Positions 1-64,000 of a DNA stretch of 64,000 nucleotides are shown one piece after another. Location: positions 248,001-312,000 of the forward strand of contig NZ_CP013747.1 in the NCBI RefSeq assembly GCF_001484605.1, given 5' to 3'. A program made the position numbers and the translations under genes. Each line of letters starts with the position of its first letter. The first letter of the stretch is position 1. The notes beneath the pieces were generated by a model. That model was not told where the DNA came from. It ran no database searches and saw only the letters and a program-made list of their open reading frames with translations. The stretch comes from Pseudarthrobacter sulfonivorans (GTDB lineage Bacteria; Actinomycetota; Actinomycetes; Actinomycetales; Micrococcaceae).

Positions 1-488
1 TCGACCGGGATAGGAGCACCCAGCAAGCGGTATATGACGAAGTAGATAACGGCCGCGACACATACACTGATCACGAATCCGCGCACGGTGAGGCGAATCC
101 ATCCACGTGGTTGATCGGGTCGGTCGGAGAAGACCACCATCCACAGAGTGCCGAACACGAGACAAGCCGTCACGAGGCCGACGTAGACCAGCAGTACTGC
201 AAACAAGGCAAGGAGGCCGATTGCCGCGGAGACGCGTACCACGCCCGCTCGGTCAAGCTTGCCCTCTCCTTCTTCGCCAATGACCTCAAGCCGGGATTGA
301 ATCACCAAGAGCACAGCCAAGAAAACCAGTACCGCGGTTGGCCAAGCCCCCGGTCCAATCTTGCCGTCGTCGTAAATCCCCAGCTGAGCGCTGTAGACCG
401 CCCCTAGGCTGCTGACGAGCGCAGCGGCATACAGGGGGTACCGTTTCCTGGCGAGGCGCGATTTCGTTGTCCGCGCTTGTGCCGACAT
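1..488 (-). CDS. tctB: TTT transporter small membrane subunit, TctB family (3' end cut by window edge)
   Basis: Reading leftward from ATG at 486-488, an uninterrupted frame of 162 codons runs off the window. It begins MSAQARTTKSRL and has four hydrophobic stretches (about residues 18-35, 50-66, 90-122 and 140-158). The GPGAWP segment after the first membrane span is typical of TctB, and the end (LLGAPIPV) matches the usual C-terminal IPLP-type motif, so only a few residues should be missing. TctB is the four-helix small subunit of the TctABC carboxylate importer. It starts 27 bp after the tctC stop, so the two are one operon; a tctA gene is expected just beyond the left edge. The ribosome site is weak (AGAAGAG). 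Confidence 0.85.
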   Translation of the reverse strand, partial: MSAQARTTKSRLARKRYPLYAAALVSSLGAVYSAQLGIYDDGKIGPGAWPTAVLVFLAVLLVIQSRLEVIGEEGEGKLDRAGVVRVSAAIGLLALFAVLLVYVGLVTACLVFGTLWMVVFSDRPDQPRGWIRLTVRGFVISVCVAAVIYFVIYRLLGAPIPV

Positions 489-515
489 GGGTTTCTCTTC
501 TGACGGGATCATGGT

Positions 516-1475
516 TTAGAGTCCGGCTACGGCTGTCTCGAGTGCTTTAAGACGACGCGTGCTCTCCTGCGCATCGATGAACGTGATGCCCACCGTTCCC
601 AAGCGCTCCACAATTTCCGGCTTCGCGACACACTTTTCGAAGGCACCGGATAGGACAGAAACGACCTCGTCCGGCATACCAGCCGGCCCGGCCCACGTTA
701 CGAGGTTGCTCGGTGCCGGCAGTTGGCCCTCGGAATGTCCAGCTTCCTCGAAGGTAGGGACCTTGGGTAGGAGTTCTACGCGCTTGTCGGACTGCAGGCC
801 CAAACCAACGAGTTCACCGTCGGTGAGCCACTTCATCGTGTCCGTGCCCAGGTAGCCGATAGCTGCGTCATAGTCCCCTGTATCAAGTCCGCGCTTGACC
901 TCGCCGACGGCGGGCTGAACAACCGTCTGGATCTTGTGACCCTGCTTGATCCAGTTGCTCGCGATAATTCCGCTACCGGATTGTTCGCCGGCGACGGCGA
1001 CAATTACGGGGGTCGTGCTCTTGAGGAGGTCCCCGAGAGACTTGTACGGGCTGTCTTTGGGCACCATCACAATCTCGGGCGATACCTTGGTGCTCGCCAC
1101 GGTGCCGAGATCATTGAGGTCGTAACCCGCGTCTGGGTTGAAGTGAGGAACCAGCACGAAACTTGATGTGCCGCCGAGCGTGAGGGTGTAGCCGTCCGGC
1201 TTGGACCTCGCAACCTGCGAAGTGGCCAGTGCACTCGACGCGCCCTCCCTATTTTCGACAACCACCGGCTGGCCCAGCTCTTCTTCAACACAGCTGCTCA
1301 AAATGCGACCGGTCACGTCTGTGGGCGACCCCGCGGCAAAACCGAGAACCACCGTGATCTTCTTTGTCGGGAAGCTGGCGCCCCCCTCCGGACTCGAACT
1401 CGTTGCCTGTCCGGCGCAACCAGTGAGCGCGAGGGCTCCAACGATGACTGCTGCGGTGATGGCTTTCCGACGCAT
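516..1475 (-). CDS. tctC: TTT transporter substrate-binding lipoprotein, TctC/Bug family
   Basis: A 319-residue extracytoplasmic solute receptor for a TctABC carboxylate importer. The N-terminus is a lipoprotein signal (ITAAVIVGALALTGC, lipobox cysteine near residue 20). The mature part shows Bug-family landmarks: KKITVVLGFAAGSPTD at the start of the first lobe, VVVENREGASS, and a YKSLGDLLK segment in the second lobe. Start ATG at 1475 follows AAAGGAGAACACC, a strong ribosome site. It heads tctC-tctB and lies 122 bp after the tetR stop, so read-through from the regulator gene is possible. Bug proteins bind varied carboxylates, so the ligand cannot be told from sequence. It is clearly a paralogue of the receptors at 4856-5896 and 42628-43611. 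Confidence 0.9.
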   Translation of the reverse strand: MRRKAITAAVIVGALALTGCAGQATSSSPEGGASFPTKKITVVLGFAAGSPTDVTGRILSSCVEEELGQPVVVENREGASSALATSQVARSKPDGYTLTLGGTSSFVLVPHFNPDAGYDLNDLGTVASTKVSPEIVMVPKDSPYKSLGDLLKSTTPVIVAVAGEQSGSGIIASNWIKQGHKIQTVVQPAVGEVKRGLDTGDYDAAIGYLGTDTMKWLTDGELVGLGLQSDKRVELLPKVPTFEEAGHSEGQLPAPSNLVTWAGPAGMPDEVVSVLSGAFEKCVAKPEIVERLGTVGITFIDAQESTRRLKALETAVAGL

Positions 1476-1597
1476 GGTGTTCTCCTTTGAACGTTAATTG
1501 GGTGGACCGGGTATGGCAGTGGCTCAGAGATGAAGGTGCAGAACAAAAACGTGCAGTACTAATACGGGAAGTTCGTCCCGTCGAATTTCGGCGGTGG

Positions 1598-2269
1598 TTA
1601 TCCCTTGGGCCGCGCCTTCACCACCAGGAGGGGCTCAAGCTGCGCGGCGAGACGCTCTCGGAGACGTGTGGGAAAGGTTTCAGGTGAAAGCTTGCGGACG
1701 GGCGACCGGCTTATTTCATGAAGGTGCGCCCCGTTGCAGTTCAACGCGACGGTGCGGGCATGCGCTGCGTCCGAAATGTATCCAGCCTGCTGCCCCTCCT
1801 CAAGAATGCGAGTGACGAGGGCCAGGGTGCGGTCCCCCATGGAGATCGCCTGGGCACTCAGGCTGGAAGCATCGTCCAGACCGACCATCATGAATGCCGA
1901 AATGTTCATGGGATCCGAGACGTACATAGACGCGCGGGATTCATAGATGCGGTAGATCCGATCGAGGTAGTCGCGGCCGCTCCCACTTGGGGCGAGGGCG
2001 TCGGCTCGTTCGATATCGTCGAGCAACGCCGCAACACGCTCTCCGATCATCATCAAGAGCAGATCGGACTTCGAGTTGACGTACCGAAAAAGGGTGGCCT
2101 CGCCCACCTCCGCCAGACGCGCAACTTCGCTCATGGACACATCGTCGTAGCCCCGGGCCGCAAACAACTCTTCGGCAGCGCTACGAATGCGCGCAATCCG
2201 CTTCGCCCTGCCACGCTCGCGTAGCGTCGGCTCTTGATCCGTCTTAGGCGCAGTATTTTGCAAGCCCAT
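1598..2269 (-). CDS. TetR/AcrR-family transcriptional regulator
   Basis: 223 residues. The N-terminal helix-turn-helix is clear: RIRSAAEELFAARGYDDVSM, then SEVARLAEVGEATLFRYVNSKSDLL (about residues 27-75). The C-terminal ligand domain is divergent, as is usual. Two copies of a 30-bp palindrome lie upstream (2287-2316, only 17 bp from the start codon, and 2444-2473), and a third lies upstream of the tctC-tctB-tctA operon at 5958-5987. The simplest reading is an autoregulated repressor of this carboxylate transporter. The gene sits between the two TTT operons on the same strand and may be co-transcribed with the tctC downstream of it. Confidence 0.88.
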   Translation of the reverse strand: MGLQNTAPKTDQEPTLRERGRAKRIARIRSAAEELFAARGYDDVSMSEVARLAEVGEATLFRYVNSKSDLLLMMIGERVAALLDDIERADALAPSGSGRDYLDRIYRIYESRASMYVSDPMNISAFMMVGLDDASSLSAQAISMGDRTLALVTRILEEGQQAGYISDAAHARTVALNCNGAHLHEISRSPVRKLSPETFPTRLRERLAAQLEPLLVVKARPKG

Positions 2270-2286
2270 GGTCCCTACTCTCCATT

Positions 2287-2316
2287 GATAGTCTTCTCCG
2301 ATCGGAGTCTGCTATT
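2287..2316. promoter_or_regulatory. TetR-type operator, site 1
   Basis: 30-bp palindrome GATAG-TCTT-CTCC-GATC-GGAG-TCTG-CTATT, symmetric about the GATC centre with one arm mismatch. It lies 17 bp upstream of the tetR start, so binding would cover the promoter or leader and give autorepression. Same arm sequences and spacing as the sites at 2444 and 5958. Confidence 0.75.
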
Positions 2317-2443
2317 AGTCCTAGCATCCAACCGAGAGACCTGCAACCAGAGTGCGGCACCAGATTGACTGTTGAACCTCGCAAGTTGCGCCCTCCTACC
2401 GCTAGAAGCGTGTACCTCGAGCCGGGTAATCCGTTGATTCAAC

Positions 2444-2473
2444 GATAGCATCCTCCGATTGGAGGACACTATC
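2444..2473. promoter_or_regulatory. TetR-type operator, site 2
   Basis: 30-bp palindrome GATAG-CATC-CTCC-GATT-GGAG-GACA-CTATC. Its right flank (ATTAAAGCA) almost repeats the right flank of the 5958 site (AGTAAAGCA), so the similarity extends past the palindrome. It lies 175 bp before the tetR start and after the tctA stop. Confidence 0.75.
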
Positions 2474-2545
2474 ATTAAAGCAGTTTCAGTTCGTGCAGTC
2501 AAGGTGTTGAGACCCAGAGCGGGGCCAAGGATTTCGATACGGAGC

Positions 2546-2573
2546 CGAGGGGATCGGTTGAGGCATCCCCTCG
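2546..2573 (-). terminator. Hairpin after the tctC-tctB-tctA operon, possible terminator
   Basis: CGAGGGGAT pairs with ATCCCCTCG across a 10-nt loop, giving a 9-bp GC-rich stem. It lies 163 bp beyond the tctA stop (2736) and upstream of the tetR operators. There is no U-tract on the minus transcript, so intrinsic termination is only a possibility; it may be a 3' stability hairpin. Confidence 0.4.
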
Positions 2574-2735
2574 ACTCGGCGCGGGGATCACACGGGTGTC
2601 CAATCTGCGAACACCAGCGCAATGTTTGGTAGCCATCGAGGACGGTAGTTGCTAATCTCAGCCGTTGTGGGTCACCAGGCCGCACTTAACGCCCCATCTG
2701 ATTGGTCACCGGCGTTCCAACAGCGGCGCACCGCG

Positions 2736-4262
2736 CTAGTCATCCTCTCGCAGAGCTGCGACCGTATCCAGCGTCTTGCTCTTGCGGCGGATCGAAGGCG
2801 TGATGAATCCGGCGAGCAGGACGACCGCCGCCAGACTCCATATACCGATGGAAATCGGTGACGAAACGATGAAGGCCAGGTCACCTCGGGATTGATACAT
2901 GCCCTGGATGAAATATTTCTCGATGAGCGGGCCCAGAACCAGACCGACTAAAAGGGAGGCAAGGCTGAAGTCCAGCTTGCGCATCACGTAACCGATCATG
3001 CCCATGATCAGCATTATGTGAACGTCGATCAAGTTGTTGTTGAGGCTGTAGGAGCCAATGGCTGCCAGCACGACAATGATGGGAATGAGGATGTGCATGG
3101 GGGTTCCCAGAACGCGAACCCAGACTCCTACCAATGGCAGGTTCAAGATGAGCAGCATGATGTTGGCAACGAACATTGCGGCGATTACGGCCCAGAACAC
3201 TTCCGGGTGATGCGTCATCAGCAACGGTCCCGGTTGTATCCCCTGAACCTGCATGGCGGAAATCATCAGTGCCAGCGTGGCTGAGAATGGCAAGCCTAAA
3301 AGCATGAGCGGAACCATTCCGCCAATCGCGGCAGAGTTGTTCGCTGCCTCAGGACCGGACAGGCCCTCTACCGCCCCAGCTCCAAATTCTTCGCGACGCT
3401 TCGAGAGAGTTTTTTCCAGCTTGTAGGAGGTGAACGTAGAAAGAGTGGCAGACGGCCCTGGAAGCAAGCCGAATAAGAATCCGAGGAAGGAACCTCGAAC
3501 CCACGGAAAAACTGCCCGTTTCAGTTCTTCGCGGGTCGGAATAAGTTCTCGAAAACCTACTCGTTTTGCTTTCACGATGCCCGATTTGCCTTCGAGCATG
3601 TACATGATCTCAGAAATCCCGTACAGTCCCACAGCGACCGAAGCCAGTGCCACGCCGAGGGATAGATCCAAGTTTCCAAACGTGAAGCGTTGAAAGCTTT
3701 GGGTTGGCTCGGTCCCAATTGTTGCTAGCCCGACCCCAAGAACCATGGGAAATAGCCCCGAACCGAGGCTGCCCCCAGAAATCCGAGCGAGAACCAGCAA
3801 CCCGCCGGCTGTTAGTGCGAAAAACTCTGCCGCGCCGAAGCTCAGTGCTATTCCCATGACGAACGGAATAGTGAAAAGCAAAATCATGAGGGCAAGAGTC
3901 CCGGCTATGAACGAGCCCAAAGCCGTAATAGAAAGGGCAGCTCCTCCGCGGCCCCTCTTCGTCATCTCGTAGCCGTCGAAGGTGGCGACGATGGCCGATG
4001 CATCACCAGGGATATTGAGAAGAATGGAGGTGATGGATCCCCCATACTGAGCGCCGAGATAGACACCGGCTATCATAATGAGGCCCACAGCCGGTTCATA
4101 TGTGAAGGTCAGCGGCAGGATCAGTGCAGCGCCGGCTACCGGCCCAAGACCGGGCAGCACCCCGATGACCGTTCCCGCAAGAGCGCCAACAAGGGCTGCG
4201 AGCATTAACTCTGGCGTAAGTGCCAGACTGAGGCCGTAGAGGAGCCCCTCAAGTGAATCCAT
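2736..4262 (-). CDS. tctA: TTT transporter large permease subunit, TctA family
   Basis: About 508 residues with around a dozen membrane spans, the normal TctA length. The family signatures are present: GVLPGLGPVAGAALILP near residue 33, then YGGSITSILLNIPGDASAIV followed by TFDGYEMTKRGRGG, the motif that defines TctA. The chosen ATG at 4262 (MDSLEGLLYG) follows AAAGGAC by 8 nt and lies 23 bp after tctB; the longer reading from 4385 would overlap tctB and lacks family similarity. It is the third gene of tctC-tctB-tctA, the classic operon order, and is presumably controlled by the TetR site at 5958. Confidence 0.92.
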   Translation of the reverse strand: MDSLEGLLYGLSLALTPELMLAALVGALAGTVIGVLPGLGPVAGAALILPLTFTYEPAVGLIMIAGVYLGAQYGGSITSILLNIPGDASAIVATFDGYEMTKRGRGGAALSITALGSFIAGTLALMILLFTIPFVMGIALSFGAAEFFALTAGGLLVLARISGGSLGSGLFPMVLGVGLATIGTEPTQSFQRFTFGNLDLSLGVALASVAVGLYGISEIMYMLEGKSGIVKAKRVGFRELIPTREELKRAVFPWVRGSFLGFLFGLLPGPSATLSTFTSYKLEKTLSKRREEFGAGAVEGLSGPEAANNSAAIGGMVPLMLLGLPFSATLALMISAMQVQGIQPGPLLMTHHPEVFWAVIAAMFVANIMLLILNLPLVGVWVRVLGTPMHILIPIIVVLAAIGSYSLNNNLIDVHIMLIMGMIGYVMRKLDFSLASLLVGLVLGPLIEKYFIQGMYQSRGDLAFIVSSPISIGIWSLAAVVLLAGFITPSIRRKSKTLDTVAALREDD

Positions 4263-4285
4263 ACTACTTACGTCCTTTGGAAGGC

Positions 4286-4765
4286 TCACCAGATTCCCCC
4301 AGGCAAGCGGATCGACAGTAATTCCATGAATGTCCATGACAGTCCGCCGCCGATGAGCACGCTGTAGACACCTGAGCGCACCCAACCCAGCGTGCTCAGA
4401 GTTCGGAGAACTGCGAGGACATAAAGGGATGAGGCGAGGTATTGCCCTAAAAAGGGTAGGAGAACAACAAACGCTACGAGGCTCCCAACGAACTGGACCA
4501 GGAGCCGACGCTGCCGGCCCTGCGGTAGCTCAAGAGACTCACTGACTTCTGAAAACATGAGTGCCTCCACTATGACGATCAGTGTGACGACCACGGCGGC
4601 GATTCCTACCCCTGCTGGGAAAATTCCCGGCCCAGGGGCTGCCGGACTGCCTTGCGGCATATTTAGTGCAGCGATCAGGTAGCCGGCCGCAAGAAGGAAT
4701 CCCAGGCAGCCAAAGACCAGCCGTCCCATCCGTTTCTGATCCAATTGCAACTTGTTTTCCATCAT
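4286..4765 (-). CDS. tctB: TTT transporter small membrane subunit, TctB family
   Basis: 159 residues with four predicted membrane spans; GPGIFPAGVGIAAVVVTLI follows the first periplasmic loop as in other TctB proteins, and the C-terminus LSIRLPGGIW resembles the family's IPLP ending. It sits between tctC (90-bp gap) and tctA (23-bp gap). With TctA it forms the membrane part of a secondary carboxylate importer fed by the TctC receptor. Confidence 0.88.
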   Translation of the reverse strand: MMENKLQLDQKRMGRLVFGCLGFLLAAGYLIAALNMPQGSPAAPGPGIFPAGVGIAAVVVTLIVIVEALMFSEVSESLELPQGRQRRLLVQFVGSLVAFVVLLPFLGQYLASSLYVLAVLRTLSTLGWVRSGVYSVLIGGGLSWTFMELLSIRLPGGIW

Positions 4766-4855
4766 TGGGATCCTGTTTCCATAGCTAGAGAGTCAACTCG
4801 GACTGGTTCCGAAGGGGAGTCGTCGGAGCGCACGAGATGAGCGCGTATCCAACGG

Positions 4856-5896
4856 TCAGTTTGTGCGTGACTTAGCCCGTTCGAGCATGTCGGCACTGAG
4901 TTTGGTCTGTTGCGCAAGCCATTCATCGAGCTCAGTACCGGCCATCGGGTCGGGCAAAAAGCCATTATTCTCGCACCACTTGGCCCATGCGGCGCTCTCA
5001 ACGACTTTTTTTGATGCTTGGACGAGTTTTTGTTCCACGCCTTCGTCCAACCCGGCCGGCGCAACGGTCAAGTAATGTCCACCCAGGGGGATGTCGAGGC
5101 CAGCCTCTTCGAATGAAACGGCACCGGGCAGGACCTTGTTGTACTCGGGCGTTGCGGTGTGCGCAAGTGCCACAAGGTCTCCGGCCTCAATCAAGCCGAG
5201 CTGGGCAGAAGTTGCAGCAACGACTGCGTCGATCTCGCCGCTTATGGCGGCGAGCACGGCTTCGCCAGCCCCTCCGGTGAACGGCACCATGGTGACAGCG
5301 ATGTCCGCTTGTTGCTCCAGCGCATAGGCGGTGAAAGTGTTGGATGAGGTGTTGCTGGTCGTGCCTATGGTCAACTCACCTGGCTTGTCTTTTGCGGCCG
5401 CGATGAACTCGTCAAGAGTCCGATATGGCGAGTCTTTACCGACCAACAAAGCATTCGGCACGAAAGCCAACTTGGAGATCGGCGTATAACCTTTGTCCTC
5501 GTAGGCAAGGTCCTTTAGCATCGGCTGAATGATGAGGCCACTGGGGGCGGCGAAGCCCAGGGTCATCCCGTCCGGTTCTGCGGACAGGATTGCTGAAGTG
5601 CCGATGGTTTCGTCCCCACCGGGAAGGTTCTGGTTCACGACGGTCGTGCCCAACTCCTCGGCAAGCATTCGTGAGAACTCACGGCCAGCCGGGTCTGAAG
5701 AACCGCCTGGGCTGTAGGGGATGATGTAGTTCAGCGCACCATCAGGATAGTTGGCGGCCCCTGATCCCCCGCCCTTACCTGAAATGCATCCCGTGAGTGC
5801 GATCAGGCTAACCGCGGCCACCGCGATAGCTGCTCTGCCGGTGTTCAACCGGGATCGCCGTTTCCTCGCAGGACCTTTGGGGGTAGCTTTCATCAT
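4856..5896 (-). CDS. tctC: TTT transporter substrate-binding lipoprotein, TctC/Bug family
   Basis: About 346 residues. A long basic N-terminus (MMKATPKGPARKRRSR) precedes a hydrophobic segment ending ALTGC, a lipobox. Bug-family landmarks follow: ALNYIIPYSPGGSSDPAGREFSRML, QNLPGGDETIGTSAI and YRTLDEFIAAAKDKPGE. The ATG at 5896 follows GAGGTGAGG by 6 nt and is preferred over an upstream in-frame GTG at 5908 that lies inside that ribosome site. First gene of tctC-tctB-tctA. The palindromic TetR site at 5958-5987 is 61 bp upstream and very likely overlaps the operon promoter. Confidence 0.9.
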   Translation of the reverse strand: MMKATPKGPARKRRSRLNTGRAAIAVAAVSLIALTGCISGKGGGSGAANYPDGALNYIIPYSPGGSSDPAGREFSRMLAEELGTTVVNQNLPGGDETIGTSAILSAEPDGMTLGFAAPSGLIIQPMLKDLAYEDKGYTPISKLAFVPNALLVGKDSPYRTLDEFIAAAKDKPGELTIGTTSNTSSNTFTAYALEQQADIAVTMVPFTGGAGEAVLAAISGEIDAVVAATSAQLGLIEAGDLVALAHTATPEYNKVLPGAVSFEEAGLDIPLGGHYLTVAPAGLDEGVEQKLVQASKKVVESAAWAKWCENNGFLPDPMAGTELDEWLAQQTKLSADMLERAKSRTN

Positions 5897-5957
5897 GGAA
5901 TTCCTCACCTCGTTGTGATTTGAAGAGATCGCGGTTCACCGTTTGATGCCGCCATTT

Positions 5958-5987
5958 GATAGTAGACTCCATTTGGAGTGCGCTATC
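5958..5987. promoter_or_regulatory. TetR-type operator, site 3
   Basis: 30-bp palindrome GATAG-TAGA-CTCC-ATTT-GGAG-TGCG-CTATC with perfect arms. Identical architecture to sites at 2287 and 2444. Located 61 bp upstream of tctC, it points to direct repression of the transporter operon by the nearby TetR protein. Confidence 0.78.
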
Positions 5988-6117
5988 AGTAAAGCATTGT
6001 GGCACTAGGTGCGCAAGCCCTCTACGAAATTCGGCCCCGACATGTGTTGAGGGGATGCTGGACGACGGCGGGAATGAGGACAGCGCCTCGGTCCTCGAGG
6101 ACGCCGCGGCTCCGCCC

Positions 6118-6315
6118 TTCGGATTCCTCGGTTCTCCGCTCGATGTGGCCTTCGCCAGCAGCCGCGTGGGCAGCACCGAACTCCTCGAAGTCATCCGACT
6201 CGCCGAGCAAGGTCATCGCGAAGTGCACACGGAGACCGTATCGATGGACGAGGTCATCGCCACTTACGCCCGGCTCGCCACAGGCGACGTAATCGGTCGC
6301 GCCGAGATGGTTCCG
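6118..6315 (+). pseudogene. C-terminal remnant of a zinc-type alcohol dehydrogenase
   Basis: About 66 codons read like the end of a medium-chain dehydrogenase: LLEVIRLAEQGHREVHTETV, then SMDEVIATYARLATGDVIGRAEMVP, the usual final helix and strand of the catalytic domain. No cofactor domain or N-terminal zinc domain precedes it, and no start codon is in a sensible place, so it is a truncated relic. It marks the left edge of the decayed segment. Confidence 0.6.
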
Positions 6316-6798
6316 TGGCAAGCGGGCGCAGCACTCAAGCCCAACTTCGCCGGGTGTATGTCCGCTACCTCTTCCACAGGAGGGACAGGGCCCTGCAAAA
6401 CTGGACTACAACCTGGAGGCTGGCGTTTTTTGCCCAGTTTCGATATCGCATAGGGGACTGACCGCCGATCCCACGGCTTCTGCCGCCCAAGGCAGACTTA
6501 GCCCAAGTTTGAGCCGCTGCCCACGGACGGGTGTCCGATAATCCTCGCCATTTGAAGTGCTCCGAGCTCATGCAGGGGCCTCACCTTGTCTGACGCCCCA
6601 ATCTCCGGCATCGTCCGGCCAAGCCTCAAGGCCGGCGACCCGGTCAAAGCCGCCAAAATCGTCGCAACCATCGAGCCGCACACCTCCGAACCGGTGTCCT
6701 TGACATGGACGGCGCCCAAGCGGCCAGCGCACCAGAACTCGAAGCAGCAAAGGGATAATCCAATGGATACTGCTGAGACCAAGCGCATTCAGCGGGGT

Positions 6799-6912
6799 CG
6801 GCCCTTGGAAACGACCGCGTGCCCGTGCGGCCTGAAGGCCTGCATTAGTCCGGTCACGGATCAGACCCCACTCAAATTCGGCATGGGCTGCGAACACGTG
6901 GAAGACGAGCGG
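6799..6912 (-). pseudogene. Fragment of a serine recombinase (resolvase/invertase family)
   Basis: Reading leftward, about 35 codons give HAEFEWGLIRDRTNAGLQ followed by AARARGRFQG. This matches the end of the resolvase catalytic domain (AEFER-LI-ERT-AGL-AARARGR-GG). The catalytic serine region and the C-terminal helix-turn-helix are absent. It is a relic of a mobile-element recombinase of the Pin/Tn3 type and supports a past transposition or integration here. Confidence 0.6.
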
Positions 6913-7781
6913 GAATGCACTTACGGCAACTTTCAGGGCGAGTACGGCGTGGTTATGTCCGCCCTTTTGCAACCTCGCCCTCCGTGCAGATGGAGTACAC
7001 CTCAACCTGACGTCAGGCTTCACTCAAATACCGTCAGAATAGGATCCGGAAGGCGCTTCTTCACTCCCTTTGGCCAAGAGTCTTAGATTCCGGCTGACAG
7101 ATGTTCGCCCGCGGCTGGCCTTTGCTGGCAGCCCGTCCGCACAGTCCAGGAGCATCGGGTACTAAGCGTCTGCCTTGGTCAGGGTGAGGGCCCGGTTCTT
7201 TGCTCGACTCTCCTGGACTTACGGCTGTGCTGTCGGCTCCCAGCTTGCAAGTTGCCCCGCCCCACCCCTCATTAAGTGCTCGGCGTTCCAAAATGGTCAC
7301 GATCCGGTCCGGCCGACTGCCCGGCTGGTCTTAATGATGGAACTCCCCCGGTCCGGCTAAATCCGACGCTGCACCGGGCTGGGAAGTCGTGCGCGTGTCC
7401 ACACTCACCGGAAGTTTTGTCCACAGGCTTAGCCTGAAACGCCTCTAACCTGTGACAACACCGGGTCGGTAGGTGGTCTACGGTCCCACACACCTTCAGT
7501 TCTCACCGGTTTTGGGTTTGTGCCTGCGGAGCCCGTGGGCTGCGCAGACTCCTCCGGCCAGCCGCCGCCGGCACAAAGATACGCTTATCCGCCCGCCGCC
7601 CAATATTGTCTCCTCTCAGCGAGCTTCGCGGAAATCCTGGCGGGCGGTCATGTCGGCATCATCTGCCGATTGCATGGATATGGGGCAGCACGAAAGGCCG
7701 GCTGCACAAACCGAAAGAAAACACGGCATGCATGAACTCCGATTCACCGGCGCGCAGCTCTACAGGCGGGCCCGTTGACAG

Positions 7782-7800
7782 GTGTTGACACTGTCAACAC
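7782..7800. promoter_or_regulatory. Perfect 19-bp palindrome, operator-like
   Basis: GTGTTGACACTGTCAACAC, 9-bp arms around one central base. A variant with the same layout lies at 8260-8278. Directly adjacent at 7801-7820 is another inverted repeat, GTGTTTG-N6-CAAACAC. Such TGT-N-ACA palindromes are typical repressor sites, but no intact gene follows. Confidence 0.5.
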
Positions 7801-7820
7801 GTGTTTGGCCCGACAAACAC
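7801..7820. repeat. Inverted repeat GTGTTTG-N6-CAAACAC
   Basis: Seven-base perfect arms with a six-base spacer, abutting the 19-bp palindrome at 7782-7800 with no gap. The tandem arrangement suggests a compound binding site or a recombination site. Function unknown. Confidence 0.4.
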
Positions 7821-8122
7821 GCAGCCAGCCGCCCTGCCAGAGCGCGGGGAGCACCTGATGGATGGAAACCGGGAAGAAATTTCGCCTTGGTCATGTCGTC
7901 AACACTACTCATAGCTATGAATGAGTGATGGCCAACAACGGCCGCACGAACAAGCCAGATTAGAGGACGTATATCGCCACATCTCAGCAAGCGGAGGGCC
8001 AACCAGCCAAGACCCTGACCCGCCACCAACACATCTTCACAGGCCACTGCGGCACCAGGCACAGACGCGGCCACAGTCAGAGGGACCCGCGGAGGGTCAA
8101 TGTCAACACATTAAAAGCAAGA

Positions 8123-8140
8123 ACCCCTCTGACGAGGGGT
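8123..8140 (-). terminator. Hairpin downstream of a tRNA relic
   Basis: ACCCCTC-GTCA-GAGGGGT on the minus strand: a 7-bp stem with a four-base loop, followed by a U-rich stretch (TTCTTGCTTTTAATG). It lies 6 bp after the tRNA 3' relic at 8147-8168, where a tRNA gene's own intrinsic terminator would be expected. Confidence 0.6.
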
Positions 8141-8146
8141 AATGCG

Positions 8147-8168
8147 TGCCCAAGGTGGGACTCGAACT
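8147..8168 (-). pseudogene. 3' end of a tRNA gene (T-loop to discriminator base)
   Basis: On the minus strand AGTTCGAGTCCCAC is followed by CTTGGGC and A: a T-loop, the 3' arm of the T-stem, a seven-base acceptor strand and a discriminator. The 5' T-stem arm does not pair (AATGC against CCCAC) and no D-arm or anticodon arm precedes it, so only the 3' end is present. A GCCCAAG acceptor would fit some leucine tRNAs, but identity is uncertain. Such fragments are typical attachment-site scars of tRNA-integrating elements. Confidence 0.5.
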
Positions 8169-8259
8169 GCATTCCAGCCCTTGCAAACACTGGGCTCCCG
8201 AGGAAACATGCGGAATCGGACCCGATCCGGCCCCAGTACGACCCGATCCGAACCCAAAA

Positions 8260-8278
8260 GTGTGGACACTGTCCACAC
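8260..8278. promoter_or_regulatory. Perfect 19-bp palindrome, variant of the 7782 site
   Basis: GTGTGGACACTGTCCACAC. It differs from the 7782-7800 palindrome at one position in each arm (T to G and, symmetrically, A to C), so symmetry has been kept despite divergence. That argues for a bound dimer rather than chance. A 9-bp direct repeat, CCCGATCCG, lies just upstream (around 8219 and 8242). Confidence 0.5.
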
Positions 8279-8285
8279 GCTATTG

Positions 8286-8650
8286 GACGAGGCCCCCGAG
8301 GAGTTCTTCTTCATGGAAATGAACACCCGACTCCAAGTGGAACACCCCGTCACCGAAGAGGTCGTCCGCGTTCAAGGCAAGCGGCTGGACCTGGTCGAAT
8401 GGCCAGGTCCGCCTCGCCGCCGGTGAGGTCCTCACCGTCTCGCAGTCCGACGTCGTGCTCGAAGGACACGCGATCGAAACGCGCGTCCCCGCGGAAGATC
8501 CGGCTCATGGCTTCATGCCCACGATCGGACGTCTGCTCGAGACCCGGGAACCTGCCGGGCCAGGCGTTAGGGTGGACAGCTCGCTCACCGAGAACCTGGA
8601 GGTATCGCCGCACTACGACCCCATGATCGTACCGTTCCCCGCACGCGCCT
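8286..8650 (+). pseudogene. Biotin carboxylase fragment with a frameshift
   Basis: The first frame reads [20 protein letters not shown], the biotin carboxylase signature around the catalytic loop, ending at DLVEW. One extra C at about 8403 then shifts the frame; the next frame continues [32 protein letters not shown] and GPGVRVDSSL, matching the family up to SPHYDPMI. The N-terminal ATP-grasp part and the biotin domain are missing, leaving about 120 of some 450 residues. It is a dead relic of an acyl-CoA carboxylase alpha subunit. Confidence 0.75.
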
Positions 8651-8829
8651 GGGAGTCGAACGCCTGGACTGCCACAAAGGGTGAAGACACTTCTTGACGC
8701 CCGCGTCGACGAAATTCGGTTTAACGATGGCGGCGGGAGTGGCCCGTCAGAGGCAATTGCGGCAAAGCAAACTCCTCGGTCAATAGGCGCCCAAGCGCGC
8801 CAGTAATTGCCGCGGGACGGATATCAGGG

Positions 8830-9951
8830 TCAGGCTCGCTCGAGTAGTTTGATGGCGGGTTTGATCTCATTCCAGGTGTCCATTCGTCCGAAAGCCTCGT
8901 TGATTTGATCTAGTCCCTGGATACTGGTGATCATGCTCTCCCAATTGAAAGTCGCCCGATGGCGCCGGAGAAACTCCATTGCCCGCCACGTGTGGTGCGG
9001 GGCTGCTGCCCGCACGCCGGTTATCATAATATTTCTGACGTTCAGCACGGACGGGTTGAACTTCACCTCGACGTTGTGACCCTGGCCAACGACAACGTAT
9101 CGGCCGCCCTCGGCAACCATCTCCACGCCCTCCGCAAACGCTGCCGGAACGCCCGAGGCTTCGACAACGATGTCGCCGCCCCGCCCTCCTGTCATATCCC
9201 TAACCCACGCGACGCGTTCGGACGCACTCGGCATGTCGTCAATGTCGAGAATCTTCTCTGCTCCCCACGCGCGCGCCAGCTCAAGCCTTTGGGCAGGTCC
9301 ACCGACGACTATGACCTTCGCACCAGCGGCGACGTACCGCGCTACCGAGAATAGACCGAGCGGACCGGTGCCCTGAACGACAACAACGGTGCCCTCATCC
9401 ACCCCGCCGGATCTTTCGTAGGCGTGCACTACGGTTTGCATCGCGCAAGATGCTGCAGAGGCTACCGCGTCAGGGATCTCCTCCGGGACACGAATTGCAC
9501 CGCCCGTGGGAAAGACGTACCCGTATTCTGCGAAGCCACCGCCGAGAAATGGAAACTCGTCCTTCTGCCCGGCCATTGAGGATCGCCGGTTGGCGCAAAG
9601 AGTAGGCATGTGGTCCACAACACAATAACGGCAGCGACCACAGTACCCGTGTGTCCAGACGACTCGGTCACCTACGCGGAGATCTTGACCGACGGCGTCG
9701 GTATCAATGCCGTTCATCTCCGCGACCTGCCCAACGACTTCATGGCCGAGGACCAGCGGCAGCTCCCCCATATAACCTGGCGGAAGCGCGTTGGCCAGAA
9801 GATGTACGTCGGTAGCGCAGACCGTCGCAACCAAGTTTCGCGTGAGGATGGCGCCCTGCTCCAGAGGAAAAGGGATCTTCACTGGGAGGATTTGCATCGG
9901 CGCGCCGAACTCGACGACCACCGCCGCCCGGCACTGTTCCGGAAGTAACAT
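8830..9951 (-). CDS. Zinc-dependent medium-chain alcohol dehydrogenase
   Basis: 373 residues. Catalytic zinc ligands are visible as VCATD (near residue 44) and GHEVVGQV (near 68). The structural zinc site is GYCGRCRYC with a later C at MPTLC. The NAD-binding fold has GTGPLGLFSVARYVAAGA (near 194), and VVEASGVPAAF is a typical later motif. ATG at 9951 is preceded by AAAGGGATAAGAA. It lies 111 bp downstream of the DUF6282 gene on the same strand and probably shares its transcript. Substrate unknown; the context suggests oxidation of an alcohol intermediate to an aldehyde for the aldehyde dehydrogenases nearby. Confidence 0.9.
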   Translation of the reverse strand: MLLPEQCRAAVVVEFGAPMQILPVKIPFPLEQGAILTRNLVATVCATDVHLLANALPPGYMGELPLVLGHEVVGQVAEMNGIDTDAVGQDLRVGDRVVWTHGYCGRCRYCVVDHMPTLCANRRSSMAGQKDEFPFLGGGFAEYGYVFPTGGAIRVPEEIPDAVASAASCAMQTVVHAYERSGGVDEGTVVVVQGTGPLGLFSVARYVAAGAKVIVVGGPAQRLELARAWGAEKILDIDDMPSASERVAWVRDMTGGRGGDIVVEASGVPAAFAEGVEMVAEGGRYVVVGQGHNVEVKFNPSVLNVRNIMITGVRAAAPHHTWRAMEFLRRHRATFNWESMITSIQGLDQINEAFGRMDTWNEIKPAIKLLERA

Positions 9952-10062
9952 TTCTTATCCCTTTCATTGGGGTTTCACTGGAGCATTTAGATATGTGCGT
10001 CTCGCTGGACTTGTCTTGCGGTAGGGCAGGGCCGATGATGTACGGATGCTCCGTCTTGGTGC

Positions 10063-10977
10063 TTACACGGGCAGTCCAATGAGGCGGGCGGGATTGGTCC
10101 GGAGTGTCAGGTCTAGCTCGGGTTCCTTGAGGCCCGCATTGAGCAGCAACCGTGCGAACATCCGCAGTTGCTCATAAGGCCACAAAGCCAGGTCCACGCT
10201 GCCCCCGTCCGATGCCAAGATGAAGCTTTCTGCGCCGAATCGCTGAATGGTCGCCACCAAACGTGAGTATGTGTAGTCAAGGTCCTTTTGCAGCTTCGGC
10301 ACCAGCATCACCCCGCTGACAATTTCGATAAGCCCGCCGGCAGCAACCACCTTACCCAGAAACTCCTCGTCGACCCGCGGCAAGTAAAAGACGTGGTTGA
10401 CGAGCACTTTGATTCCGCGCGGCTTTGCATAGGCAAGAACGGCTAGTATCTCGTGAGGACCCAGATGCGACGTAGCGAACACGGCGTCGTGGTCCCCGAT
10501 GAGATCAAGGACGTTCCTGGCTGCGGATGTGAGTTGGCCGGTTTCATCGGTCACCTGCACACCGGCGTCCGGGCTGCCCGGCATGGCCATGCCGGGCCGA
10601 CCCCACGAACCCAGACCGCCCATGATCTCGCCGTGGTAAGCGGCGTGCCCTGATGGTCCCCACACTATCCGGCCACCGGTGAGCAATGCGGCCTCCACCG
10701 CGTATGGGTTCACCCCTCCAACTGTCCAGTTGAGGGTAATGCCGCCGACTACGTCAATCCCTGGGACCGCTTGACTGGAAAGCCGGGCTCGGGACACAGT
10801 GCTTTCGTGATGACTCTTGATGGCTATGGCGCGTAGCCCGGCGCCGGCGCAGAGTCGGGCGGTCTCGATATCGTCACCGAGCCTGGCAAATAGGCACGGC
10901 GCTGTGTGGACGTGCAGGTCGATGGCCCCTTGGAGGTCGTATGGTCCTCGTCCCGCAGCGAGGGGCGAATTTGTCAT
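10063..10977 (-). CDS. DUF6282-type metal-dependent hydrolase-like protein
   Basis: 304 residues. Candidate metal ligands spread along the chain as in TIM-barrel hydrolases: DLHVHTAPC near the N-terminus, KSHHEST, ATSHLGPHE, LVNHVFYLPRVDEEF and ASDGGS near the C-terminus. A conserved block NWTVGGVNPYAVEAALLTGG and GPSGHAAYHGEIMGGLGSWG is shared almost unchanged with the paralogue at 61494-62405. ATG at 10977 follows GGAGG by 11 nt and aligns with the paralogue's start, so the longer reading to 11058 is rejected. It precedes the zinc alcohol dehydrogenase. Family function is not established to my knowledge; recurrence beside oxidation genes suggests hydrolysis of a lactone, amide or ester intermediate. 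Confidence 0.8.
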   Translation of the reverse strand: MTNSPLAAGRGPYDLQGAIDLHVHTAPCLFARLGDDIETARLCAGAGLRAIAIKSHHESTVSRARLSSQAVPGIDVVGGITLNWTVGGVNPYAVEAALLTGGRIVWGPSGHAAYHGEIMGGLGSWGRPGMAMPGSPDAGVQVTDETGQLTSAARNVLDLIGDHDAVFATSHLGPHEILAVLAYAKPRGIKVLVNHVFYLPRVDEEFLGKVVAAGGLIEIVSGVMLVPKLQKDLDYTYSRLVATIQRFGAESFILASDGGSVDLALWPYEQLRMFARLLLNAGLKEPELDLTLRTNPARLIGLPV

Positions 10978-11203
10978 GTGTCTCGACCCTCCGCTGAGAG
11001 GACAGGTCGCAGAATGGCGGCCCAACCGTTCTGACGAAACGAAACTATCTTCATGCAAAATCTCCTAGAGCTGTATGCGGGAAAGCAGTTTGAGGGAATG
11101 TCCACGCAATCGGTGGAGTCATCGCTTGTCGATGCCCAGTTGCCGCCGTTTCTGTCAGCAACTGGTCTTGGTGGAAGTCCACTATCAGTCCACATTGGTA
11201 GGA

Positions 11204-11261
11204 GTCAGGCAGTCTCCAGAGCCCATCACGCTGATGCAGATGTGGTCTGAGACTGCCTGAC
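11204..11261. repeat. 13-bp perfect inverted repeat, 32-bp spacer
   Basis: GTCAGGCAGTCTC at 11204-11216 and GAGACTGCCTGAC at 11249-11261. It lies between the MHS permease stop and the DUF6282 start. No U-tract follows and the loop is large, so a simple terminator is unlikely; operator pair or element-end remnant are alternatives. Confidence 0.5.
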
Positions 11262-11295
11262 GACCTCCCCGTGCGCGAGGTGAAGATTGTGTTGT

Positions 11296-12612
11296 CTAGC
11301 GGGCCAAGAGTGTGTTCTTTGTCTCGCGGCTGAACAGGAGGATGGCAAGCGCGGCGACGCTGGCCGCGACAATCCAGTACGCCGGCGCGATGTCACTACC
11401 GGTCCAAATGGTGGTTTGCAATGTGATGTAGGGAGCCAACCCGCCCGAAATCGCTACACCAACATTGAGGCCAACGGCCGAACCAGTCATACGAACCTTT
11501 GTCGGGAACCATTCCGCCATAAGCACGTAAACGATGCTGCCCGGTATGGCGTAAAAACCGAGCAGCGCGATCATAGCCACAGCGATCAGGACAAGCGATT
11601 CTGAATCCCGCACGATCACCAGGATGGGCACGGCGGTGACAATGAGCCCAACTATGCCAAAGATGGCCACCGGTCGCCGCCCGTACCGGTCGGCGAGGCT
11701 TCCCGCTATGAGTGCTAGCAATGCAGCGCAGAGCATTGCAATCCCCAAGATTAAGTAGACATCTGCGCTCGGAATATGCCGGGTCGTAATGAGGTACCCG
11801 ACTACAAATGCCATAGCAACAAACGAGGGCGCATTGACCGCGACGGTCACAGTGACGAGCTTTAGGAACGGCCGCCAGTGAAAGCGAAGCATCTCCGAAA
11901 TCGGGGAGGGCGCCACATCGTGGGATTTCTCGATTGCCAGGAACTCAGGCGAATCCTCCATACGTTTGCGGAGGTAGATCACGACAAGGGTCAATGGGGC
12001 GCTAATCAGGAAGGGGATGCGCCACCCAAACTCGGACATCTGCTCAGTAGTCAAAGAAAAAGCGAACCCGGCAGCAGTAAGCGCACCAAGCGCTTGGCCG
12101 AATATGACGGACCCTGGCACGATCCCGCCGAAGGTCCCGCGCCGGTGAGCCGGTGCCGACTCGACGACGAAAGTAGACGCACTAACTCCTTCACCCGCCG
12201 CTGATAGCCCCTGGAACAATCTCAGCAGCACGAGCAGCACAGGTGCTGCGAAGCCAATGGTCTCGTAAGTAGGGAGCAGGCCCATCCCGAGGGTCGCAAT
12301 CCCCATCAGAACGACGGTTGCGGTAAGAACGAATCGCCGCCCCTTCTTGTCACCTAGCCATCCCCACATCACCGCACCGAACGGTCTTACAACATAAGCG
12401 ACCCCCAAGGTAGCGACTGCTGCCAACGTTGAGGCGGTGGCGTTTGTGGAGGGAAAGAACAGGGGCGCGAAATACACGAGCAAAAATGTATACATGGTGA
12501 TGTCGAAATATTCAATGACACTGCCGAGCGCAGCGCCGGTAATAATTGTCTTTCTGCCAGACTTCGGGATAATCGGAACCGAGACATCGTTCACGATATT
12601 TGGATTTGCCAC
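11296..12612 (-). CDS. MFS permease, metabolite:H+ symporter (MHS) type
   Basis: 438 residues, 12 predicted spans. The N-terminus has the MHS hallmarks GSVIEYFDITMYTFLLVYFA and LGVAYVVRPFGAVMWGWLGD followed by KKGRR, the loop 2-3 motif. The MHS family carries organic acids, sugars acids and osmolytes with protons. The start is GTG (GTGGCAAATCC) at 12612 after AGGAGGTCAAT. Same length as, and strongly similar to, the permease at 27930-29246, so the two are paralogues serving neighbouring operons. The gene likely leads an operon with DUF6282 and the alcohol dehydrogenase (237-bp gap). Confidence 0.9.
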   Translation of the reverse strand: MANPNIVNDVSVPIIPKSGRKTIITGAALGSVIEYFDITMYTFLLVYFAPLFFPSTNATASTLAAVATLGVAYVVRPFGAVMWGWLGDKKGRRFVLTATVVLMGIATLGMGLLPTYETIGFAAPVLLVLLRLFQGLSAAGEGVSASTFVVESAPAHRRGTFGGIVPGSVIFGQALGALTAAGFAFSLTTEQMSEFGWRIPFLISAPLTLVVIYLRKRMEDSPEFLAIEKSHDVAPSPISEMLRFHWRPFLKLVTVTVAVNAPSFVAMAFVVGYLITTRHIPSADVYLILGIAMLCAALLALIAGSLADRYGRRPVAIFGIVGLIVTAVPILVIVRDSESLVLIAVAMIALLGFYAIPGSIVYVLMAEWFPTKVRMTGSAVGLNVGVAISGGLAPYITLQTTIWTGSDIAPAYWIVAASVAALAILLFSRETKNTLLAR

Positions 12613-12757
12613 ATTGACCTCCTAGGTGAGTACTCGCCTTGCATAGGATAGGTAAACTCTGCAGGGCTGCCATGTTGCCCCGAGACCAGATGCATCAGGG
12701 CATAGTTCGGGACAGAAATAACAAGTTGAAAATCGTCAAGCCACGCCCAGTGGACTG

Positions 12758-12814
12758 TTACGCGTTGACCGTGATGCCGGTGCCACCGCCAACAGGCAGT
12801 AAGACACCGTAATG
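12758..12814 (-). pseudogene. C-terminal tail of a lost SDR dehydrogenase
   Basis: The last 18 codons and a stop read HYGVLLPVGGGTGITVNA. This mirrors the end of the intact SDR at 25239-26048 (ALPVDGGSSITVNA). Nothing upstream is recognisable, so only the tail survives. It shows that a cluster like the 25239 operon was once represented here. The rest of 12613-12889 holds nothing I recognise. Confidence 0.55.
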
Positions 12815-12889
12815 AACAACGGCTAACGCTCCAACAACTACCGACCGTCCCTCTGGTTCTAGTCTGTCAATGCAGGTAGTTTCGGGGCG

Positions 12890-14720
12890 TTGGCAATGGT
12901 TCGTAGCGGTTATACGTCTGCTGTTTTGTTCAGGGTGGTCGTTTGCCAGTTGGTGTATTCGGCGAGCCCGTGCAGGGAGTTTTCACAGCCGAGGCCCGAC
13001 TGTTTGTGGCCCCCGAATGCCTGATTGGGTGCGTACTGATGCACCTCATTGATCCAGACCGTACCTGCCTCGATTCGTGCCGCGATCCGCTCCAGCGCCT
13101 GCTCGTCCTTGCCCCAGACGGAGGCGCCCAGGCCCCACTGCGTATCGTTCGCACGGGAGATGACGTCTTCCTCGTCGCGCCATTTCAGCAGGGGCAGAAT
13201 CGGTCCAAAAGGTTCTTCTTGGACGATTCTCGAATCTTCGGGCGGGTTGTCCACAAAGGAAACAGGAATAAACCAACCCGGCTGCGATTCGTCGATCTGG
13301 CCGCCGAGGGCGAAGGCATAGCCGCGGTCGTTGCAGTCGGCGAAGAACTCTTTGACCTTCTCGAACTGCGGCGCGTTTTGAATAGGGCCAAGGTCCGTGT
13401 GCGGTTCCGCACCATTTCCCACTTTGACGGTCTTCGCATACTCAACCAAGGCATCACGGACGACGTCGTAGACGTCCTCGTGAATGTAAAGACGTTTGGT
13501 TGCGTTACAGAACTGGGCATTGTTCTGGAACGCCGCCCAGAACAGCTGGGGTGCTACCGTAGCCGGATCAACGTCAGGCAGGACAATGGCAGGGTCGTTC
13601 CCCCCAAGTTCCAAAGTCACGCGCTTGATCGATTTGGCCGCCGAGGCCATCACGTGGCGGCCGGTCTCCGTGCTGCCTGTGAAGGCGATCTTGGCGATGC
13701 CCGGATGCGAGGTCATCCGCTTTCCGAGGTCGTCTCCACCGGTGACCACGTTGAACACACCGGCGGGCAGAAGGTCCTGCACCAGCTCAGCAAGTTTGAG
13801 GGTGGTCAACGGCGTAAAAGGGCTCGGCTTAACGACGATCGTGTTGCCCGCCAAGATTGCCGGCGCAATTTTCCAGATCGCCAGCAGGATAGGAAAGTTC
13901 CAAGGCGCGATTGCCCCGATCACTCCTAAGGGCGTGTAGCGGGTGGTGACACGCCGGTTGTCGTCATCCACGAGCACCTCTGGGGTGAGCCGCTGCTTCG
14001 CGATCTCCCGACACCAGATCGCAGAGCCCATGATCTCCCATTCCGCACCAGCCCGTGGTTTGCCCTGCTCACGGGTGAGCAGAGCCATGAACTGCTCGGA
14101 GTGTTCCTCGATACGGTCACCGATCGCCGCAAGCACAGCGGCACGCTCCTCTATCGGCGTAGCTGCCCAGGCAGGGAACGCCCGCGCTGCCGCGGCCACG
14201 GCCTCGTCGAGCTGTTCCACGGACGCGTCCGGCGCTTTAGCGATGACCTGGCCGGTTGCGGGGTTGAACACGTCAAAGGTTGACATTGCGCTGACAGCCT
14301 GCCCGTCGATAACCAGGGCCCAATCATCCTCAAAGGAAACCGGTGTGCGCTCTACTCCCGTAATGGTCATTTGATTCTCCATCTGTCGCCTCGTTGCGAT
14401 ACCGGCGGCATTGCCAGCATCCACCTACGGTACGAGGCAACAAGGTGGCGAAACTGTAGCGTTTTAGCACAGTTCGAAACTCACCCCGGCATACCCAGCC
14501 CACGCAAGCGGCGATAAAGCGTGCTACGACTGATTCCAAGGTCCTCCGCCACACGGGACTTGTTCCCCTGATGACGTTCAAGGCTTAGGAGAAGGACCTT
14601 GTGCTCTGCCTGTTCCAAGGGGCCCAGCGGGTGTGAGGTTGACCAGGCGAGGCTTGCGGGCAAATGCCTGACGTCGATTGTGTCCCCGTCAGCGGTTTGG
14701 ACTGCGTTGTGCAGGACTGC
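12890..14720. repeat. 1831-bp direct repeat, copy 1
   Basis: Matches 18370-20200 at a constant offset of 5480 bp. The only difference I found is at 13729 (G) versus 19209 (A), synonymous in the aldehyde dehydrogenase. Similarity starts abruptly at 12890 and ends abruptly at 14720, where this copy is joined at TGCA to a decayed DUF6282 gene. No insertion-sequence ends or target duplications are visible at the borders. Confidence 0.93.
12910..14370 (-). CDS. NAD(P)-dependent aldehyde dehydrogenase, copy 1
   Basis: About 486 residues. The fold landmarks are complete: GVIGAIAPWNFPI (cofactor-site Asn), TIVVKPSPFTPL (cofactor Lys), FTGSTETGRHV, the catalytic glutamate in VTLELGGNDPAIVL, the catalytic cysteine in NAQFCNATKRLY, and EEPFGPILPLLKW. 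ATG at 14370 (MTITGVERTP) follows GGAGAATCAA; an upstream in-frame start at 14424 lacks a ribosome site. The protein is identical to the copy at 18390-19850. It oxidises an aldehyde to an acid, plausibly the product of the adjacent zinc alcohol dehydrogenases. Its usual regulator is truncated here, so expression may depend on read-through or remaining promoter sequence. Confidence 0.93.
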   Translation of the reverse strand: MTITGVERTPVSFEDDWALVIDGQAVSAMSTFDVFNPATGQVIAKAPDASVEQLDEAVAAAARAFPAWAATPIEERAAVLAAIGDRIEEHSEQFMALLTREQGKPRAGAEWEIMGSAIWCREIAKQRLTPEVLVDDDNRRVTTRYTPLGVIGAIAPWNFPILLAIWKIAPAILAGNTIVVKPSPFTPLTTLKLAELVQDLLPAGVFNVVTGGDDLGKRMTSHPGIAKIAFTGSTETGRHVMASAAKSIKRVTLELGGNDPAIVLPDVDPATVAPQLFWAAFQNNAQFCNATKRLYIHEDVYDVVRDALVEYAKTVKVGNGAEPHTDLGPIQNAPQFEKVKEFFADCNDRGYAFALGGQIDESQPGWFIPVSFVDNPPEDSRIVQEEPFGPILPLLKWRDEEDVISRANDTQWGLGASVWGKDEQALERIAARIEAGTVWINEVHQYAPNQAFGGHKQSGLGCENSLHGLAEYTNWQTTTLNKTADV

Positions 14721-14744
14721 ATGCAGCTTGGGCGCTAGCATCAC
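14481..14744 (-). pseudogene. Truncated C-terminus of the AcoR-like regulator
   Basis: Only the last 80 or so codons remain: AVLHNAVQTADGDTIDVRHL through the Fis-type helix-turn-helix (KSRVAEDLGISRSTLYRRLR). They are identical to the end of the intact regulator at 19961-21568. Upstream of 14720 the frame continues eight codons into unrelated DNA (MMLAPKLH), so a short fusion protein carrying just the DNA-binding domain could be made. Created by the 1831-bp duplication. Confidence 0.85.
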
Positions 14745-15212
14745 TCCGCTGACGAACTCGATGCGCCGGCAGCCACCACCTTGCTAAGAACCTCCACGCC
14801 GATCCGCGCAAGAAAGGCGAGATTGACGAGGATTATATTCCGCGAGACTTTGCCTAACCGAGAAAGGCTGGGATCTCCGGGGGCCCACGTGCGCCGTAGC
14901 GGTACAGCTTCGTGATCCCCGATGATCAAGGGTGGTCCTAGTCGCGGTGTGCAGGTGACCGGTTTCATCGGTCACCTGCACACCGGTGTCGGTGTTAACC
15001 TGCATGTCGATGTCGGGCCTCCCCCAGCAACTCAAACCGCCCATCATCTCGCCGTTGTAGGCCGCACGCACGGTTGGCCCCTCACCATCAAGCTGCCAGC
15101 GAGCAAAGCGGTCTCCACCGCGTAAGGGTTCACTCCTCCAACTGCCCAGCTGAGGGTGATACCCTGACGACGTCAACCTGGAACCGATTGACTCGAGAGC
15201 GGGGCCCGGGGC
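14721..15212 (-). pseudogene. Decayed DUF6282 gene
   Basis: The nucleotide sequence follows the intact gene at 10063-10977: compare TGCAGCTTGGGCGCTAGCAT here with TGCAGCTTCGGCACCAGCAT at 10291. Translated pieces such as AAYNGEMMGGLSCWGRPD and TGVQVTDETGHL are recognisable, but stops and frameshifts break the frame, and both ends are missing. It is fused to the duplicated regulator end at 14720. It contains an unusual 17-bp hairpin (14945-14985). The following 235 bp up to 15447 hold nothing I recognise. Confidence 0.8.
14945..14985. repeat. 17-bp-stem palindrome inside the DUF6282 relic
   Basis: CGGTGTGCAGGTGACCG pairs perfectly with CGGTCACCTGCACACCG around the 7-nt loop GTTTCAT. The matching part of the intact gene (around 10535-10575) has the right arm but not the left, so the symmetry arose after duplication. 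Confidence 0.75.
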
Positions 15213-15447
15213 GGCGTACCTTCATGGTGAGTCTGATTGCTTTCTTCCACCCCGGCCAAAGCTCGCGCCCACGAATGGGGACCAAGCCGCACGGGTAGAT
15301 TGCCGAAGCCCCTTGGCCGCCGTGAGCATCATGCACCCTCATGCGGTTGGAATCACGGGCAGGGCGTAACAGGCCAGTTGTCTGTCCAACGGTTAAATTT
15401 CTCTGCCATGTCTTCCTTAGATTGGTCGGGTTGAGCGGCCCGCAGGG

Positions 15448-16536
15448 TTAGTTCTCATCGATAACCAGGCCCGCTCGGGTGACCTGGCGCGCTTCGGCAG
15501 CCTGTAGGGCGGCGCGGACGTCTGTCAGGGCAAAGTCGGTGTCAACGAGGTCCTCCCAAGGAAACTGTGGGGTGGATTCGATGAAGGAGACGGATTTGCC
15601 CAAGACGTCAGCCTGATAGCGGTAGGACGCGCGGATCTGCACGCCGGACCGGGTGAAAAGTCCCGGGTCGAACTGCGTGAATTTGTTGGGCGTGACGTTG
15701 CCGATGGAGACCATGATGCCTCCGGGTCGGACAGACTTGACAGCCTCCGAGAACGCTTCCGGGACACCAGTCACATCAATCACTACATCGGCCCCACCAT
15801 CGGTGCTCTCCCGCATTAGCTCGACACGGCCGGCTCCGCCGTCGGCCTCAGAAATGTCGATTGCATGATGAGCACCGAATTCGATGGCCTTGGTCAGCCG
15901 GTTTGTGGCCATTTCAGCCACGAATACCTCGGCTCCCATCTGACTCGCAATCGCAGCAGCGCACACGCCAAGGCCACCGGCGCCGAGCACGAGGACTTTC
16001 TGGCCGCGTTTGATCTCTCCGGTTTCGCAGCCGGCATAGACCTGAGAGAGTGCGCAGTTGGCCGAGGAAACGGCCTTGCTGGAAATGCTATCCGGCACCT
16101 TGTAAACGAATTGATCCGAACTAACAGCATAGTGGGTACCAAATGTTCCGTGGAAGTGCGGAGCCACGTCAGCCTGGGTGGACCCTCCTGGTGTGGCATT
16201 CCGGCATAAGTTTCCCTGCCCGGCGTTGCATGCAGGGCAACGTCGACAGACCTGAAAGTACGTGGAAACGACCCGGTCGCCTTCCTTCAAGTCATTGCCG
16301 GCGAAGTCCCGGGTAACCCCTGCCCCCAAGCGTTCAATCCTGCCTACTCCTTCATGGCCGAGCGCGCCACCGGCCTTCACCAGTGGGTGGTGCCCCCGCA
16401 GAATATGCACATCCGAACCACAGACATTTGCCCGAATCATTTTCATTAGGAGTCCGCCGGAAACGGGGTCGGGCAAGTTATATTCCCGCTGTTCCACTTC
16501 ATGGGGACCCCTCAGGACAGTGGTGATGCCTTTCAA
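15448..16536 (-). CDS. Zinc-dependent medium-chain alcohol dehydrogenase
   Basis: 362 residues. Catalytic zinc site NVCGSDVHIL and GHEGVGRIERLG; structural zinc site CRRCPACNAGQGNLC; cofactor fold VLGAGGLGVCAAAIASQMGA and VIDVTGVPEAF. The start is TTG at 16536 after AAGGAGAAACCA, a strong ribosome site; no better ATG exists nearby. It lies 154 bp downstream of a frameshifted MFS permease on the same strand. The intervening DNA holds no gene. It differs clearly from the dehydrogenase at 8830, so it is not a recent duplicate. Probably oxidises an alcohol intermediate before the aldehyde dehydrogenase. Confidence 0.9.
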   Translation of the reverse strand: MKGITTVLRGPHEVEQREYNLPDPVSGGLLMKMIRANVCGSDVHILRGHHPLVKAGGALGHEGVGRIERLGAGVTRDFAGNDLKEGDRVVSTYFQVCRRCPACNAGQGNLCRNATPGGSTQADVAPHFHGTFGTHYAVSSDQFVYKVPDSISSKAVSSANCALSQVYAGCETGEIKRGQKVLVLGAGGLGVCAAAIASQMGAEVFVAEMATNRLTKAIEFGAHHAIDISEADGGAGRVELMRESTDGGADVVIDVTGVPEAFSEAVKSVRPGGIMVSIGNVTPNKFTQFDPGLFTRSGVQIRASYRYQADVLGKSVSFIESTPQFPWEDLVDTDFALTDVRAALQAAEARQVTRAGLVIDEN

Positions 16537-16690
16537 TGGTTTCTCCTTATTGTCGTTCGCTGTGCGAAGGTACCGCTAGGTATTGTTTGATGATTTCGCT
16601 AATCTGCTTGTAAATTTCCGCGAGTTCTGGGGCAGCCCAGGTTCTGGTGTCGTTTTGTAGCCACAAGGGTTTCCTGTCGACTTGCCTTGT

Positions 16691-18050
16691 CTACCTTGCC
16701 TCGACGCTCTCCTTTGCGGCAGCAATATCCGTGGCCTTCTCAGCACGATAGACGCGCTGCACATAGACGAAAGTAGCGCCAGAGAGGAGCAAAATGATTG
16801 CCATCGCGGTGAACGGCAGTTGCGGTCCGCCGGACAACTCGCGCAGCCAACCGGTCAACATAGGGCCTGCGAATCCCCCGAAGTTTGCGAGCGTGTTAAT
16901 GAGCGCAAGTCCGGCCGCGGCCGCGGTACCAGAGAGAATCCGCATCGGCAGCCCCCAGACGAGGGGCATCGACGAGATCACCCCGACCGCGCAAAGAGTA
17001 ACGCCGATCATGGTCATCCATGGGGTGGAAGAGTAGGCCGACAGCAGGATGCCAAAAGCGCCGACCATCATCATGATCATGATGTGCCATCCGAAGTCAC
17101 CGCGACGGGCACTGCTTCGAGCCCAAAGGATCATGCCAACTGCAGCAAATGCGTACGGGACAGAGATCAGCAGCGACGTTTCCATCCCCGAAAAGTTGGT
17201 GCCGAACTGCTTGCCGAATCCAGCGATCATGGTCGGCAGGAAGAAGCCGACACCGTAAAGGCCGTAAATGATTCCCATGGAGGCGAAGGCGAGAAGCCAC
17301 AACTTGGGATTGTTGAATGCGCCCTTCATACTTGAGTGCTTTTTGGCTTGCGGGTCAGTCTCAGCCTCGATCTCCGCCGAAATGGCCGAAGCCTGCGCCG
17401 GCGTTAGCCAACGAGCTTTGTCGGGCGTGTCGGTGATATAGAAGTACGCGATCACGCCAACGACCACCGCTGGAAGGCCCGTCATCAGGATCATAAATCG
17501 CCAGCCCTCAAGTCCCCACGCCCCGTCGCCTACGTGAATCAGCCAGGTAACTACGGGCCACGACAGACGACAGTGGGATCCCCAATAAGTAGATGGAGAT
17601 GACTTTCACACGATCACGGTTCGAGAACCAGTAGGTGAGGTAGAGCACAATCGCCGGAGCGAATCCTGCCTCAGCCACACCAAGGAGGAATCTCATGACG
17701 AGCAGCATTTCGAAGTTCTGAACAAAAGCAGTCAGCGCCGCGACGATGCCCCACGTGACCATGATCCGCATGAACCACACTCGCGCACCGAACTTTGCCA
17801 TGAGGATGTTGCTCGGCACCTCGAGCAGGATGTAGCCGATGAAGAAGATTCCTGAAGCCAACCCGAACATTGTGGCTGTGAGCTGGAGGTCTTCGGTCAT
17901 TCCGTTCGGTGCGGCGAAGGCAATCGCAGTGCGGTCAACATAGTTGATGAAGTACATGAGGGAGACGAAGGGCAGAATTCGCCAAGCTACCTTGAGGGAG
18001 ATTGCCTTTCGTTCGGCCGCGGTGACGGCCTGTGTGTGAGGGAGATCCAC
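16691..18050 (-). pseudogene. MFS permease of the anion:cation symporter type, broken by one frameshift
   Basis: The N-terminal half (from GTG at 18050, after AAGGAAATCAAC) has MYFINYVDRTAIAFAAPNGM and GYILLEVPSNILMAKFGARV, typical of the HpaX/phthalate-permease family. It runs to IYLLGIPLSSVVA near 17553, then leaves frame and stops. The other frame continues at once with VVTWLIHVGDGAWGLEGW and RFMILMTGLPAVVVGV, through the last six spans to 16691. Both halves keep good similarity, so the indel is recent or a sequencing error. Carriers of this family import aromatic or sugar acids. An upstream promoter would lie in 18051-18369, where I see no gene. Confidence 0.8.
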
Positions 18051-18369
18051 GTTGATTTCCTTACTCTTTGGAGGTGAATGACGAGACCCAGGGAACCATG
18101 ACAGATGCCCGCGCATGCTATCGCGGAATCAACTGTCTTCCCCGGTCGTCAGTTGGGGCCTGGGTTTTGTTTGATTCTCGTTAGACAAACATTTTCGTGA
18201 GCCCCGCTTCGGCGTGGCGGATCACCGGTGGTCACGAGCATCACTCTCAGGCCGCGCCGTGGGAACGATTGAGCGTTGGTGGTGATGATGGTGCCAAGGC
18301 TCCACCGGGCAGTTAGAAGCCCGTGATCAAAGTACTGCGAACGCCTCAATAGCTACATGCTTCAGGGTT

Positions 18370-20200
18370 TTGGCAATGGTTCGTAGCGGTTATACGTCTG
18401 CTGTTTTGTTCAGGGTGGTCGTTTGCCAGTTGGTGTATTCGGCGAGCCCGTGCAGGGAGTTTTCACAGCCGAGGCCCGACTGTTTGTGGCCCCCGAATGC
18501 CTGATTGGGTGCGTACTGATGCACCTCATTGATCCAGACCGTACCTGCCTCGATTCGTGCCGCGATCCGCTCCAGCGCCTGCTCGTCCTTGCCCCAGACG
18601 GAGGCGCCCAGGCCCCACTGCGTATCGTTCGCACGGGAGATGACGTCTTCCTCGTCGCGCCATTTCAGCAGGGGCAGAATCGGTCCAAAAGGTTCTTCTT
18701 GGACGATTCTCGAATCTTCGGGCGGGTTGTCCACAAAGGAAACAGGAATAAACCAACCCGGCTGCGATTCGTCGATCTGGCCGCCGAGGGCGAAGGCATA
18801 GCCGCGGTCGTTGCAGTCGGCGAAGAACTCTTTGACCTTCTCGAACTGCGGCGCGTTTTGAATAGGGCCAAGGTCCGTGTGCGGTTCCGCACCATTTCCC
18901 ACTTTGACGGTCTTCGCATACTCAACCAAGGCATCACGGACGACGTCGTAGACGTCCTCGTGAATGTAAAGACGTTTGGTTGCGTTACAGAACTGGGCAT
19001 TGTTCTGGAACGCCGCCCAGAACAGCTGGGGTGCTACCGTAGCCGGATCAACGTCAGGCAGGACAATGGCAGGGTCGTTCCCCCCAAGTTCCAAAGTCAC
19101 GCGCTTGATCGATTTGGCCGCCGAGGCCATCACGTGGCGGCCGGTCTCCGTGCTGCCTGTGAAGGCGATCTTGGCGATGCCCGGATGCGAGGTCATCCGC
19201 TTTCCGAGATCGTCTCCACCGGTGACCACGTTGAACACACCGGCGGGCAGAAGGTCCTGCACCAGCTCAGCAAGTTTGAGGGTGGTCAACGGCGTAAAAG
19301 GGCTCGGCTTAACGACGATCGTGTTGCCCGCCAAGATTGCCGGCGCAATTTTCCAGATCGCCAGCAGGATAGGAAAGTTCCAAGGCGCGATTGCCCCGAT
19401 CACTCCTAAGGGCGTGTAGCGGGTGGTGACACGCCGGTTGTCGTCATCCACGAGCACCTCTGGGGTGAGCCGCTGCTTCGCGATCTCCCGACACCAGATC
19501 GCAGAGCCCATGATCTCCCATTCCGCACCAGCCCGTGGTTTGCCCTGCTCACGGGTGAGCAGAGCCATGAACTGCTCGGAGTGTTCCTCGATACGGTCAC
19601 CGATCGCCGCAAGCACAGCGGCACGCTCCTCTATCGGCGTAGCTGCCCAGGCAGGGAACGCCCGCGCTGCCGCGGCCACGGCCTCGTCGAGCTGTTCCAC
19701 GGACGCGTCCGGCGCTTTAGCGATGACCTGGCCGGTTGCGGGGTTGAACACGTCAAAGGTTGACATTGCGCTGACAGCCTGCCCGTCGATAACCAGGGCC
19801 CAATCATCCTCAAAGGAAACCGGTGTGCGCTCTACTCCCGTAATGGTCATTTGATTCTCCATCTGTCGCCTCGTTGCGATACCGGCGGCATTGCCAGCAT
19901 CCACCTACGGTACGAGGCAACAAGGTGGCGAAACTGTAGCGTTTTAGCACAGTTCGAAACTCACCCCGGCATACCCAGCCCACGCAAGCGGCGATAAAGC
20001 GTGCTACGACTGATTCCAAGGTCCTCCGCCACACGGGACTTGTTCCCCTGATGACGTTCAAGGCTTAGGAGAAGGACCTTGTGCTCTGCCTGTTCCAAGG
20101 GGCCCAGCGGGTGTGAGGTTGACCAGGCGAGGCTTGCGGGCAAATGCCTGACGTCGATTGTGTCCCCGTCAGCGGTTTGGACTGCGTTGTGCAGGACTGC
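18370..20200. repeat. 1831-bp direct repeat, copy 2 (likely the original)
   Basis: Matches 12890-14720 with one difference seen (19209). At its right end the regulator gene continues uninterrupted past 20200, whereas copy 1 is truncated there, so this is probably the ancestral location. Confidence 0.93.
18390..19850 (-). CDS. NAD(P)-dependent aldehyde dehydrogenase, copy 2
   Basis: About 486 residues, amino-acid identical to copy 1 at 12910-14370. Catalytic cysteine in NAQFCNATKRLY and general base in VTLELGGNDPA. Here the gene keeps its intact neighbour: the AcoR-like regulator ends 110 bp upstream on the same strand, the usual arrangement in which such activators control adjacent alcohol/aldehyde dehydrogenase genes. 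Downstream is a gene-free 340 bp, then the frameshifted MFS permease and zinc alcohol dehydrogenase, which may share the transcript. Confidence 0.93.
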   Translation of the reverse strand: MTITGVERTPVSFEDDWALVIDGQAVSAMSTFDVFNPATGQVIAKAPDASVEQLDEAVAAAARAFPAWAATPIEERAAVLAAIGDRIEEHSEQFMALLTREQGKPRAGAEWEIMGSAIWCREIAKQRLTPEVLVDDDNRRVTTRYTPLGVIGAIAPWNFPILLAIWKIAPAILAGNTIVVKPSPFTPLTTLKLAELVQDLLPAGVFNVVTGGDDLGKRMTSHPGIAKIAFTGSTETGRHVMASAAKSIKRVTLELGGNDPAIVLPDVDPATVAPQLFWAAFQNNAQFCNATKRLYIHEDVYDVVRDALVEYAKTVKVGNGAEPHTDLGPIQNAPQFEKVKEFFADCNDRGYAFALGGQIDESQPGWFIPVSFVDNPPEDSRIVQEEPFGPILPLLKWRDEEDVISRANDTQWGLGASVWGKDEQALERIAARIEAGTVWINEVHQYAPNQAFGGHKQSGLGCENSLHGLAEYTNWQTTTLNKTADV

Positions 20201-21568
20201 ACGGAGCTCCGTGATGTTGCCTGGCCATGAGTAGTTGGTCAAGCGGTGGAGCGCTGCGGCGGTCATCCCGGACTCCTGACTGAGCCCCTGCAAAATGCTG
20301 CGTGCGAGGTTGGGGATCTCCTGCATCCGCCCCCGCAGGGGCGGAAGCTCGACGCGTGTGGGGAAAGTTGCCAGCCGCGCGGTCTGAAGCCCTTCAAAGC
20401 CTGCGGTCCCGACCGCCCAGACGGAGGACTGCCCCAATCCTCTGGCCACAACCTCGGCAAGCTTCGGATCGTAGCGATCGAAGTCGTCTACCAACAGAAG
20501 TGTTGAATCGTCCGTTTCAGCTATGAGCTTCAGCGCTTCGGGCGGATTGGTAGCGGGGGAAATCGAGGCAATACGCTTTCCTTCACCAATTTGTCGGGCC
20601 TTCGTGGTTCGTCCCGTCCCGGGCTCACCCATTAGCAATGCCCGTAGCTTTCGTTCACGGATCCTCTTGAGTTCCAGGTCGAACCGACCAGAAACACCCT
20701 CGGTCCGTGAACGGCGGCGAGCCTGTTCCCAGCCGGGGATTTCCACGACGAAAGAGCCTGGGGCGCCGTCCACCGGAATGACCAAAGCGCTCGGTCCGAG
20801 TCCGCGACCACGGCTCTGGAGCGGCACGATGTGCTCCCGCTCAGACTGCTCCAGGCTGCTGAAGACGGAACGTAGCTCCAAAAGCGATTCCTCTTCCACT
20901 TGCTGTGTAGCGGCGTCGTTCATGAGTGTCACATCCCGGCCGAAAGCAATTACAGGGCCCTTGGAGCGGGCGACCCGTGCTTGATAGGCGCCCAAGAGCC
21001 TTATGTGGCTAGAAGGGCTTGCCAGCAGCAGCCGCCCCTCGATCGCACGGGCGGTTGAGACGATGAGTGCCCGCATGAGGCTCTTGGACTCCGAAGACAG
21101 GCCGGTAATGTCCAATACTCCTTCCATCACTCCAGTAATTGGGTGGACGATCGGATGTCCGTAGCAGTTAAATCCGTGCAGCTGGGCAAGATAGTGCTCT
21201 TCCCCGGAAACAAAAACTCCCGTCCGTGTTTCGAAGACCGTCGAAAGGGCGTTTGTTCCAGTGTTTTCCTCCGAGTAGGTTGCCCCGGGCACCGCGAATA
21301 CACGATCGAGCTCACGGGCAACTCTTCGTTCCCCACAACGACGCGTAATGATTCGTTGATTCCGGTCGGCCAGAAGCAGTGCGCAGTCGGTTTCGCGTAA
21401 CTGGTGCGCGAGATCCTCGATGACCGGTTCAGCCGCTCGCGCAAGAAAGCCAGAGAAGTCAATGCCGTCGTTGACTGTGGCCCGAACCTCCGCATCGCGG
21501 CTCAGCCCGGTGCTTTCGATTCTGTTCCACGAGTGCAGGATCTCGGCCCGCACAACTTCGATGCCCAT
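19961..21568 (-). CDS. AcoR-like GAF/AAA/Fis transcriptional activator lacking the sigma-54 loop
   Basis: About 535 residues. Residues 1-200 form a GAF-type sensor (HSWNRIESTGLSRDAEV, then EENTGTNALSTVFETRTGVF). A degenerate AAA core follows, with Walker A GEPGTGRTTKARQIG and Walker B TLLLVDDFDRYDP, then LPPLRGRMQEIPNLARSIL and the Fis-type helix-turn-helix NKSRVAEDLGISRSTLYRRL. Only about 45 residues separate Walker A from Walker B and no GAFTGA loop is present, so it should not activate sigma-54 polymerase; actinobacteria lack that factor. ATG at 21568 follows GAGGAGGTGCGA. It likely senses an alcohol or aldehyde intermediate and activates the aldehyde dehydrogenase next to it. The gene-free 318 bp upstream contains a strong hairpin. 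Confidence 0.88.
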   Translation of the reverse strand: MGIEVVRAEILHSWNRIESTGLSRDAEVRATVNDGIDFSGFLARAAEPVIEDLAHQLRETDCALLLADRNQRIITRRCGERRVARELDRVFAVPGATYSEENTGTNALSTVFETRTGVFVSGEEHYLAQLHGFNCYGHPIVHPITGVMEGVLDITGLSSESKSLMRALIVSTARAIEGRLLLASPSSHIRLLGAYQARVARSKGPVIAFGRDVTLMNDAATQQVEEESLLELRSVFSSLEQSEREHIVPLQSRGRGLGPSALVIPVDGAPGSFVVEIPGWEQARRRSRTEGVSGRFDLELKRIRERKLRALLMGEPGTGRTTKARQIGEGKRIASISPATNPPEALKLIAETDDSTLLLVDDFDRYDPKLAEVVARGLGQSSVWAVGTAGFEGLQTARLATFPTRVELPPLRGRMQEIPNLARSILQGLSQESGMTAAALHRLTNYSWPGNITELRAVLHNAVQTADGDTIDVRHLPASLAWSTSHPLGPLEQAEHKVLLLSLERHQGNKSRVAEDLGISRSTLYRRLRGLGMPG

Positions 21569-21672
21569 TCGCACCTCCTCGTTCTGCCACCTATCCGCGG
21601 CATGCCTCATTTTGGCCGGCTTTGGCACCGTCCACCGACAGGGTCCTCCCCATCGAAAAGATCATGAATCAT

Positions 21673-21717
21673 GCCCGAGAGGTCTTTCCCGAGTTCCACG
21701 GGAAAGACCTCTCGGGC
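21673..21717. terminator. Perfect 18-bp hairpin between two minus-strand operons
   Basis: GCCCGAGAGGTCTTTCCC and its exact complement flank a 9-nt loop (GAGTTCCAC). It lies 170 bp beyond the semialdehyde dehydrogenase stop and 105 bp before the AcoR-like start. No U-tract follows on either strand, so intrinsic termination is uncertain. The rest of 21569-21886 shows no gene. Confidence 0.5.
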
Positions 21718-21886
21718 TATGTGGCGCAAGCGTACTGCTCCGGTATCCAAGGCGTCGTTGCTGACTGCTCCGCTGACCGATCGCTCGAGGAGCGGTCACG
21801 GACGCGCTTCTGTTACCCATCCCGTTTGTATATTGCGTCACGAAGCACCGATCGGCGTCATGAGCGCTTTCCGTTCCTGCCTGTTG

Positions 21887-23371
21887 TCAACTGGCGTAGG
21901 GGTCGGCGATGCCGATGTATTGGGTGTAGAGGTATTCCTCGATGCCTTCGAGGCCGCCTTCACGTCCGAGTCCGGATTGCTTGACGCCGCCGAAGGGGGC
22001 GGCGGCGTTGGAGATGACGCCGGCGTTCAGGCCCAGCATGCCGGTCTCGAGCCGTTCGCCCATCCGGATGCCGCGGTTCAGGTCGCGCGTGAAGACGTAC
22101 GCCACCAGCCCGTACTCGGTGTTGTTGGCCAGGCGAACGGCTTCGTCCTCGGTGCCGAAGGTGATGATCGGGGCGACGGGGCCGAAGATTTCCTCGGACA
22201 GTATCCGCGTGCCTTCGGTGACGCCGGTGAGGATGGTGGGCTGGTAGAAGTAGCCCGGGCCCTCGGCCGGGGCGCCGCCCAGGACAGCCTTGGCGCCGGA
22301 GGCCACGGCGTCGGTGACGAGTTCGTGGACTTTGTCCCGGCTCTCGGCATCGATCAGCGGGCCGACCTTGGACTCCGGTTCGGTGCCGCGGGCGGTGGTC
22401 ATGTCCGCCATTTTCGCGGCGAACTTCGCCGCGAATTCGTCGGCAACGGATTCGTGCACGATGAACCGGTTCGCCGCGGTGCAGGCCTCGCCCATGTTCC
22501 GCAGCTTCGCCAGCATCGCCCCGGCGACGGCGGCGTCCAGGTCGGCGTCCCCGAAGACCACGAACGGGGCGTTCCCGCCGAGCTCCATCGACGTCCGCAG
22601 GACGGTCTCGGACGCGTCGGCGAGCAGCCGGCGGCCCACCTCGGTGGAGCCGGTGAACGAGAGTTTGCGCAGGCGCTGGTCCTTGATCAGCGGGCCGGTT
22701 GTGGCCCCTGCCGTGGACGTGGGGATGACGTTCAGGACTCCGGCGGGCAGGCCGGCTTCCTGCATGACCGCGGCGAACAGCTGCGAGGTCAGCGGAGTCA
22801 GGTTGGCGGACTTCAGCACCATGGTGCAGCCGGCCGCGACAGCAGGAGCGATCTTGCGGGTGGCCATGGCCAGCGGGAAGTTCCACGGCGTGATCAAAAG
22901 GCACGGACCGACGGGCTTCTTCGTCACCAGCAGGCGGGACTTCCCGTCCGGGGAGACCGAATAGCGGCCGAACGCGCGGACGGCTTCCTCAGAGAACCAG
23001 CGCAGGAACTCGGCACCGTAAGTGACTTCGCCGCGGGCCTCGGCGAGCGGCTTGCCCATTTCCATGGTCATGAGCAACGCGAAGTCCTCGGCCCGCGCCA
23101 TAACCATCTCAAAGGCACGGCGCAGGATCTCGCCGCGTTCACGCGGCGGGACCTTCGCCCACGACTCCTGCGCGGCAACCGCGGCGTCCAGGGCCGCGCG
23201 GCCGTCCACGGGACCGGCGTCAGCGATGCTCAACAGCACCTTGCCCGTGGCGGGATCCTCGACGTCGAACGTCTTCCCGGAAGCGGCACGCCGCCACTCA
23301 CCACCGATCAGCAGGCCGGTCGGAACAGAGGCCAGCAGTGCGGCCTCAGCGTCAGGACGTTGCGTAAGCAT
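21887..23371 (-). CDS. gabD: Succinate-semialdehyde dehydrogenase-type aldehyde dehydrogenase
   Basis: About 494 residues. GabD-type signatures: ITPWNFPLAMATRKIAPA, KLSFTGSTEVGRRL, the catalytic glutamate in SMELGGNAPFVVF, the catalytic cysteine in NMGEACTAANRF, and EEIFGPVAPIITF. The cofactor lysine is KSANLTPL. The ATG at 23371 lies inside the end of the upstream ThDP-enzyme gene (20-bp overlap in another frame), which implies translational coupling. A 2-oxoacid decarboxylase next to a semialdehyde dehydrogenase would turn a 2-oxodiacid such as 2-oxoglutarate into the shorter diacid. The paired roles are inference; the enzyme class is secure. Confidence 0.9.
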   Translation of the reverse strand: MLTQRPDAEAALLASVPTGLLIGGEWRRAASGKTFDVEDPATGKVLLSIADAGPVDGRAALDAAVAAQESWAKVPPRERGEILRRAFEMVMARAEDFALLMTMEMGKPLAEARGEVTYGAEFLRWFSEEAVRAFGRYSVSPDGKSRLLVTKKPVGPCLLITPWNFPLAMATRKIAPAVAAGCTMVLKSANLTPLTSQLFAAVMQEAGLPAGVLNVIPTSTAGATTGPLIKDQRLRKLSFTGSTEVGRRLLADASETVLRTSMELGGNAPFVVFGDADLDAAVAGAMLAKLRNMGEACTAANRFIVHESVADEFAAKFAAKMADMTTARGTEPESKVGPLIDAESRDKVHELVTDAVASGAKAVLGGAPAEGPGYFYQPTILTGVTEGTRILSEEIFGPVAPIITFGTEDEAVRLANNTEYGLVAYVFTRDLNRGIRMGERLETGMLGLNAGVISNAAAPFGGVKQSGLGREGGLEGIEEYLYTQYIGIADPYAS

Positions 23372-25067
23372 TGATTCGCTCCTCGCCGGCATCCCAGGCA
23401 CGCACGGGCGCGTAGGCATCCGGGTCCGTGATGACATCGATAACGGTGGTGTTGCTGGACGCGAGTGCGTCTGCCAGTGCGGCACGCAGGTCCTCGGCCT
23501 TGTCCACGAGCACGCCGGCTGCTCCCGTAGACCGTGCCATCGCGGCATGGTCGACCGGTGCAAAAGCGATGGCGGTCGTTGTCTGGTCGAAGAAGAAGTT
23601 CTCGGCGTGACGCTGGTATCCGAGCAGGGCATTGTTCAAAACGATGACCACTACCGGGATGTTTTCGCGAACTGCTGTCTCGAGTTCGGACCAGACGTGC
23701 GCGAACCCGCCGTCGCCCACGATTGCCACCACTCGGGAGGCTGGGCTGGCCAGTTTGGCGCCCATTCCCAGCGGAAGGCCCCAGCCGAGCCCGGCCAGGC
23801 CGCGTGGAACAAGGAAACGCTGCCCGGGGCGGCGCGACGTGAGGTAGCTAGTAACCCAGATCGAAGAGTAGCTAGCGTCGGCGACAACGATGTCGGTGGG
23901 TTCGAGGAGTGCGTCCAATTCTGCCAGGATCCGCTCGGGTGCGACAGGCGAGGAGTCCGAAGCCAAGAGTTCCGCTATCGCGGCTTTGTGCTGGCGACGC
24001 CCGTCCTCAATCGTGGCAACAAGGCCGGCTAACGCAGCCTCGCGCTTTGTCAGGTCGAGCTTATCCAGCGCTGCAGTGAGGTCTTCGATCGCCGCTCGAG
24101 CGTCCCCGAGTAGACGAATTGATTCGTAGTTCCGGCCGATCTCGAGACCATCAACGTCTATGTGGATGTACGTTGCGTCCGGCGAGGTCAGCGTCCAGTT
24201 GTCGGTACCGTTCTCATTCGTGCGCGTGCCGATAAGTACGACGACGTCGGCATTCGAGATGAGGGGCAGGTGGAAGTGCGCGGGACCGTTCTTGCCGGTG
24301 ATGTTTGCCGCGACGCCAAGCGAGAGCGGAGCGGTCTCATCCACCGCACCCTTGCCCATGTTGGTAGTAGCCACCGGGAGGTATGCGCGCTCCTGAAGCT
24401 GCGCGAGTTCTTCAACGGCATCCGAGACATGAACTCCGCCGCCGGCGATGATCAGAGGCGACTGTGCATTCGCGATAAGCTCTGCCGCGCGAGCGACTGC
24501 GTCCGCAGCTGGCCGCGGGCGATCCAGCGGGAATTGGCCAAGGTTTTGGGTACGCCGGAATTTGCTCGGCACCGATTTGAGGCCAAGGACGTCCTTGGGA
24601 AGCAACAAAACGACTGGGCCGGGTCGGCCACTGTTGGCGATGGTCATAGCGAGGTCGACGTAATCTTCGGCGCGGGACGGGTCATCAATGCGACGGGTCC
24701 ATTTCGAGACACCGGCAAACAACGCCTCGTGGTCGAGTTCCTGGAACGCGTTCCGATCGCGAACCGATGAGGGGACTTCCTGAACGAGAACGAGCATAGG
24801 GATGGAGGCCTTTAGCGCCTCGGCCATTGGTGCGACGAAAAGCGTGGCTGCCGGACCGTTCTGGGCGGCCACCACTCCGATTTGCCCTGAAATGCGGGAG
24901 AAGCCGTCGGACATGACTCCCGCGGCGTTCTCGGTCCGGTAAAAGATTTGCCGGATGCCGATCTTTTCGGCTGCCAGCAGCAAGGCCGTCGGATTGCTCT
25001 GACCGAAGATGGCTTTTACACCGTGACGGCTCAAGGCCGCCGCGATGACGTCAGCGACAGTACTCAT
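23352..25067 (-). CDS. Thiamine diphosphate-dependent decarboxylase/synthase family enzyme
   Basis: About 571 residues with the three domains of the acetolactate synthase/benzoylformate decarboxylase superfamily. Residues 1-170 hold the PYR domain (AIFGQSNPTALLLAAEK, then YRTENAAGVMSDGFSR with the activating glutamate). The middle domain has NITGKNGPAHFHLPL and IGTRTNENGTDNW. The PP domain has the ThDP/Mg motif IVGDGGFAHVWSELETAV, ending VVIVLNN. ATG at 25067 follows AGGAGGAATACCC. Coupling to a semialdehyde dehydrogenase argues for 2-oxoacid decarboxylation rather than acetolactate formation. Two palindromes lie just upstream (25086-25100 and 25122-25141). Confidence 0.88.
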   Translation of the reverse strand: MSTVADVIAAALSRHGVKAIFGQSNPTALLLAAEKIGIRQIFYRTENAAGVMSDGFSRISGQIGVVAAQNGPAATLFVAPMAEALKASIPMLVLVQEVPSSVRDRNAFQELDHEALFAGVSKWTRRIDDPSRAEDYVDLAMTIANSGRPGPVVLLLPKDVLGLKSVPSKFRRTQNLGQFPLDRPRPAADAVARAAELIANAQSPLIIAGGGVHVSDAVEELAQLQERAYLPVATTNMGKGAVDETAPLSLGVAANITGKNGPAHFHLPLISNADVVVLIGTRTNENGTDNWTLTSPDATYIHIDVDGLEIGRNYESIRLLGDARAAIEDLTAALDKLDLTKREAALAGLVATIEDGRRQHKAAIAELLASDSSPVAPERILAELDALLEPTDIVVADASYSSIWVTSYLTSRRPGQRFLVPRGLAGLGWGLPLGMGAKLASPASRVVAIVGDGGFAHVWSELETAVRENIPVVVIVLNNALLGYQRHAENFFFDQTTTAIAFAPVDHAAMARSTGAAGVLVDKAEDLRAALADALASSNTTVIDVITDPDAYAPVRAWDAGEERINAYATS

Positions 25068-25085
25068 GGGTATTCCTCCTGGTTT

Positions 25086-25141
25086 CTCCAAAAGTTGGAG
25101 TAGATCTCGTTGTGCGTGTGTGTATCGGACGTAGCCGATAC
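25086..25141. promoter_or_regulatory. Two small palindromes upstream of the ThDP-enzyme gene
   Basis: CTCCAA-AAG-TTGGAG at 25086-25100 lies next to the ribosome site, and GTATCGG-ACGTAG-CCGATAC at 25122-25141 lies 55 bp before the start. Both are perfect. They could be operators or an internal control point between the SDR gene and the decarboxylase pair; the regulator is unknown. Confidence 0.4.
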
Positions 25142-25238
25142 GGAGAAGAAGCGTGTGCCCCCGTAACGCGGGGCAGCGTCGTCATCCCAGACCGTGCTTT
25201 CGGCGTTGAGGCAGCGACAGCGACGCCGGCTGGTTATG

Positions 25239-26048
25239 TCAGGCATTGACAGTGATGCTGCTGCCTCCATCGACGGGCAGTGCCGCACCCGTGATGAAGG
25301 AGGCGTCGTCGGAGGCCAGAAACACTGCAGCTCGCGCGACGTCCCATGCCGTCCCCATCGTGTGGCGTAGTGGGACTCGAGCAGCACGGGATCGTACGAC
25401 GTCCTCACGGGTGGCGCCGCCCAAACCGATCCGGTTTTCGACAGCCATCGGAGTGTCCATGATGCCCGGAATGATGGCGTTCGCTCGGATACCGAACTCG
25501 GCGTTGGTGATTGCCACGTGTTCTGTCATGCGCAGGACGCCGGCCTTCGATGTGCTGTACGCGATGCCGGGGTGGTGCATCACGGCGGCGAGTGACGCGA
25601 TGTTGATGATGGCGCCACCACCTTGTGGCCGCATGACGCGCAGCGCGTGCTTGCAGGTGAGGACCATGCCCGTCAGGTTGACGGCAGTGATGTGAGCGAA
25701 AGCTTCCGCGTCGATGTCAATGACGGGGGCGTCGCCGCCTGTAATGCTGATCCCTACGTTATTGTGCAGGATGTCCAGCCGTCCCCACCGATCTGTGCAG
25801 GCGGCGATCATTGCCTCGATGTCGCTCTCGGCGGTTACTTCCACGCGGACGGCCGTGGCTTCGCCGCCCTCCTCCGTGATCGCGCGTACGGTGTCTTCTG
25901 CTGCGGCAAGGTCTCGGTCTGCGACCATGACTTTGGCGCCCTCGCGGGCGAAGAGCATGGCCGTGGCCCTACCGTTGCCGATCGTCTGACCGGGAGTCTG
26001 TCCACCGCCTACTACGATGGCGACTTTGTCCTTCAAGCGCTGAGTCAT
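25239..26048 (-). CDS. Short-chain dehydrogenase/reductase (SDR)
   Basis: 269 residues. The cofactor loop is variant, VVGGGQTPGQTIGNGRATAM, with an insertion between the first and last glycines of the usual TGxxxGIG. Other landmarks are normal: HNNVGISITGGD, the catalytic serine in IINIASLAAV, YSTSKAGVLRMTEH with the Tyr/Lys pair, and the C-terminal ITGAALPVDGGSSITVNA. ATG at 26048 follows AAGGACAATTCA. Sits between the lactonase-like amidohydrolase and the ThDP enzyme on one strand. It likely oxidises a hydroxy intermediate to a ketone or a lactol to a lactone, as in sugar-acid or hydroxy-acid pathways with COG3618 lactonases. Confidence 0.88.
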   Translation of the reverse strand: MTQRLKDKVAIVVGGGQTPGQTIGNGRATAMLFAREGAKVMVADRDLAAAEDTVRAITEEGGEATAVRVEVTAESDIEAMIAACTDRWGRLDILHNNVGISITGGDAPVIDIDAEAFAHITAVNLTGMVLTCKHALRVMRPQGGGAIINIASLAAVMHHPGIAYSTSKAGVLRMTEHVAITNAEFGIRANAIIPGIMDTPMAVENRIGLGGATREDVVRSRAARVPLRHTMGTAWDVARAAVFLASDDASFITGAALPVDGGSSITVNA

Positions 26049-26112
26049 TGAATTGTCCTTTTACTTAGTCAGTTGCTACGAGGTATGTGCCCCTCGGGGA
26101 TTTCGATCCGAT

Positions 26113-27195
26113 TTACGACTCGTCGGCGGCGGTCAACAGGCGGTAAGTCTTTTCGGCTGTGCCGGCGAATAACGCCTTGCGTTCATCGTCGGAGGCACTG
26201 CGAGTGATGCGTTTGTATGCGTTCCAAAGGACGGTGTAGCTGACACCCATTTTGTCCACGGGAAAGTTGCTTTCGAACATGCACCGATCGGCTCCGAACG
26301 CCTCGATGCAGGTCAGGAACCAGGGGCGCCAGAGATCTTCGAGAATCAGGGAGCTGGGAGGCGCATCTGCGTGAAGGTAGTCGAACGCCGCGCCGCGGGC
26401 CATGACTCCGCCGATTTTGCAGACAATGTTGGGGCGCTCAGCCAGACCTCGAATCGCATGTTCCCAGGCCTGGAAGTGCTCCGCACGGTCGTACGAGTAG
26501 CGGCCGTGTCCGATAGGCCCTCCACAGTGGTTAACCACGATGCGAAGGTCGGGAAGAGCATCAGCCAGAGCAGCCACCTCATCGAGTTGGTGGAAAAAAA
26601 CCATGACGTCGAGGGTCAATCCCATGTCACGCAGCACCGCTGCGCCACTGCGGACGTCGGGGTCGGCGAGCAAATTCGGCCGGCTTGCTGTGTGATTGTT
26701 AGGAACGTCCGGACTGTCGTCCCAACCTGTGGCGAACCGTGTGCCCTTGAACCGGCCCCCGCCTAATTCAAGGTGGGTTTCGAGCACACCGCGGACGCCG
26801 CTGCCCAGCGTGAGATCGGCGAATCCGACGATCCCTTCGCCGATCCGGGTCGGGCCAAATTCTCCGCTGGCAGCCCTGGCCGCCAGGCCCGCTATGAACT
26901 TTGTCTCGCCGACCGGTCGCAAGTGTTCGGGACCGTCGGCCAAATACATGGACATACACTCGTTGTGGACGGTGCTGACGACCCGGTGCCCCCCGGCGAG
27001 GTCGTCAGTGAATTCTTCGAGCAGGTAACGGTTGCCCGGGAAATCGAAGAGATGATGGTGCGCGTCCACGATTGGCACGGCGGGATCAAGGGCTTCTTCA
27101 AGCCGGCCCCGCGCCAGCCATTCGAGGTCCGGTGGATGGATGCGGCCCCAGGTGGTTGGGCGACCGGTGGTGGGTCCAAAGAGGTGGCTCGACAT
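26113..27195 (-). CDS. COG3618-type amidohydrolase (lactonase-like TIM barrel)
   Basis: 360 residues. The metal site is signalled by PIVDAHHHLFDFPGNRYL near residue 40; later candidate ligands are RIVVNHCGGPIGHG and FESNFPVDKMGVSY near residue 310. These match the family that includes fuconolactonase and 2-pyrone-4,6-dicarboxylate hydrolase (amidohydrolase_2). The start ATG directly abuts the TAG stop of the preceding gene, so translation is coupled. Its expected reaction is hydrolysis of a lactone. With the SDR, ThDP enzyme and semialdehyde dehydrogenase downstream it may feed a linear 2-oxoacid into the pathway. Substrate not determinable. Confidence 0.85.
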   Translation of the reverse strand: MSSHLFGPTTGRPTTWGRIHPPDLEWLARGRLEEALDPAVPIVDAHHHLFDFPGNRYLLEEFTDDLAGGHRVVSTVHNECMSMYLADGPEHLRPVGETKFIAGLAARAASGEFGPTRIGEGIVGFADLTLGSGVRGVLETHLELGGGRFKGTRFATGWDDSPDVPNNHTASRPNLLADPDVRSGAAVLRDMGLTLDVMVFFHQLDEVAALADALPDLRIVVNHCGGPIGHGRYSYDRAEHFQAWEHAIRGLAERPNIVCKIGGVMARGAAFDYLHADAPPSSLILEDLWRPWFLTCIEAFGADRCMFESNFPVDKMGVSYTVLWNAYKRITRSASDDERKALFAGTAEKTYRLLTAADES

Positions 27196-27810
27196 CTACG
27201 TCTCTTCAATGCTCTGTCGGGTAGTGGCGCGTTCTGCTGACGCACCCCCGATGGACGTTTTTGAGGGTTCGAGCGGGAAGGCCGTCAGATAGTGGGCATA
27301 TTCGGGTTCGACATCTACCTGGAGGGTCGAGAGCACTCGGGCGTTGCAACCGTAGAAGGTCACAATCATGACCAGCTCAACCATTCGGGCAGCGTCCAGG
27401 TGGCTTGAGAGCGCCAACCAGACGTCGTCCGAGATCGCACCGTCGTCCGTCATCTGTCGGGAAGCGTCCAGGACGAGCCGTTCTACTTCACCGAGCCCGT
27501 TGGGCCTCCCCTCGTTTGAAGCGATGAGAGCGCGGATGTCCTCGTTAGAAACCCCGTACTCGCCCCCGATCTTGACGTGGTGGCTGTACTCGTACTCATT
27601 CTTCATCATGTAGCTGACCTGAAGGATCGCCAGTTCACGCAACCTTGCATCCAGAGCGCATTCCGTCCGTATCCACATGCCGAACTGCAGGTAAGCCCGT
27701 AGCAGCTCGGGGCTGTTCGCCAGGGCCCGGAAGACGTTCGCTGGCCGAGTCAGAAGGTCACGGTACTCCGCGGGAAGATCTGACTGGTTAATGTATGGCA
27801 CTCGAGCCAT
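27196..27810 (-). CDS. Carboxymuconolactone decarboxylase/AhpD-like family protein
   Basis: 204 residues, all-helical, with the CMD core RLRELAILQVSYMMKNEYEYSHH (broken here as RLRELAILQVSYMMKN then EYEYSHHVKIG near residues 77-105). The Cys-x-x-Cys of true AhpD is absent, so peroxidase activity is not expected. ATG at 27810 (MARVPYINQ) follows GGAGAACCAGAC; an in-frame start 60 bp upstream lacks a ribosome site. Its stop abuts the amidohydrolase start. Family members decarboxylate lactones or act as small oxidative-stress enzymes; here decarboxylation or isomerisation within the pathway is plausible. Confidence 0.82.
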   Translation of the reverse strand: MARVPYINQSDLPAEYRDLLTRPANVFRALANSPELLRAYLQFGMWIRTECALDARLRELAILQVSYMMKNEYEYSHHVKIGGEYGVSNEDIRALIASNEGRPNGLGEVERLVLDASRQMTDDGAISDDVWLALSSHLDAARMVELVMIVTFYGCNARVLSTLQVDVEPEYAHYLTAFPLEPSKTSIGGASAERATTRQSIEET

Positions 27811-27929
27811 GTCTGGTTCTCCGTTCGTTGTTCTACTTTGTCCACTTGTCGTTGATGGATCGAGTCGCATCTTGGCGTCCGCTCAAATCAGCGGAAGGAT
27901 GCAACGTACCTGGCGGTTCTCCATCCCGT

Positions 27930-29246
27930 TCAACGCGGCAACGGCAGGTTGCGGGTCTCCCGGCTGAAGCAAGTGACGACAAGCAGGACGGCACTAGTGA
28001 GGATGATCCAGAACGCAGGCGACGTATTGCTCCCTGTCCAGATGGTGACCTGCAGCGTTAACACCGGGGCCACGCCGCCGGCAATTGCAGCGCCAATGTT
28101 CGCACCCAGTGCTGTTCCGGTCGCCCTGACCTTCGCCGGGAACCACTCGGAGAGCAGAGTGAACGCTACGCCGTATAGCGGCCCTTGCAGAGTGAAGAGC
28201 ACAAACAGGGCTCCAGCGATTGCGGGCAATGACGAGGTTTGCGACAGCACCATAAGCATGGGTACGGCACCCACAATCAGACCGATGGTCGTGACGATGA
28301 CGACTGGCCGGCGGCCGAAGCGATCAGCAAGGATGCCACCGATTATTCCGGTCACGGCACCCCACAGGAGCCCCAGTCCCATCATCACGAACACTACTGT
28401 TGCCGGGATTTGTCTCGTCTGGATCAGTAGCCCGACGATGAAGATCAAGAGGACGAAGACGGGGGCAAAGGATCCGACCGTGATGGCCATCGCCTTGAGC
28501 ACGGCCCGCCAGTGCAGCCGGATAGTCTCCATGAACGGCGACTTCGCAACGTCGTCGGTTGACTCAATCGCGGTGAACTCCGGAGACTCCTCCAGGCGAC
28601 GACGCATGTAGAGGACAACGATCGTAAGCAGTGAGCAGACGATGAATGGAACGCGCCAACCGAACTCAGACATCTGCGCAGGGGGCAGGGTAAAGGTCAA
28701 CAGCCCCGCTACCAATGCACCCAAGCCGTATCCGACGAGGCTGAAGGCCGGCACAATCGAACCGAACCGCCCACGGCGCTTTGGCGGCGACGACTCAATG
28801 ACGTACGCCGCGGCAGTCGTACCTTCCCCAGCCGCAGAGATGCCCTGGCATGCTCGAAGCAAAACCAGCAAAATTGGCGCAGCCAAACCGATCTGGGAGA
28901 AAGTGGGAAGAAGTCCCATCCCCAGGCTCGCGATGCCCATCAGGACGATGGTTGCAACCAAGACGGTGCGTCGTCCCTTCTTGTCAGCGATCCAACCCCA
29001 CATCACAGCTGCGAACGGCCTGACCACATACGCGACGCCGAGCGTCGCCACAGCGGACAGGGTCGATGCCGCCGCATTGTCCGAGGGGAAGAATAGAGGT
29101 GCGAAGTACACGAGGAGAAATGTGTACGCCGTTAGCTCAAAGTATTCGATCACGGTACCTACGGCCGAGGCGGCCAAGATGGTCCGTGTTCCTTGTTTCG
29201 GAAGGGCTGTTGCCGCTTCCGCAAATGATGTTTCAGGAGTCGCCAC
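27930..29246 (-). CDS. MFS permease, metabolite:H+ symporter (MHS) type
   Basis: 438 residues with 12 spans. MHS signature GTVIEYFELTAYTFLLVYFA and VRPFAAVMWGWIADKKGRR. GTG start at 29246 after GGAGAATCAAC. It is the first gene of the minus-strand operon running to the semialdehyde dehydrogenase and divergent from the LysR gene. The shared upstream region carries two LysR-type boxes. Paralogue of the permease at 11296-12612 with the same length. It probably imports the organic acid whose breakdown starts with the lactonase/CMD pair. Confidence 0.9.
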   Translation of the reverse strand: MATPETSFAEAATALPKQGTRTILAASAVGTVIEYFELTAYTFLLVYFAPLFFPSDNAAASTLSAVATLGVAYVVRPFAAVMWGWIADKKGRRTVLVATIVLMGIASLGMGLLPTFSQIGLAAPILLVLLRACQGISAAGEGTTAAAYVIESSPPKRRGRFGSIVPAFSLVGYGLGALVAGLLTFTLPPAQMSEFGWRVPFIVCSLLTIVVLYMRRRLEESPEFTAIESTDDVAKSPFMETIRLHWRAVLKAMAITVGSFAPVFVLLIFIVGLLIQTRQIPATVVFVMMGLGLLWGAVTGIIGGILADRFGRRPVVIVTTIGLIVGAVPMLMVLSQTSSLPAIAGALFVLFTLQGPLYGVAFTLLSEWFPAKVRATGTALGANIGAAIAGGVAPVLTLQVTIWTGSNTSPAFWIILTSAVLLVVTCFSRETRNLPLPR

Positions 29247-29457
29247 GTTGATTCTCCAGTGTCAGTGTCGAGCGGTTAAAGTGTCGAGCTGTGCTCTGGA
29301 CCTGGGTCGAGCAGCACCGCTCAGAAGCGGCCTGTGTCCCACGCGTTGGTCCATAAGCTTGCGTGGTGACCAGCGTGGAGATCCCTCCGCGTGGTCCGCT
29401 GTATCGAGTCTGCGCCGTGCTCGTTGTCCCAGTCCAATACCTAGTTTCACTCAGTTG

Positions 29458-29472
29458 ATAAGCAAAGCTTAT
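29458..29472. promoter_or_regulatory. LysR-type box 1
   Basis: ATAAGCAAAGCTTAT, a perfect 15-bp palindrome with the T-N11-A spacing of LysR-family sites. It lies 212 bp upstream of the MHS permease and 136 bp upstream of lysR, in a 360-bp divergent intergenic region that otherwise holds no gene. Confidence 0.6.
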
Positions 29473-29583
29473 TGACCTGAGTTATTGCGCAGCTTGTTCG
29501 CAGCCGCTGTGCGGTAGAAACCCTCCATTCGATGAGTACCACGTCACATGCTGAAGGGGCGCCGCGGCGGCGGTGCCGGGCAG

Positions 29584-29598
29584 ATAACCAGGGGTTAT
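29584..29598. promoter_or_regulatory. LysR-type box 2
   Basis: ATAACCAGGGGTTAT, T-N11-A spacing; with the next bases it forms a 17-bp perfect palindrome at 29583-29599. It ends 9 bp before the lysR start codon and covers its ribosome site region, which suits autorepression. Confidence 0.6.
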
Positions 29599-29607
29599 CG
29601 TTTCCCT

Positions 29608-30498
29608 ATGGATCTTCGGCGGCTCGAGTACTTTATGGTGTTGGCGGAGGAACTCCACTTCCGACGCGCTGCGGAGCGTCTGCACATCTCCCAGCCTGGG
29701 CTCTCACAACAGATCCGAGTCCTGGAAAAGGACCTCGGTGTCTCTCTGTTCGAACGCAGCGCACAAGGCGTCGTCCTAACCGATCCGGGATTTGTACTTC
29801 TTAAAGAGGGTGCCCACCTTCTTCAGCAGGCGGAAAGTGTTGCGGCCCATGTACGCGCTGCGGGCAAAGGAATCGCAGGCATCCTTCGCGTTGTGCATTC
29901 GCGATCTTTGACGGGCGACGTCCCAGATGAAATCGTCAGGCGCTTCCGGATGTCTAACCCGAGGGTCGAGATCATCGTGGAGACGGCGTGGACGACGCGC
30001 AACATTGCCATGCTCCGTGCCGGCGAGGTGGACGCCGCATTCGTTCGGATGCCATTGTTGGAAGTTGGCGACCTTAGCCAGCTAACGCTAGGTCATACCG
30101 AACTTGCAGCAGCCATCCCGGCGGATCTTCCACTCGCCCGAAAGCGCATCCTACAGACCGCCGACCTGCGTGGAATCCCTGTAGTTACTTTCCCCCGCGA
30201 ACAGGCGCCCGGGTATTTTGATCACATTCTGTCCACGGTGTGGGGTGATGAAGGGCCGCTCATCAGCACTACAGAACCAGATCCAGAGCACCTGCTGGCC
30301 GCGGTCGCCGCTGGAGCGGGCGTGTGCGTTTTTGATGTCCAGCGCGCCCTTAAACTGCGTCCAAAGGGCGTCGTGGTGCGCCGGTTCACCCCGTCTCTTA
30401 GCGCGGATTTCGGGCTGCTCTGGAGCCCTCATCGCATGTCTTCCTTACTCGAATCCTTTATCGCCGAGGCCTCGCTGGCCCGCCCACGGGAGCCTTGA
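29608..30498 (+). CDS. LysR-family transcriptional regulator
   Basis: About 296 residues. The winged helix-turn-helix is textbook: MDLRRLEYFMVLAEELHFRR, AAERLHISQPGLSQQIRVLE and KDLGVSLFER, followed by the effector domain (LRVVHSRSLTGDVPDEIVRRF). ATG at 29608 starts the HTH at residue 1, as is normal; the longer reading from 29548 adds unrelated residues. Divergent from the MHS permease operon, which it most likely activates in response to a pathway metabolite. Confidence 0.92.
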   Translation: MDLRRLEYFMVLAEELHFRRAAERLHISQPGLSQQIRVLEKDLGVSLFERSAQGVVLTDPGFVLLKEGAHLLQQAESVAAHVRAAGKGIAGILRVVHSRSLTGDVPDEIVRRFRMSNPRVEIIVETAWTTRNIAMLRAGEVDAAFVRMPLLEVGDLSQLTLGHTELAAAIPADLPLARKRILQTADLRGIPVVTFPREQAPGYFDHILSTVWGDEGPLISTTEPDPEHLLAAVAAGAGVCVFDVQRALKLRPKGVVVRRFTPSLSADFGLLWSPHRMSSLLESFIAEASLARPREP

Positions 30499-30630
30499 CC
30501 GCCGAGTGCCGGGTCCCACACGGGATGGCCTTATCCTTGAGGTCGTAGACACACGTCCAAGACTGGCTTCTTGGGTACCGCAAATCTCGTAAATGCAGCC
30601 ATTTGGATATTCTGTCTGCATACTTTGGAC

Positions 30631-31654
30631 ATGACGACGAACGACATAGTCCGGGTAGCCATCCTCGACGACTATCAGGACATCGCACTACGGATCGCAG
30701 ATTGGACGTCGCTGACCGGCCGAGCAGATGTCACTACATTCACCGACCATCTGTTCGATCCGGACGATCTTGTAAATCGATTGGCGAGCTTCGACGTCGT
30801 CGTTCTTATGCGCGAACGCACGCCATTTTCCGCAGAACTTCTGTCCCGACTGCCGCAGTTGCGTCTGCTGGTGACCACCGCGATGAGCAACGCGTCCATA
30901 GACATGGCCGCGGCGGCCGCGCAAGGGGTGACAGTGTGCGGCACCGACGCCAACGGTGAGGTGGCGACACGAGAGTTCTGCTGGGCCCTGATCATGGCCG
31001 TCGCCCGTGATCTCGGGCCTGAAGACCAGACGATTCGGGCTGGCCGTTGGCAGGAGCGCATTGGCATCGAACTGGCCGGTTCAACCTTGGGACTGCTCGG
31101 CCTGGGTCGGCTTGGCACAGACATGGCCAGATATGCACGGGCATTCGACATGCGTGTCATCGCGTGGTCGCAGAACCTCACCGCCGAGCGCGCCGCAGAA
31201 GCCGGTGCGGAATTGGTCGACAAAGAGGAACTCTTTAAAACGCAGCGACATCGTCTCCATCCATGTGAGGTTCTCCGACCGGTCCCGCGGACTGGTCGGT
31301 GTTGACGAACTCGCGGCATTGGGCCCCCGAGGGCGACTAGTCAATACCTCGCGCGGACCGATTGTCGACGAAGGCGCCCTCATCAGTGCGCTGCGCGAAG
31401 GTACAATCGCCGGCGCGGCTCTTGACGTCTTCGACATCGAACCGCTGCCTCAAAATTCGCCCTGGCGATCGACGCCCAGGGCTCTGCTCACACCACACAT
31501 TGGCTATGTTTCTTCGAACGCCTACCAAAATATGTACCGTGAATGTGTCGAGGGCATCGTGGCCTGGCTAGACGGCGCCCCCGTACGATTGCTGACCCCG
31601 CCACATGCCACACGAGCTCCACAGGGACAACATCAACAAGGACCGTCTGACTGA
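30631..31654 (+). pseudogene. D-2-hydroxyacid dehydrogenase, broken by a one-base insertion
   Basis: The N-terminal part reads VRVAILDDYQDIALRIADW and includes the cofactor motif LGLLGLGRLGTDMARYARAF. Near 31237-31240 a TTTAAAA run leads out of frame; removing one A restores FKRSDIVSIHVRFSDRSRGL, then NTSRGPIVDEGALISALR and TPHIGYVSSNAYQN with the catalytic His. Together about 340 residues, normal for the family. Either a recent mutation in an A-run or a sequencing error; programmed slippage is less likely. No clear ribosome site precedes ATG 30631. Would reduce or oxidise a 2-hydroxy/2-oxo acid. Confidence 0.85.
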
Positions 31655-32089
31655 ACCAACCCATGTCCAGGTGCCAGGCCGAGGACAGCTTCGCCGTCGT
31701 CGGCAGAGCACAAGGTCCTTCTCCTAAGTAGCCATTGTGTCCCTTGCGGGACGCCCGTTCCGGGCCCGGGGTGCGGTGACTCCATACCAGGCTCTCCTGC
31801 GATGCCGAACGCTAAGCCGAAGCCTGCCTCTAAAGATCGCCACTTTGGATCCAGTTTTTGGGGATGGTGACTCAAAATGTCGTCGGAGCGCTGGTCTACT
31901 AAGGTCTTGCGCCAAGCGGTGTCGGTGGCGTTATTACGCTATTGGATACTCCCGTTACCGGCTCGTGGGCGCCGCTCACCGCCAAAGCTTCTTTGAGGCA
32001 GGAAGGGAACCATGGTTAACTAAGGGTGTGAACACCTGTTCACCCCCCACTCATCCCCCTCAGCCATCAATCTTGAGAACGAGGCCCTC
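31655..32089. other. Gene-free stretch before the MFS/TetR unit
   Basis: 435 bp with no supportable gene. It presumably carries the promoter of the plus-strand permease/TetR unit; a palindrome at 32028-32043 is listed separately. I see no recognisable gene relic. Confidence 0.5.
32028..32043. promoter_or_regulatory. Palindrome GTGAACACCTGTTCAC, likely TetR operator
   Basis: Perfect 7-bp arms around CC, 46 bp upstream of the MFS start. The permease is co-transcribed with a TetR gene, the standard arrangement for an autoregulated efflux unit, so this is the best candidate operator. Confidence 0.6.
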
Positions 32090-34060
32090 ATGGCGAATAC
32101 AAAGTCAGCGCCGAAAACGCCTCGGTCAGCGTCCGCGATCACCACCGTCTTGGCCTTGAGTGGCACGGTTGTGGCGCTCATGCAGACGATAGTAGTGCCC
32201 CTCCTACCGGATTTTCCGCGCATCCTTGGTGTCACAGCTGACGACGCGTCCTGGCTTGTAACGGCTACGCTACTCACGAGCGCTGTGGCGACGCCCATCA
32301 TGTCCCGCAGCGCGGACATGTACGGCAAGCGGAAGATAATGGTCATCTGCTTGGCCATTATGGTCGTGGGCTCGATAATCGCCGCGGTGGGCGGATCATT
32401 TTTGTGGATCATAATTGGCCGGGCGCTGCAGGGTTTCTCGTCGTCGCTCATCCCTGTGGGAATCAGCATCATGCGGGATGAACTGCCGAAAGAGAGGATG
32501 GGCTCAGCCGTTGCCCTGATGAGCGCGACCCTCGGAATCGGTAGTGCGATGGGTTTGCCGTTGGCCGGGCTCGTCTTTGAGGCGCTGGGCTGGCAATCGA
32601 TTTTTTGGGTTTCCGCTGTAGCGGGCGCTCTGCTGCTGGTGTCCGTAGCTGTGGTCGTTCCTGAGTCGAAGCTCCGGACTCCCGGCCGGTTTGACTACGC
32701 CGGCGCCGTCATCCTCTCGGCGGCCCTGGTGGCGTTGTTGCTGGCAATTTCGAAAGGTGGCTCGTGGGGCTGGGGTTCCGAAACGGTGTTGATGCTGTTC
32801 CTTGCGGCAGCCCTCCTGCTAGCCGCCTGGGTACCCTACGAACTGAAGGTCAGCCATCCGATGGTGGACCTGCGAACGTCCGCCCGCCGACCAGTTCTCC
32901 TGACTAACGTCGCATCGCTACTGATCGGTTTCGCCATGTTCGCCAACATGCTGCTCACCACCCAGCAGCTCCAACTACCCACGGCTACCGGCTACGGCTT
33001 CGAATTGGACGTCGTCGCGGCCGGGCTTTGCATGGTGCCATCGGGGGCGGCCATGGTGATATTCGCGCCGGTGTCGGGCTCTATCATTCGTCGATTCGGC
33101 GGCAAGGCGGCCCTCATCACCGGATCCGCAGTCATGATCGTCGGGTACGTGGGGCGAGTCTTCCTTTGGGACACCGTGCCATGGTTGATCATCGGGTCCA
33201 CCGTCATCAGCATTGGCACAGCGATCGCATACGCAGCCATGCCGACCCTAATCATGGGTGCGGTGCCCATCACCCACACTGCCTCCGCGAACGGCCTAAA
33301 CAGCCTTGTCCGTTCCATTGGAACCTCAACCTCAAGCGCCGCCGTCGCCGTGCTCCTCATGTCAGTAAATATGCCCTTCGGCGCAGTCACCGTCCCCTCG
33401 TTCGATGCGTTCAGGGACGTCTTCTGGCTGGCTGCGCTTGCGTCCGGAGCGTCAGTTCTGGCGGCAGCCTTCATTCCCCGGGCCGCCTCCGCGCCACGGA
33501 CGATTACTCAAGAGGGCGTTACCTCGGAACTGGTGGTTCAAGGTCGGGTCCTCCTGGCCGAACATCGAGCCATGGCTCCCGCTGTCGTAACAGTTTTGGA
33601 TACTTCAGGGGAACCGGTGGATTGGAGTCGTGTGGACAATGAAGGTAACTATTCCGTGGCGCTTCCTGGGGTCGGCAAATATCTACTTGTGGCAAATGCA
33701 GCCGGCTGGGCGCCCATCGCTGAGGTCTTTGAGTTCGATGGACGAGTCTTAAAGCAAGATTTCCGACTCCAGGACCGACTGAGCCTCGCTGGCACGGCAA
33801 CCGCTGGCGGCACACCAGTCCCGGCGGCCGTGATAGCGCTCCTTCAGGCCAGTGGTGAATATGTCGCCACGACGCAATCGGATAAATTGGGCCGGTACGC
33901 GTTTCCCTTGCCTATGCCTGGACGCTACATCTTGACCATGCTTCATCCTGTAACGCATCAAGCTGCGGCCCGGAAGTTGGCAGTTGATAACCGCTCCGTG
34001 AGTGCCGACCTCGAGGTTGGGCTCGCCTCGCCCGGCCGGAAGGAGTCCGTGATCATTTGA
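32090..34060 (+). CDS. DHA2-type MFS transporter with two extra C-terminal domains
   Basis: 656 residues. Residues 1 to about 460 form a 14-span drug:H+ antiporter-2 protein (TIVVPLLPDFPRILGVTADD, then MSRSADMYGKRKIMV and GRALQGFSSSLIPVGISIMR). Residues about 465-656 are soluble and contain two repeats of a carboxypeptidase-regulatory-like beta sandwich: VVQGRVLLAEHRAMAPAVVTV with DNEGNYSVALPGVGKYLL, and SLAGTATAGGTPVPAAVIAL with DKLGRYAFPLPMPGRYIL. Usual DHA2 proteins end near 500 residues, so this is a true fusion. The next gene (TetR) overlaps its stop by 4 bp. Efflux of an amphipathic toxic compound is the likely role; the extra domains might bind substrate or cell wall. Confidence 0.88.
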   Translation: MANTKSAPKTPRSASAITTVLALSGTVVALMQTIVVPLLPDFPRILGVTADDASWLVTATLLTSAVATPIMSRSADMYGKRKIMVICLAIMVVGSIIAAVGGSFLWIIIGRALQGFSSSLIPVGISIMRDELPKERMGSAVALMSATLGIGSAMGLPLAGLVFEALGWQSIFWVSAVAGALLLVSVAVVVPESKLRTPGRFDYAGAVILSAALVALLLAISKGGSWGWGSETVLMLFLAAALLLAAWVPYELKVSHPMVDLRTSARRPVLLTNVASLLIGFAMFANMLLTTQQLQLPTATGYGFELDVVAAGLCMVPSGAAMVIFAPVSGSIIRRFGGKAALITGSAVMIVGYVGRVFLWDTVPWLIIGSTVISIGTAIAYAAMPTLIMGAVPITHTASANGLNSLVRSIGTSTSSAAVAVLLMSVNMPFGAVTVPSFDAFRDVFWLAALASGASVLAAAFIPRAASAPRTITQEGVTSELVVQGRVLLAEHRAMAPAVVTVLDTSGEPVDWSRVDNEGNYSVALPGVGKYLLVANAAGWAPIAEVFEFDGRVLKQDFRLQDRLSLAGTATAGGTPVPAAVIALLQASGEYVATTQSDKLGRYAFPLPMPGRYILTMLHPVTHQAAARKLAVDNRSVSADLEVGLASPGRKESVII

Positions 34061-34608
34061 AGTCGCCCAGCAGTGCATCCATCCTCGAAGCGGCCGGACG
34101 CCTCTTCGCGGAACGCGGCTATCGGGCTGTAACAGTCCGCGACATCGCCGCAAGCGCGGGCGTCTCCCCCGCTCTAGTGATGAAGTTGTTCATATCCAAG
34201 GAAAAGCTGTTTGCAGCAGTTCGGCCGGATGAAACAGTGCTGGCCGAACTAACCGTCCCCAGAGCCGAACTGGGCAGTGCCCTGGTTTTTCGTGTGCTGA
34301 TGCGGCGGGAGCGAGGAGTGCCGGAGCCTTGGGCGATGATTCCATTCACCATCCAAGATGCGCCGGATCCGGAAGCCGCCCGCGTAGAGGCGCGCACTAG
34401 GTATTTGCAGAACATAGCTGCCTTGATCGGCGACACCACGCCGGACGGGAGGTTCGCGTCGACGGTGATAGCGCTAATGACCGGATTTGGTGAGACTGTT
34501 CGCACCTTGGGCTTATTTGAAGGATGGGACTTTGACGAGCTCGTCGCCCACTACGGCTCGATCGTGCAATCCCAGATCGATGCCTGTGAAAATGTAGGGG
34601 ATGCTTAA
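34057..34608 (+). CDS. TetR-family regulator of the MFS transporter
   Basis: 183 residues from a TTG start that overlaps the MFS stop (TTGA), so it relies on translational coupling. Helix-turn-helix: SILEAAGRLFAERGYRAVTV, RDIAASAGVSPALVMKLF and ISKEKLF. The C-terminal half is a typical TetR ligand domain. Likely represses its own operon at 32028-32043. Confidence 0.85.
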   Translation: MKSPSSASILEAAGRLFAERGYRAVTVRDIAASAGVSPALVMKLFISKEKLFAAVRPDETVLAELTVPRAELGSALVFRVLMRRERGVPEPWAMIPFTIQDAPDPEAARVEARTRYLQNIAALIGDTTPDGRFASTVIALMTGFGETVRTLGLFEGWDFDELVAHYGSIVQSQIDACENVGDA

Positions 34609-34734
34609 GGACGTTTTGCCGTTGTCTCGTTGGGCCGCTCAGGTCCGTGAACGCGGTGGCATAAACGATGCGTCTTTCACGGGCATGGGAACCGGCGTTG
34701 ACATGCCATCTGCTGACCTTCGTGTGCTCTTGTA

Positions 34735-34812
34735 ATTTTAGGAGACCGTAGAGGGGCATGGAGGCCACCGGCACGTCCAGGACTGGCCCACGCCGAGCGG
34801 TCGAATGGTCAG
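34735..34812 (-). pseudogene. 5' remnant of an MBL-fold lactonase-like gene
   Basis: Minus-strand codons read SLTIRPLGVGQ and, after an indel, VLDVPVASM, matching the start of the intact gene at 54512-55264 (MSLTIRPLGVGQVLDVPLASM). The start codon is lost and the frame is broken. It directly follows a GntR gene exactly as the intact copy does, so this is the stub of a duplicated gntR-lactonase pair. The rest of 34609-34735 holds no gene. Confidence 0.75.
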
Positions 34813-35615
34813 GCTGTTGCACGCCTCTCGCGCCAGGTGCCGGCAGTGGTTTGTTCCCGCCCCGCAGTTTTCTTGGGGGTCTGGGCCAGATCCTCCCCGA
34901 GCACTGTGCGGAGCGCCGTTCGGGTGAGAACGGTGTCGTAGGTGGGTTCCAACTGTGCCGCGACATAGAACGCAGACCGCGCCAAGTGGCTTGCCAGCAG
35001 GCGTCCTGCCGCCACACCGTCACGCGTATGAGCAGCTGCGAGAATGTCGCGATGTTCGCCGTGGGCTTTTGCAAAGGCGTGTTCGTCACCCTGAATCAAC
35101 AGTCGCCGGACTCGTTCTGCCCGGTCGGCGTCGACCTCCATCCGCGCCTTTGCGCCCTCCTGTACGCGTGACAATAGAAGCTGGTGGAAGCGGCGGTGCG
35201 GGTCGTTGAATCCGTCACGGTCACCCCGCTCGATCGCGGCACCCATCTGTGTCATGGTGGTGTCCAGATCCTGCAACTCGCGGTCGGTCAGCAAAGGCAC
35301 AGTGATGCGTATGGCGGTAGATTCCATCGACACCCGATATGCGTAGGTGCAGTCCAGGTCATCAAGGTCCAAGGCCGCGATCGTGATGCCCTTGTTAAGT
35401 TCGGACTTCACCAGGCCTTCTTGTTGCAGCATCCGGAGGGCCTCACGCAACGGTGTGCGGCCCGCGCCAGTGAGCCGGGAAAGCTCGGCTTGGGAGATCC
35501 GCCGTCCCGGCTCAAGTGTGCCTTCCAGGATCATGCTCCGCAGGTCCGCATGGACCGTCCCGACATCCGTACCGGGGCGGAGCGGAGCATCAACAACTCC
35601 GACAGTGGTGGTCAT
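34809..35615 (-). CDS. GntR-family regulator (FadR/FCD type), paralogue 2
   Basis: About 268 residues. Winged helix at residues 20-85 (HADLRSMILEGTLEPGRRIS, QAELSRLTGAGRTPLREALR, MLQQEGLV), then an all-helical FCD domain with metal-site histidines (HRRFHQLL, HGEHRDILAA, ASHLARSAFYV). Strongly similar to the GntR at 55261-56061 along its whole length. ATG at 35615 follows GAGGAGTCGA. Its expected partner gene is only a stub (34735-34812). The shared ATTGGATCC motif at 35641 lies 26 bp upstream. It may cross-regulate the main catabolic operon. Confidence 0.9.
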   Translation of the reverse strand: MTTTVGVVDAPLRPGTDVGTVHADLRSMILEGTLEPGRRISQAELSRLTGAGRTPLREALRMLQQEGLVKSELNKGITIAALDLDDLDCTYAYRVSMESTAIRITVPLLTDRELQDLDTTMTQMGAAIERGDRDGFNDPHRRFHQLLLSRVQEGAKARMEVDADRAERVRRLLIQGDEHAFAKAHGEHRDILAAAHTRDGVAAGRLLASHLARSAFYVAAQLEPTYDTVLTRTALRTVLGEDLAQTPKKTAGREQTTAGTWRERRATA

Positions 35616-35640
35616 TCGACTCCTCAAGGCCTGTAAGCGG

Positions 35641-35652
35641 ATTGGATCCTTC
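35641..35652. promoter_or_regulatory. ATTGGATCC motif upstream of gntR paralogue 2
   Basis: ATTGGATCCTTC, a partial palindrome sharing ATTGGATC with 56105 (ATTGGATCCACT) and ATTGGAT with 56224 (ATTGGATACAAT), each followed within a few bases by TTCT. Candidate GntR/FCD operator half-site. Confidence 0.45.
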
Positions 35653-35785
35653 TAGAAGGTAACAACACGCCCGTTCACAGCCATTCTAGATGCATCGCGG
35701 GACCCTCGCTAAGGGGCGGATATGACGTGCCGGAGAAGAGGGACGCTTTTTGAAGCCTTCGGATGTCTCAAAGGGGTACCTAGCG

Positions 35786-36526
35786 CTATACGCGCTCACC
35801 CAGGCTGGAGTCTTTCATAACCTTGAAACCTTCCTGCATCAAGGAGGTATCGACGCAATTGGACACCCAACTGAAGCCTCGGTCAAGCAGCCTGCGGGCG
35901 CGAATGGGCGTGCCGCCGAAGGCTCCCGGAATCAGATCAGCTGCCGAACAAGCGTCAATGACGCGGCTCAGGGGAGACTTCGGGGCAGCGTCGGCCAGTA
36001 AGGTATCCACATCCGTTCCCAAACTAAGCGCCAGGTCATAGGGGCCCACAAAGAGCATGTCAATCCCTGTGGTTGCAGCTATGTCCTCCAGGTTTTCCAG
36101 CCCCGTGGCCGTTTCGATCATGACAGCCAGTAGTGGCCCTCTCTTCGGGTACCCGCCTGCCGTGTTGTAGCTAACGCCCGTCATGGGCCCGAAGCTCCTG
36201 CTCCCGCGCGGCGGGTGGAAGGAAGCGCGCACCACATTGGCAGCCTGCAGGGCCGATTCGACCATGGGTACGATCACTCCATCAGCCCCGCTGTCCAATG
36301 CCCGGCCGATACCTGCCCCGTCGTCGGAAAGCAGACGTACAAGCATCGGCACCTTTGCCGATTGCCTTAGAGCCAATGTTTCGCGGACAGATCTGTCATC
36401 AAAGTGGCCGTGTTGGGCATCAAGGCAGACCCAATCTGCCCCAGACTCCTCCAGGGCAACGGCAGCGCGGGGCTCTCCGAGGTTGGCCCAGGCGCCAATT
36501 TTTACGGTGTGCCGTTCGTCGGACAT
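35786..36526 (-). CDS. HpcH/HpaI-family aldolase/citrate lyase-like protein
   Basis: 246 residues, the usual length for class II pyruvate aldolases of the HpaI type. Visible motifs: GADWVCLDAQHGHFDDRS with the catalytic His, VRLLSDDGAGIGRALDSGAD with the substrate Arg, VPMVESALQAANVV and LAVMIETATGLENL with a metal-binding Glu, and DMLFVGPYDLALSLG. ATG at 36526 follows AGGAGCCTGCA. It is the last gene of the long minus-strand array (106-bp gap to the gene before). It would cleave a hydroxy-oxo acid to pyruvate or similar plus an aldehyde, or a hydroxyacyl-CoA. Confidence 0.88.
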   Translation of the reverse strand: MSDERHTVKIGAWANLGEPRAAVALEESGADWVCLDAQHGHFDDRSVRETLALRQSAKVPMLVRLLSDDGAGIGRALDSGADGVIVPMVESALQAANVVRASFHPPRGSRSFGPMTGVSYNTAGGYPKRGPLLAVMIETATGLENLEDIAATTGIDMLFVGPYDLALSLGTDVDTLLADAAPKSPLSRVIDACSAADLIPGAFGGTPIRARRLLDRGFSWVSNCVDTSLMQEGFKVMKDSSLGERV

Positions 36527-36632
36527 TGCAGGCTCCTCTTTCTCTTGGGGTGTTCGTCCGACCCTCCGGCGCCAAGCCTTTGGGTGGCCCAGTCTTGTCT
36601 GGCCAACTAGTCCGTGCCGTGGATGGTTCCCT

Positions 36633-37685
36633 CTATCGGCGCGCGGACTCTTGTGATTCTGTGATCGGAACTTCGATGTCATGACCCTGTGACTGCAGAT
36701 ACACCACGTGGCTGGCTGTCTCGGAAACGGCAAGGCGCAACGAGAAGGCCTGTAGGGATTCCCAGCCGCGGGACCATGTCAGGTGGCGGGCAATGTCCCA
36801 CACAGTTTCCGGACGGTGCTTGTCCAGGACACGCAGAACTTCTGCGGAACGTTCCCGGTTGTGTTCGATTAGCTGCGCCACCCGCCGCTGCATACCTATA
36901 AACCGGTATTCATGCGCAGGGCATACCTCCATAGCATCCTCGAAGGCGATGCGCTCCAGCGATTCGTAATAGTCCGCCAACGGATTTGCCGGCCCAGGGA
37001 GCTCCAGGGCGATGTGCGGAGAGATGCGCGGCAGAATGTGGTCCCCACTAAATATCAGGCCGTGCGGCTCGTCGATCAGGCAGATGTGTCCTGGTGAGTG
37101 ACCAGGGGTCGTGAATACTCGCAGGTCCATGCCTTTAACGGGCACCAGGCTATTGTCTGTGAGCCGGAAGTCCGGATCGGCAAGGTTCTGCAGATGGGTG
37201 AGGGTGTGGAGGTCTAAGGCCACTTCGGTCAATTTGTCCGCCGGAACGCCCCACAACGCCAACTCCTCGCGATGGGTCCGCAGGACCAGGTCCAGATCCT
37301 CGGAGGCGGTGAGTTTGCGCACTTCATGCTCGCCCAAGGCAACCCAGGCTCCCGCTATCGCTCGCAGACGGGAAGCCATTCCCAGATGGTCCGAGTGGAA
37401 ATGGGTGACCACAATGCCCGTCAGGTCTGTGAGCCCGAGACCGGCTAGGCGCATGCCTGCGGTCAATTTGTCCAGACCCGCCTCGCTGTCCCAGCCCGGA
37501 TCGATCAGAACGGCATCGCCGTCCCCCACAAGCAGATAGCTGAGGGTGTAGCGCATAGGATTATTCGGGAACGGAACAGGGATGGACCACACGTCCGCAC
37601 CGAGCTGCTCTACAGGCGGCAGCACCTTGTTCTGCCAGGCTTCTTTTTGCGCGTGGCCGGTGACGGTTATCGTCGGTAAGTTCAT
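36633..37685 (-). CDS. MBL-fold metallohydrolase with C-terminal helical extension
   Basis: 350 residues. Metal-binding THFHSDHLGMASR, then TTPGHSPGHICLIDEPHG and FSGDHILPRISPHIAL. The C-terminal third (VCPAHEYRFIGMQRRVAQLI onwards) is helical and resembles the LACTB2/RNase Z-like class that hydrolyses thioesters, esters or glyoxalase II-type substrates. ATG at 37685 follows GAAAGGAGGAACCC. It lies 41 bp after the cytochrome b gene. An acyl-CoA or acyl-thioester hydrolase role would fit the operon. Confidence 0.85.
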   Translation of the reverse strand: MNLPTITVTGHAQKEAWQNKVLPPVEQLGADVWSIPVPFPNNPMRYTLSYLLVGDGDAVLIDPGWDSEAGLDKLTAGMRLAGLGLTDLTGIVVTHFHSDHLGMASRLRAIAGAWVALGEHEVRKLTASEDLDLVLRTHREELALWGVPADKLTEVALDLHTLTHLQNLADPDFRLTDNSLVPVKGMDLRVFTTPGHSPGHICLIDEPHGLIFSGDHILPRISPHIALELPGPANPLADYYESLERIAFEDAMEVCPAHEYRFIGMQRRVAQLIEHNRERSAEVLRVLDKHRPETVWDIARHLTWSRGWESLQAFSLRLAVSETASHVVYLQSQGHDIEVPITESQESARR

Positions 37686-37726
37686 GGGTTCCTCCTTTCA
37701 GCGACAAACATGGGTAGGTAGGTGCG

Positions 37727-38662
37727 CTACTTGCTGACTTTGCCCGTGAGCGAGGCGAGGGGCCGAAGGAATAGCGGCCTGGCCAAGAACCAGGCGGCGA
37801 CCATAACGGCCAGTGAGGCGGCGAAGATCCAAAACCCGGTCCAGCCAGCGCCATCGTTGCTGGCATACATGTGGTTTAGGTTGCGTAGGATGCCTGTGGT
37901 CAACACCAGAGCAACGTGGACGACGATGAAGAAAACGAAGTAGAGCATCACCGGGAAGTGGACCGCGCGCGCCAGTTCGATCGGATAGGCCTTGTTGAGG
38001 TTCGCTGCGTTCTTGGGCCACGCCCCCGACATCCGCAAGCCAGTGATCAGAGCGAGCGGCGAGGCGATGAAGACCGTAGTGAAGTAGGCCAGCACCTGCA
38101 GGCTGTTGTAGTTAACCCAGCCGTTCTCCGTGGGCCAGTTCATTGAGGCATACTGCAGGGCGGTTGATAGGGCATTAGGGAAAACTTCCCAGCTCGTGGG
38201 CACGATACGTACCCAGTGTCCGGTGACGCCCAGCAGGATCACGAAAATCATCCCGTTGAGGACCCAAAGGACATCCAGGGTGAGATGGAACCAGAGATTC
38301 AGGCTGATCTTGGCGGGTTTGCCCTGGGTCCTAATCAGGCCGCTGTTGTTCCGGGTCCAATGCTCCTTTGGCCTCGCCGTTGTTCGCACGAACCAGCCTG
38401 AACGGATGATCAGCAAGATGAAGAAGGCATTGAGGAAGTGCTGCCACCCCAGCCATGCTGGCAGACCGACAGAAGCCGTGGCTGGCAGCTCGACGTGCCC
38501 GGGGTAAGTGGTCAGGAAATCCTGCACGGCCGGGAGTGTCCGCATCCATTGGGCGAATAGCACAACCACACCCAGACATCCCACCGCTACGAGGATCGCC
38601 ACGGCAAGCTTTGCCCACTTCTTCCTGGGCTTGGTTGCTGTGTTGTTGGTATTCGTCGACAT
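37727..38662 (-). CDS. Membrane cytochrome b (b561/hydrogenase-b type) encoded next to ETF
   Basis: 311 residues with about five or six membrane spans. Histidines sit within or at the edge of spans as in di-heme b cytochromes: GWQHFLNAFFILLII, LWFHLTLDVLWVLNG, LLGVTGHWVRIV, ARAVHFPVMLYFV and FIVVHVALVLTTG. No Fe-S or flavin motif is present. The location, 104 bp after etfA in the same transcript, suggests it passes electrons from the operon's acyl-CoA dehydrogenase/ETF to quinone, or serves another operon oxidoreductase. That electron route is an inference; the usual ETF partner is a Fe-S flavoprotein. Confidence 0.75.
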   Translation of the reverse strand: MSTNTNNTATKPRKKWAKLAVAILVAVGCLGVVVLFAQWMRTLPAVQDFLTTYPGHVELPATASVGLPAWLGWQHFLNAFFILLIIRSGWFVRTTARPKEHWTRNNSGLIRTQGKPAKISLNLWFHLTLDVLWVLNGMIFVILLGVTGHWVRIVPTSWEVFPNALSTALQYASMNWPTENGWVNYNSLQVLAYFTTVFIASPLALITGLRMSGAWPKNAANLNKAYPIELARAVHFPVMLYFVFFIVVHVALVLTTGILRNLNHMYASNDGAGWTGFWIFAASLAVMVAAWFLARPLFLRPLASLTGKVSK

Positions 38663-38766
38663 GACGAGTTGTCCTTTCCTGAGAGCAGTATCCGGTCACA
38701 CCACAGGTGCAATCGGCAATCTCCCACCGCTGTTCAGGCCTATGGCTGAGCCAAGCGGGCCCGTGG

Positions 38767-39741
38767 CTAGTTGGAGCGTGTTCCTATGGCCGCGATCAGC
38801 TGGGGAACGACTGTGAATACGTCGCCAACAATGCCGAAGTCCGCGACGTCAAAGATCGGTGCGTCTTCGTCTTTGTTGATTGCCACGATGGTCTTAGCTG
38901 TCTGCATTCCAGCCCGGTGCTGGATGGCTCCCGAGATCCCGAGTGCGACGTACAGTTGCGGTGAAACGGTGATGCCGGTCTGGCCAACCTGCGAGCCTTG
39001 CTCGATATAGCCGGCATCGACGGCAGCCCGGGACGCACCGACAGCTCCTCCCAGCGCATCAGCCAGCTGCTCCACAAGCACAAAGTTCTCCTTGGAGCCC
39101 AGGCCTCGTCCGCCGGAGACCACCGTGACTGCGCCTCGCAGCCCAGGCCTGCCGGAATCAGGACCTGCAGCATGAACTCTTTCAATCTTGGCGGAGGTGC
39201 GGCTTTCGACGTCGAGGGACACGGTTGTGACAGAAGGGGTAGCTTCCACCGCCCGCTCGTCCAGGGCACCCTGACGCAGAGTGATAACCGCTATAGCGGA
39301 GCTCACGGTCGCTTCGACGGTGTAGGCGCCGCCAAAAACCGAGTGCACACCGATGATTGCACCTCCGTCGTCAGTTTTGACGTCCACTACGTCAGCCAGC
39401 AGCCCGCTGCGCGTTCTGGCAGCAAACATGCCAGCCGCCGCGCGGCTTTCGATCGAGTTCGCGACAACGACAGCTGACGGTTCCAACGCCTGGGTCGCGG
39501 ATATTAGAGCTCCGAGTTGAGGGCCCACGAGCAGGCTTCCAACCTGCGTGCTCTCAGCGATGTAAACCTGTTGGGCGCCCAACATCCCGAGCTGTTCGAC
39601 AAGGCTGTCACCGGCACCTGGTTGAGTTGCTACAACAGCAACGGGGGTGCCGAGCTTGGCGGCCGCTGCAATAAGTGCCGGGGCGGTGTTAGCGATGACC
39701 CCTGTGGATGAGGTTTCGATTAGTGCCAGTACGTTTGTCAT
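38767..39741 (-). CDS. etfA: Electron transfer flavoprotein alpha subunit
   Basis: About 324 residues, normal length. The C-terminal FAD domain is clear: [60 protein letters not shown] and [20 protein letters not shown]. The ATG at 39741 follows AGGAG by 7 nt; an ATG two codons earlier directly abuts that site and is less likely. 15 bp after etfB. Heterodimer with EtfB that accepts electrons from acyl-CoA dehydrogenases; the obvious donor is the dehydrogenase at 57267-58427. Confidence 0.95.
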
Positions 39742-39756
39742 GTCCATCTCCTGGGA

Positions 39757-40527
39757 TCAGAGCAGGTTGCGGTCAGCGAGGAACTCGGCGAGCTCTTGAG
39801 CGGCGGTTCCGTCGTCGACGATCTTCTTGCCGGCAGTGCGTGCCGGACGCTGCGAAGTGGTGAGCACAGGTGTAGTGGTCGTTGCTGCGGAGTCCAGATC
39901 AATATCGGCCAATGACAGCGTCTCAACATGCTTGCGCTTGGCTGAGATGATGCCCTTGAAGTTGGGGAAACGGGCCTCGGCGGCCCATTCGGTCACCGAC
40001 ATCAACGCCGGCAATTCGGCGCTAACGGTCAGGCTTCCAATGTCCAAAGCCGCCTCGCCACGAACGGAAACCTCCGTGATTTCGACGCTGTTCAAAGAGG
40101 GCAGCAGCGGCAGCCCGAGGTGTTCAGCCACCATGGCTGGTACGACACCGCCCCGTCCGTCAGTGGATTCATTTCCGGCGATGATGAGGTCGAAGCCGGT
40201 GCGTTTCGCCGCTGCCGCAAGGACCGCGGCCGTTAAAGCCATATCCGCCCCCTCCAAGCGTTCATCCACTACGTGCACAGCGGAGTCTGCGCCCATCGAC
40301 AGGGCTTTACGGAGGGCTTCCTTCGCGGGGAGCGGCCCCATGGTCAGCACCACGACCTCGCTGCCCTTGTTGCCGTCCTTGTGGCGCAAGGCCACTTCAA
40401 GCGCACGCTCGGTGATTTCATCCGCTATCCGATCGCCGGCTTCGCGGTCCAGCAGGCCGGTCGAGGTATCAAGCTTGCGCTCTTCCTCTGTATCGGGCAC
40501 CTGCTTTATCAGAACAATGATTTTCAT
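39757..40527 (-). CDS. etfB: Electron transfer flavoprotein beta subunit
   Basis: 256 residues. N-terminus MKIIVLIKQVPDTEEERKLD is diagnostic; also ALEVALRHKDGNKGSEVVVL, SMGADSAVHVVDE and IIAGNESTDGRGGVVPAMVA, the AMP-binding segments. ATG follows AGGAGGAGAGATCC. First of etfB-etfA-cytochrome b. ETF genes inside an accessory catabolic operon indicate a dedicated acceptor for the local acyl-CoA dehydrogenase in addition to any housekeeping ETF. Confidence 0.95.
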   Translation of the reverse strand: MKIIVLIKQVPDTEEERKLDTSTGLLDREAGDRIADEITERALEVALRHKDGNKGSEVVVLTMGPLPAKEALRKALSMGADSAVHVVDERLEGADMALTAAVLAAAAKRTGFDLIIAGNESTDGRGGVVPAMVAEHLGLPLLPSLNSVEITEVSVRGEAALDIGSLTVSAELPALMSVTEWAAEARFPNFKGIISAKRKHVETLSLADIDLDSAATTTTPVLTTSQRPARTAGKKIVDDGTAAQELAEFLADRNLL

Positions 40528-40612
40528 GGATCTCTCCTCCTACTTACGGACTGGTTGAACGGCCGATAGTGGTCGCTCAAGATATTGCTTTGTGTGGCGT
40601 TGGCCAAGGTTC

Positions 40613-42148
40613 CTAGACGCGGGTCGGCGTATCGCTTCCAGCCACTTCCGCCAGGACCTTGTTTACTCTTCGTTTACCGAGACGCCTCACTACCGGTCCT
40701 GCGATAAGGACGAGAATCACCGCCAGCACTAGCGTCAAGGAGATCGGCCGGGTCAAGAACACAGCTGCGTCGCCACCGGAGATGGCCAGCGAGTTCCGCA
40801 GGTTGATCTCGAGAATGCTGCCCAAGACGGCAGCCAGCACAAGCGGGCCGGGGCTGAAGTCGAGACGTCGCAGGCCGTAGCCCACAATCCCTGCCACAAC
40901 GCATGTCACAACATCGAACATGCTGTTGTTTAGCGAGTACACACCGATCAGGGTCACCACGACGGTGATGGCGGCGATGATGCCCGCACGGACCCGCAGC
41001 AGTCGGACGAAGAATCCGAGCAGCGGTAGATTGAGGGCCAACAGCATGAGGTTTCCGATCAGCATCGAAGCCATCACGCCCCAGAAGATGTCCGGATGAT
41101 CCGCAACGAGGGTAGGCCCGGGCGTAACTCCCTGGAGTAACAGGGCACCGTACAGGAGAGCCATCACGGTTCCGGTAGGCAGGCCAAGCGTAAGCAGGGG
41201 CAAAAAACTCATCGTCGAACCCGCATTGTTGGCCGTTTCCGGCCCCGCCACTCCCTCGATCGCGCCCTTGCCGAAGCGTTCCGGGGTCTTGGAAATCCGC
41301 TTTTCGGCTGCGTACGACGCCATGGAAGAGAGGACACTTCCGCCACCGGGCAAAAGCCCGATCACAGAGCCGATAAGCGTGCCGCGTGCGATCGGCCCCG
41401 CCGACTGCCGGAAGTCGGATTTCGTCGGCCATACGCCGTGGACCTTCGCTGCCACGGGCGTCTGGGATTCATTGTGCTTAAGGTTGGCAAGCACCTCACC
41501 GATCCCGAAGAGACCCATTGCAACGGCGACGATGTCCAAGCCGCTCAGCGCTTCCAGGGAACCGAACGTGAACCTTGCCGTGCCGGTGACGGGATCTTGA
41601 CCGACGCTTGCGACCAGTAGACCGGCCGCGACCATCACGCCAGACTTGGCCAGCGACTGACCGCCCATTGCGAGGACCAAAAGTATGCCGACAACGGCCA
41701 CCATGAACAGTTCCGGTGCCCCGAAGCGTTCTGCGACCCGCGCCAAAGGCTGGGCCAGAAGAACCAGGACAAAGGTCGCCACAATGCCGCCCACGAAGGA
41801 GCCGATCGCAGCGATTCCCAGCGCCGGCCCCGAACGCCCCTGCTTGGCCATGGGGTGCCCATCAAAGGTGGTCACTACGGATGCGATCTCGCCTGGAACC
41901 TTCACTAACACCGAGGTGATGGTCCCTCCGTACATTGCACCGTAATAGATACCGGCCAGGAGGATAATCGCACTCGGCGCTTCGAGGGCGAACGTGATTG
42001 GCAGCAAGATCGCAATCGTCGTGGTCGGCCCGAGACCGGGCAGTACGCCGATTACCATCCCCAGGAACACGCCGAGCAGAACGAGCAGCAAATTCAGCGG
42101 GGTTGCCGCGACCGCGAAACCTTCAGCGAAAGATTCGATCATGTCCAT
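40613..42148 (-). CDS. tctA: TTT transporter large permease subunit, TctA family
   Basis: 511 residues, around a dozen spans. Signature motifs GVLPGLGPTTTIAILLPITF and YGGTITSVLVKVPGEIASVV followed by TTFDGHPMAKQGRSGPALG. Only 3 bp after the tctB stop. This third TTT system is embedded in the main catabolic array and so probably imports its carboxylate substrate. Confidence 0.92.
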   Translation of the reverse strand: MDMIESFAEGFAVAATPLNLLLVLLGVFLGMVIGVLPGLGPTTTIAILLPITFALEAPSAIILLAGIYYGAMYGGTITSVLVKVPGEIASVVTTFDGHPMAKQGRSGPALGIAAIGSFVGGIVATFVLVLLAQPLARVAERFGAPELFMVAVVGILLVLAMGGQSLAKSGVMVAAGLLVASVGQDPVTGTARFTFGSLEALSGLDIVAVAMGLFGIGEVLANLKHNESQTPVAAKVHGVWPTKSDFRQSAGPIARGTLIGSVIGLLPGGGSVLSSMASYAAEKRISKTPERFGKGAIEGVAGPETANNAGSTMSFLPLLTLGLPTGTVMALLYGALLLQGVTPGPTLVADHPDIFWGVMASMLIGNLMLLALNLPLLGFFVRLLRVRAGIIAAITVVVTLIGVYSLNNSMFDVVTCVVAGIVGYGLRRLDFSPGPLVLAAVLGSILEINLRNSLAISGGDAAVFLTRPISLTLVLAVILVLIAGPVVRRLGKRRVNKVLAEVAGSDTPTRV

Positions 42149-42151
42149 GTT

Positions 42152-42628
42152 CTACCTCGGGAGGAAAGCGTCGACGGGAAGAGGAATGTTCAGGACCTGG
42201 ATAAATAGTCCATAGACAATTGCACCCAAGGCGACTGCAATGATTGCTGAAAGCCGCCAAGATTCACCGGCCAGGAACCTCAGCCAAATGAAGGCTGCGA
42301 CCGTCGAGGCAGTGAAAATACCCATGGACGTCAGCAGGACCGCGAACCCAAAAAGGACCGCGATTGCGAGGACAAACGACCAAACCGGGAAGCCCGGCCG
42401 CTCGTGATCGAGCTTGGGGGGTTTGCCGAAAACCATGGCGACCGCGGAAACCAGGAGGAGTGAGGCCGCCAAGAAGGGCCATAACCCTGAACCCATTTGA
42501 CCGTTCTCGGACAGACCCAACGGCAGGCTCATGACCATCAGCGCAACGGCGGCAAGACTGAGTGCCGCAGCGCAATACATTTGTTGAGCAGCCGCGCCCC
42601 GCCACCCGATCATCTGGCGCTCCCTCAT
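42152..42628 (-). CDS. tctB: TTT transporter small membrane subunit, TctB family
   Basis: 158 residues with four spans; ENGQMGSGLWPFLAASLLLV and the C-terminal QVLNIPLPVDAFLPR are typical of TctB. Its ATG overlaps the tctC stop (TGATG), so translation is coupled. Middle gene of tctC-tctB-tctA. Confidence 0.9.
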   Translation of the reverse strand: MRERQMIGWRGAAAQQMYCAAALSLAAVALMVMSLPLGLSENGQMGSGLWPFLAASLLLVSAVAMVFGKPPKLDHERPGFPVWSFVLAIAVLFGFAVLLTSMGIFTASTVAAFIWLRFLAGESWRLSAIIAVALGAIVYGLFIQVLNIPLPVDAFLPR

Positions 42629-43611
42629 CAGGGTTTCGCCAGTCCTTCAAGCGATTTAGCCGTCGAGTGCAGGGATTCCTGGATCTTCGCCGATGCCATC
42701 GGCTCCGCAGGAAGGGAGAACTCCCCAATGGTCTCTTGCACACGGGCATCCCGGAGGCAGGTGGCGGCCGTCGCCTCAAGTTTGTCAACGATCGATCCGT
42801 CGGTTTTGGCCGGAACTGCCCAATAGCCTAGATTGCCGGGCCCTGCGAGCTGCCCCTCGCCGAAACCGAGCTCGTCCAGCGTCTTCAACTCCGGCGCCCA
42901 TTTGGGTGAACTCTTGCCAATGACTGCCAGAGCCTTCAGATCCTTGTTCAGAACCCAAGGGACGGTTTGCTTGTCGACAGTGACGAGGCCCATGTCGTAG
43001 TCACCCTGGTCCAGCCCACGTTTGATTTCTGCCATGCTCGACGGCGTGACGTGGTTGACTGTGATGCCGTAATTTCGCGCAAGCCCTTCTGTCACGAGGC
43101 CGGACAGTGTCGTCTTGCCACTGTCAGCGACGACGAGAGTCGAAGTTTTACCTTTTTCAACCAGATCCTCGATCGAGTTGATGGGGCTGTCCTTCGGAAC
43201 AGCCACATATAGGTTCGTCAGCGCGACTTGTCCAACCGGGGTGAATGAATCGACGGTGTAGGCGGCACCCTTGGTATTGAACGGTGTGATGACGGCACTG
43301 CTCGAGCTGCCGAACACGACGGTGTAGCCGTCCGGCTTGGAAGCCGCGGCTTCAGTCATACCAATGGATCCGCTGCCACCTTCCCTGTTTTCGACCACGA
43401 ACGGTGAGCCGAGTTCGCGCTCGTAGCAGTCGGCCCAAATTCGTGCCAGCACGTCCGTGGCTGAACCCGGGGCAAAAGGCACCAGGACCTTAACGGGCCC
43501 CTCAGGGTAGGCGCTCTCCGCGCTCCCGCCCCCTTGCTGAGCGCAACCAGTCAGCGATGCGGCAGCGCTGCTCACAACAGCTATGGCCAGTACTATCTTT
43601 TTGATACGCAT
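42628..43611 (-). CDS. tctC: TTT transporter substrate-binding lipoprotein, TctC/Bug family
   Basis: 327 residues with lipobox AASLTGC near residue 22. Bug landmarks: VKVLVPFAPGSATDVLARIW, VVENREGGSGSIGM and NSIEDLVEKG. Closest in the window to the receptor at 516-1475 (shared VVENREG, PDGYT, FGEGQLAGP/HSEGQLPAP blocks). Starts 88 bp after the acyl-CoA ligase stop, in the same direction. Ligand unknown. Confidence 0.9.
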   Translation of the reverse strand: MRIKKIVLAIAVVSSAAASLTGCAQQGGGSAESAYPEGPVKVLVPFAPGSATDVLARIWADCYERELGSPFVVENREGGSGSIGMTEAAASKPDGYTVVFGSSSSAVITPFNTKGAAYTVDSFTPVGQVALTNLYVAVPKDSPINSIEDLVEKGKTSTLVVADSGKTTLSGLVTEGLARNYGITVNHVTPSSMAEIKRGLDQGDYDMGLVTVDKQTVPWVLNKDLKALAVIGKSSPKWAPELKTLDELGFGEGQLAGPGNLGYWAVPAKTDGSIVDKLEATAATCLRDARVQETIGEFSLPAEPMASAKIQESLHSTAKSLEGLAKP

Positions 43612-43699
43612 GATTTCCCTGCTGGCGCCCGAAGCGCCACTGATCGGCTTGGTCCGGCCCGTCTTTGACGGGCGGAAGTCGTTGCTTATAACGACAGGT

Positions 43700-45226
43700 T
43701 TAGGGCGAAGCGTCGGCTAGTTTTCGGCGCATGATCTTGCCCGTTGAGGTTTGCGGAAGGCTTTTGACGAACTTGATTAAACGGGGACGTTTGTAGGGTG
43801 CCAGGTGGTCCTTGGTGAAGTTGATGAGCTCTTCTTCGGTGACGCTTGTTCCATGTTTTAGGACGACGTAGGCGCAGGCGAGTTCGCCTCGTACTTCATC
43901 GGGCAAAGGGCCTACTGCGACGAGTGCTACGGCGGGGTGTCCGGCTACGACCCGTTCGATCTCGGCCGGGTAGACGTTATAGCCCGCGGTGATGATCATG
44001 TCCTTGCGCCGGTCGACGATGAAGACGTGGCCGGTGTCGTCCATCCTGGCGATGTCCCCGGTATGCAGCCAGCCGTCACTTTCGATGTTCTTCTTGGTTT
44101 CTACCGGGTTTCGGTAGTACCCATTCATGACAATCGGGCCGCGCACCATCAATTCGCCTGGGGTCCCCCGTTCGGCCTCCCTTGTGACGTCGTCCAGGTT
44201 GGCGATCCGCAGTTCGACACCGGGCAGGCTAACGCCAATTGATCCCGGCACCGGCGGCGCATACACGGAATGGGTGGCACCCAGGCCGGCGACTTCTGTC
44301 ATGCCCCACAGCTCGATCAGCCGCGCGCCGGTGATGTTTTGCCAGGCCTCCACCGTGCTGGTGGCGATTGTCTGCCCACCCACCGTGGAACGGGTCAGTG
44401 AGCTGAGGTCGTGGGCTTCTATCGCTGGATCGGCCAACATCATGGAGTACATGGCCGGAACGCCCTCGATCATGGTCGCGGAGTGTTTTTCGATCAGGCC
44501 CAACGCCTTGGGGGCATCGAAGCGGTCCATCAGCACCACTGTTCCTCCCGCCATGAATGTGCTGTTGACACTCACATTGCCGTAAACGTGCGGAGTGGGA
44601 AGTCCGGTGACTACGACGTCCCGGTCCGTGCGTGCGTGCATCGTTGCTGTCATGGCGCAGTTGAGCAGGACGGCGCGGTGTGACTGCTCGGCGCCCTTGG
44701 GGTGGCCGGTGGTGCCGGAGGTGTATCCGATGGTGGAGGTGGCGAGGGGATCCACGACGACGTTCTCCTCGATCCTGGCCGCGCGGATCAGCGAATCGAA
44801 CGTCACCAGGCCGGAGTCCTCGGGATCGAAACTGATGATGTGCTGCAGGGCCAAGCCCGGATCAGCGTGCGCAGCGATGTCCTGGGCATTATCAGCGGTG
44901 GTAAGGATTGCTACGGCTTCGCAGTCCTTGAGGATGAATCGTACTTCCTCGAGCGTCAGCATGCCGTTGATCGGGTTCACGACCGCGCCAAGGCGCAGTA
45001 CGGCGTGATACGCGACGATCCATTCCCAACGGTTGGGGCTGAAGAGCGAGACGACATCGCCTTCTTTGACACCGAGGTCGCGCAGACCACCGGCGACCCG
45101 GGCCGAGATGTCCTCAAGTTCGGTGTAGCTTAGGGTCAGCGGGGCCGTAATCAGTGCGGTCTTGTCGCCGAAGTTGGCACTGGAAGCCGGCAGGATGTCC
45201 CCCGGGCCGGTTAGGGCAGATATCAT
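43700..45226 (-). CDS. AMP-forming acyl-CoA ligase
   Basis: 508 residues of the ANL superfamily. P-loop TIGYTSGTTGHPKGAEQSH; adenylate motif IELWGMTEVAG; hinge region DGWLHTGDIARMDDTGHV; IVDRRKDMIITAGYNVYPAEIE; catalytic lysine PQTSTGKIMRRKL at the C-terminus. The substrate pocket is not predictable, though 4-coumarate/medium-chain ligases are the nearest shape. ATG overlaps the PrpD stop (TGATG). It would activate the imported acid to its CoA thioester, in parallel with or downstream of the CoA-transferase. Confidence 0.9.
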   Translation of the reverse strand: MISALTGPGDILPASSANFGDKTALITAPLTLSYTELEDISARVAGGLRDLGVKEGDVVSLFSPNRWEWIVAYHAVLRLGAVVNPINGMLTLEEVRFILKDCEAVAILTTADNAQDIAAHADPGLALQHIISFDPEDSGLVTFDSLIRAARIEENVVVDPLATSTIGYTSGTTGHPKGAEQSHRAVLLNCAMTATMHARTDRDVVVTGLPTPHVYGNVSVNSTFMAGGTVVLMDRFDAPKALGLIEKHSATMIEGVPAMYSMMLADPAIEAHDLSSLTRSTVGGQTIATSTVEAWQNITGARLIELWGMTEVAGLGATHSVYAPPVPGSIGVSLPGVELRIANLDDVTREAERGTPGELMVRGPIVMNGYYRNPVETKKNIESDGWLHTGDIARMDDTGHVFIVDRRKDMIITAGYNVYPAEIERVVAGHPAVALVAVGPLPDEVRGELACAYVVLKHGTSVTEEELINFTKDHLAPYKRPRLIKFVKSLPQTSTGKIMRRKLADASP

Positions 45227-46614
45227 CAGACGCCTTCTCTCATGGTGGGGAAAGGGAGTTCCCGGATGTCGCTGACTGCCCGCAGGTTGTCAAGCGCGGC
45301 GAGGAGCTGCTCCTGCTTATCCCCGGTGGTGTACTGGACACAGTCGACGAACTTTTCGTGCAGCTCCGCGTCCGTTAGGGGTGCACTGGCATGGCCACGG
45401 GGTTGATCGCGGCGTGAGCTAACGACGTTTCCATCGCGCATCACGACTGAAACGCACGAGTAGCCTGCATGCCAGCCGGGTGACCCTGTTGGCGGTGTCG
45501 GGCTTTCGGTGACCGAGACTTTGCGCAGCAGGGCTTGGAGGTCAGGCCTATTCACAGCTGCGTTTTCAAATGATTCAAGGGAGACGCCCCCATCGAAAAG
45601 GGCTGCTGCTGCGGTGTACTCGAGGCTGAATTTCGCCTCGAGGCCGGTGGTCGGCCGGTGATGGATCAGCGGTTCCAGCCCGGCGGTTTGCACGGTGACC
45701 TCGATTCGTTCCACGTCACCGGCGTCGAGGGGACCACAGTCCAGGACCGCGTCGATGGTGCGGTGTGTGTTGAAGCACGCCGGGTACTTCTTGACGGAGA
45801 GCTTGTGCTCGCCCAGCCCGTGGATGGGCACACTGATTGTGTCGGCCCGGGCGAGATCCGTGCCGAGGCCAAACAGACCCAGGAAGCCGTATTGCGCCTC
45901 GAGCATGACCTCGCTGGCGGTAAACCCGGCGCGGGCGAGCTGCGCGGCCTCGATGCCGTGCGAGGCTGCCAGACCTGCGTGGAGGGGTTTTGTCATGGTC
46001 CCGAAATTGCGACGGCTGCCGGCTGCCATGGTCCCGGAAATTGCCAGTGCCATCACAGTTTGCTCAACGCCGAGCTTGTACAAGTACGCCGAAGCTGCAG
46101 CTGCGCCGATGACACCCAGGGTCGCTGTGGCATGCCAGCCGAGGGCGTAGTGCTTGGGGCCGTCGAGGATGCTCGCAAGCAGGAACTCCGTGTGGTAACC
46201 GACCAAATAGGCTTCAAGCACGTCGCGACCGCCGGCCCCGATTTCCTCACCCACTGCCAGGGCGACCGGAACCAGCACAGTGCTGGGGTGTCCCTGGATC
46301 TCTTCGGTAACGTCGTCGAAGTCCAAGGCGTGGCTAGCGGTTCCGTTAACCAGCGCCATCTGAGCGGGCTGACGGGACGGCGAGCCGATAAGGGACCGTG
46401 CGGGACCGACCGATGCATGGGTGTCGAGGGCCTCCAGCAACCTGGTCATGGTTTCATCACCTGAGGCGGCGATGGCGACACCGATCGTATCGATGAAGGC
46501 CCGCTCGGCTTCGCGCAGACTCTCATCGGTAACCCCTGAGGCGGCGAAACCAACGATGAATTCTGCCAGACGATGGGTGAGGCCGGCGTTTTGCATTTCG
46601 CTCATCTGCGTCAT
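45226..46614 (-). CDS. MmgE/PrpD-family protein (2-methylcitrate dehydratase-like)
   Basis: 462 residues. Family landmarks: DTIGVAIAASGDE, NGTASHALDFDDV with the conserved DFDD, GYHTEFLLASILDG, HATATLGVIGAAAASAYL, GTMTKPLHAGLAASHGIEAA and KKYPACFNTHRTIDAVL. The ATG at 46614 overlaps the enoyl-CoA hydratase stop (ATGA). Family members dehydrate or isomerise tricarboxylic acids (methylcitrate, aconitate) or iminodisuccinate. Its presence suggests a multi-carboxylated intermediate. Confidence 0.9.
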   Translation of the reverse strand: MTQMSEMQNAGLTHRLAEFIVGFAASGVTDESLREAERAFIDTIGVAIAASGDETMTRLLEALDTHASVGPARSLIGSPSRQPAQMALVNGTASHALDFDDVTEEIQGHPSTVLVPVALAVGEEIGAGGRDVLEAYLVGYHTEFLLASILDGPKHYALGWHATATLGVIGAAAASAYLYKLGVEQTVMALAISGTMAAGSRRNFGTMTKPLHAGLAASHGIEAAQLARAGFTASEVMLEAQYGFLGLFGLGTDLARADTISVPIHGLGEHKLSVKKYPACFNTHRTIDAVLDCGPLDAGDVERIEVTVQTAGLEPLIHHRPTTGLEAKFSLEYTAAAALFDGGVSLESFENAAVNRPDLQALLRKVSVTESPTPPTGSPGWHAGYSCVSVVMRDGNVVSSRRDQPRGHASAPLTDAELHEKFVDCVQYTTGDKQEQLLAALDNLRAVSDIRELPFPTMREGV

Positions 46615-47399
46615 TTCCCTTCCCATCGGGGCGCCCGCTTTTCGATGAAGGCGCGGACACCTTCTTCACGGTCAGCGCTCAGGTAAGGGTTCGGTCCCAC
46701 ATTGAGCCGTAGCGCTGCCTGGACCGAGAGCTCCCAGCCCTTCGTGACCATCTCCTTGTAGCGTCGGAGAGCCAGGGGCGCGTTCGCGACGATACTCCGG
46801 ACAAATTCTTCGGTCTCCTTTGCCAGCTGATCAGCCGGATGCACGGCATTGACCAAGCCCCAATGCAAGGCTTCCGAGGGTGCCATGAGTTCGCCGGTGT
46901 ACAGCATGGAAAGCGCCACGGACCGGGGAACCAGCCTGGGCAGCAACACAGTGGCGAAGTTCGCGCCCATTCCACGCTTGGCTTCAGGCATACCTATAGT
47001 CGAGTGCTCGGCAGCTATCCTGATGTCGCATGCAAGAGCCAGTTCGAATCCGCCAGCCACCGCTGGGCCGTTAAGGGACGCGATGGTCGGCTTGCCCACT
47101 TCCAGCACCAGCTCGAACAGATTCCTTTCGGTGCCTGTCATCGGCACGGGGAATCGTCGGCCTTCCTGAGCGATCTGATTCAGCTCCTTAAGGTCCCCGC
47201 CGGCGCAGAACGCGCGATCCCCCGCCCCTGTCAGGACGATGGCCCAAACGTCGTTGTCCTCCGCTGCCACGGTAAACACCTCGGCCAGGCGAGCTACTAC
47301 CGCTTGGCTTAATGCGTTGCGGCTTTCGGGCCGGTTCATGGTGATATAGGCGACCCTGTCCCGGATTTCGAACAGTACTTCCTCTTCAACGTTGCTCAT
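46611..47399 (-). CDS. Enoyl-CoA hydratase/isomerase (crotonase family)
   Basis: 262 residues. Oxyanion-hole segment FCAGGDLKELNQ near residue 65, the second at LNGPAVAGGFELALACDIRI near 112, and both catalytic glutamates appear present (GGFELALACD and MPEAKRGMGA). ATG overlaps the CaiB stop by 4 bp. Hydrates the 2-enoyl-CoA produced by an acyl-CoA dehydrogenase such as the one at 57267. Confidence 0.93.
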   Translation of the reverse strand: MSNVEEEVLFEIRDRVAYITMNRPESRNALSQAVVARLAEVFTVAAEDNDVWAIVLTGAGDRAFCAGGDLKELNQIAQEGRRFPVPMTGTERNLFELVLEVGKPTIASLNGPAVAGGFELALACDIRIAAEHSTIGMPEAKRGMGANFATVLLPRLVPRSVALSMLYTGELMAPSEALHWGLVNAVHPADQLAKETEEFVRSIVANAPLALRRYKEMVTKGWELSVQAALRLNVGPNPYLSADREEGVRAFIEKRAPRWEGK

Positions 47400-48607
47400 T
47401 GGTGCTCTGCTTTCGAATCGGTGTCGACGACGCCCTCAGCAACGAGTTCATCGATGGCTTTTTGGTCGTACCCTAGGTCGGACAGCACCTCTACCGTGTG
47501 CTGGCCCAATAGCGGGGGGACGTGACGGACCGGGGTGAACGAGCCGTCGAACTCCACTGGCGTGGCCATGGTTTGGTAGTCAGAAATCCGCGGGTGGGGG
47601 TATTCGTGGATAAGGCCAAGCGCATGAACCTGGTCGTGGGCCAGTACCTGGTCGAGCGTGTGGATGGCCGCTACGGGCACGTCGACCGCTGATAGGGCAG
47701 CGGCAAGCTCTTCGGTCTCGAAGGACTTGGTTGACTTCTCGATCTCAAATGCGAGCTCGACCCGGTTGCGGACTCGACTTGGATTGTCCACGAATCGTTC
47801 ATCGGTAAGAAGGTCCGGCCGTTCGAGCATGCTGCACAGCCGGTCGTACAGCCTGTCGTTACCGGCGGCAATGATGAGGTGCCCGTCAGCCGTTGCGAAC
47901 GCTTGGTACGGGGCGATCCCTACCGTGCCGGAACCGAGCCGCTGAGGGATCGTCCCGTCAGCGAGGTACCCGGTGACCTGGGCGGGCAGCCATTGCAGCG
48001 CTGAGCCGAGCAGCGACGTCTGGACCAGGGATCCCACGCCGGTGCGATCGCGTGTCCGCAGGGCTTCGAGGATGCCGATAACGCTCCACATGGCCGTGCC
48101 CTGATCGAGGATGGAAGCCGGGATGCGCACCGGCGGCCCGCCCTGCTCACCAGTCAGACTCATCAGACCGCCGAAGCCTTGCAGCAGCGGGTCATAGGCC
48201 GGGTCATCCTTCATCGCACCGCGTGGACCGAATCCGCTGATGTCGCAGACGATGATTCCGGGGTTGGTCTTAGCGAGCTCTTCCCGGGAGAAGCCCAGTT
48301 TTGCTGCTGCGCCCGGCCTGAGGTTCTGGATGAACACGTCGGCGGTGTCCAGGAGTTCGCGAACTATTTTGCGGCCCTCCGGAGTCTTGACGTCGACGCT
48401 GAGGCTTCTCTTGTTGCGGTTCAGCGCCAGGAAAGATGCGCTTTCGCCTTGCCAGAATGGCGGTCCCCATGCTCGTGTGTCATCCCCCGTTCCGACGCGC
48501 TCGATTTTGATGACGTCGGCCCCGAGGTCGCCCAGTATTTGCGTGGCGAAGGGACCCGCAACGCTTGCAGTCAGGTCGACAACGCGAATTCCGGTGAGCG
48601 AATTCAT
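47396..48607 (-). CDS. CaiB/BaiF-family (class III) CoA-transferase
   Basis: 403 residues. N-terminal CoA site GIRVVDLTASVAGPFATQIL, GDLGADVIKIERVGTGDDTR; catalytic aspartate in KDDPAYDPLLQGFGGLMSLT (near residue 170); GTGVGS-type loop DRTGVGSLVQTSLL. ATG overlaps the HMGL-like stop by 4 bp. Moves CoA between acids without ATP use, as in formyl-, succinyl- or itaconyl-CoA transferases. Gives the pathway a second activation route. Confidence 0.93.
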   Translation of the reverse strand: MNSLTGIRVVDLTASVAGPFATQILGDLGADVIKIERVGTGDDTRAWGPPFWQGESASFLALNRNKRSLSVDVKTPEGRKIVRELLDTADVFIQNLRPGAAAKLGFSREELAKTNPGIIVCDISGFGPRGAMKDDPAYDPLLQGFGGLMSLTGEQGGPPVRIPASILDQGTAMWSVIGILEALRTRDRTGVGSLVQTSLLGSALQWLPAQVTGYLADGTIPQRLGSGTVGIAPYQAFATADGHLIIAAGNDRLYDRLCSMLERPDLLTDERFVDNPSRVRNRVELAFEIEKSTKSFETEELAAALSAVDVPVAAIHTLDQVLAHDQVHALGLIHEYPHPRISDYQTMATPVEFDGSFTPVRHVPPLLGQHTVEVLSDLGYDQKAIDELVAEGVVDTDSKAEHQ

Positions 48608-49764
48608 GACGCACCTGCCTTATCTTGTTGGAGCCCCAGCCGGTCGCGGGACGGAGATGTGATGACGGACTTCCATGGTGATGGAGCCCCTGCATAGGCG
48701 CTCGGCCCAACGCGGAAGTGTTGCGCCTGCTCGAAAGTTTCAACAAAAGGCATGTCCATGGCGTAGAGGCGCTCTCCCCGGGGACGGGGACCTGTTCGTG
48801 CCACGTGAGTGTCTGTAGGGTGCCCGATGATTTCCTCGGTGAGAATGACTACCTCGATCAGTGCGTCGAGGTCAACACCGGTCTCGATGCCAAGTTCGTG
48901 CAGCAGGTCTACCAGGTCCTCGGTGGGCATCATCCCGGTGGCACGTCCGTTTCCGCAGTATGGGCATCCGCCAATTCCGCCGACGGTTGTGTCGAGGATG
49001 AGTTCGCATTCCTCCGTGAGTGTCCGCAGAGCCGCGTAAATCGAGATAGGTGCGGTGCCGCGCTGGTTGTGCAGATGGAGATGGAAGCGGGTAATTTCAG
49101 GCCAAGTGGAACGAATGGCCAAGAGTTGCTCCTCGACGGCGTCGGGCATGTTCCAACCCATCGGGTCACCGATCACCACTTCTGCTACGCGGATGCCGGC
49201 AGCGGTCCAAAGCCGGTGTTGCTTTTCGAGGAGATCCATTCGCTCAGACAGGCTGAACTCGCCCAACCAGTTTGACCCCCAGGCGGCGTTGATTCCGATG
49301 CCGGCCTCGATCTTTCCCTCGGCGACAGCTCGCTGCACCGTGTCCGGCCAGGAACTAATCTCATCGGCCTGAGAGCGGTTTGCGTTACGGCGGACGAAGA
49401 CGTCACACACATGCACGAAGGTGCGGGGCAGCCCATCACCAGGCGATAGCGGCGGCGTATGCACTTGTGCCCTTTCGGCGCCGCGGCTGTTTAGTGCCAA
49501 TGCGGAATAGTTCACGCCGGGCACCGGGGTGAACTTGTCGAGCAGCGCGTCGACCTCGGCCATCTGGGGCGTCCACCGCGGGCTTACGAAAGAGCCAGCG
49601 ACGATGTACTTGAGGCCGGTTTGCGAGAGAGCTTCCAACAACCTCACCTTGTCCTCAAGGCGGATTTCTGCGCTCTCGATCTGCATGCCCTCGCGCATGA
49701 GCTCTTCGTTGATCCGTACCGCCGGGTAGCGGTGCTGTTTCCGTTTTTCTGACGGGGTGTTCAC
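48604..49764 (-). CDS. HMG-CoA lyase-like (HMGL TIM-barrel) acyltransferase/lyase
   Basis: 386 residues, longer than the roughly 300 of bacterial HMG-CoA lyase owing to both ends. Similar blocks: YIVAGSFVSPRWTPQMAEVD, VVIGDPMGWNMPDAVEE, FHLHLHNQRGTAPISIYAAL and GGIGGCPYCGNGRATG followed by MMPTEDLVDLLHELG, with the catalytic-loop cysteine kept. Differences: the usual RDGLQ is REGMQ, the HDT after the metal His is HNQ, and the asparagine after the cysteine loop is replaced. It should cleave a 3-hydroxyacyl-CoA or related compound, but on another substrate. Four-base overlaps on both sides. Confidence 0.82.
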   Translation of the reverse strand: MNTPSEKRKQHRYPAVRINEELMREGMQIESAEIRLEDKVRLLEALSQTGLKYIVAGSFVSPRWTPQMAEVDALLDKFTPVPGVNYSALALNSRGAERAQVHTPPLSPGDGLPRTFVHVCDVFVRRNANRSQADEISSWPDTVQRAVAEGKIEAGIGINAAWGSNWLGEFSLSERMDLLEKQHRLWTAAGIRVAEVVIGDPMGWNMPDAVEEQLLAIRSTWPEITRFHLHLHNQRGTAPISIYAALRTLTEECELILDTTVGGIGGCPYCGNGRATGMMPTEDLVDLLHELGIETGVDLDALIEVVILTEEIIGHPTDTHVARTGPRPRGERLYAMDMPFVETFEQAQHFRVGPSAYAGAPSPWKSVITSPSRDRLGLQQDKAGAS

Positions 49765-50480
49765 ACGTACTCCTCTGCGAGTGCCATACTTCGGACTTCA
49801 TCTGCGGTCCCTCGTCGCGCGATTGAGCCGTGCTTGAGGACGTAGCCTCGATCCGCGAGTTCGAGTGCTGGGCGTGCCATCTGTTCGGAGATCAACAGCG
49901 CAGTCCCAGCTGCCTGGACGGTTCGGATCGCATCACTGACCGACGCGATCCAAATAGGGGCCAGGCCCAGAAACGGCTCATCCAGGAGGAGGAGTCTTGG
50001 GCGAGATGCCATCGCGCGGCCCATTGCTACAATCTGCTGCTGACCGCCGCTGAGGTCGCCCGCGCGGCTTCGTCGACGTTCGGCGAGCAGCGGGAAGGTA
50101 TCGAAGAGCTCTTCTACGCGGGTGTTCCGGTCGGTTGCTTTCAGTTGGTGAGCTCCGATACGAATGTTTTCTTCTACTGTCATGGTGGCGAAGACCTGGC
50201 GGCCTTCCGGTGACAGCCGGATGCCCCGGCGTGCGCGCAGGGCAGCGCTCACTGTCGTGATCGGCTGACCATCGAGGTGGACGGACCCTGAGGAGGCGGG
50301 GACGGAACCCATGATTGCCTTGATCGTGGTCGACTTGCCGGCACCGTTAGCCCCGCAGAGAACAACAGTCTCTCCCCTGTGGACACCGATGCTCACGCCG
50401 CTCACGGCGCGGATGGGCCCGTAATTCACGACGAGGTCCCGTACAGCAAGGAGCTCTTCGTCTCTCCTGGTGTCAGTCAT
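49761..50480 (-). CDS. livF: Branched-chain-type ABC transporter ATPase, LivF
   Basis: 239 residues. Walker A CGANGAGKSTTIKA, signature AGDLSGGQQQIVAMGRAM, Walker B LLLLDEPFLGLAP. VNYGPIRAVSGVSI at the start is typical of LivF. ATG at 50480 lies within the end of livG (8-bp overlap); longer in-frame readings are rejected. One of the two ATPases of a HAAT-family importer. Confidence 0.93.
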   Translation of the reverse strand: MTDTRRDEELLAVRDLVVNYGPIRAVSGVSIGVHRGETVVLCGANGAGKSTTIKAIMGSVPASSGSVHLDGQPITTVSAALRARRGIRLSPEGRQVFATMTVEENIRIGAHQLKATDRNTRVEELFDTFPLLAERRRSRAGDLSGGQQQIVAMGRAMASRPRLLLLDEPFLGLAPIWIASVSDAIRTVQAAGTALLISEQMARPALELADRGYVLKHGSIARRGTADEVRSMALAEEYV

Positions 50481-51255
50481 CGGTGGCTCCTTCAGCTGGG
50501 TCTGCCATGTGAGTGGAAGGCGATGAGGTTCCGAGGTAGGCCTCCAGCACATCAGGTCTAGCGAGTACCTCATTGGTGATGCCTTCAGCGAGTACTGCGC
50601 CGCTGTCCATAACCAGGATGTTCGGACACAGTCGGCGGATCAGATCCATGTCATGTTCCACAATCAGGACGGCGCAGCCTCTCTTTGTGGTCTCCTTGAC
50701 CAGGTGGTCGATGCGGAACCTTTCCGACATTTCGAGCCCGGCGGCCGGTTCGTCCAGAAGCAGGATCGATGGTCCTGTGTGGATGGTCATGACGAGGCCA
50801 AGGATTTTCTGCTGTCCGTAGGGCAGTGCTCCGGCTCGCGTGCTCCACACGGTGTCAAGTCCGGTCGACTGCACGAATTCGTCGACGTCGATAGCACGTT
50901 TGCCGGCAAACTCGCCGGCACGCGCGATATTCTCCTGGACAGTTACCTCAGCGAAGACGTTGGCCTGCTGATAGCTGCGTGCCAGTCCTCGTCGGTTTAG
51001 GGTGTAGGCAGGCTTGCCGGCGACCTCGCGCCCGTCGAGCAGAACCGAGCCACTGGTGGGTCGCTGACGCCCCGAGATCGTGTTAACCAGTGACGTTTTT
51101 CCCGCACCGTTGGGTCCTATGACCCCGAGGACTTGGCCTTTTTCCAACGTCAGGGAGACATCCCTGACAGCGTGGACGCCGCCGAATGATTTCGACAGAC
51201 CGATGATTTCCAGTGTTTTGTGCTGGGACGGCTGCACGGCTGAAGCGTGTGTCAT
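50473..51255 (-). CDS. livG: Branched-chain-type ABC transporter ATPase, LivG
   Basis: 260 residues. LSKSFGGVHAVRDVSLTLEK, Walker A GPNGAGKTSLVNTI, Walker B SILLLDEPAAGLEMSER and the switch histidine in LIVEHDMDLIRRLC. The signature motif reads GALPYGQQKILGLVMTIH, with LPYGQQ in place of LSGGQ as is common in LivG. ATG overlaps livM by 4 bp. Confidence 0.93.
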   Translation of the reverse strand: MTHASAVQPSQHKTLEIIGLSKSFGGVHAVRDVSLTLEKGQVLGVIGPNGAGKTSLVNTISGRQRPTSGSVLLDGREVAGKPAYTLNRRGLARSYQQANVFAEVTVQENIARAGEFAGKRAIDVDEFVQSTGLDTVWSTRAGALPYGQQKILGLVMTIHTGPSILLLDEPAAGLEMSERFRIDHLVKETTKRGCAVLIVEHDMDLIRRLCPNILVMDSGAVLAEGITNEVLARPDVLEAYLGTSSPSTHMADPAEGATDD

Positions 51256-52331
51256 ACCTTCTCCTTTTCGATCGTATCTTCGTGATCGTCAACGCGGGCG
51301 CGGTTTGATCTGGATCGCCTTCTCAGCCAGGCGGCCGCGTCACGGAAGGAGCCGGTAACACCCCTGGGCAGAAACAGCGACGTCAGGATGAGCAGGGCTC
51401 CGAGGAGAGCGCCGGCGTAGACCCCTTCTGACGCAAACTGCACGATGAGGTAGACCAGCAGCGCAGTCCCGAGGACGGGGCCGAGAACCGATGCTGCTCC
51501 GCCCACGACGACGTATGCAACGTAGTTCACGCCACTCAACGTTGAGAACGAGGAAGGGTGCGCGGTGGTCAAGGTGTTGACCAATAAGAATCCGGACAGT
51601 CCGGCAACGGAACTGGATAGGACGAAGGACGCCAGACGAACTGGCCAGTTCCGAAGACCCAGCGAGGTCGCAAGCACTTCGTTGCTCCGCAGCGAGTCGA
51701 TTCGCCGCCCATTCGTCACGGTGAAAATGACGACCAGGACGACGGCGATGAGGCTGACTACTGCGCCGATCCGCAGGCCGCTGATGGCGTCTCCCAGCAC
51801 CTGATTTCCGAGCGTGGGCGCCGGGATGGCGGTCAGCCCGTCAGTGCCTCCGAGAAAATCAGTCGCGATGATCAGCAGATAGACAACCTGGCCGATCAGG
51901 AATGAGACAAGCGCAAAATACGTGCCCCGCAGCCGCATCGTGATAACGCCGAAGGGAAGGGCCGCCACGGCCGGTACTATCAGGCTGACCAGGATAAGGA
52001 CGACCAGGTTTGGTGTGATGTGTATTGCTGTCAGCGCAGCGGCGTAGCCACCGATGGCCATAAACGCCGGGGTCCCGAAATTCAGCAGCTTGAGCCGCAG
52101 CATCACATACACGCTTAGGGCGGCACCGAGAACTGTCACCATCTGGTTTAGCTGTGAGATCAGCTGGAGGTTCTGTTTGGGTAGTGGAACTACCAGTAGC
52201 AGGACCAGGGCGACGACGACGGCAACCTCAGCTATGGGGATCCGATTCAGGAGTCGTTTGGGGGTGCGCATGGATCGGGATGGAGCCGGCGTCGCGGGAG
52301 TTCGCTCGGGGGAGGCTGCTGAGCTAGGCAT
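51252..52331 (-). CDS. livM: Branched-chain-type ABC transporter permease, LivM
   Basis: 359 residues with about ten spans. LLNFGTPAFMAIGGYAAALT and RSNEVLATSLGLRNWPVRLA are the conserved permease segments. The ATG at 52331 sits inside the end of livH (8-bp overlap). The proline-rich N-terminal extension (SSAASPERTPATPAPSRS) is cytoplasmic and unusual but poorly conserved in the family. Confidence 0.92.
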   Translation of the reverse strand: MPSSAASPERTPATPAPSRSMRTPKRLLNRIPIAEVAVVVALVLLLVVPLPKQNLQLISQLNQMVTVLGAALSVYVMLRLKLLNFGTPAFMAIGGYAAALTAIHITPNLVVLILVSLIVPAVAALPFGVITMRLRGTYFALVSFLIGQVVYLLIIATDFLGGTDGLTAIPAPTLGNQVLGDAISGLRIGAVVSLIAVVLVVIFTVTNGRRIDSLRSNEVLATSLGLRNWPVRLASFVLSSSVAGLSGFLLVNTLTTAHPSSFSTLSGVNYVAYVVVGGAASVLGPVLGTALLVYLIVQFASEGVYAGALLGALLILTSLFLPRGVTGSFRDAAAWLRRRSRSNRARVDDHEDTIEKEKV

Positions 52332-53199
52332 CACGAAGACTCCTTCCGGCGATCCCCGACGGCCTGAAGAGCAGCAGCGCCAGGACGATCACGAAAAGCA
52401 GCAGGCGGGTCAGGGAGCCATCCAGGTAGGTTCCTGCAATCGCTTCGACAAGGCCGACGCCGACCGCAGCTGAAGCAGCTCCGACGAGGCTGCCAAGTCC
52501 GCCGAGGACGACAACCAGGAAAGAGACCATCAGCGCTGCTTCACCCACCGGCGGTTCCAGTGTGAAGATGGGCGTAACCAGTCCGCCGGCCAGGCCCGCC
52601 AATGCAGCGGACAAGGCGACGGCGAGCGGGAAGTAGACCCGCGGACGCAGTCCCTGCATTGTCGCCACGTCCCGATTCTCGGACAGCGCCCGCAGTGCGA
52701 TCCCGTGCTTGCTCCGGTAGAGCAGGAACCACAGCCCCAGGACCGCAACGGCGGATACCGCGATGACGATTAGCCGCGCAACCGGTATGTAGAAGCCCTC
52801 TAGCCTCAGGACCGAGTCCACCGGAAACCTCACCGGAACGGCCTCGGGGCCGTAGAACAGTGTGAGCGCGGCGATCACTACGAAGTAGAAGCCCAGCGAA
52901 ACGATAAGTGTCCCCTCGTGGTTGTCGACGATCTTCTCGATGAGCAGCAGCTCCATGACGTAACCGACGGCGGCGACCCCGAGAACAGCTGCGATGAGTG
53001 CCAGTGCGTAGGGCAGGCCCAGACCGGTCATGAGTGAGTATGTGAAGTAGCCACCGAGAACGTAGAAGGCTCCGTGGGCGAAATTGATTACGCCCAGGAC
53101 GCCGAACACGAGGGAGAATCCGAGGGCGAGGAGCGCGTACTGAGCGCCCAGGGCGAGTCCGTTGACAGTTGCTTGAACTAGGGTGTCCACTGAGGTCAC
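52324..53199 (-). CDS. livH: Branched-chain-type ABC transporter permease, LivH
   Basis: 291 residues, eight or so spans. Starts VQATVNGLALGAQYALLALG with FGVLGVINFAHGAFYVLGGY, the LivH hallmark; the conserved ALSENRDVATMQGL segment contacts the ATPases. 52 bp after the receptor gene livK. Confidence 0.93.
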   Translation of the reverse strand: MTSVDTLVQATVNGLALGAQYALLALGFSLVFGVLGVINFAHGAFYVLGGYFTYSLMTGLGLPYALALIAAVLGVAAVGYVMELLLIEKIVDNHEGTLIVSLGFYFVVIAALTLFYGPEAVPVRFPVDSVLRLEGFYIPVARLIVIAVSAVAVLGLWFLLYRSKHGIALRALSENRDVATMQGLRPRVYFPLAVALSAALAGLAGGLVTPIFTLEPPVGEAALMVSFLVVVLGGLGSLVGAASAAVGVGLVEAIAGTYLDGSLTRLLLFVIVLALLLFRPSGIAGRSLRDA

Positions 53200-53251
53200 T
53201 CCGTTCTTTGGGGATGTGTGTGATTCAAAGGAAGGGTCGAGAGGCGCGCTC

Positions 53252-54460
53252 TCACTTTTCGCTAACCTGGAGCGGGGTCAAGGTAACCTTGCCGTTCTGG
53301 TAGCGGCCTGCGTAGAAATCGTTGATGATCTCGTGGTTGATTCCGTAGAATTCCTTGCCGCCCCACACGCCTTTGCCCTGTGTTGGGTCGTCAATTGGGA
53401 GCTTCTCGAGGGCCTTGGCCACTTCTGCCGGGTCGGTCGAGTCGGCCGCGTCGATCGCCTTGACGAGCAACCGAGCCGCGGGAAGAAGCTGTGCGGAGAC
53501 GGGCAGCGGCTCCTTGCCGAATTCCGCCTTGAACTGCTCTTGGTATTCCTTGACGGGGGCTGATTCGAGGTTAACCGGGGCGTAGTAGAAGAAGTCGCCG
53601 AGTGCCTCGGCGCTGCCCACCGCATTGGTGATCGCGGCCATGGACTCCCCGCCGATTCGTCCGACAGGCCCGGCGAAGCCTGCCTGGCGAAGTTGTTTGA
53701 TGATGACGCCAGCGCCACCGGGAGGGGTGGAGGCGAGATCCACCGCGTCGGGCTTGTCGCGCAGGAGGCGATCAATGAAGGGTGCGAAGTCCTCTGTTCC
53801 CTCGGCGAAGGGAACAACTGCAGCATCAATGCCAGCCGCACCGTAGGCCTTTTGGTTGATGGTCGCGGTGTCCTTGCCGCCCTGGTTGTCCGGGACAACG
53901 ACAGCGACCTTCTTCACGTTGGGGTAGGTTTTGGCGACCCACTCAGTCATGGGGCCGGAGAATCCGGATGGTGTCGTAACGGCACCGAAGACCAGTGGCA
54001 TGTCTTTAGACATCCCAGTGCTCGAGTAGCTTGCTTCGAACATGAGGATGTTGTTGCGGACGGCGATAGGCAACACGGCTGTGACCTCGTGGGAGAGGTT
54101 GGGGCCGTAAACAAACGTGGCGCCCTCACTGATCAGTTTATTGATGCCGGCGCTGGCCTGCTCTGCTGTGCCCTTGGTGTCATATTCGAGGAGTTCGATC
54201 GTGCATTTGCTGTCGCCTACTTCGATTCCTCCGCTCTTGTTGGTCTGAGCGGCGACGAAGTTCATGGACTGCTGAACGCCCTGGCCGAAGGCTGCGGCGG
54301 GGCCGGACAACGGGAGCAAGACTCCGATTTTGACCTTCCCGTCCTGGCAGGAAGCTGAGTTTGCGGATGGTGAGTCGGCCCCGCAGGCGGTGAGTGCGGT
54401 CAGAGCGACGAGCGCAGTTGCCATCGCAGTGGCACGCTTGTTTGGAAACTGAAACGACAT
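53252..54460 (-). CDS. livK: Branched-chain-type ABC transporter substrate-binding lipoprotein
   Basis: 402 residues. Lipoprotein signal ending ALTALTACGADS (cysteine near residue 26). Mature part: KVKIGVLLPLSGPAAAFGQG, GINKLISEGATFVYGPNLSH, EASYSSTGM and KVAVVVPDNQGGKDTA, a type I periplasmic receptor fold. ATG at 54460 follows GGAGAAAACA. Some HAAT receptors bind aromatic or dicarboxylic acids instead of amino acids; the catabolic setting suggests that here. Confidence 0.9.
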   Translation of the reverse strand: MSFQFPNKRATAMATALVALTALTACGADSPSANSASCQDGKVKIGVLLPLSGPAAAFGQGVQQSMNFVAAQTNKSGGIEVGDSKCTIELLEYDTKGTAEQASAGINKLISEGATFVYGPNLSHEVTAVLPIAVRNNILMFEASYSSTGMSKDMPLVFGAVTTPSGFSGPMTEWVAKTYPNVKKVAVVVPDNQGGKDTATINQKAYGAAGIDAAVVPFAEGTEDFAPFIDRLLRDKPDAVDLASTPPGGAGVIIKQLRQAGFAGPVGRIGGESMAAITNAVGSAEALGDFFYYAPVNLESAPVKEYQEQFKAEFGKEPLPVSAQLLPAARLLVKAIDAADSTDPAEVAKALEKLPIDDPTQGKGVWGGKEFYGINHEIINDFYAGRYQNGKVTLTPLQVSEK

Positions 54461-54511
54461 TGTTTTCTCCAAAAATTGGGCTGATGGTATTCGACGTGGT
54501 GTGCGTCCTGG

Positions 54512-55264
54512 CTATCCGAAGGCTCCGGTGGCCAGTACGGAAGGATCATGGCTGGGTATGACGGAGCAGCCGAGGTCCTGTATTTTTTGGAACGACTCGT
54601 AGTACTCGAACAGGTTGGTGTAGATGCTTGAGGGGATGTGGGACACCGACGGTGAGCCATTCCAGTTCGCGTGGAGGTCCACGGTGTCGCCGGCGATGAG
54701 AAAGGGACCCTTGGCCGTGTCGACCAGGACTCCTTGAGAACCGGGTGTGTGGCCAGGCAGGGAGACCACTCGAACGCCTTCTGCAATCTGCTCGTCCCCG
54801 CTCACGGCATGGATCCTGCTCCACGTGGACATCCATTGAGGTACGAGACCTGGAACCTTCTCGTAGCCCTTCCGATGGAGCGGAAGGGGATCGATTGCGT
54901 ACTCAAGCTCACGTTTCTGGACGATGAAATCCGCTTTCGTAAACAGCTCATTATTGGAACAGTGATCCCAGTGCAGGTGCGTGTTAATCACGGTCTTGAT
55001 GTCTTCGAGATCGTAGCCCGCAGCCGCCAGAATCGCCCTCGGTTCAGAAGCCGGGGTGCGCACCAGATGGTGGCCGTGATGTTTCATCGTGAACTCGGGA
55101 TCAAGGGTCCCCGTGTCCACCAGAATCGGCGAAGGGCCTCCCTCAATAAGGAACATAATCATCGAGGCTTCGATCTTCTCGCCCCAGCCATGTCCATGTG
55201 TCATCGAGGCCAGAGGTACGTCCAGGACCTGGCCCACGCCCAGCGGCCGGATGGTCAGGCTCAT
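54512..55264 (-). CDS. MBL-fold hydrolase, AHL-lactonase-like
   Basis: 250 residues. Metal motif NTHLHWDHCSNNELF, then SLPGHTPGSQGVLVDTAKG, LIAGDTVDLHANW and the late SHDPSV; this H-x-H-x-D-H~H~D~H layout is that of N-acyl-homoserine lactonases. ATG overlaps the GntR stop (ATGA). A lactone or thioester substrate of the pathway is as likely as a quorum-sensing signal. A decayed paralogue stub follows the other GntR gene at 34735-34812. Confidence 0.85.
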   Translation of the reverse strand: MSLTIRPLGVGQVLDVPLASMTHGHGWGEKIEASMIMFLIEGGPSPILVDTGTLDPEFTMKHHGHHLVRTPASEPRAILAAAGYDLEDIKTVINTHLHWDHCSNNELFTKADFIVQKRELEYAIDPLPLHRKGYEKVPGLVPQWMSTWSRIHAVSGDEQIAEGVRVVSLPGHTPGSQGVLVDTAKGPFLIAGDTVDLHANWNGSPSVSHIPSSIYTNLFEYYESFQKIQDLGCSVIPSHDPSVLATGAFG

Positions 55265-56061
55265 GCTCCCTTCTCCCGTCCGGTTCCCGCGCCGACCGGT
55301 GTCCGGCCCCCACCCCACTTCGGAACCTGCAGTACCTCTTCACCGAGAACCGTGCGAAGCGCCGTGCGCGTGAGAACGGTGTCGTAGGTCGGCTCCAACT
55401 GCGCTGCGACATAAAACGCGGACCTGGCTAGGTGACTGGCCAGCAAACGTGAAGCCGCCACGCCGTCCCGCGCATGGGCGGCAGCCAAGATCTCGCGGTG
55501 TTCAGAATCCGCCTTCCCAAGCGAATGCCGGTCACCCTGCATCAGCAGGCGTCGGACACGTTCCGCACGTTCCGCGTCAATAGCCAACCGGGCCCTCGCA
55601 CTGTCCTGCACGTGTGAGACCAGAAGCTGGTGGAAGCGACGGTGCGGGAGTTCGAACTCGTCACGGTCACCTCGCTCGATAGCTGCCCCCATCAGGGTGA
55701 TCGTCCGGTCGAGCTCATGAAGCTCAAGGTCCGTCAGCAGCGGCACGGTAATTCTGACGGCCACGGCCTCGATGGAAACCCGGTACGCGTAGATGCAATC
55801 CAGATCGTCGAGGTCCAATGCCGCGATGGTGATGCCCTTGTTGAGCTCCGCCCTGACGAGGCCCTCTTGCTGCAGCATCCTCAGCGCTTCGCGAAGCGGA
55901 GTACGGCCGGCCCCCGTCAGCCTCGACAATTCGGTTTGGGAAATTCGCCGACCAGGCTCGAGCGTGCAGTCCAGGATCATGCTCCGCAGGTCCGCGTGCA
56001 CTCGAGCGACATCGTTGCCCTGGCGCTGCGGAGCCTCCTCAGCTACAACGTTGCTGGTCAT
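55261..56061 (-). CDS. GntR-family regulator (FadR/FCD type), paralogue 1
   Basis: 266 residues. Winged helix HADLRSMILDCTLEPGRRIS, QTELSRLTGAGRTPLREALR, MLQQEGLV and FCD domain with candidate metal histidines (HRRFHQLL, SEHREILAA, ASHLARSAFYV). First gene of the leftward array, divergent from the epimerase operon. A candidate -10 TATAAA lies at 56098-56103 on the minus strand, directly beside an ATTGGATCC motif at 56105. It probably represses both directions until a pathway acid or CoA ester binds. Confidence 0.92.
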   Translation of the reverse strand: MTSNVVAEEAPQRQGNDVARVHADLRSMILDCTLEPGRRISQTELSRLTGAGRTPLREALRMLQQEGLVRAELNKGITIAALDLDDLDCIYAYRVSIEAVAVRITVPLLTDLELHELDRTITLMGAAIERGDRDEFELPHRRFHQLLVSHVQDSARARLAIDAERAERVRRLLMQGDRHSLGKADSEHREILAAAHARDGVAASRLLASHLARSAFYVAAQLEPTYDTVLTRTALRTVLGEEVLQVPKWGGGRTPVGAGTGREKGA

Positions 56062-56104
56062 CTCGGCTCCCTAATAGTTACTTACTGGATCAGGCGTTTT
56101 ATAG

Positions 56105-56116
56105 ATTGGATCCACT
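56105..56116. promoter_or_regulatory. Candidate GntR operator, leftward promoter
   Basis: ATTGGATCCACT, abutting a TATAAA -10 element (56098-56103, minus strand) for gntR. It shares its core with 35641 and 56224; a full palindrome would be ATTGGATCCAAT. Confidence 0.5.
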
Positions 56117-56143
56117 TCTAAGAACGCTAGTGGCTCCCATCAC

Positions 56144-56160
56144 ATTTGTCTAGGGCAAAT
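56144..56160. promoter_or_regulatory. Inverted repeat ATTTG-N7-CAAAT in the divergent control region
   Basis: Perfect five-base arms around TCTAGGG, midway between the two divergent operons. Possible site for a second regulator; unassigned. Confidence 0.35.
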
Positions 56161-56223
56161 TTCCGGCAGATTTCAGCGGCAAGCAGAGTAGGCCGGTGGA
56201 AATCTCGATGCAACCTATTGCGG

Positions 56224-56235
56224 ATTGGATACAAT
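56224..56235. promoter_or_regulatory. Candidate GntR operator, rightward promoter
   Basis: ATTGGATACAAT is a near-perfect palindrome whose right half contains TACAAT (56230-56235), a plausible -10 for the rightward operon 55 bp from its first start. Repressor binding would occlude the promoter. No convincing -35 is seen. Confidence 0.5.
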
Positions 56236-56289
56236 TCTGGAAAAGTAGGCGTGACGACAACCACATCCGGCGTCCTACGGAGAAAACAC

Positions 56290-57270
56290 ATGATTTCAAC
56301 CCCCACAGATGACGGCTGCTACCTGGTTACTGGGGCCTTGGGCTGCATCGGAGCTTGGATGACACGGCTGCTGCTGCAATCTGGAGCCAGGGTCGTGGCG
56401 CTCGACGCGGGAACCGACGACCACCGGCTCAAAGCGGCGCTGCTCGACACCTCCGAGGCTCGGCTTGAGCGAGTTGTTGGCGATGTGACCGATCTTGCTC
56501 AGATTACCGAGATCATTACCGAGCACCAGGTGGACGCAATCATCCACCTTGCTGCGCTGCAAGTCCCGTCGTGCCAGGCCAATCCGGTCCTCGGTGCACA
56601 GGTCAACGTCGTTGGCCAGATGGTCATGTTGGAAGCGGCCCGATCCCTTAGCTCCGGCCGTCCTCTGGTGTATGCGAGCTCGGTCGGCGCGTACGCTCCT
56701 TCCGGTGGAAAGCAGGGCCTTGCGGACCCGCCGGCGACTTTCTACGGCGTCTATAAACGCGCCGGGGAGCAAGCGGCTGCGCTGTATGCGAAAAGCTTCG
56801 GCGTGGCCTCAATCGGGATCCGGCCGCACACGGTCTACGGGCCTGGTCGTGACTTCGGGGTTTCGGCTCAGCCGACGTTTGCCGTCCTGGCAGCTGCCGA
56901 AGGACGCCCCTACCACATGCCTTACGGCGGCGACGTGCAGCTCCAGTTCGTCGAGGACGTCGCGCAATCGTTCGTCAACGCGTCCCGCAGCGACTACGAC
57001 GGGTCCTGCGTCGTCGATCTGGTCGGACACTCGGTGACGATGAGCGATGTGGTCGACGCCATCACCGCGGCCGTGCCCCAATCCCAGGGAACGATCACCT
57101 TCGACGACGTCCAACTCCCCTTCCCCACCGGACTCGGAACCGGCGAATCCCCGTTCCCCCGGGCGGCTGACCGCAGCATCGCGGATGGCATGCGTGCCAC
57201 CGTCGCCCATGCCCAAAGACTTCACCGCGAGGCCCTGACCGGGTCTGGCCCGTTGAAAGGATCATCATGA
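56290..57270 (+). CDS. NAD(P)-dependent epimerase/dehydratase (extended SDR)
   Basis: 326 residues. Cofactor loop YLVTGALGCIGAWMTRLL, catalytic serine in VYASSVGAYAPSGG, and FYGVYKRAGEQAA with the Tyr-x3-Lys pair. RPHTVYGPGRDFG is typical of extended SDRs. ATG at 56290 follows GGAGAAAACAC. First gene of the rightward operon; its TGA overlaps the acyl-CoA dehydrogenase ATG. Reduction or epimerisation of a hydroxy intermediate is the likely role. Confidence 0.9.
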   Translation: MISTPTDDGCYLVTGALGCIGAWMTRLLLQSGARVVALDAGTDDHRLKAALLDTSEARLERVVGDVTDLAQITEIITEHQVDAIIHLAALQVPSCQANPVLGAQVNVVGQMVMLEAARSLSSGRPLVYASSVGAYAPSGGKQGLADPPATFYGVYKRAGEQAAALYAKSFGVASIGIRPHTVYGPGRDFGVSAQPTFAVLAAAEGRPYHMPYGGDVQLQFVEDVAQSFVNASRSDYDGSCVVDLVGHSVTMSDVVDAITAAVPQSQGTITFDDVQLPFPTGLGTGESPFPRAADRSIADGMRATVAHAQRLHREALTGSGPLKGSS

Positions 57271-58427
57271 GTTCATACCTGACCGAGGACCAGCAGCATA
57301 TCCAGTCCTCCGTGGCGGACCTGTGCGCCAAATTCCCGGAGTCCTACTGGCAACAGATCGACGAATCCCGGGAGTACCCCGAAAAGTTTGTCTCGGCTCT
57401 CACGGACGCCGGCTGGCTGTCCATCCTCATCCCTGAGGAGTACGGCGGGGGCGGGGGCACGATAAGCGATGCCGCGGTCGTCCTGGAAACGATCAACCGC
57501 TCCGGCGGATCCAGCGTCGCAGCACACGCACAGCTCTACACCATGGGCACCGTCCTGCACCACGGCAATGAGGAACAGAAGCAGCGCTTCTTTCCCGGTA
57601 TTGCATCCGGCGACATCCGGTTTCAGGCCTTTGGCGTGACCGAAGCCGACGCCGGCACCGACACGACCCGCATCCGCACCACTGCGGTGCGCGACGGCGA
57701 CCACTACGTTGTCAACGGCGGGAAGATCTTTACTTCCCGGTTTGCGCATTCCGACGTGATGCTCCTCCTGGTTCGCACCACCCCTTACGATCAGGTGACC
57801 CGAAAGTCCGACGGGCTCAGCTGCCTGCTGGTGGATCTGCGCGATTGCCGCGACGAGATTGAAGCCCGTCCCATCCGAACTATGCTCGGCCACGACCCCT
57901 ATCAGATCTTCTTCGACAACCTCCGCGTTCCAGTGGAGAACCTCGTGGGCGAAGAGGGCAAGGGTTTCTCCTACATCCTCTCCGGCATGAACGCCGAGCG
58001 TATCCTCCTGACATCGGAGTTCCTCGGCGACGGCTTCTGGTTCACCGAAAAAGCTTCAACCTACGCCAACAGCCGCGAAGTGTTTGGCCGTCCGATCGGC
58101 AAGAACCAGGGCGTCCAGTTCCCCATTGCTCAGGCGTACGCGCAGCTCGAAGCCGCCAGCCTCATGCGCTGGAAGGCCGCAGAACTTTTCGCTGACGGCA
58201 AGCCCTGCGGCTTTGAAGCGAACGCTGCGAAACTCCTCAGTTCGCAGGCCCTCTGGGCCGCCGCCAACGCTTGCATGGACACCTACGGAGGGTATGGCCT
58301 GACCGTCGAGTACGGCATCGAGCGAAAGTTCCGTGAGGCCCGCGCGCCCCTGGTGGCTCCAGTGAACAACAACCTCGTACTTGCCTTCATAGCCCAGAAC
58401 ACCTTGGGCATGCCCAAATCCTACTAA
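57267..58427 (+). CDS. Acyl-CoA dehydrogenase
   Basis: 386 residues, normal length. FAD/substrate segments FQAFGVTEADAGTDTTRIRT, VNGGKIFTSRFAHSDVMLLL, and CMDTYGGYGLTVEYGIERKF near the end. The usual C-terminal YEGT catalytic glutamate is absent (APVNNNLVLAFIA instead). A glutamate at position 244 in GMNAERILLTSEFLG aligns with the isovaleryl-CoA dehydrogenase base (LERLVLAGG), suggesting a branched-chain-type active site. It should reduce the ETF encoded at 38767-40527. Confidence 0.92.
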   Translation: MSSYLTEDQQHIQSSVADLCAKFPESYWQQIDESREYPEKFVSALTDAGWLSILIPEEYGGGGGTISDAAVVLETINRSGGSSVAAHAQLYTMGTVLHHGNEEQKQRFFPGIASGDIRFQAFGVTEADAGTDTTRIRTTAVRDGDHYVVNGGKIFTSRFAHSDVMLLLVRTTPYDQVTRKSDGLSCLLVDLRDCRDEIEARPIRTMLGHDPYQIFFDNLRVPVENLVGEEGKGFSYILSGMNAERILLTSEFLGDGFWFTEKASTYANSREVFGRPIGKNQGVQFPIAQAYAQLEAASLMRWKAAELFADGKPCGFEANAAKLLSSQALWAAANACMDTYGGYGLTVEYGIERKFREARAPLVAPVNNNLVLAFIAQNTLGMPKSY

Positions 58428-58468
58428 GAACCTGACCGCCTCTTCCTTCCAGAATTCAAGGACTTTTC

Positions 58469-59362
58469 ATGCAGATTGTTTCGTTTCGCCCCAACGGTTC
58501 GACAGAGCCGCTTCGTGCCGGCTTCAGCGACAATGGCTCCGTCATTGCCAGCTCCGACCTCGGCTACCCCGACACCGTGCGGGAACTGCTCACCCACCAC
58601 TCACACGAGCTCACCACTGTGCTGGACAAAGCACGCGCAGCGCTGGCCACCGGAGAATCCGCCACTGACCTAGCCGCAGTACACCTGGGCCCGCCCGTGC
58701 CCGACCCGGACAAGATCCTTTGCATGGGCCTGAACTACCTCGAACACATCGAGGAAGCCTCGGCCGCCGTCACCGAATTCCCCCCAGTATTCGCGAAATT
58801 CCGCAACTCACTGATCGGCGCCGCCGACACCATCCTCATGCCCGGCATCAGCACCGACATCGACTACGAAGCAGAACTCGCCATCGTCATCGGCACCCGC
58901 TGCAAAAACGTCACCGTCGAAGACGCCCTGGACCACGTCGCAGGATACGCGGTCTTCAACGACGTCAGCGCCCGCGACATCCAGTTCCGCAGCCACCAAT
59001 GGACCTCCGGGAAAATGCTCGACACCTTCGGACCCATGGGCCCCGGCATCACCCCCAAAGAAGAAATCAGCGACGTCCAGGCCCTCCGCATCCAGGCCAG
59101 AGTCAACGGCGTCACCGTCCAGGACAGCAACACCTCCAAAATGATCTGGCCCGTAGCCGAAACCATCTCCTACCTCAGCGCCATCATCACCCTCGAACCA
59201 GGCGACATCATCGCCACCGGCACACCAGCCGGCGTAGGCCTCGCCCAAGACCCACCCCTATGGCTCAAAGCCAACGACATCGTCGAAATCGAAATCGAAG
59301 GCCTCGGACTACTCCACAACAACGTCAAAGCACCCCAAATCTCAGGCGCGGCAACGTCGTGA
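58469..59362 (+). CDS. Fumarylacetoacetate hydrolase-family protein
   Basis: 297 residues. Core motifs LCMGLNYLEHIEEASAAV, DYEAELAIVIGTRCKNVTVE with the metal-binding Glu pair, GYAVFNDVSARDIQFRSHQW with the metal Asp, TSGKMLDTFGPMGPGI and TGTPAGVG. Family members hydrolyse C-C bonds of diketo acids, decarboxylate oxo-diacids or hydrate dienoates. From about 58700 to 59340 nearly every codon ends in C, distinctly more than neighbours, which leaves long open frames in shadow. Its TGA overlaps the next start (GTGA). Confidence 0.9.
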   Translation: MQIVSFRPNGSTEPLRAGFSDNGSVIASSDLGYPDTVRELLTHHSHELTTVLDKARAALATGESATDLAAVHLGPPVPDPDKILCMGLNYLEHIEEASAAVTEFPPVFAKFRNSLIGAADTILMPGISTDIDYEAELAIVIGTRCKNVTVEDALDHVAGYAVFNDVSARDIQFRSHQWTSGKMLDTFGPMGPGITPKEEISDVQALRIQARVNGVTVQDSNTSKMIWPVAETISYLSAIITLEPGDIIATGTPAGVGLAQDPPLWLKANDIVEIEIEGLGLLHNNVKAPQISGAATS

Positions 59363-61497
59363 CGAGCACGTTAAAGGCGCGACTCACGGCTCGCGAGACG
59401 CTGGAGGTCCTTTTCAATCCCCGCTCGGTCGCCATTATCGGCGCGTCCACGAATCCGGCAAAGCTTAGCGGGCGGCCCCTCTCCAACCTGCAGCGGTCCC
59501 AGTACTCCGGCGAGGTCTTTGTGGTCAACCCACGGGTGGAGCACATCAACGGCGTGCGGTCCTATCCGGGAATCGACAAGATACCGTCCCCCGTGGACGT
59601 GGCGTTTATCGTGGTCCCCGCGGAACAAGCTGTCGACGCAGCCTTGGCCGCGGCCCACGCCGGCGCGAAGGCAGCGATCATTGGAGTCAGCGGATTTGCT
59701 GAGTCAGGTGACGACCGTGGTCGAGATCTCCAGTCCCGGCTCACCCGTATCGCAGCAGAAACCGGAATGCGCATCGTAGGGCCTAACACCAATGGCATTT
59801 ACAACGCTGTCGCCGGTCTGTCCCTCGGCTACAACAGCGCCCATGGCGAAGACATCCCTGCTGGATCGATCAGTATCGTGTCCCACAGTGGCGCGATGCT
59901 GAGCGTCTTCGCAAACCGCCTTAAAGCCGCCGGTGTAGGCCTTTCAAAATTCGTCGCAGTCGGCAACGAGAGTGACCTGGACATGCTGGATTACTTCGAC
60001 TACCTGGTCGACGACTCAGCAACCGAGACGATCGCGCTGCTCATGGAGTCCATCGCGGACGGGCGCCGCTTCAAGGAAATAGCTGCCCGTGCTTCGCTTA
60101 AGCACAAGCGCATTGCTGTACTCAAGCTGGGTCAGTCCGCCGAGGGCGCTCAGGCGACCGCCGCGCACTCAAGCCGACTCGCCGGCAGCGCACGTTCGTA
60201 CGAGGCACTCTTCGCCCAGCTTGGCATCGCCTCCGTCACGACACCCGAAGCCTTGATCGCCTCAGCAGCCTTGGCCTCACAGACAAGTCCCCAACCCGGG
60301 TCCGGAACCGGACTTGGGATAATCACCTACTCCGGTGCCGCCAGCTCGATAGCAGCAGACTCTGCGTCCAATGCCGGACTTCCACTGGTCGCCTTCGGTG
60401 CGGAGACTATGTCTGTCCTCGATTCCGTCCCACGGTCAGCGCCAATCACAAATCCCCTAGACATTGGCGGCGTTGGGGGCGTCGAGCATTCCGAGCAGGT
60501 ATTTTCCGCAATCAGTGGTGATCAGGACGTCCGCCTCGTTCTTGTCTACGCCCACGTCCTGCAGACGACCCAGCAGCGACGCGCAGTCTTTGAAGCCCTG
60601 GAGACATCCCGTTCCAACAGTGCTAAACCACACGTCGTCCTAGCCCCCGGTGGCCTCACCGATGACGAGATCCGTTGGCTCGCTGAGGCCGACGTCCCGT
60701 ATTACACGGACACCGCAGTATGCTTCGCGGCCTTGGCGTCATATTGGCGCTGGGTGGACACCCGGGATCTCGGCAATGGCCAGTTCACGGCCCCAGCCGA
60801 AAATGCTGTCCTGACCAGCCTCCTCGAGGCGGTGAGCGGCGTGACGCTCAGCGAGCATGACAGCCTCAACGTGCTGGATGCCGCGTCGCTACCAACTGTG
60901 GAGCGTAGCTACTGTGCACGGCTTGAGGACGTCGGGTCCGCTGCGGAGGCGATGGGCTATCCCGTGGTACTCAAAGCCATCGTCGAAGGTATTGCGCATA
61001 AATCTGATCTGGGTTTGGTCGAGGTCGGAATCAATTCCGCTGAAGAGCTTGCCGCCGCTGCCGGACGGCTCAGAGAAAATCCTGCTGCATCCAGTGCTGT
61101 GGGCTACCTGGTCGAACGGATGATGGCTTCCGATCTGGAAGTCATCGCCGGTGTCACCAATGAGCCGGGGCTGGGTCAGTTCCTGGTCTTCGGTCTCGGC
61201 GGGATCCTGGCCGAGGCCATGGACTCCATCAGCCTTGTCCCCCTTCCCGCGTCACGCCAGCAGATCGGCGCCGTGCTCTCACAAAGTCGATTGGGCATCC
61301 TGCTCGCCAGCGAGCGGTGGCGCCATCGTGAGACAGCGGAGCAACTGCTCGATGCGCTGACGAACCTCGCCGACCTTGCGGAGGCTGCCGGAGACCGCAT
61401 CGCGGCAATTGACGTCAACCCTCTGTCGATCTCATCCGCAGGCGTCACTGCCGTCGACGCACTCGTTATCCTCGCCGGTCAGCTCGACGCATCATGA
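59359..61497 (+). CDS. NDP-forming acyl-CoA synthetase (fused alpha/beta)
   Basis: 712 residues from GTG at 59359 (VTSTLKARLTARETLEVLF), overlapping the FAH stop by 4 bp. The N-terminal CoA-binding fold is SVAIIGASTNPAKLSGRPLS; the succinyl-CoA-ligase-like part has VSHSGAMLSVFANRLKAAGV, KFVAVGNESDLDMLDYFDYL and PITNPLDIGGVGGVEH. The C-terminal ATP-grasp is GYPVVLKAIVEGIAHKSDLG to AAIDVNPLSI. It converts an acyl-CoA plus ADP and phosphate to acid plus ATP, or the reverse. An apparent longer frame from 58720 is the shadow of the FAH gene. Confidence 0.92.
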   Translation: MTSTLKARLTARETLEVLFNPRSVAIIGASTNPAKLSGRPLSNLQRSQYSGEVFVVNPRVEHINGVRSYPGIDKIPSPVDVAFIVVPAEQAVDAALAAAHAGAKAAIIGVSGFAESGDDRGRDLQSRLTRIAAETGMRIVGPNTNGIYNAVAGLSLGYNSAHGEDIPAGSISIVSHSGAMLSVFANRLKAAGVGLSKFVAVGNESDLDMLDYFDYLVDDSATETIALLMESIADGRRFKEIAARASLKHKRIAVLKLGQSAEGAQATAAHSSRLAGSARSYEALFAQLGIASVTTPEALIASAALASQTSPQPGSGTGLGIITYSGAASSIAADSASNAGLPLVAFGAETMSVLDSVPRSAPITNPLDIGGVGGVEHSEQVFSAISGDQDVRLVLVYAHVLQTTQQRRAVFEALETSRSNSAKPHVVLAPGGLTDDEIRWLAEADVPYYTDTAVCFAALASYWRWVDTRDLGNGQFTAPAENAVLTSLLEAVSGVTLSEHDSLNVLDAASLPTVERSYCARLEDVGSAAEAMGYPVVLKAIVEGIAHKSDLGLVEVGINSAEELAAAAGRLRENPAASSAVGYLVERMMASDLEVIAGVTNEPGLGQFLVFGLGGILAEAMDSISLVPLPASRQQIGAVLSQSRLGILLASERWRHRETAEQLLDALTNLADLAEAAGDRIAAIDVNPLSISSAGVTAVDALVILAGQLDAS

Positions 61498-62405
61498 CCT
61501 CGACGCTCGCCTCAGGTCAGGGATCCTTCGATTTAGACGGCGCTATTGACCTGCACATCCACACCGCACCCTGCTTGTTCCCCAGGCTTGGCGACGACGT
61601 CGAGACGGTGCAGCGCTGCGCAGACGCGGGTTTGCGCGCCGTCGCAATCAAGAGTCATCACGAGAGCACCGTGTCACGGGCCCGGCTCGCGGGCAAAGCG
61701 GTTCCTGGCATCGACGTCATTGGCGGGATCACCCTCAACTGGACCGTGGGCGGCGTCAATCCCTACGCGGTCGAGGCTGCCTTGCTGACTGGAGGCCGGA
61801 TCGTATGGGGGCCAAGCGGCCATGCGGCGTATCACGGGGAAATCATGGGCGGTTTGGGATCGTGGGGAATCCCGGGCATGAACATGCCTGGGAAGGTGAA
61901 TCAAGGCGTGGAGGTGGTCGACGAGAACGGACGGCTGACCACTCAGTCACAGGCAGTGCTGGACCTGGTGGGTGAGCATGATGCTCTTTTCGCCACCTCA
62001 CATATCAGCCCCGACGAGATCCTCGCTGTCCTTGACTACGCGAGGCCCCGCGGCATTCGGGTGCTTGTAAACCACGTCTTCTACCTGCCCCGGGTCGATG
62101 AGGAGTTCCTGGCCAAGGTTGTGACAGGAGGCGGGGCCATCGAGCTGATCAGTGCGTTGATGCTGGTGCCGTCCCTGCAGAGCGACCTGGACTATACGTA
62201 CGCGCGGCTAGTGGCAACCATCAGGCGATTCGGCGCGGAAAACTTCGTTCTGGCCTCGGACGGCGGGGGCGTCTCCATGGCGCTGTGGCCGGATGAGCAA
62301 CTGCGGATGTTCGCGCGCCTGCTCCTCAATGCCGGCCTCACCGAGGCCGAACTCGACCAGACGCTTCGCACCAATCCTGCCCGGCTCATCGGGCTGTCCA
62401 CCTAA
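61494..62405 (+). CDS. DUF6282-type metal-dependent hydrolase-like protein
   Basis: 303 residues, collinear with the protein at 10063-10977. Candidate metal residues: DLHIHTAPC, KSHHEST, FATSHISPDE, VLVNHVFYLPRVDEEF and LASDGGGVSMAL. ATG overlaps the synthetase stop (ATGA). Here it belongs to a CoA-ester operon, whereas the paralogue sits beside an alcohol dehydrogenase, so its chemistry is probably common to both pathways, such as hydrolysis of a lactone, amide or ester. Confidence 0.82.
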   Translation: MTSTLASGQGSFDLDGAIDLHIHTAPCLFPRLGDDVETVQRCADAGLRAVAIKSHHESTVSRARLAGKAVPGIDVIGGITLNWTVGGVNPYAVEAALLTGGRIVWGPSGHAAYHGEIMGGLGSWGIPGMNMPGKVNQGVEVVDENGRLTTQSQAVLDLVGEHDALFATSHISPDEILAVLDYARPRGIRVLVNHVFYLPRVDEEFLAKVVTGGGAIELISALMLVPSLQSDLDYTYARLVATIRRFGAENFVLASDGGGVSMALWPDEQLRMFARLLLNAGLTEAELDQTLRTNPARLIGLST

Positions 62406-62425
62406 CACCCCCACACGGAGGCATC

Positions 62426-63178
62426 ATGAATACCATTGATCTGAATAACAAGGTCGCCATTGTCACTGGTGGCGCACAGGGCATCGGCCGGGCCATCGCT
62501 GAACGCCTGCTTCGATCCGGCGCGGAGGTCCACATTTGGGACGTCGACACCGCCGCTCTTTCCACGTCGGCCCAGGAACTGGGGTTGTTGGGCAAGGTGG
62601 TGGCGCATGAGGTCGACCAAACCGATTTCGCCGCCGTGGCAACAGCGGCCAAAGCGGTTGAGCAGTCTCACGGAAAAATTGACATCCTCGTTAACAACGC
62701 GGGCATCGCCGGGCCAGCCAAGCCTCTGCTTGAGTACAGCCCGCAGGAGTGGGGTGCGGTCATTGACGTCGATCTGAACGGAGCGTTCAACTGCTGCCAT
62801 GCCGTCGTGCCGGTCATGGTGAAGAACAACTACGGGCGCGTGCTGAATGTTGCTTCCGTCGCGGGCAAGGAAGGCAATCCCAACGCCGCGGCCTATTCGG
62901 CCGCCAAGGCTGGAGTCATTGCCATGACGAAGTCGCTGGCCAAAGAACTGGCTCACCACGAAATTGCCGTCAACTGCATCACCCCTACTGCAGTTGCGAC
63001 AAAGATCTTCGATCAAGTGACCGTGGAGCACATCGGGTACATTCTCGAACGCATACCCCGGGGCCGCTTTCTGAAGGCCGAGGAGCTTGCGGCCATGGTG
63101 GCCTGGCTGGTCAGTGCCGAGAACTCCTTCACGACGGGAGCAGCGTTTGACCTGTCCGGGGGGCGGGCCACTTACTGA
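62426..63178 (+). CDS. SDR dehydrogenase, FabG-like
   Basis: 250 residues. Cofactor loop VTGGAQGIGRAIAERLL, DVDTAAL after strand 2 (an acidic residue favouring NAD), NNAGIAGPAKPLL, catalytic serine in VLNVASVAGKEGN, YSAAKAGVIAMTKSLAKEL and the C-terminal FDLSGGRATY. ATG 20 bp after the DUF6282 stop with ribosome site ACGGAGG. Likely oxidises a 3-hydroxyacyl intermediate. Confidence 0.92.
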   Translation: MNTIDLNNKVAIVTGGAQGIGRAIAERLLRSGAEVHIWDVDTAALSTSAQELGLLGKVVAHEVDQTDFAAVATAAKAVEQSHGKIDILVNNAGIAGPAKPLLEYSPQEWGAVIDVDLNGAFNCCHAVVPVMVKNNYGRVLNVASVAGKEGNPNAAAYSAAKAGVIAMTKSLAKELAHHEIAVNCITPTAVATKIFDQVTVEHIGYILERIPRGRFLKAEELAAMVAWLVSAENSFTTGAAFDLSGGRATY

Positions 63179-63286
63179 GCCGCCAGTAGTTCGGCTAGCC
63201 CGGATCCCTAGGTCGTGAGGATCCTCTGACGGACTGAGTAATCCACAGACCAAGGACTTCAGGAAACCCACCTAAGAGGAGAAAAC

Positions 63287-64000
63287 ATGGGTACGAACCC
63301 AACGCTTTTGACACCAATGACGATTCGCGGGGTGACTCTGCGCAACCGCATCGTTCTCTCTCCGATGCTTACTTACGCGGCAGAGGCCGGCTACGTCAAT
63401 GACTGGCACCTGGTGCATCTCGGCAAGTTTGCTCTCGGCGGGTGCGGTTTGGTGTTCATGGAATCTACCAAGGTCGATCCTGGTGGTCTCACGACGCCGA
63501 GGGACTGCGGCATATGGAAGGACGATTTCATTCCTGGGCTGCAGCGGATCACGCGGTTCCTGAAGCAGCACGGGGCCGTGGCAGGGATCCAGCTCGGGCA
63601 CTCAGGCAGGAAGGCTCGGAACTCAGTGCCGTGGCAGGGGCGGTCACAACTGCCGAGTCCGTTTCCTGACGTGGAAGACGGAACCGACTGGGAGCTGGTC
63701 GCACCCAGCCCGTTGCCAGCCGGGCCTGGCCTGGAGGTTCCGCGCGAACTGACCATCGCGGAGATCCACGAGATGATCTCTGGTTGGGGGGCGGCCGCCC
63801 GGCGTGCCCATGAGGCCGGTTTCGATGTCCTGGAAGTCCACGGAGCCCACGGATATTTGATCCACCAATTCCTCTCCCCCACAGCCAACCAGCGCACAGA
63901 CGCCTATGGCGGAAGCCTGGAGAACAGAATGCGGTTCGCCATTGAGGTAGTGACGGAGGTGCGCCGGCACTGGCCCGAGGATAAGCCCCTGTTCTTCCGT
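63287..64000 (+). CDS. NADH:flavin oxidoreductase, Old Yellow Enzyme family (3' end cut by window edge)
   Basis: The first 238 codons are open to the window end. MTIRGVTLRNRIVLSPMLTY with the FMN-phosphate side, FMESTKVDPGGLTTPRDCGI, VAGIQLGHSGRKA, and FDVLEVHGAHGYLIHQFLSP followed by NQRTDAYGGSLENRMRFAIE, all diagnostic. ATG at 63287 follows AGAGGAGAAAAC. It would reduce a conjugated C=C, or act like 2,4-dienoyl-CoA reductase if a Fe-S domain follows beyond the window. 108 bp after the SDR, probably the same operon. Confidence 0.92.
   Translation, partial: MGTNPTLLTPMTIRGVTLRNRIVLSPMLTYAAEAGYVNDWHLVHLGKFALGGCGLVFMESTKVDPGGLTTPRDCGIWKDDFIPGLQRITRFLKQHGAVAGIQLGHSGRKARNSVPWQGRSQLPSPFPDVEDGTDWELVAPSPLPAGPGLEVPRELTIAEIHEMISGWGAAARRAHEAGFDVLEVHGAHGYLIHQFLSPTANQRTDAYGGSLENRMRFAIEVVTEVRRHWPEDKPLFFR

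Follow-up and report, generated by a model that had tools for sequence, protein, structure and literature searches.

A divergent catabolic locus of Pseudarthrobacter sulfonivorans with a candidate core for 2-substituted succinates and an Arg-Glu subfamily of HMGL-like lyases

The itaconate/methylsuccinate cluster of Pseudomonas and Cupriavidus, the closest described system, comprises Ict, Ich, Ccl, a methylsuccinyl-C4-CoA dehydrogenase and a methylsuccinate isomerase (PMC12290011, PMC9875883). PMC12290011 describes biochemical demonstration of the isomerase and the dehydrogenase, and its survey finds nearly all methylsuccinate isomerases (96.2%) in Pseudomonadota. A 64,000-nucleotide stretch of the actinobacterium Pseudarthrobacter sulfonivorans (hereafter the window) shares with it a CaiB-type transferase, an acyl-CoA dehydrogenase (ACAD), an MmgE/PrpD protein with epimerase-type residues, a hydratase and a lyase, all clustered. 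In the window, the CaiB, ACAD and MmgE/PrpD genes are clustered on two arms that flank positions 56062-56289. Unlike the published cluster, the window core uses a crotonase (PF00378) as hydratase and an HMGL-like protein (PF00682) as lyase, whereas the published Ich and Ccl are of the MaoC and HpcH types; neither an HpcH-type lyase nor a MaoC-type hydratase was found inside the window core. HpcH and MaoC genes do lie further down the right arm, next to one for a biotin carboxylase, and the last gene of the left arm encodes an HpaI-type aldolase. The locus also goes beyond the methylsuccinate cluster in having an ETF and a cytochrome of its own, a pair of importers, the lactonase-like genes and the right arm.

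The left arm consists of 20 minus-strand genes running from GntR1 (55261-56061) to the HpaI-type aldolase (35786), without interruption, as the initial annotation had it, and with no gap above 106 bp, the limit it had given approximately (Table 1). Overlaps are common, as claimed, but the count of nine overlaps of 1 to 8 bp did not stand: with the chosen starts, 10 of the 19 junctions overlap, eight of them by 1-8 bp and the remaining pair by 11 bp and by 16 bp. The GntR gene at 34809 lies 158 bp past the end of this arm. Seven genes of the right arm begin within the window, from 56290, with three 4-bp junction overlaps, in agreement with the at least seven genes and several such overlaps expected there, and the spacer between the divergent start codons measures exactly 228 bp, as annotated. 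Past the window, eight further same-strand genes extend to window-equivalent ~74457; because gaps reach 697 bp in this extension, a single transcript is not required. Outside the window, the right arm encodes a carboxyltransferase, MaoC, CitE/HpcH and an alpha subunit whose BT domain is of the methylcrotonyl-CoA-carboxylase type. All enzyme and importer classes named earlier were found, except that the acid activators number three (an AMP-forming ligase, CaiB and an ADP-forming ligase) rather than two. Over the window, a tRNA search found none and an Rfam scan gave zero matches at the gathering threshold; within 35000-54999, neither promoter-like (3 vs 4.4) nor terminator-like patterns (14 vs 16.0) rose above shuffles.

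Table 1. Features of the locus, with positions in the window
Feature	Position	Strand	Basis
GntR/FCD regulator 2, paralogue of GntR1	34809..35627	-	Pfam; 76% identical to GntR1
HpcH/HpaI-type aldolase	35786..36526	-	Pfam; ATG start chosen
MBL2, metallo-beta-lactamase-fold hydrolase	36633..37685	-	Pfam
Membrane b-type cytochrome (PF01292)	37727..38662	-	Pfam
EtfA	38767..39747	-	Pfam
EtfB	39757..40527	-	Pfam
TctA, TTT importer	40613..42148	-	Pfam
TctB	42152..42628	-	Pfam
TctC binding protein	42628..43611	-	Pfam
AMP-forming acyl-CoA ligase	43700..45226	-	Pfam
MmgE/PrpD family protein, proposed dicarboxylate epimerase	45226..46626	-	Pfam; catalytic residues
Crotonase (PF00378), proposed hydratase	46611..47399	-	Pfam; both catalytic Glu present
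CaiB/family III CoA-transferase	47396..48607	-	Pfam; PDB match; catalytic Asp present
HMGL-like lyase (PF00682), subfamily with Arg-Glu replacing Arg-Asp	48604..49764	-	Pfam; alignments; structure model
LivF-type ABC ATPase, 239-aa start	49761..50480	-	Pfam
LivG-type ABC ATPase	50473..51255	-	Pfam
LivM-type permease	51252..52334	-	Pfam
LivH-type permease	52324..53199	-	Pfam
HAAT binding protein	53252..54472	-	Pfam
MBL1, AHL-lactonase-like hydrolase	54512..55264	-	Pfam
GntR/FCD regulator 1	55261..56061	-	Pfam
Divergent control region, 228 bp	56062..56289	.	blocks conserved in three copies
NAD-dependent epimerase/dehydratase (extended SDR)	56290..57270	+	profile matches
Acyl-CoA dehydrogenase with catalytic Glu	57267..58427	+	Pfam; alignment
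Fumarylacetoacetate-hydrolase family protein	58469..59362	+	Pfam
ADP-forming acyl-CoA synthetase	59359..61497	+	profile matches
DUF6282 protein	61494..62405	+	amidohydrolase-type metal residues
Classical SDR dehydrogenase	62426..63178	+	Pfam
Old-yellow-enzyme family reductase, truncated by window end	63287..64000	+	Pfam

The view that the locus is built on one 228-bp control region is not supported in that form, since three related control regions were found (window-equivalents 56106/56225, 83397/83515 and 92988/93105), each with two conserved blocks ~118 bp apart around TTGGATMCA. In the window, the blocks are TTGGATCCA at 56106 and TTGGATACA at 56225. Both arms are probably under repression by GntR1 and its paralogues, acting at these putative TTGGATMCA sites.

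We consider the chances evenly balanced that the locus forms a catabolic cluster under common regulation, with a core that breaks down a 2-substituted succinate, R-CH(COOH)-CH2-COOH, a proposal supported by the five functions that it shares with the Pseudomonas/Cupriavidus methylsuccinate cluster. The more general suggestion that the locus serves catabolism of some branched or multi-carboxylated acid is supported. The analysis established which genes are present, that sets of them recur, that catalytic residues are conserved and that control regions are duplicated; the chemistry is inferred. In the proposed scheme, the substrate would enter through the HAAT ABC importer, the TTT importer or both, and a lactone or ester form would be opened by MBL1, MBL2 or the DUF6282 hydrolase; the lactonase-like genes suggest such a precursor for the window substrate. 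PrpD would swap the two enantiomers at the carbon adjoining the free carboxylate, CaiB would load CoA onto the distal carboxylate, and ACAD would introduce an alpha,beta double bond, its electrons passing via the dedicated EtfBA and perhaps onward to the adjoining b-type cytochrome. Water addition by the crotonase would give R-C(OH)(COOH)-CH2-CO-SCoA, which the HMGL-like lyase would cleave to acetyl-CoA and R-CO-COOH, the keto acid then being handled by right-arm enzymes and the aldolase.

The best solved relative of the window PrpD is iminodisuccinate epimerase (2hp0, 220 bits). PrpD aligns with all seven catalytic residues that PMC12290011 names for this epimerase (H85, D88, H99, Y145, H150, K198 and K266). 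Across 26 PrpD sequences from the related loci and its own region, six of the residues do not vary, whereas 21 of the sequences have Y145. The epimerase-type Tyr is not exclusive, since the IRG1 homologue of Bacillus subtilis has it too, and is therefore no proof of epimerase activity. With moderate similarity to an enzyme of another substrate, an epimerase role for PrpD is predicted from sequence. Assignment as a 2-methylcitrate dehydratase was rejected, with scores of 37.6, 32.3 and 19.7 bits against NCBIfam equivalog cut-offs of 950, 575 and 458.

CaiB matches PF02515 with 403 bits (cut-off 23.3) and has the catalytic Asp168, which is found in 22/22 relatives of at least 42% identity and in 66/76 of all aligned homologues. 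Each crotonase Glu is present in 17/17 relatives at that identity and in 21/23 homologues overall; for the ACAD Glu, the counts are 17/18, with one gap, and 25/34. CaiB shares its family and catalytic Asp with succinate-hydroxymethylglutarate CoA-transferase (SUGCT), its closest solved relative (292 bits), and with benzylsuccinate CoA-transferase, which consists of two CaiB subunits (9fn0 A and B), whereas the window locus has one gene. The SUGCT match runs counter to a succinate substrate and suits a 3-substituted glutarate.

Such a glutarate (of the 3-methylglutarate, 3-methylglutaconate or hydroxymethylglutarate type) would be activated by CaiB and converted by ACAD and crotonase to a 3-hydroxy-3-substituted glutaryl-CoA, which the lyase would split into acetyl-CoA and a beta-keto acid, e.g. 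acetoacetate. We regard this as unlikely. In its favour, besides the SUGCT match, the best solved relatives of the lyase are HMG-CoA lyases, as are the nearest folds to its model, and the right-arm extension carries the carboxyltransferase, BT-domain alpha subunit, MaoC and CitE/HpcH, a set known from actinobacterial leucine breakdown. However, an epimerase of a free 1,4-dicarboxylate would be left without a role, and the lyase itself departs from HMG-CoA lyases: it was rejected as one at 163.6 bits against the curated NF004283 cut-off of 246, and Glu replaces Asp in the Arg-Asp motif, where the Asp is a metal ligand.

Among the HMG-CoA lyase folds nearest to the lyase model is 6nds, solved, by its title, with CoA and 3-methylmalate, which counts in favour of the succinate proposal. 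The window lyase shares with HMG-CoA lyases (2cw6, 2ftp) the TIM-barrel fold, the pair of His residues that bind the metal and the GGCPY loop with the active-site Cys, yet it is ~85 residues longer, partly through a C-terminal stretch beyond the aligned domain, and has Arg-Glu where both solved structures have Arg-Asp. The HxH metal ligands and the GGCPY loop occur in 80/80 aligned subfamily members (77 from related loci and three own); Arg-Glu occurs in 78/80, the remaining two being gapped there, a conservation partly built in because the collecting patterns include MREGMQIE. A Thr stands in place of the metal-ligand Asn of HMG-CoA lyase. Members carry names such as 'hydroxymethylglutaryl-CoA lyase' and 'citramalate synthase', and the reaction of the subfamily appears to be undescribed. 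A further set of 17 HMGL-like proteins consisted of hand-picked close homologues.

Peptide patterns, MREGMQIE among them, fetched 80 loci with a related HMGL-like lyase. The gene content recurs in other loci and is not unique to this one. Fourteen of the 80 have, with the HMGL-like gene, an ACAD at ≥50% and a PrpD at ≥36% (core loci), mostly with CaiB and crotonase as well; the other 66, many on short contigs, do not. Of 77 scorable loci, 56 have CaiB no more than 6 kb from the HMGL-like gene, and about a dozen loci have none of the tested families within that distance, which means that the lyase subfamily is not confined to the succinate route. By Fisher tests that ignore relatedness, core loci stand apart in having a benzoylformate-decarboxylase-type TPP enzyme (8/14 vs 0/66) and members of one broad aldehyde-dehydrogenase cluster (11/14 vs 2/66). 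Three of the eight decarboxylase-type proteins exceed the NCBIfam cut-off of 493 bits (677, 686 and 739); the other five score 422-461 bits, with that model still their best match. These partners fit release of an alpha-keto acid better than a beta-keto acid and would have no use in the glutarate route, and the decarboxylase-type enzymes point to arylglyoxylate products in the core loci that have them. In the window's own genome, a search for benzoylformate decarboxylase found none (best TPP match 28%), so the most telling clue from neighbouring genes does not carry over to the window.

We tentatively propose, at somewhat less than an even chance, that 2-substituted succinates, aryl-substituted ones included, are degraded aerobically by an undescribed route that is widespread in actinobacteria and beyond. 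Its last step would be a new lyase activity, in which an HMGL-type enzyme with an Arg-Glu metal site cleaves 2-alkyl- or 2-arylmalyl-CoA to give acetyl-CoA together with an alpha-keto acid. Where relatives have genes of the benzoylformate-decarboxylase and gentisate types, (hydroxyphenyl)succinate would pass via hydroxyphenylglyoxylate and hydroxybenzaldehyde to hydroxybenzoate. A literature search found no paper on aerobic substituted-succinate breakdown by such a route and, as the initial annotation had stated, no description of a pathway with the full gene set. If true, the proposal would assign a function, linked to substituted succinates, to a large HMGL-like lyase subfamily. It would also carry the scheme of the methylsuccinate pathway over to bulkier side chains and offer a testable explanation of why catabolic clusters of actinobacteria contain MmgE/PrpD genes. 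A plain actinobacterial methylsuccinate/itaconate pathway, with R = methyl and acetyl-CoA and pyruvate as products, would match the five-gene cluster function by function, and pyruvate needs no decarboxylase, matching its absence from this genome. Nevertheless, it appears highly improbable given the gene surplus (three acid-activating enzymes, two importers, reductases and aldolase), the larger R implied for relatives with benzoylformate-decarboxylase-type partners and the 96.2% share of Pseudomonadota among methylsuccinate isomerases in the survey of PMC12290011.

The notion of one single 27-gene pathway gives way to a smaller conserved core, with other parts varying among loci. The conserved unit is ACAD, PrpD, the HMGL-like lyase, CaiB and crotonase, sometimes with EtfBA and the b-type cytochrome, the latter lying within 1.5 kb of EtfA in 15 of 30 fetched loci, window locus counted. 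Among the parts that vary, the lactonase-like genes, the importers and the carboxylase block of the right arm may have been added as cassettes. The region could even be a mosaic of at least two independent short pathways that share a catabolic island but no common substrate, the co-directional run reflecting packing, which we rate as rather doubtful. Consistent with a mosaic, relatives hold different gene subsets, and elsewhere in this genome lies another, damaged copy of the divergent core that retains CaiB, HMGL-like, ACAD, ETF, cytochrome and MBL2 and lacks PrpD, a counterpart of the window crotonase, the ABC importer, TTT and MBL1; the missing PrpD and crotonase also count against the succinate proposal. 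The accDA-MaoC-CitE and MBL2-cytochrome-EtfAB blocks are likewise duplicated near-identically (genome 157.8-162.8 kb and 175.0-178.9 kb; 98.0% over 4913 bp and 99.87% over 3923 bp). Against a mosaic, the control blocks are shared, and Aeromicrobium locus L027, from another genus, unites many of the same parts (LivKHMGF, ACAD, SDR, MBL1, CaiB, HMGL-like, ACDs-like ligase, HpaI, PrpD, racemase and DUF6282), which indicates that they travel together. Because L027 has relatives of both arms in a single run on one strand, the two arms of the window probably belong together; this locus and the shared control blocks also count for the proposed co-regulated cluster.

PrpD pairs with the aldolase in L026 and L027 and in one fused protein (P0340), which counts against the succinate proposal. 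A third HMGL-like locus of the same genome has two consecutive CaiB genes. The window aldolase has an alternative, longer TTG start at 36733 that would overlap the next gene. MBL1 was rejected as an AiiA-type AHL lactonase (NCBIfam AiiA 91.7 bits, cut-off 375), the likeness being one of fold family only. The nearest solved folds to the DUF6282 protein are PTE-like lactonases, at modest similarity, and the fumarylacetoacetate-hydrolase gene has two near-identical copies elsewhere in the region.

The best reading of the divergent locus, which we consider about as likely as not, is a variant form of branched-dicarboxylate catabolism in which a 2-substituted succinate would yield acetyl-CoA and an α-keto acid through an acyl-CoA dehydrogenase (ACAD), an MmgE/PrpD protein (PrpD), an HMGL-like lyase, a CaiB CoA-transferase and a crotonase. 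The genes named in the initial annotation are all recovered as open reading frames with Pfam matches, and its observation is sound. The nearest named relatives of its proteins suggest that the genome is actinobacterial. The 20 genes of the left arm overlap at 10 of their 19 junctions, with a largest gap of at most 106 bp, and a pattern scan of window positions 35000-54999, outside the 228-bp control region, found no excess of internal promoters or terminators over shuffled sequences. The right arm extends beyond the window edge without a change of strand, through the remainder of the OYE gene and genes for an Asp/Glu racemase, a zinc alcohol dehydrogenase, a biotin-dependent carboxyltransferase with its alpha subunit, MaoC, CitE/HpcH, another crotonase and a third metallo-beta-lactamase (MBL)-fold protein; because this tail contains gaps of 211, 697 and 305 bp, it may comprise more than one transcript.

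Coordinates of the locus, its control elements and related features in the same genome
Feature	Window position	Genome position	Strand	Remark
Window		248001-312000		in 5.04-Mb contig; genome 5.06 Mb
Left arm	35786-56061		-	
PF01292 cytochrome, EtfA and EtfB	37727-40527			
GntR1 (GntR/FCD regulator)	55261-56061		-	
Control region	56062-56289			228 bp
-10-like box TATAAA	56098-56103		-	
-10-like box TACAAT	56230-56235		+	
Right arm	from 56290	to 322457	+	
DUF6282 protein	61494-62405		+	
Further DUF6282 genes or pieces	10063-10977; 14712-15235			
Direct repeat	12881-14728; 18361-20208			1848 bp, 99.7% identity
Major-facilitator fusion protein	32090-34060			656 aa
Half-sites upstream of GntR/FCD paralogues		283640; 323601		
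Damaged second copy of core		322.7-333.6 kb		
Region upstream of FAH copy 2		341 kb		
Duplicated block 1		157850-162762; 314796-319708		98.0% match
Duplicated block 2		174988-178910; 323755-327677		99.87% match
Inverted pair		129434-130587; 431410-432563		1154 bp, 100% identical
Third HMGL-like gene and neighbours		365958-372230		

In a species-genome collection, a scan found 182 stretches that encode relatives of the HMGL-like lyase, and the best 80 of these 182 underlie the counts that follow. Core loci, defined as an HMGL-like gene with an ACAD of at least 50% and a PrpD of at least 36% identity anywhere in the fetched stretch, number 14 of the 80. Nocardioides, Terrabacter, Citricoccus, Streptomyces, Rhodococcus and Microbacteriaceae bins provide examples of the order ACAD-PrpD-HMGL-CaiB-crotonase, in some of which an aldehyde dehydrogenase precedes the crotonase; EtfBA and the cytochrome are present in two core loci (L057 and L059), and EtfBA in that of Citricoccus (L066). 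An Aeromicrobium locus (L027) joins relatives of genes from both window arms, carrying in one direction LivKHMGF, ACAD, SDR, MBL1, CaiB, HMGL-like, ACDs-like ligase, HpaI and PrpD, together with a racemase, Ldh_2, Fe-ADH, DUF6282 and aldehyde dehydrogenase. CaiB often lies beside the lyase in the other 66 loci, in many with Liv-type ATPases too, and overall CaiB occurs in 56 and LivF in 25 of the 77 scorable loci. In about a dozen loci, mostly Chloroflexi and SAR202, no member of the tested families lies within 6 kb of the lyase, and many contigs of the fetched loci are short. A recurring run of Liv-type ABC, CaiB and HMGL-like genes is seen in many acidimicrobial and related genomes (L029-L056, e.g. 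L031 and L034), with no ACAD or PrpD nearby. Separately, a natural 736-aa fusion (P0340) combines an HpaI-type aldolase with an MmgE/PrpD protein, and the corresponding genes overlap by 4 bp in two Aeromicrobium loci (L026 and L027), so that aldolase and PrpD are probably linked in function.

The neighbours of the lyase bear on the nature of its product. A TPP enzyme with benzoylformate decarboxylase as best NCBIfam model occurs in 8 of the 14 core loci against none of the 66 others; three of these eight enzymes exceed the cut-off of 493 bits and five score 422-461. An aldehyde-dehydrogenase cluster, built by single linkage at 38% identity and including several genes of the window's own region, is found in 11 of the 14 core loci against 2 of the 66. 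A flavin monooxygenase closest to 3-hydroxybenzoate 6-monooxygenase is encoded in four core loci, a gentisate-1,2-dioxygenase-like protein in three and a fumarylacetoacetate-hydrolase (FAH) family protein in four; these names are weak, since two monooxygenase representatives (301 and 372 versus 459 bits) and one dioxygenase representative (225 versus 442 bits) fall below the curated cut-offs, and for the FAH representative of locus L030 there was no NCBIfam match at 1e-55. In decarboxylase-bearing genomes, the lyase probably releases an arylglyoxylate, from which decarboxylation and oxidation would give a benzoate. A route from a 3-substituted glutarate would instead yield a β-keto acid and would not need these decarboxylase and dehydrogenase partners. 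The canonical leucine/HMG route is retained only as a rival reading of the core, as the lyase scores below the HMG-CoA lyase cut-off and the keto-acid decarboxylase neighbours of its relatives do not fit. No benzoylformate decarboxylase was found in the window's own genome (best of 12 matches, 28%), so that under the 2-substituted succinate route its keto acid must be another one or meet another fate; if it were a 4-hydroxy-2-keto acid, the HpaI aldolase that ends the left arm might, at a guess, handle it. No description of the proposed route turned up in literature searches on aryl-/phenylsuccinate degradation, benzoylformate decarboxylase with HMG-CoA lyase, gentisate combinations, or the TctABC importer (TTT) with CoA transferase and ETF.

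The HMGL-like subfamily carries Arg-Glu in place of the Arg-Asp of HMG-CoA lyases in 78 of 80 aligned members, the other two being gapped, although one of the six collection patterns, MREGMQIE, favours this motif; the HxH and GGCPY motifs show no variation in the same alignment. Arg-Glu at the equivalent place is known from homocitrate synthases. The predicted structure of the lyase (mean pLDDT 76.4, with C-terminal residues 329-386 unreliable) best matches HMG-CoA lyases (TM by target 0.80-0.83) and next α-isopropylmalate synthase. Conserved in closer relatives are CaiB Asp168, crotonase Glu119 and Glu139, and ACAD Glu348, which we take to be the catalytic positions of their families. The window PrpD keeps all seven residues of iminodisuccinate epimerase, as numbered in PMC12290011 (alignment offset of 20 for 2hp0). 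In the same alignment, Y145 is present in this PrpD and absent from the cis-aconitate decarboxylase 7br9; the IRG1 homologue of B. subtilis, 7bra, has it too. A role of PrpD in the 2-methylcitrate (propionate) cycle was rejected, its NCBIfam scores lying far under the cut-off and its best solved relative being iminodisuccinate epimerase.

Residues D19, H21, H23, K53, H170, H194 and D256 of the DUF6282 protein are invariant in 22 sequences, and its confident predicted model (pLDDT 93.7) has phosphotriesterase-like lactonases as nearest solved folds, at a modest TM of ~0.56 and high rmsd. The assignments of MBL1, MBL2 and DUF6282, all three at fold level only, suggest a lactone or ester precursor. 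The window's left half contains two further DUF6282 genes or pieces (one 79% identical, the other matched in two pieces), in a stretch with additional TctA and TctC relatives. Of 30 fetched loci (L128-L157), 15, the window's included, have a PF01292 cytochrome no more than 1.5 kb from EtfA; this cytochrome could be a membrane partner accepting electrons from ETF. The ferredoxin domain of ETF-ubiquinone oxidoreductase (PF05187) had no match in the window's genome; of 14 control genomes, just 3 gave a match. Sequence searches of solved structures with the cytochrome and DUF6282 returned nothing, as did a literature search on ETF with cytochrome b561.

Two blocks, around TTGGATCCA and TTGGATACA, are kept in three regions, namely the 228-bp region, its second-copy counterpart and the region upstream of FAH copy 2, at spacings of 119, 118 and 117 bp, and the sequence between them has largely diverged. 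TTGGATNCA occurs 12 times on both strands of a 324-kb stretch, six of these being the three pairs, and the window cores overlap or adjoin -10-like boxes picked by eye rather than by a scan. Four paralogous GntR/FCD genes, one broken, are 66-80% identical, and related half-sites lie upstream of two of these besides the one at the control region. GntR probably controls both arms through TTGGATNCA-type sites.

The locus belongs to a more extensive catabolic region that has been rearranged. The damaged second version of the divergent core holds on its first side GntR, MBL2 (81% protein identity), cytochrome (83%), EtfA (80%), EtfB (75%), a 108-residue acyl-CoA ligase remnant (100%), CaiB (94%), the HMGL-like gene (95%) and another GntR, matched in two pieces, and on its divergent side a fragmented epimerase gene, ACAD (94%) and an FAH remnant; missing from it are the ABC importer, TTT, PrpD and MBL1, and nothing there corresponds to the core crotonase. 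Two single blocks have additional copies, and the FAH gene has three copies at 96.8-99.9% DNA identity. A search of 36 same-genus genomes gave nothing at or above 50% identity to the HMGL-like protein (best 35%), which points, as we infer, to horizontal gain. A near search for a plasmid source with window 40000-64000 gave only two short, uninformative matches (159 and 45 bp). In the HMGL-like tree, the window protein groups with Saccharopolyspora and Nocardiopsaceae; locus groups A and B are not monophyletic and outgroup rooting is unclean. The closest neighbours of the window PrpD in its own tree are metagenomic proteins.

Other features were noted in the same genome. The inverted pair, which holds a 323-aa reading frame that is transposase-like by look only, flanks a region of ~300 kb with duplicated catabolic blocks, one copy on each side. 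Each copy of the direct repeat in the window contains a 490-aa gene ~34% identical to an aldehyde dehydrogenase, and the major-facilitator transporter is fused at its C-terminus to carboxypeptidase-regulatory-like domains, a mix unusual by eye. After a third HMGL-like gene (54-55% identical) come a FAS1_DH-type hydratase-like gene, two tandem CaiB genes, the third FAH copy and a thiolase; for the second tandem CaiB, the best solved relatives include benzylsuccinate CoA-transferase subunits.
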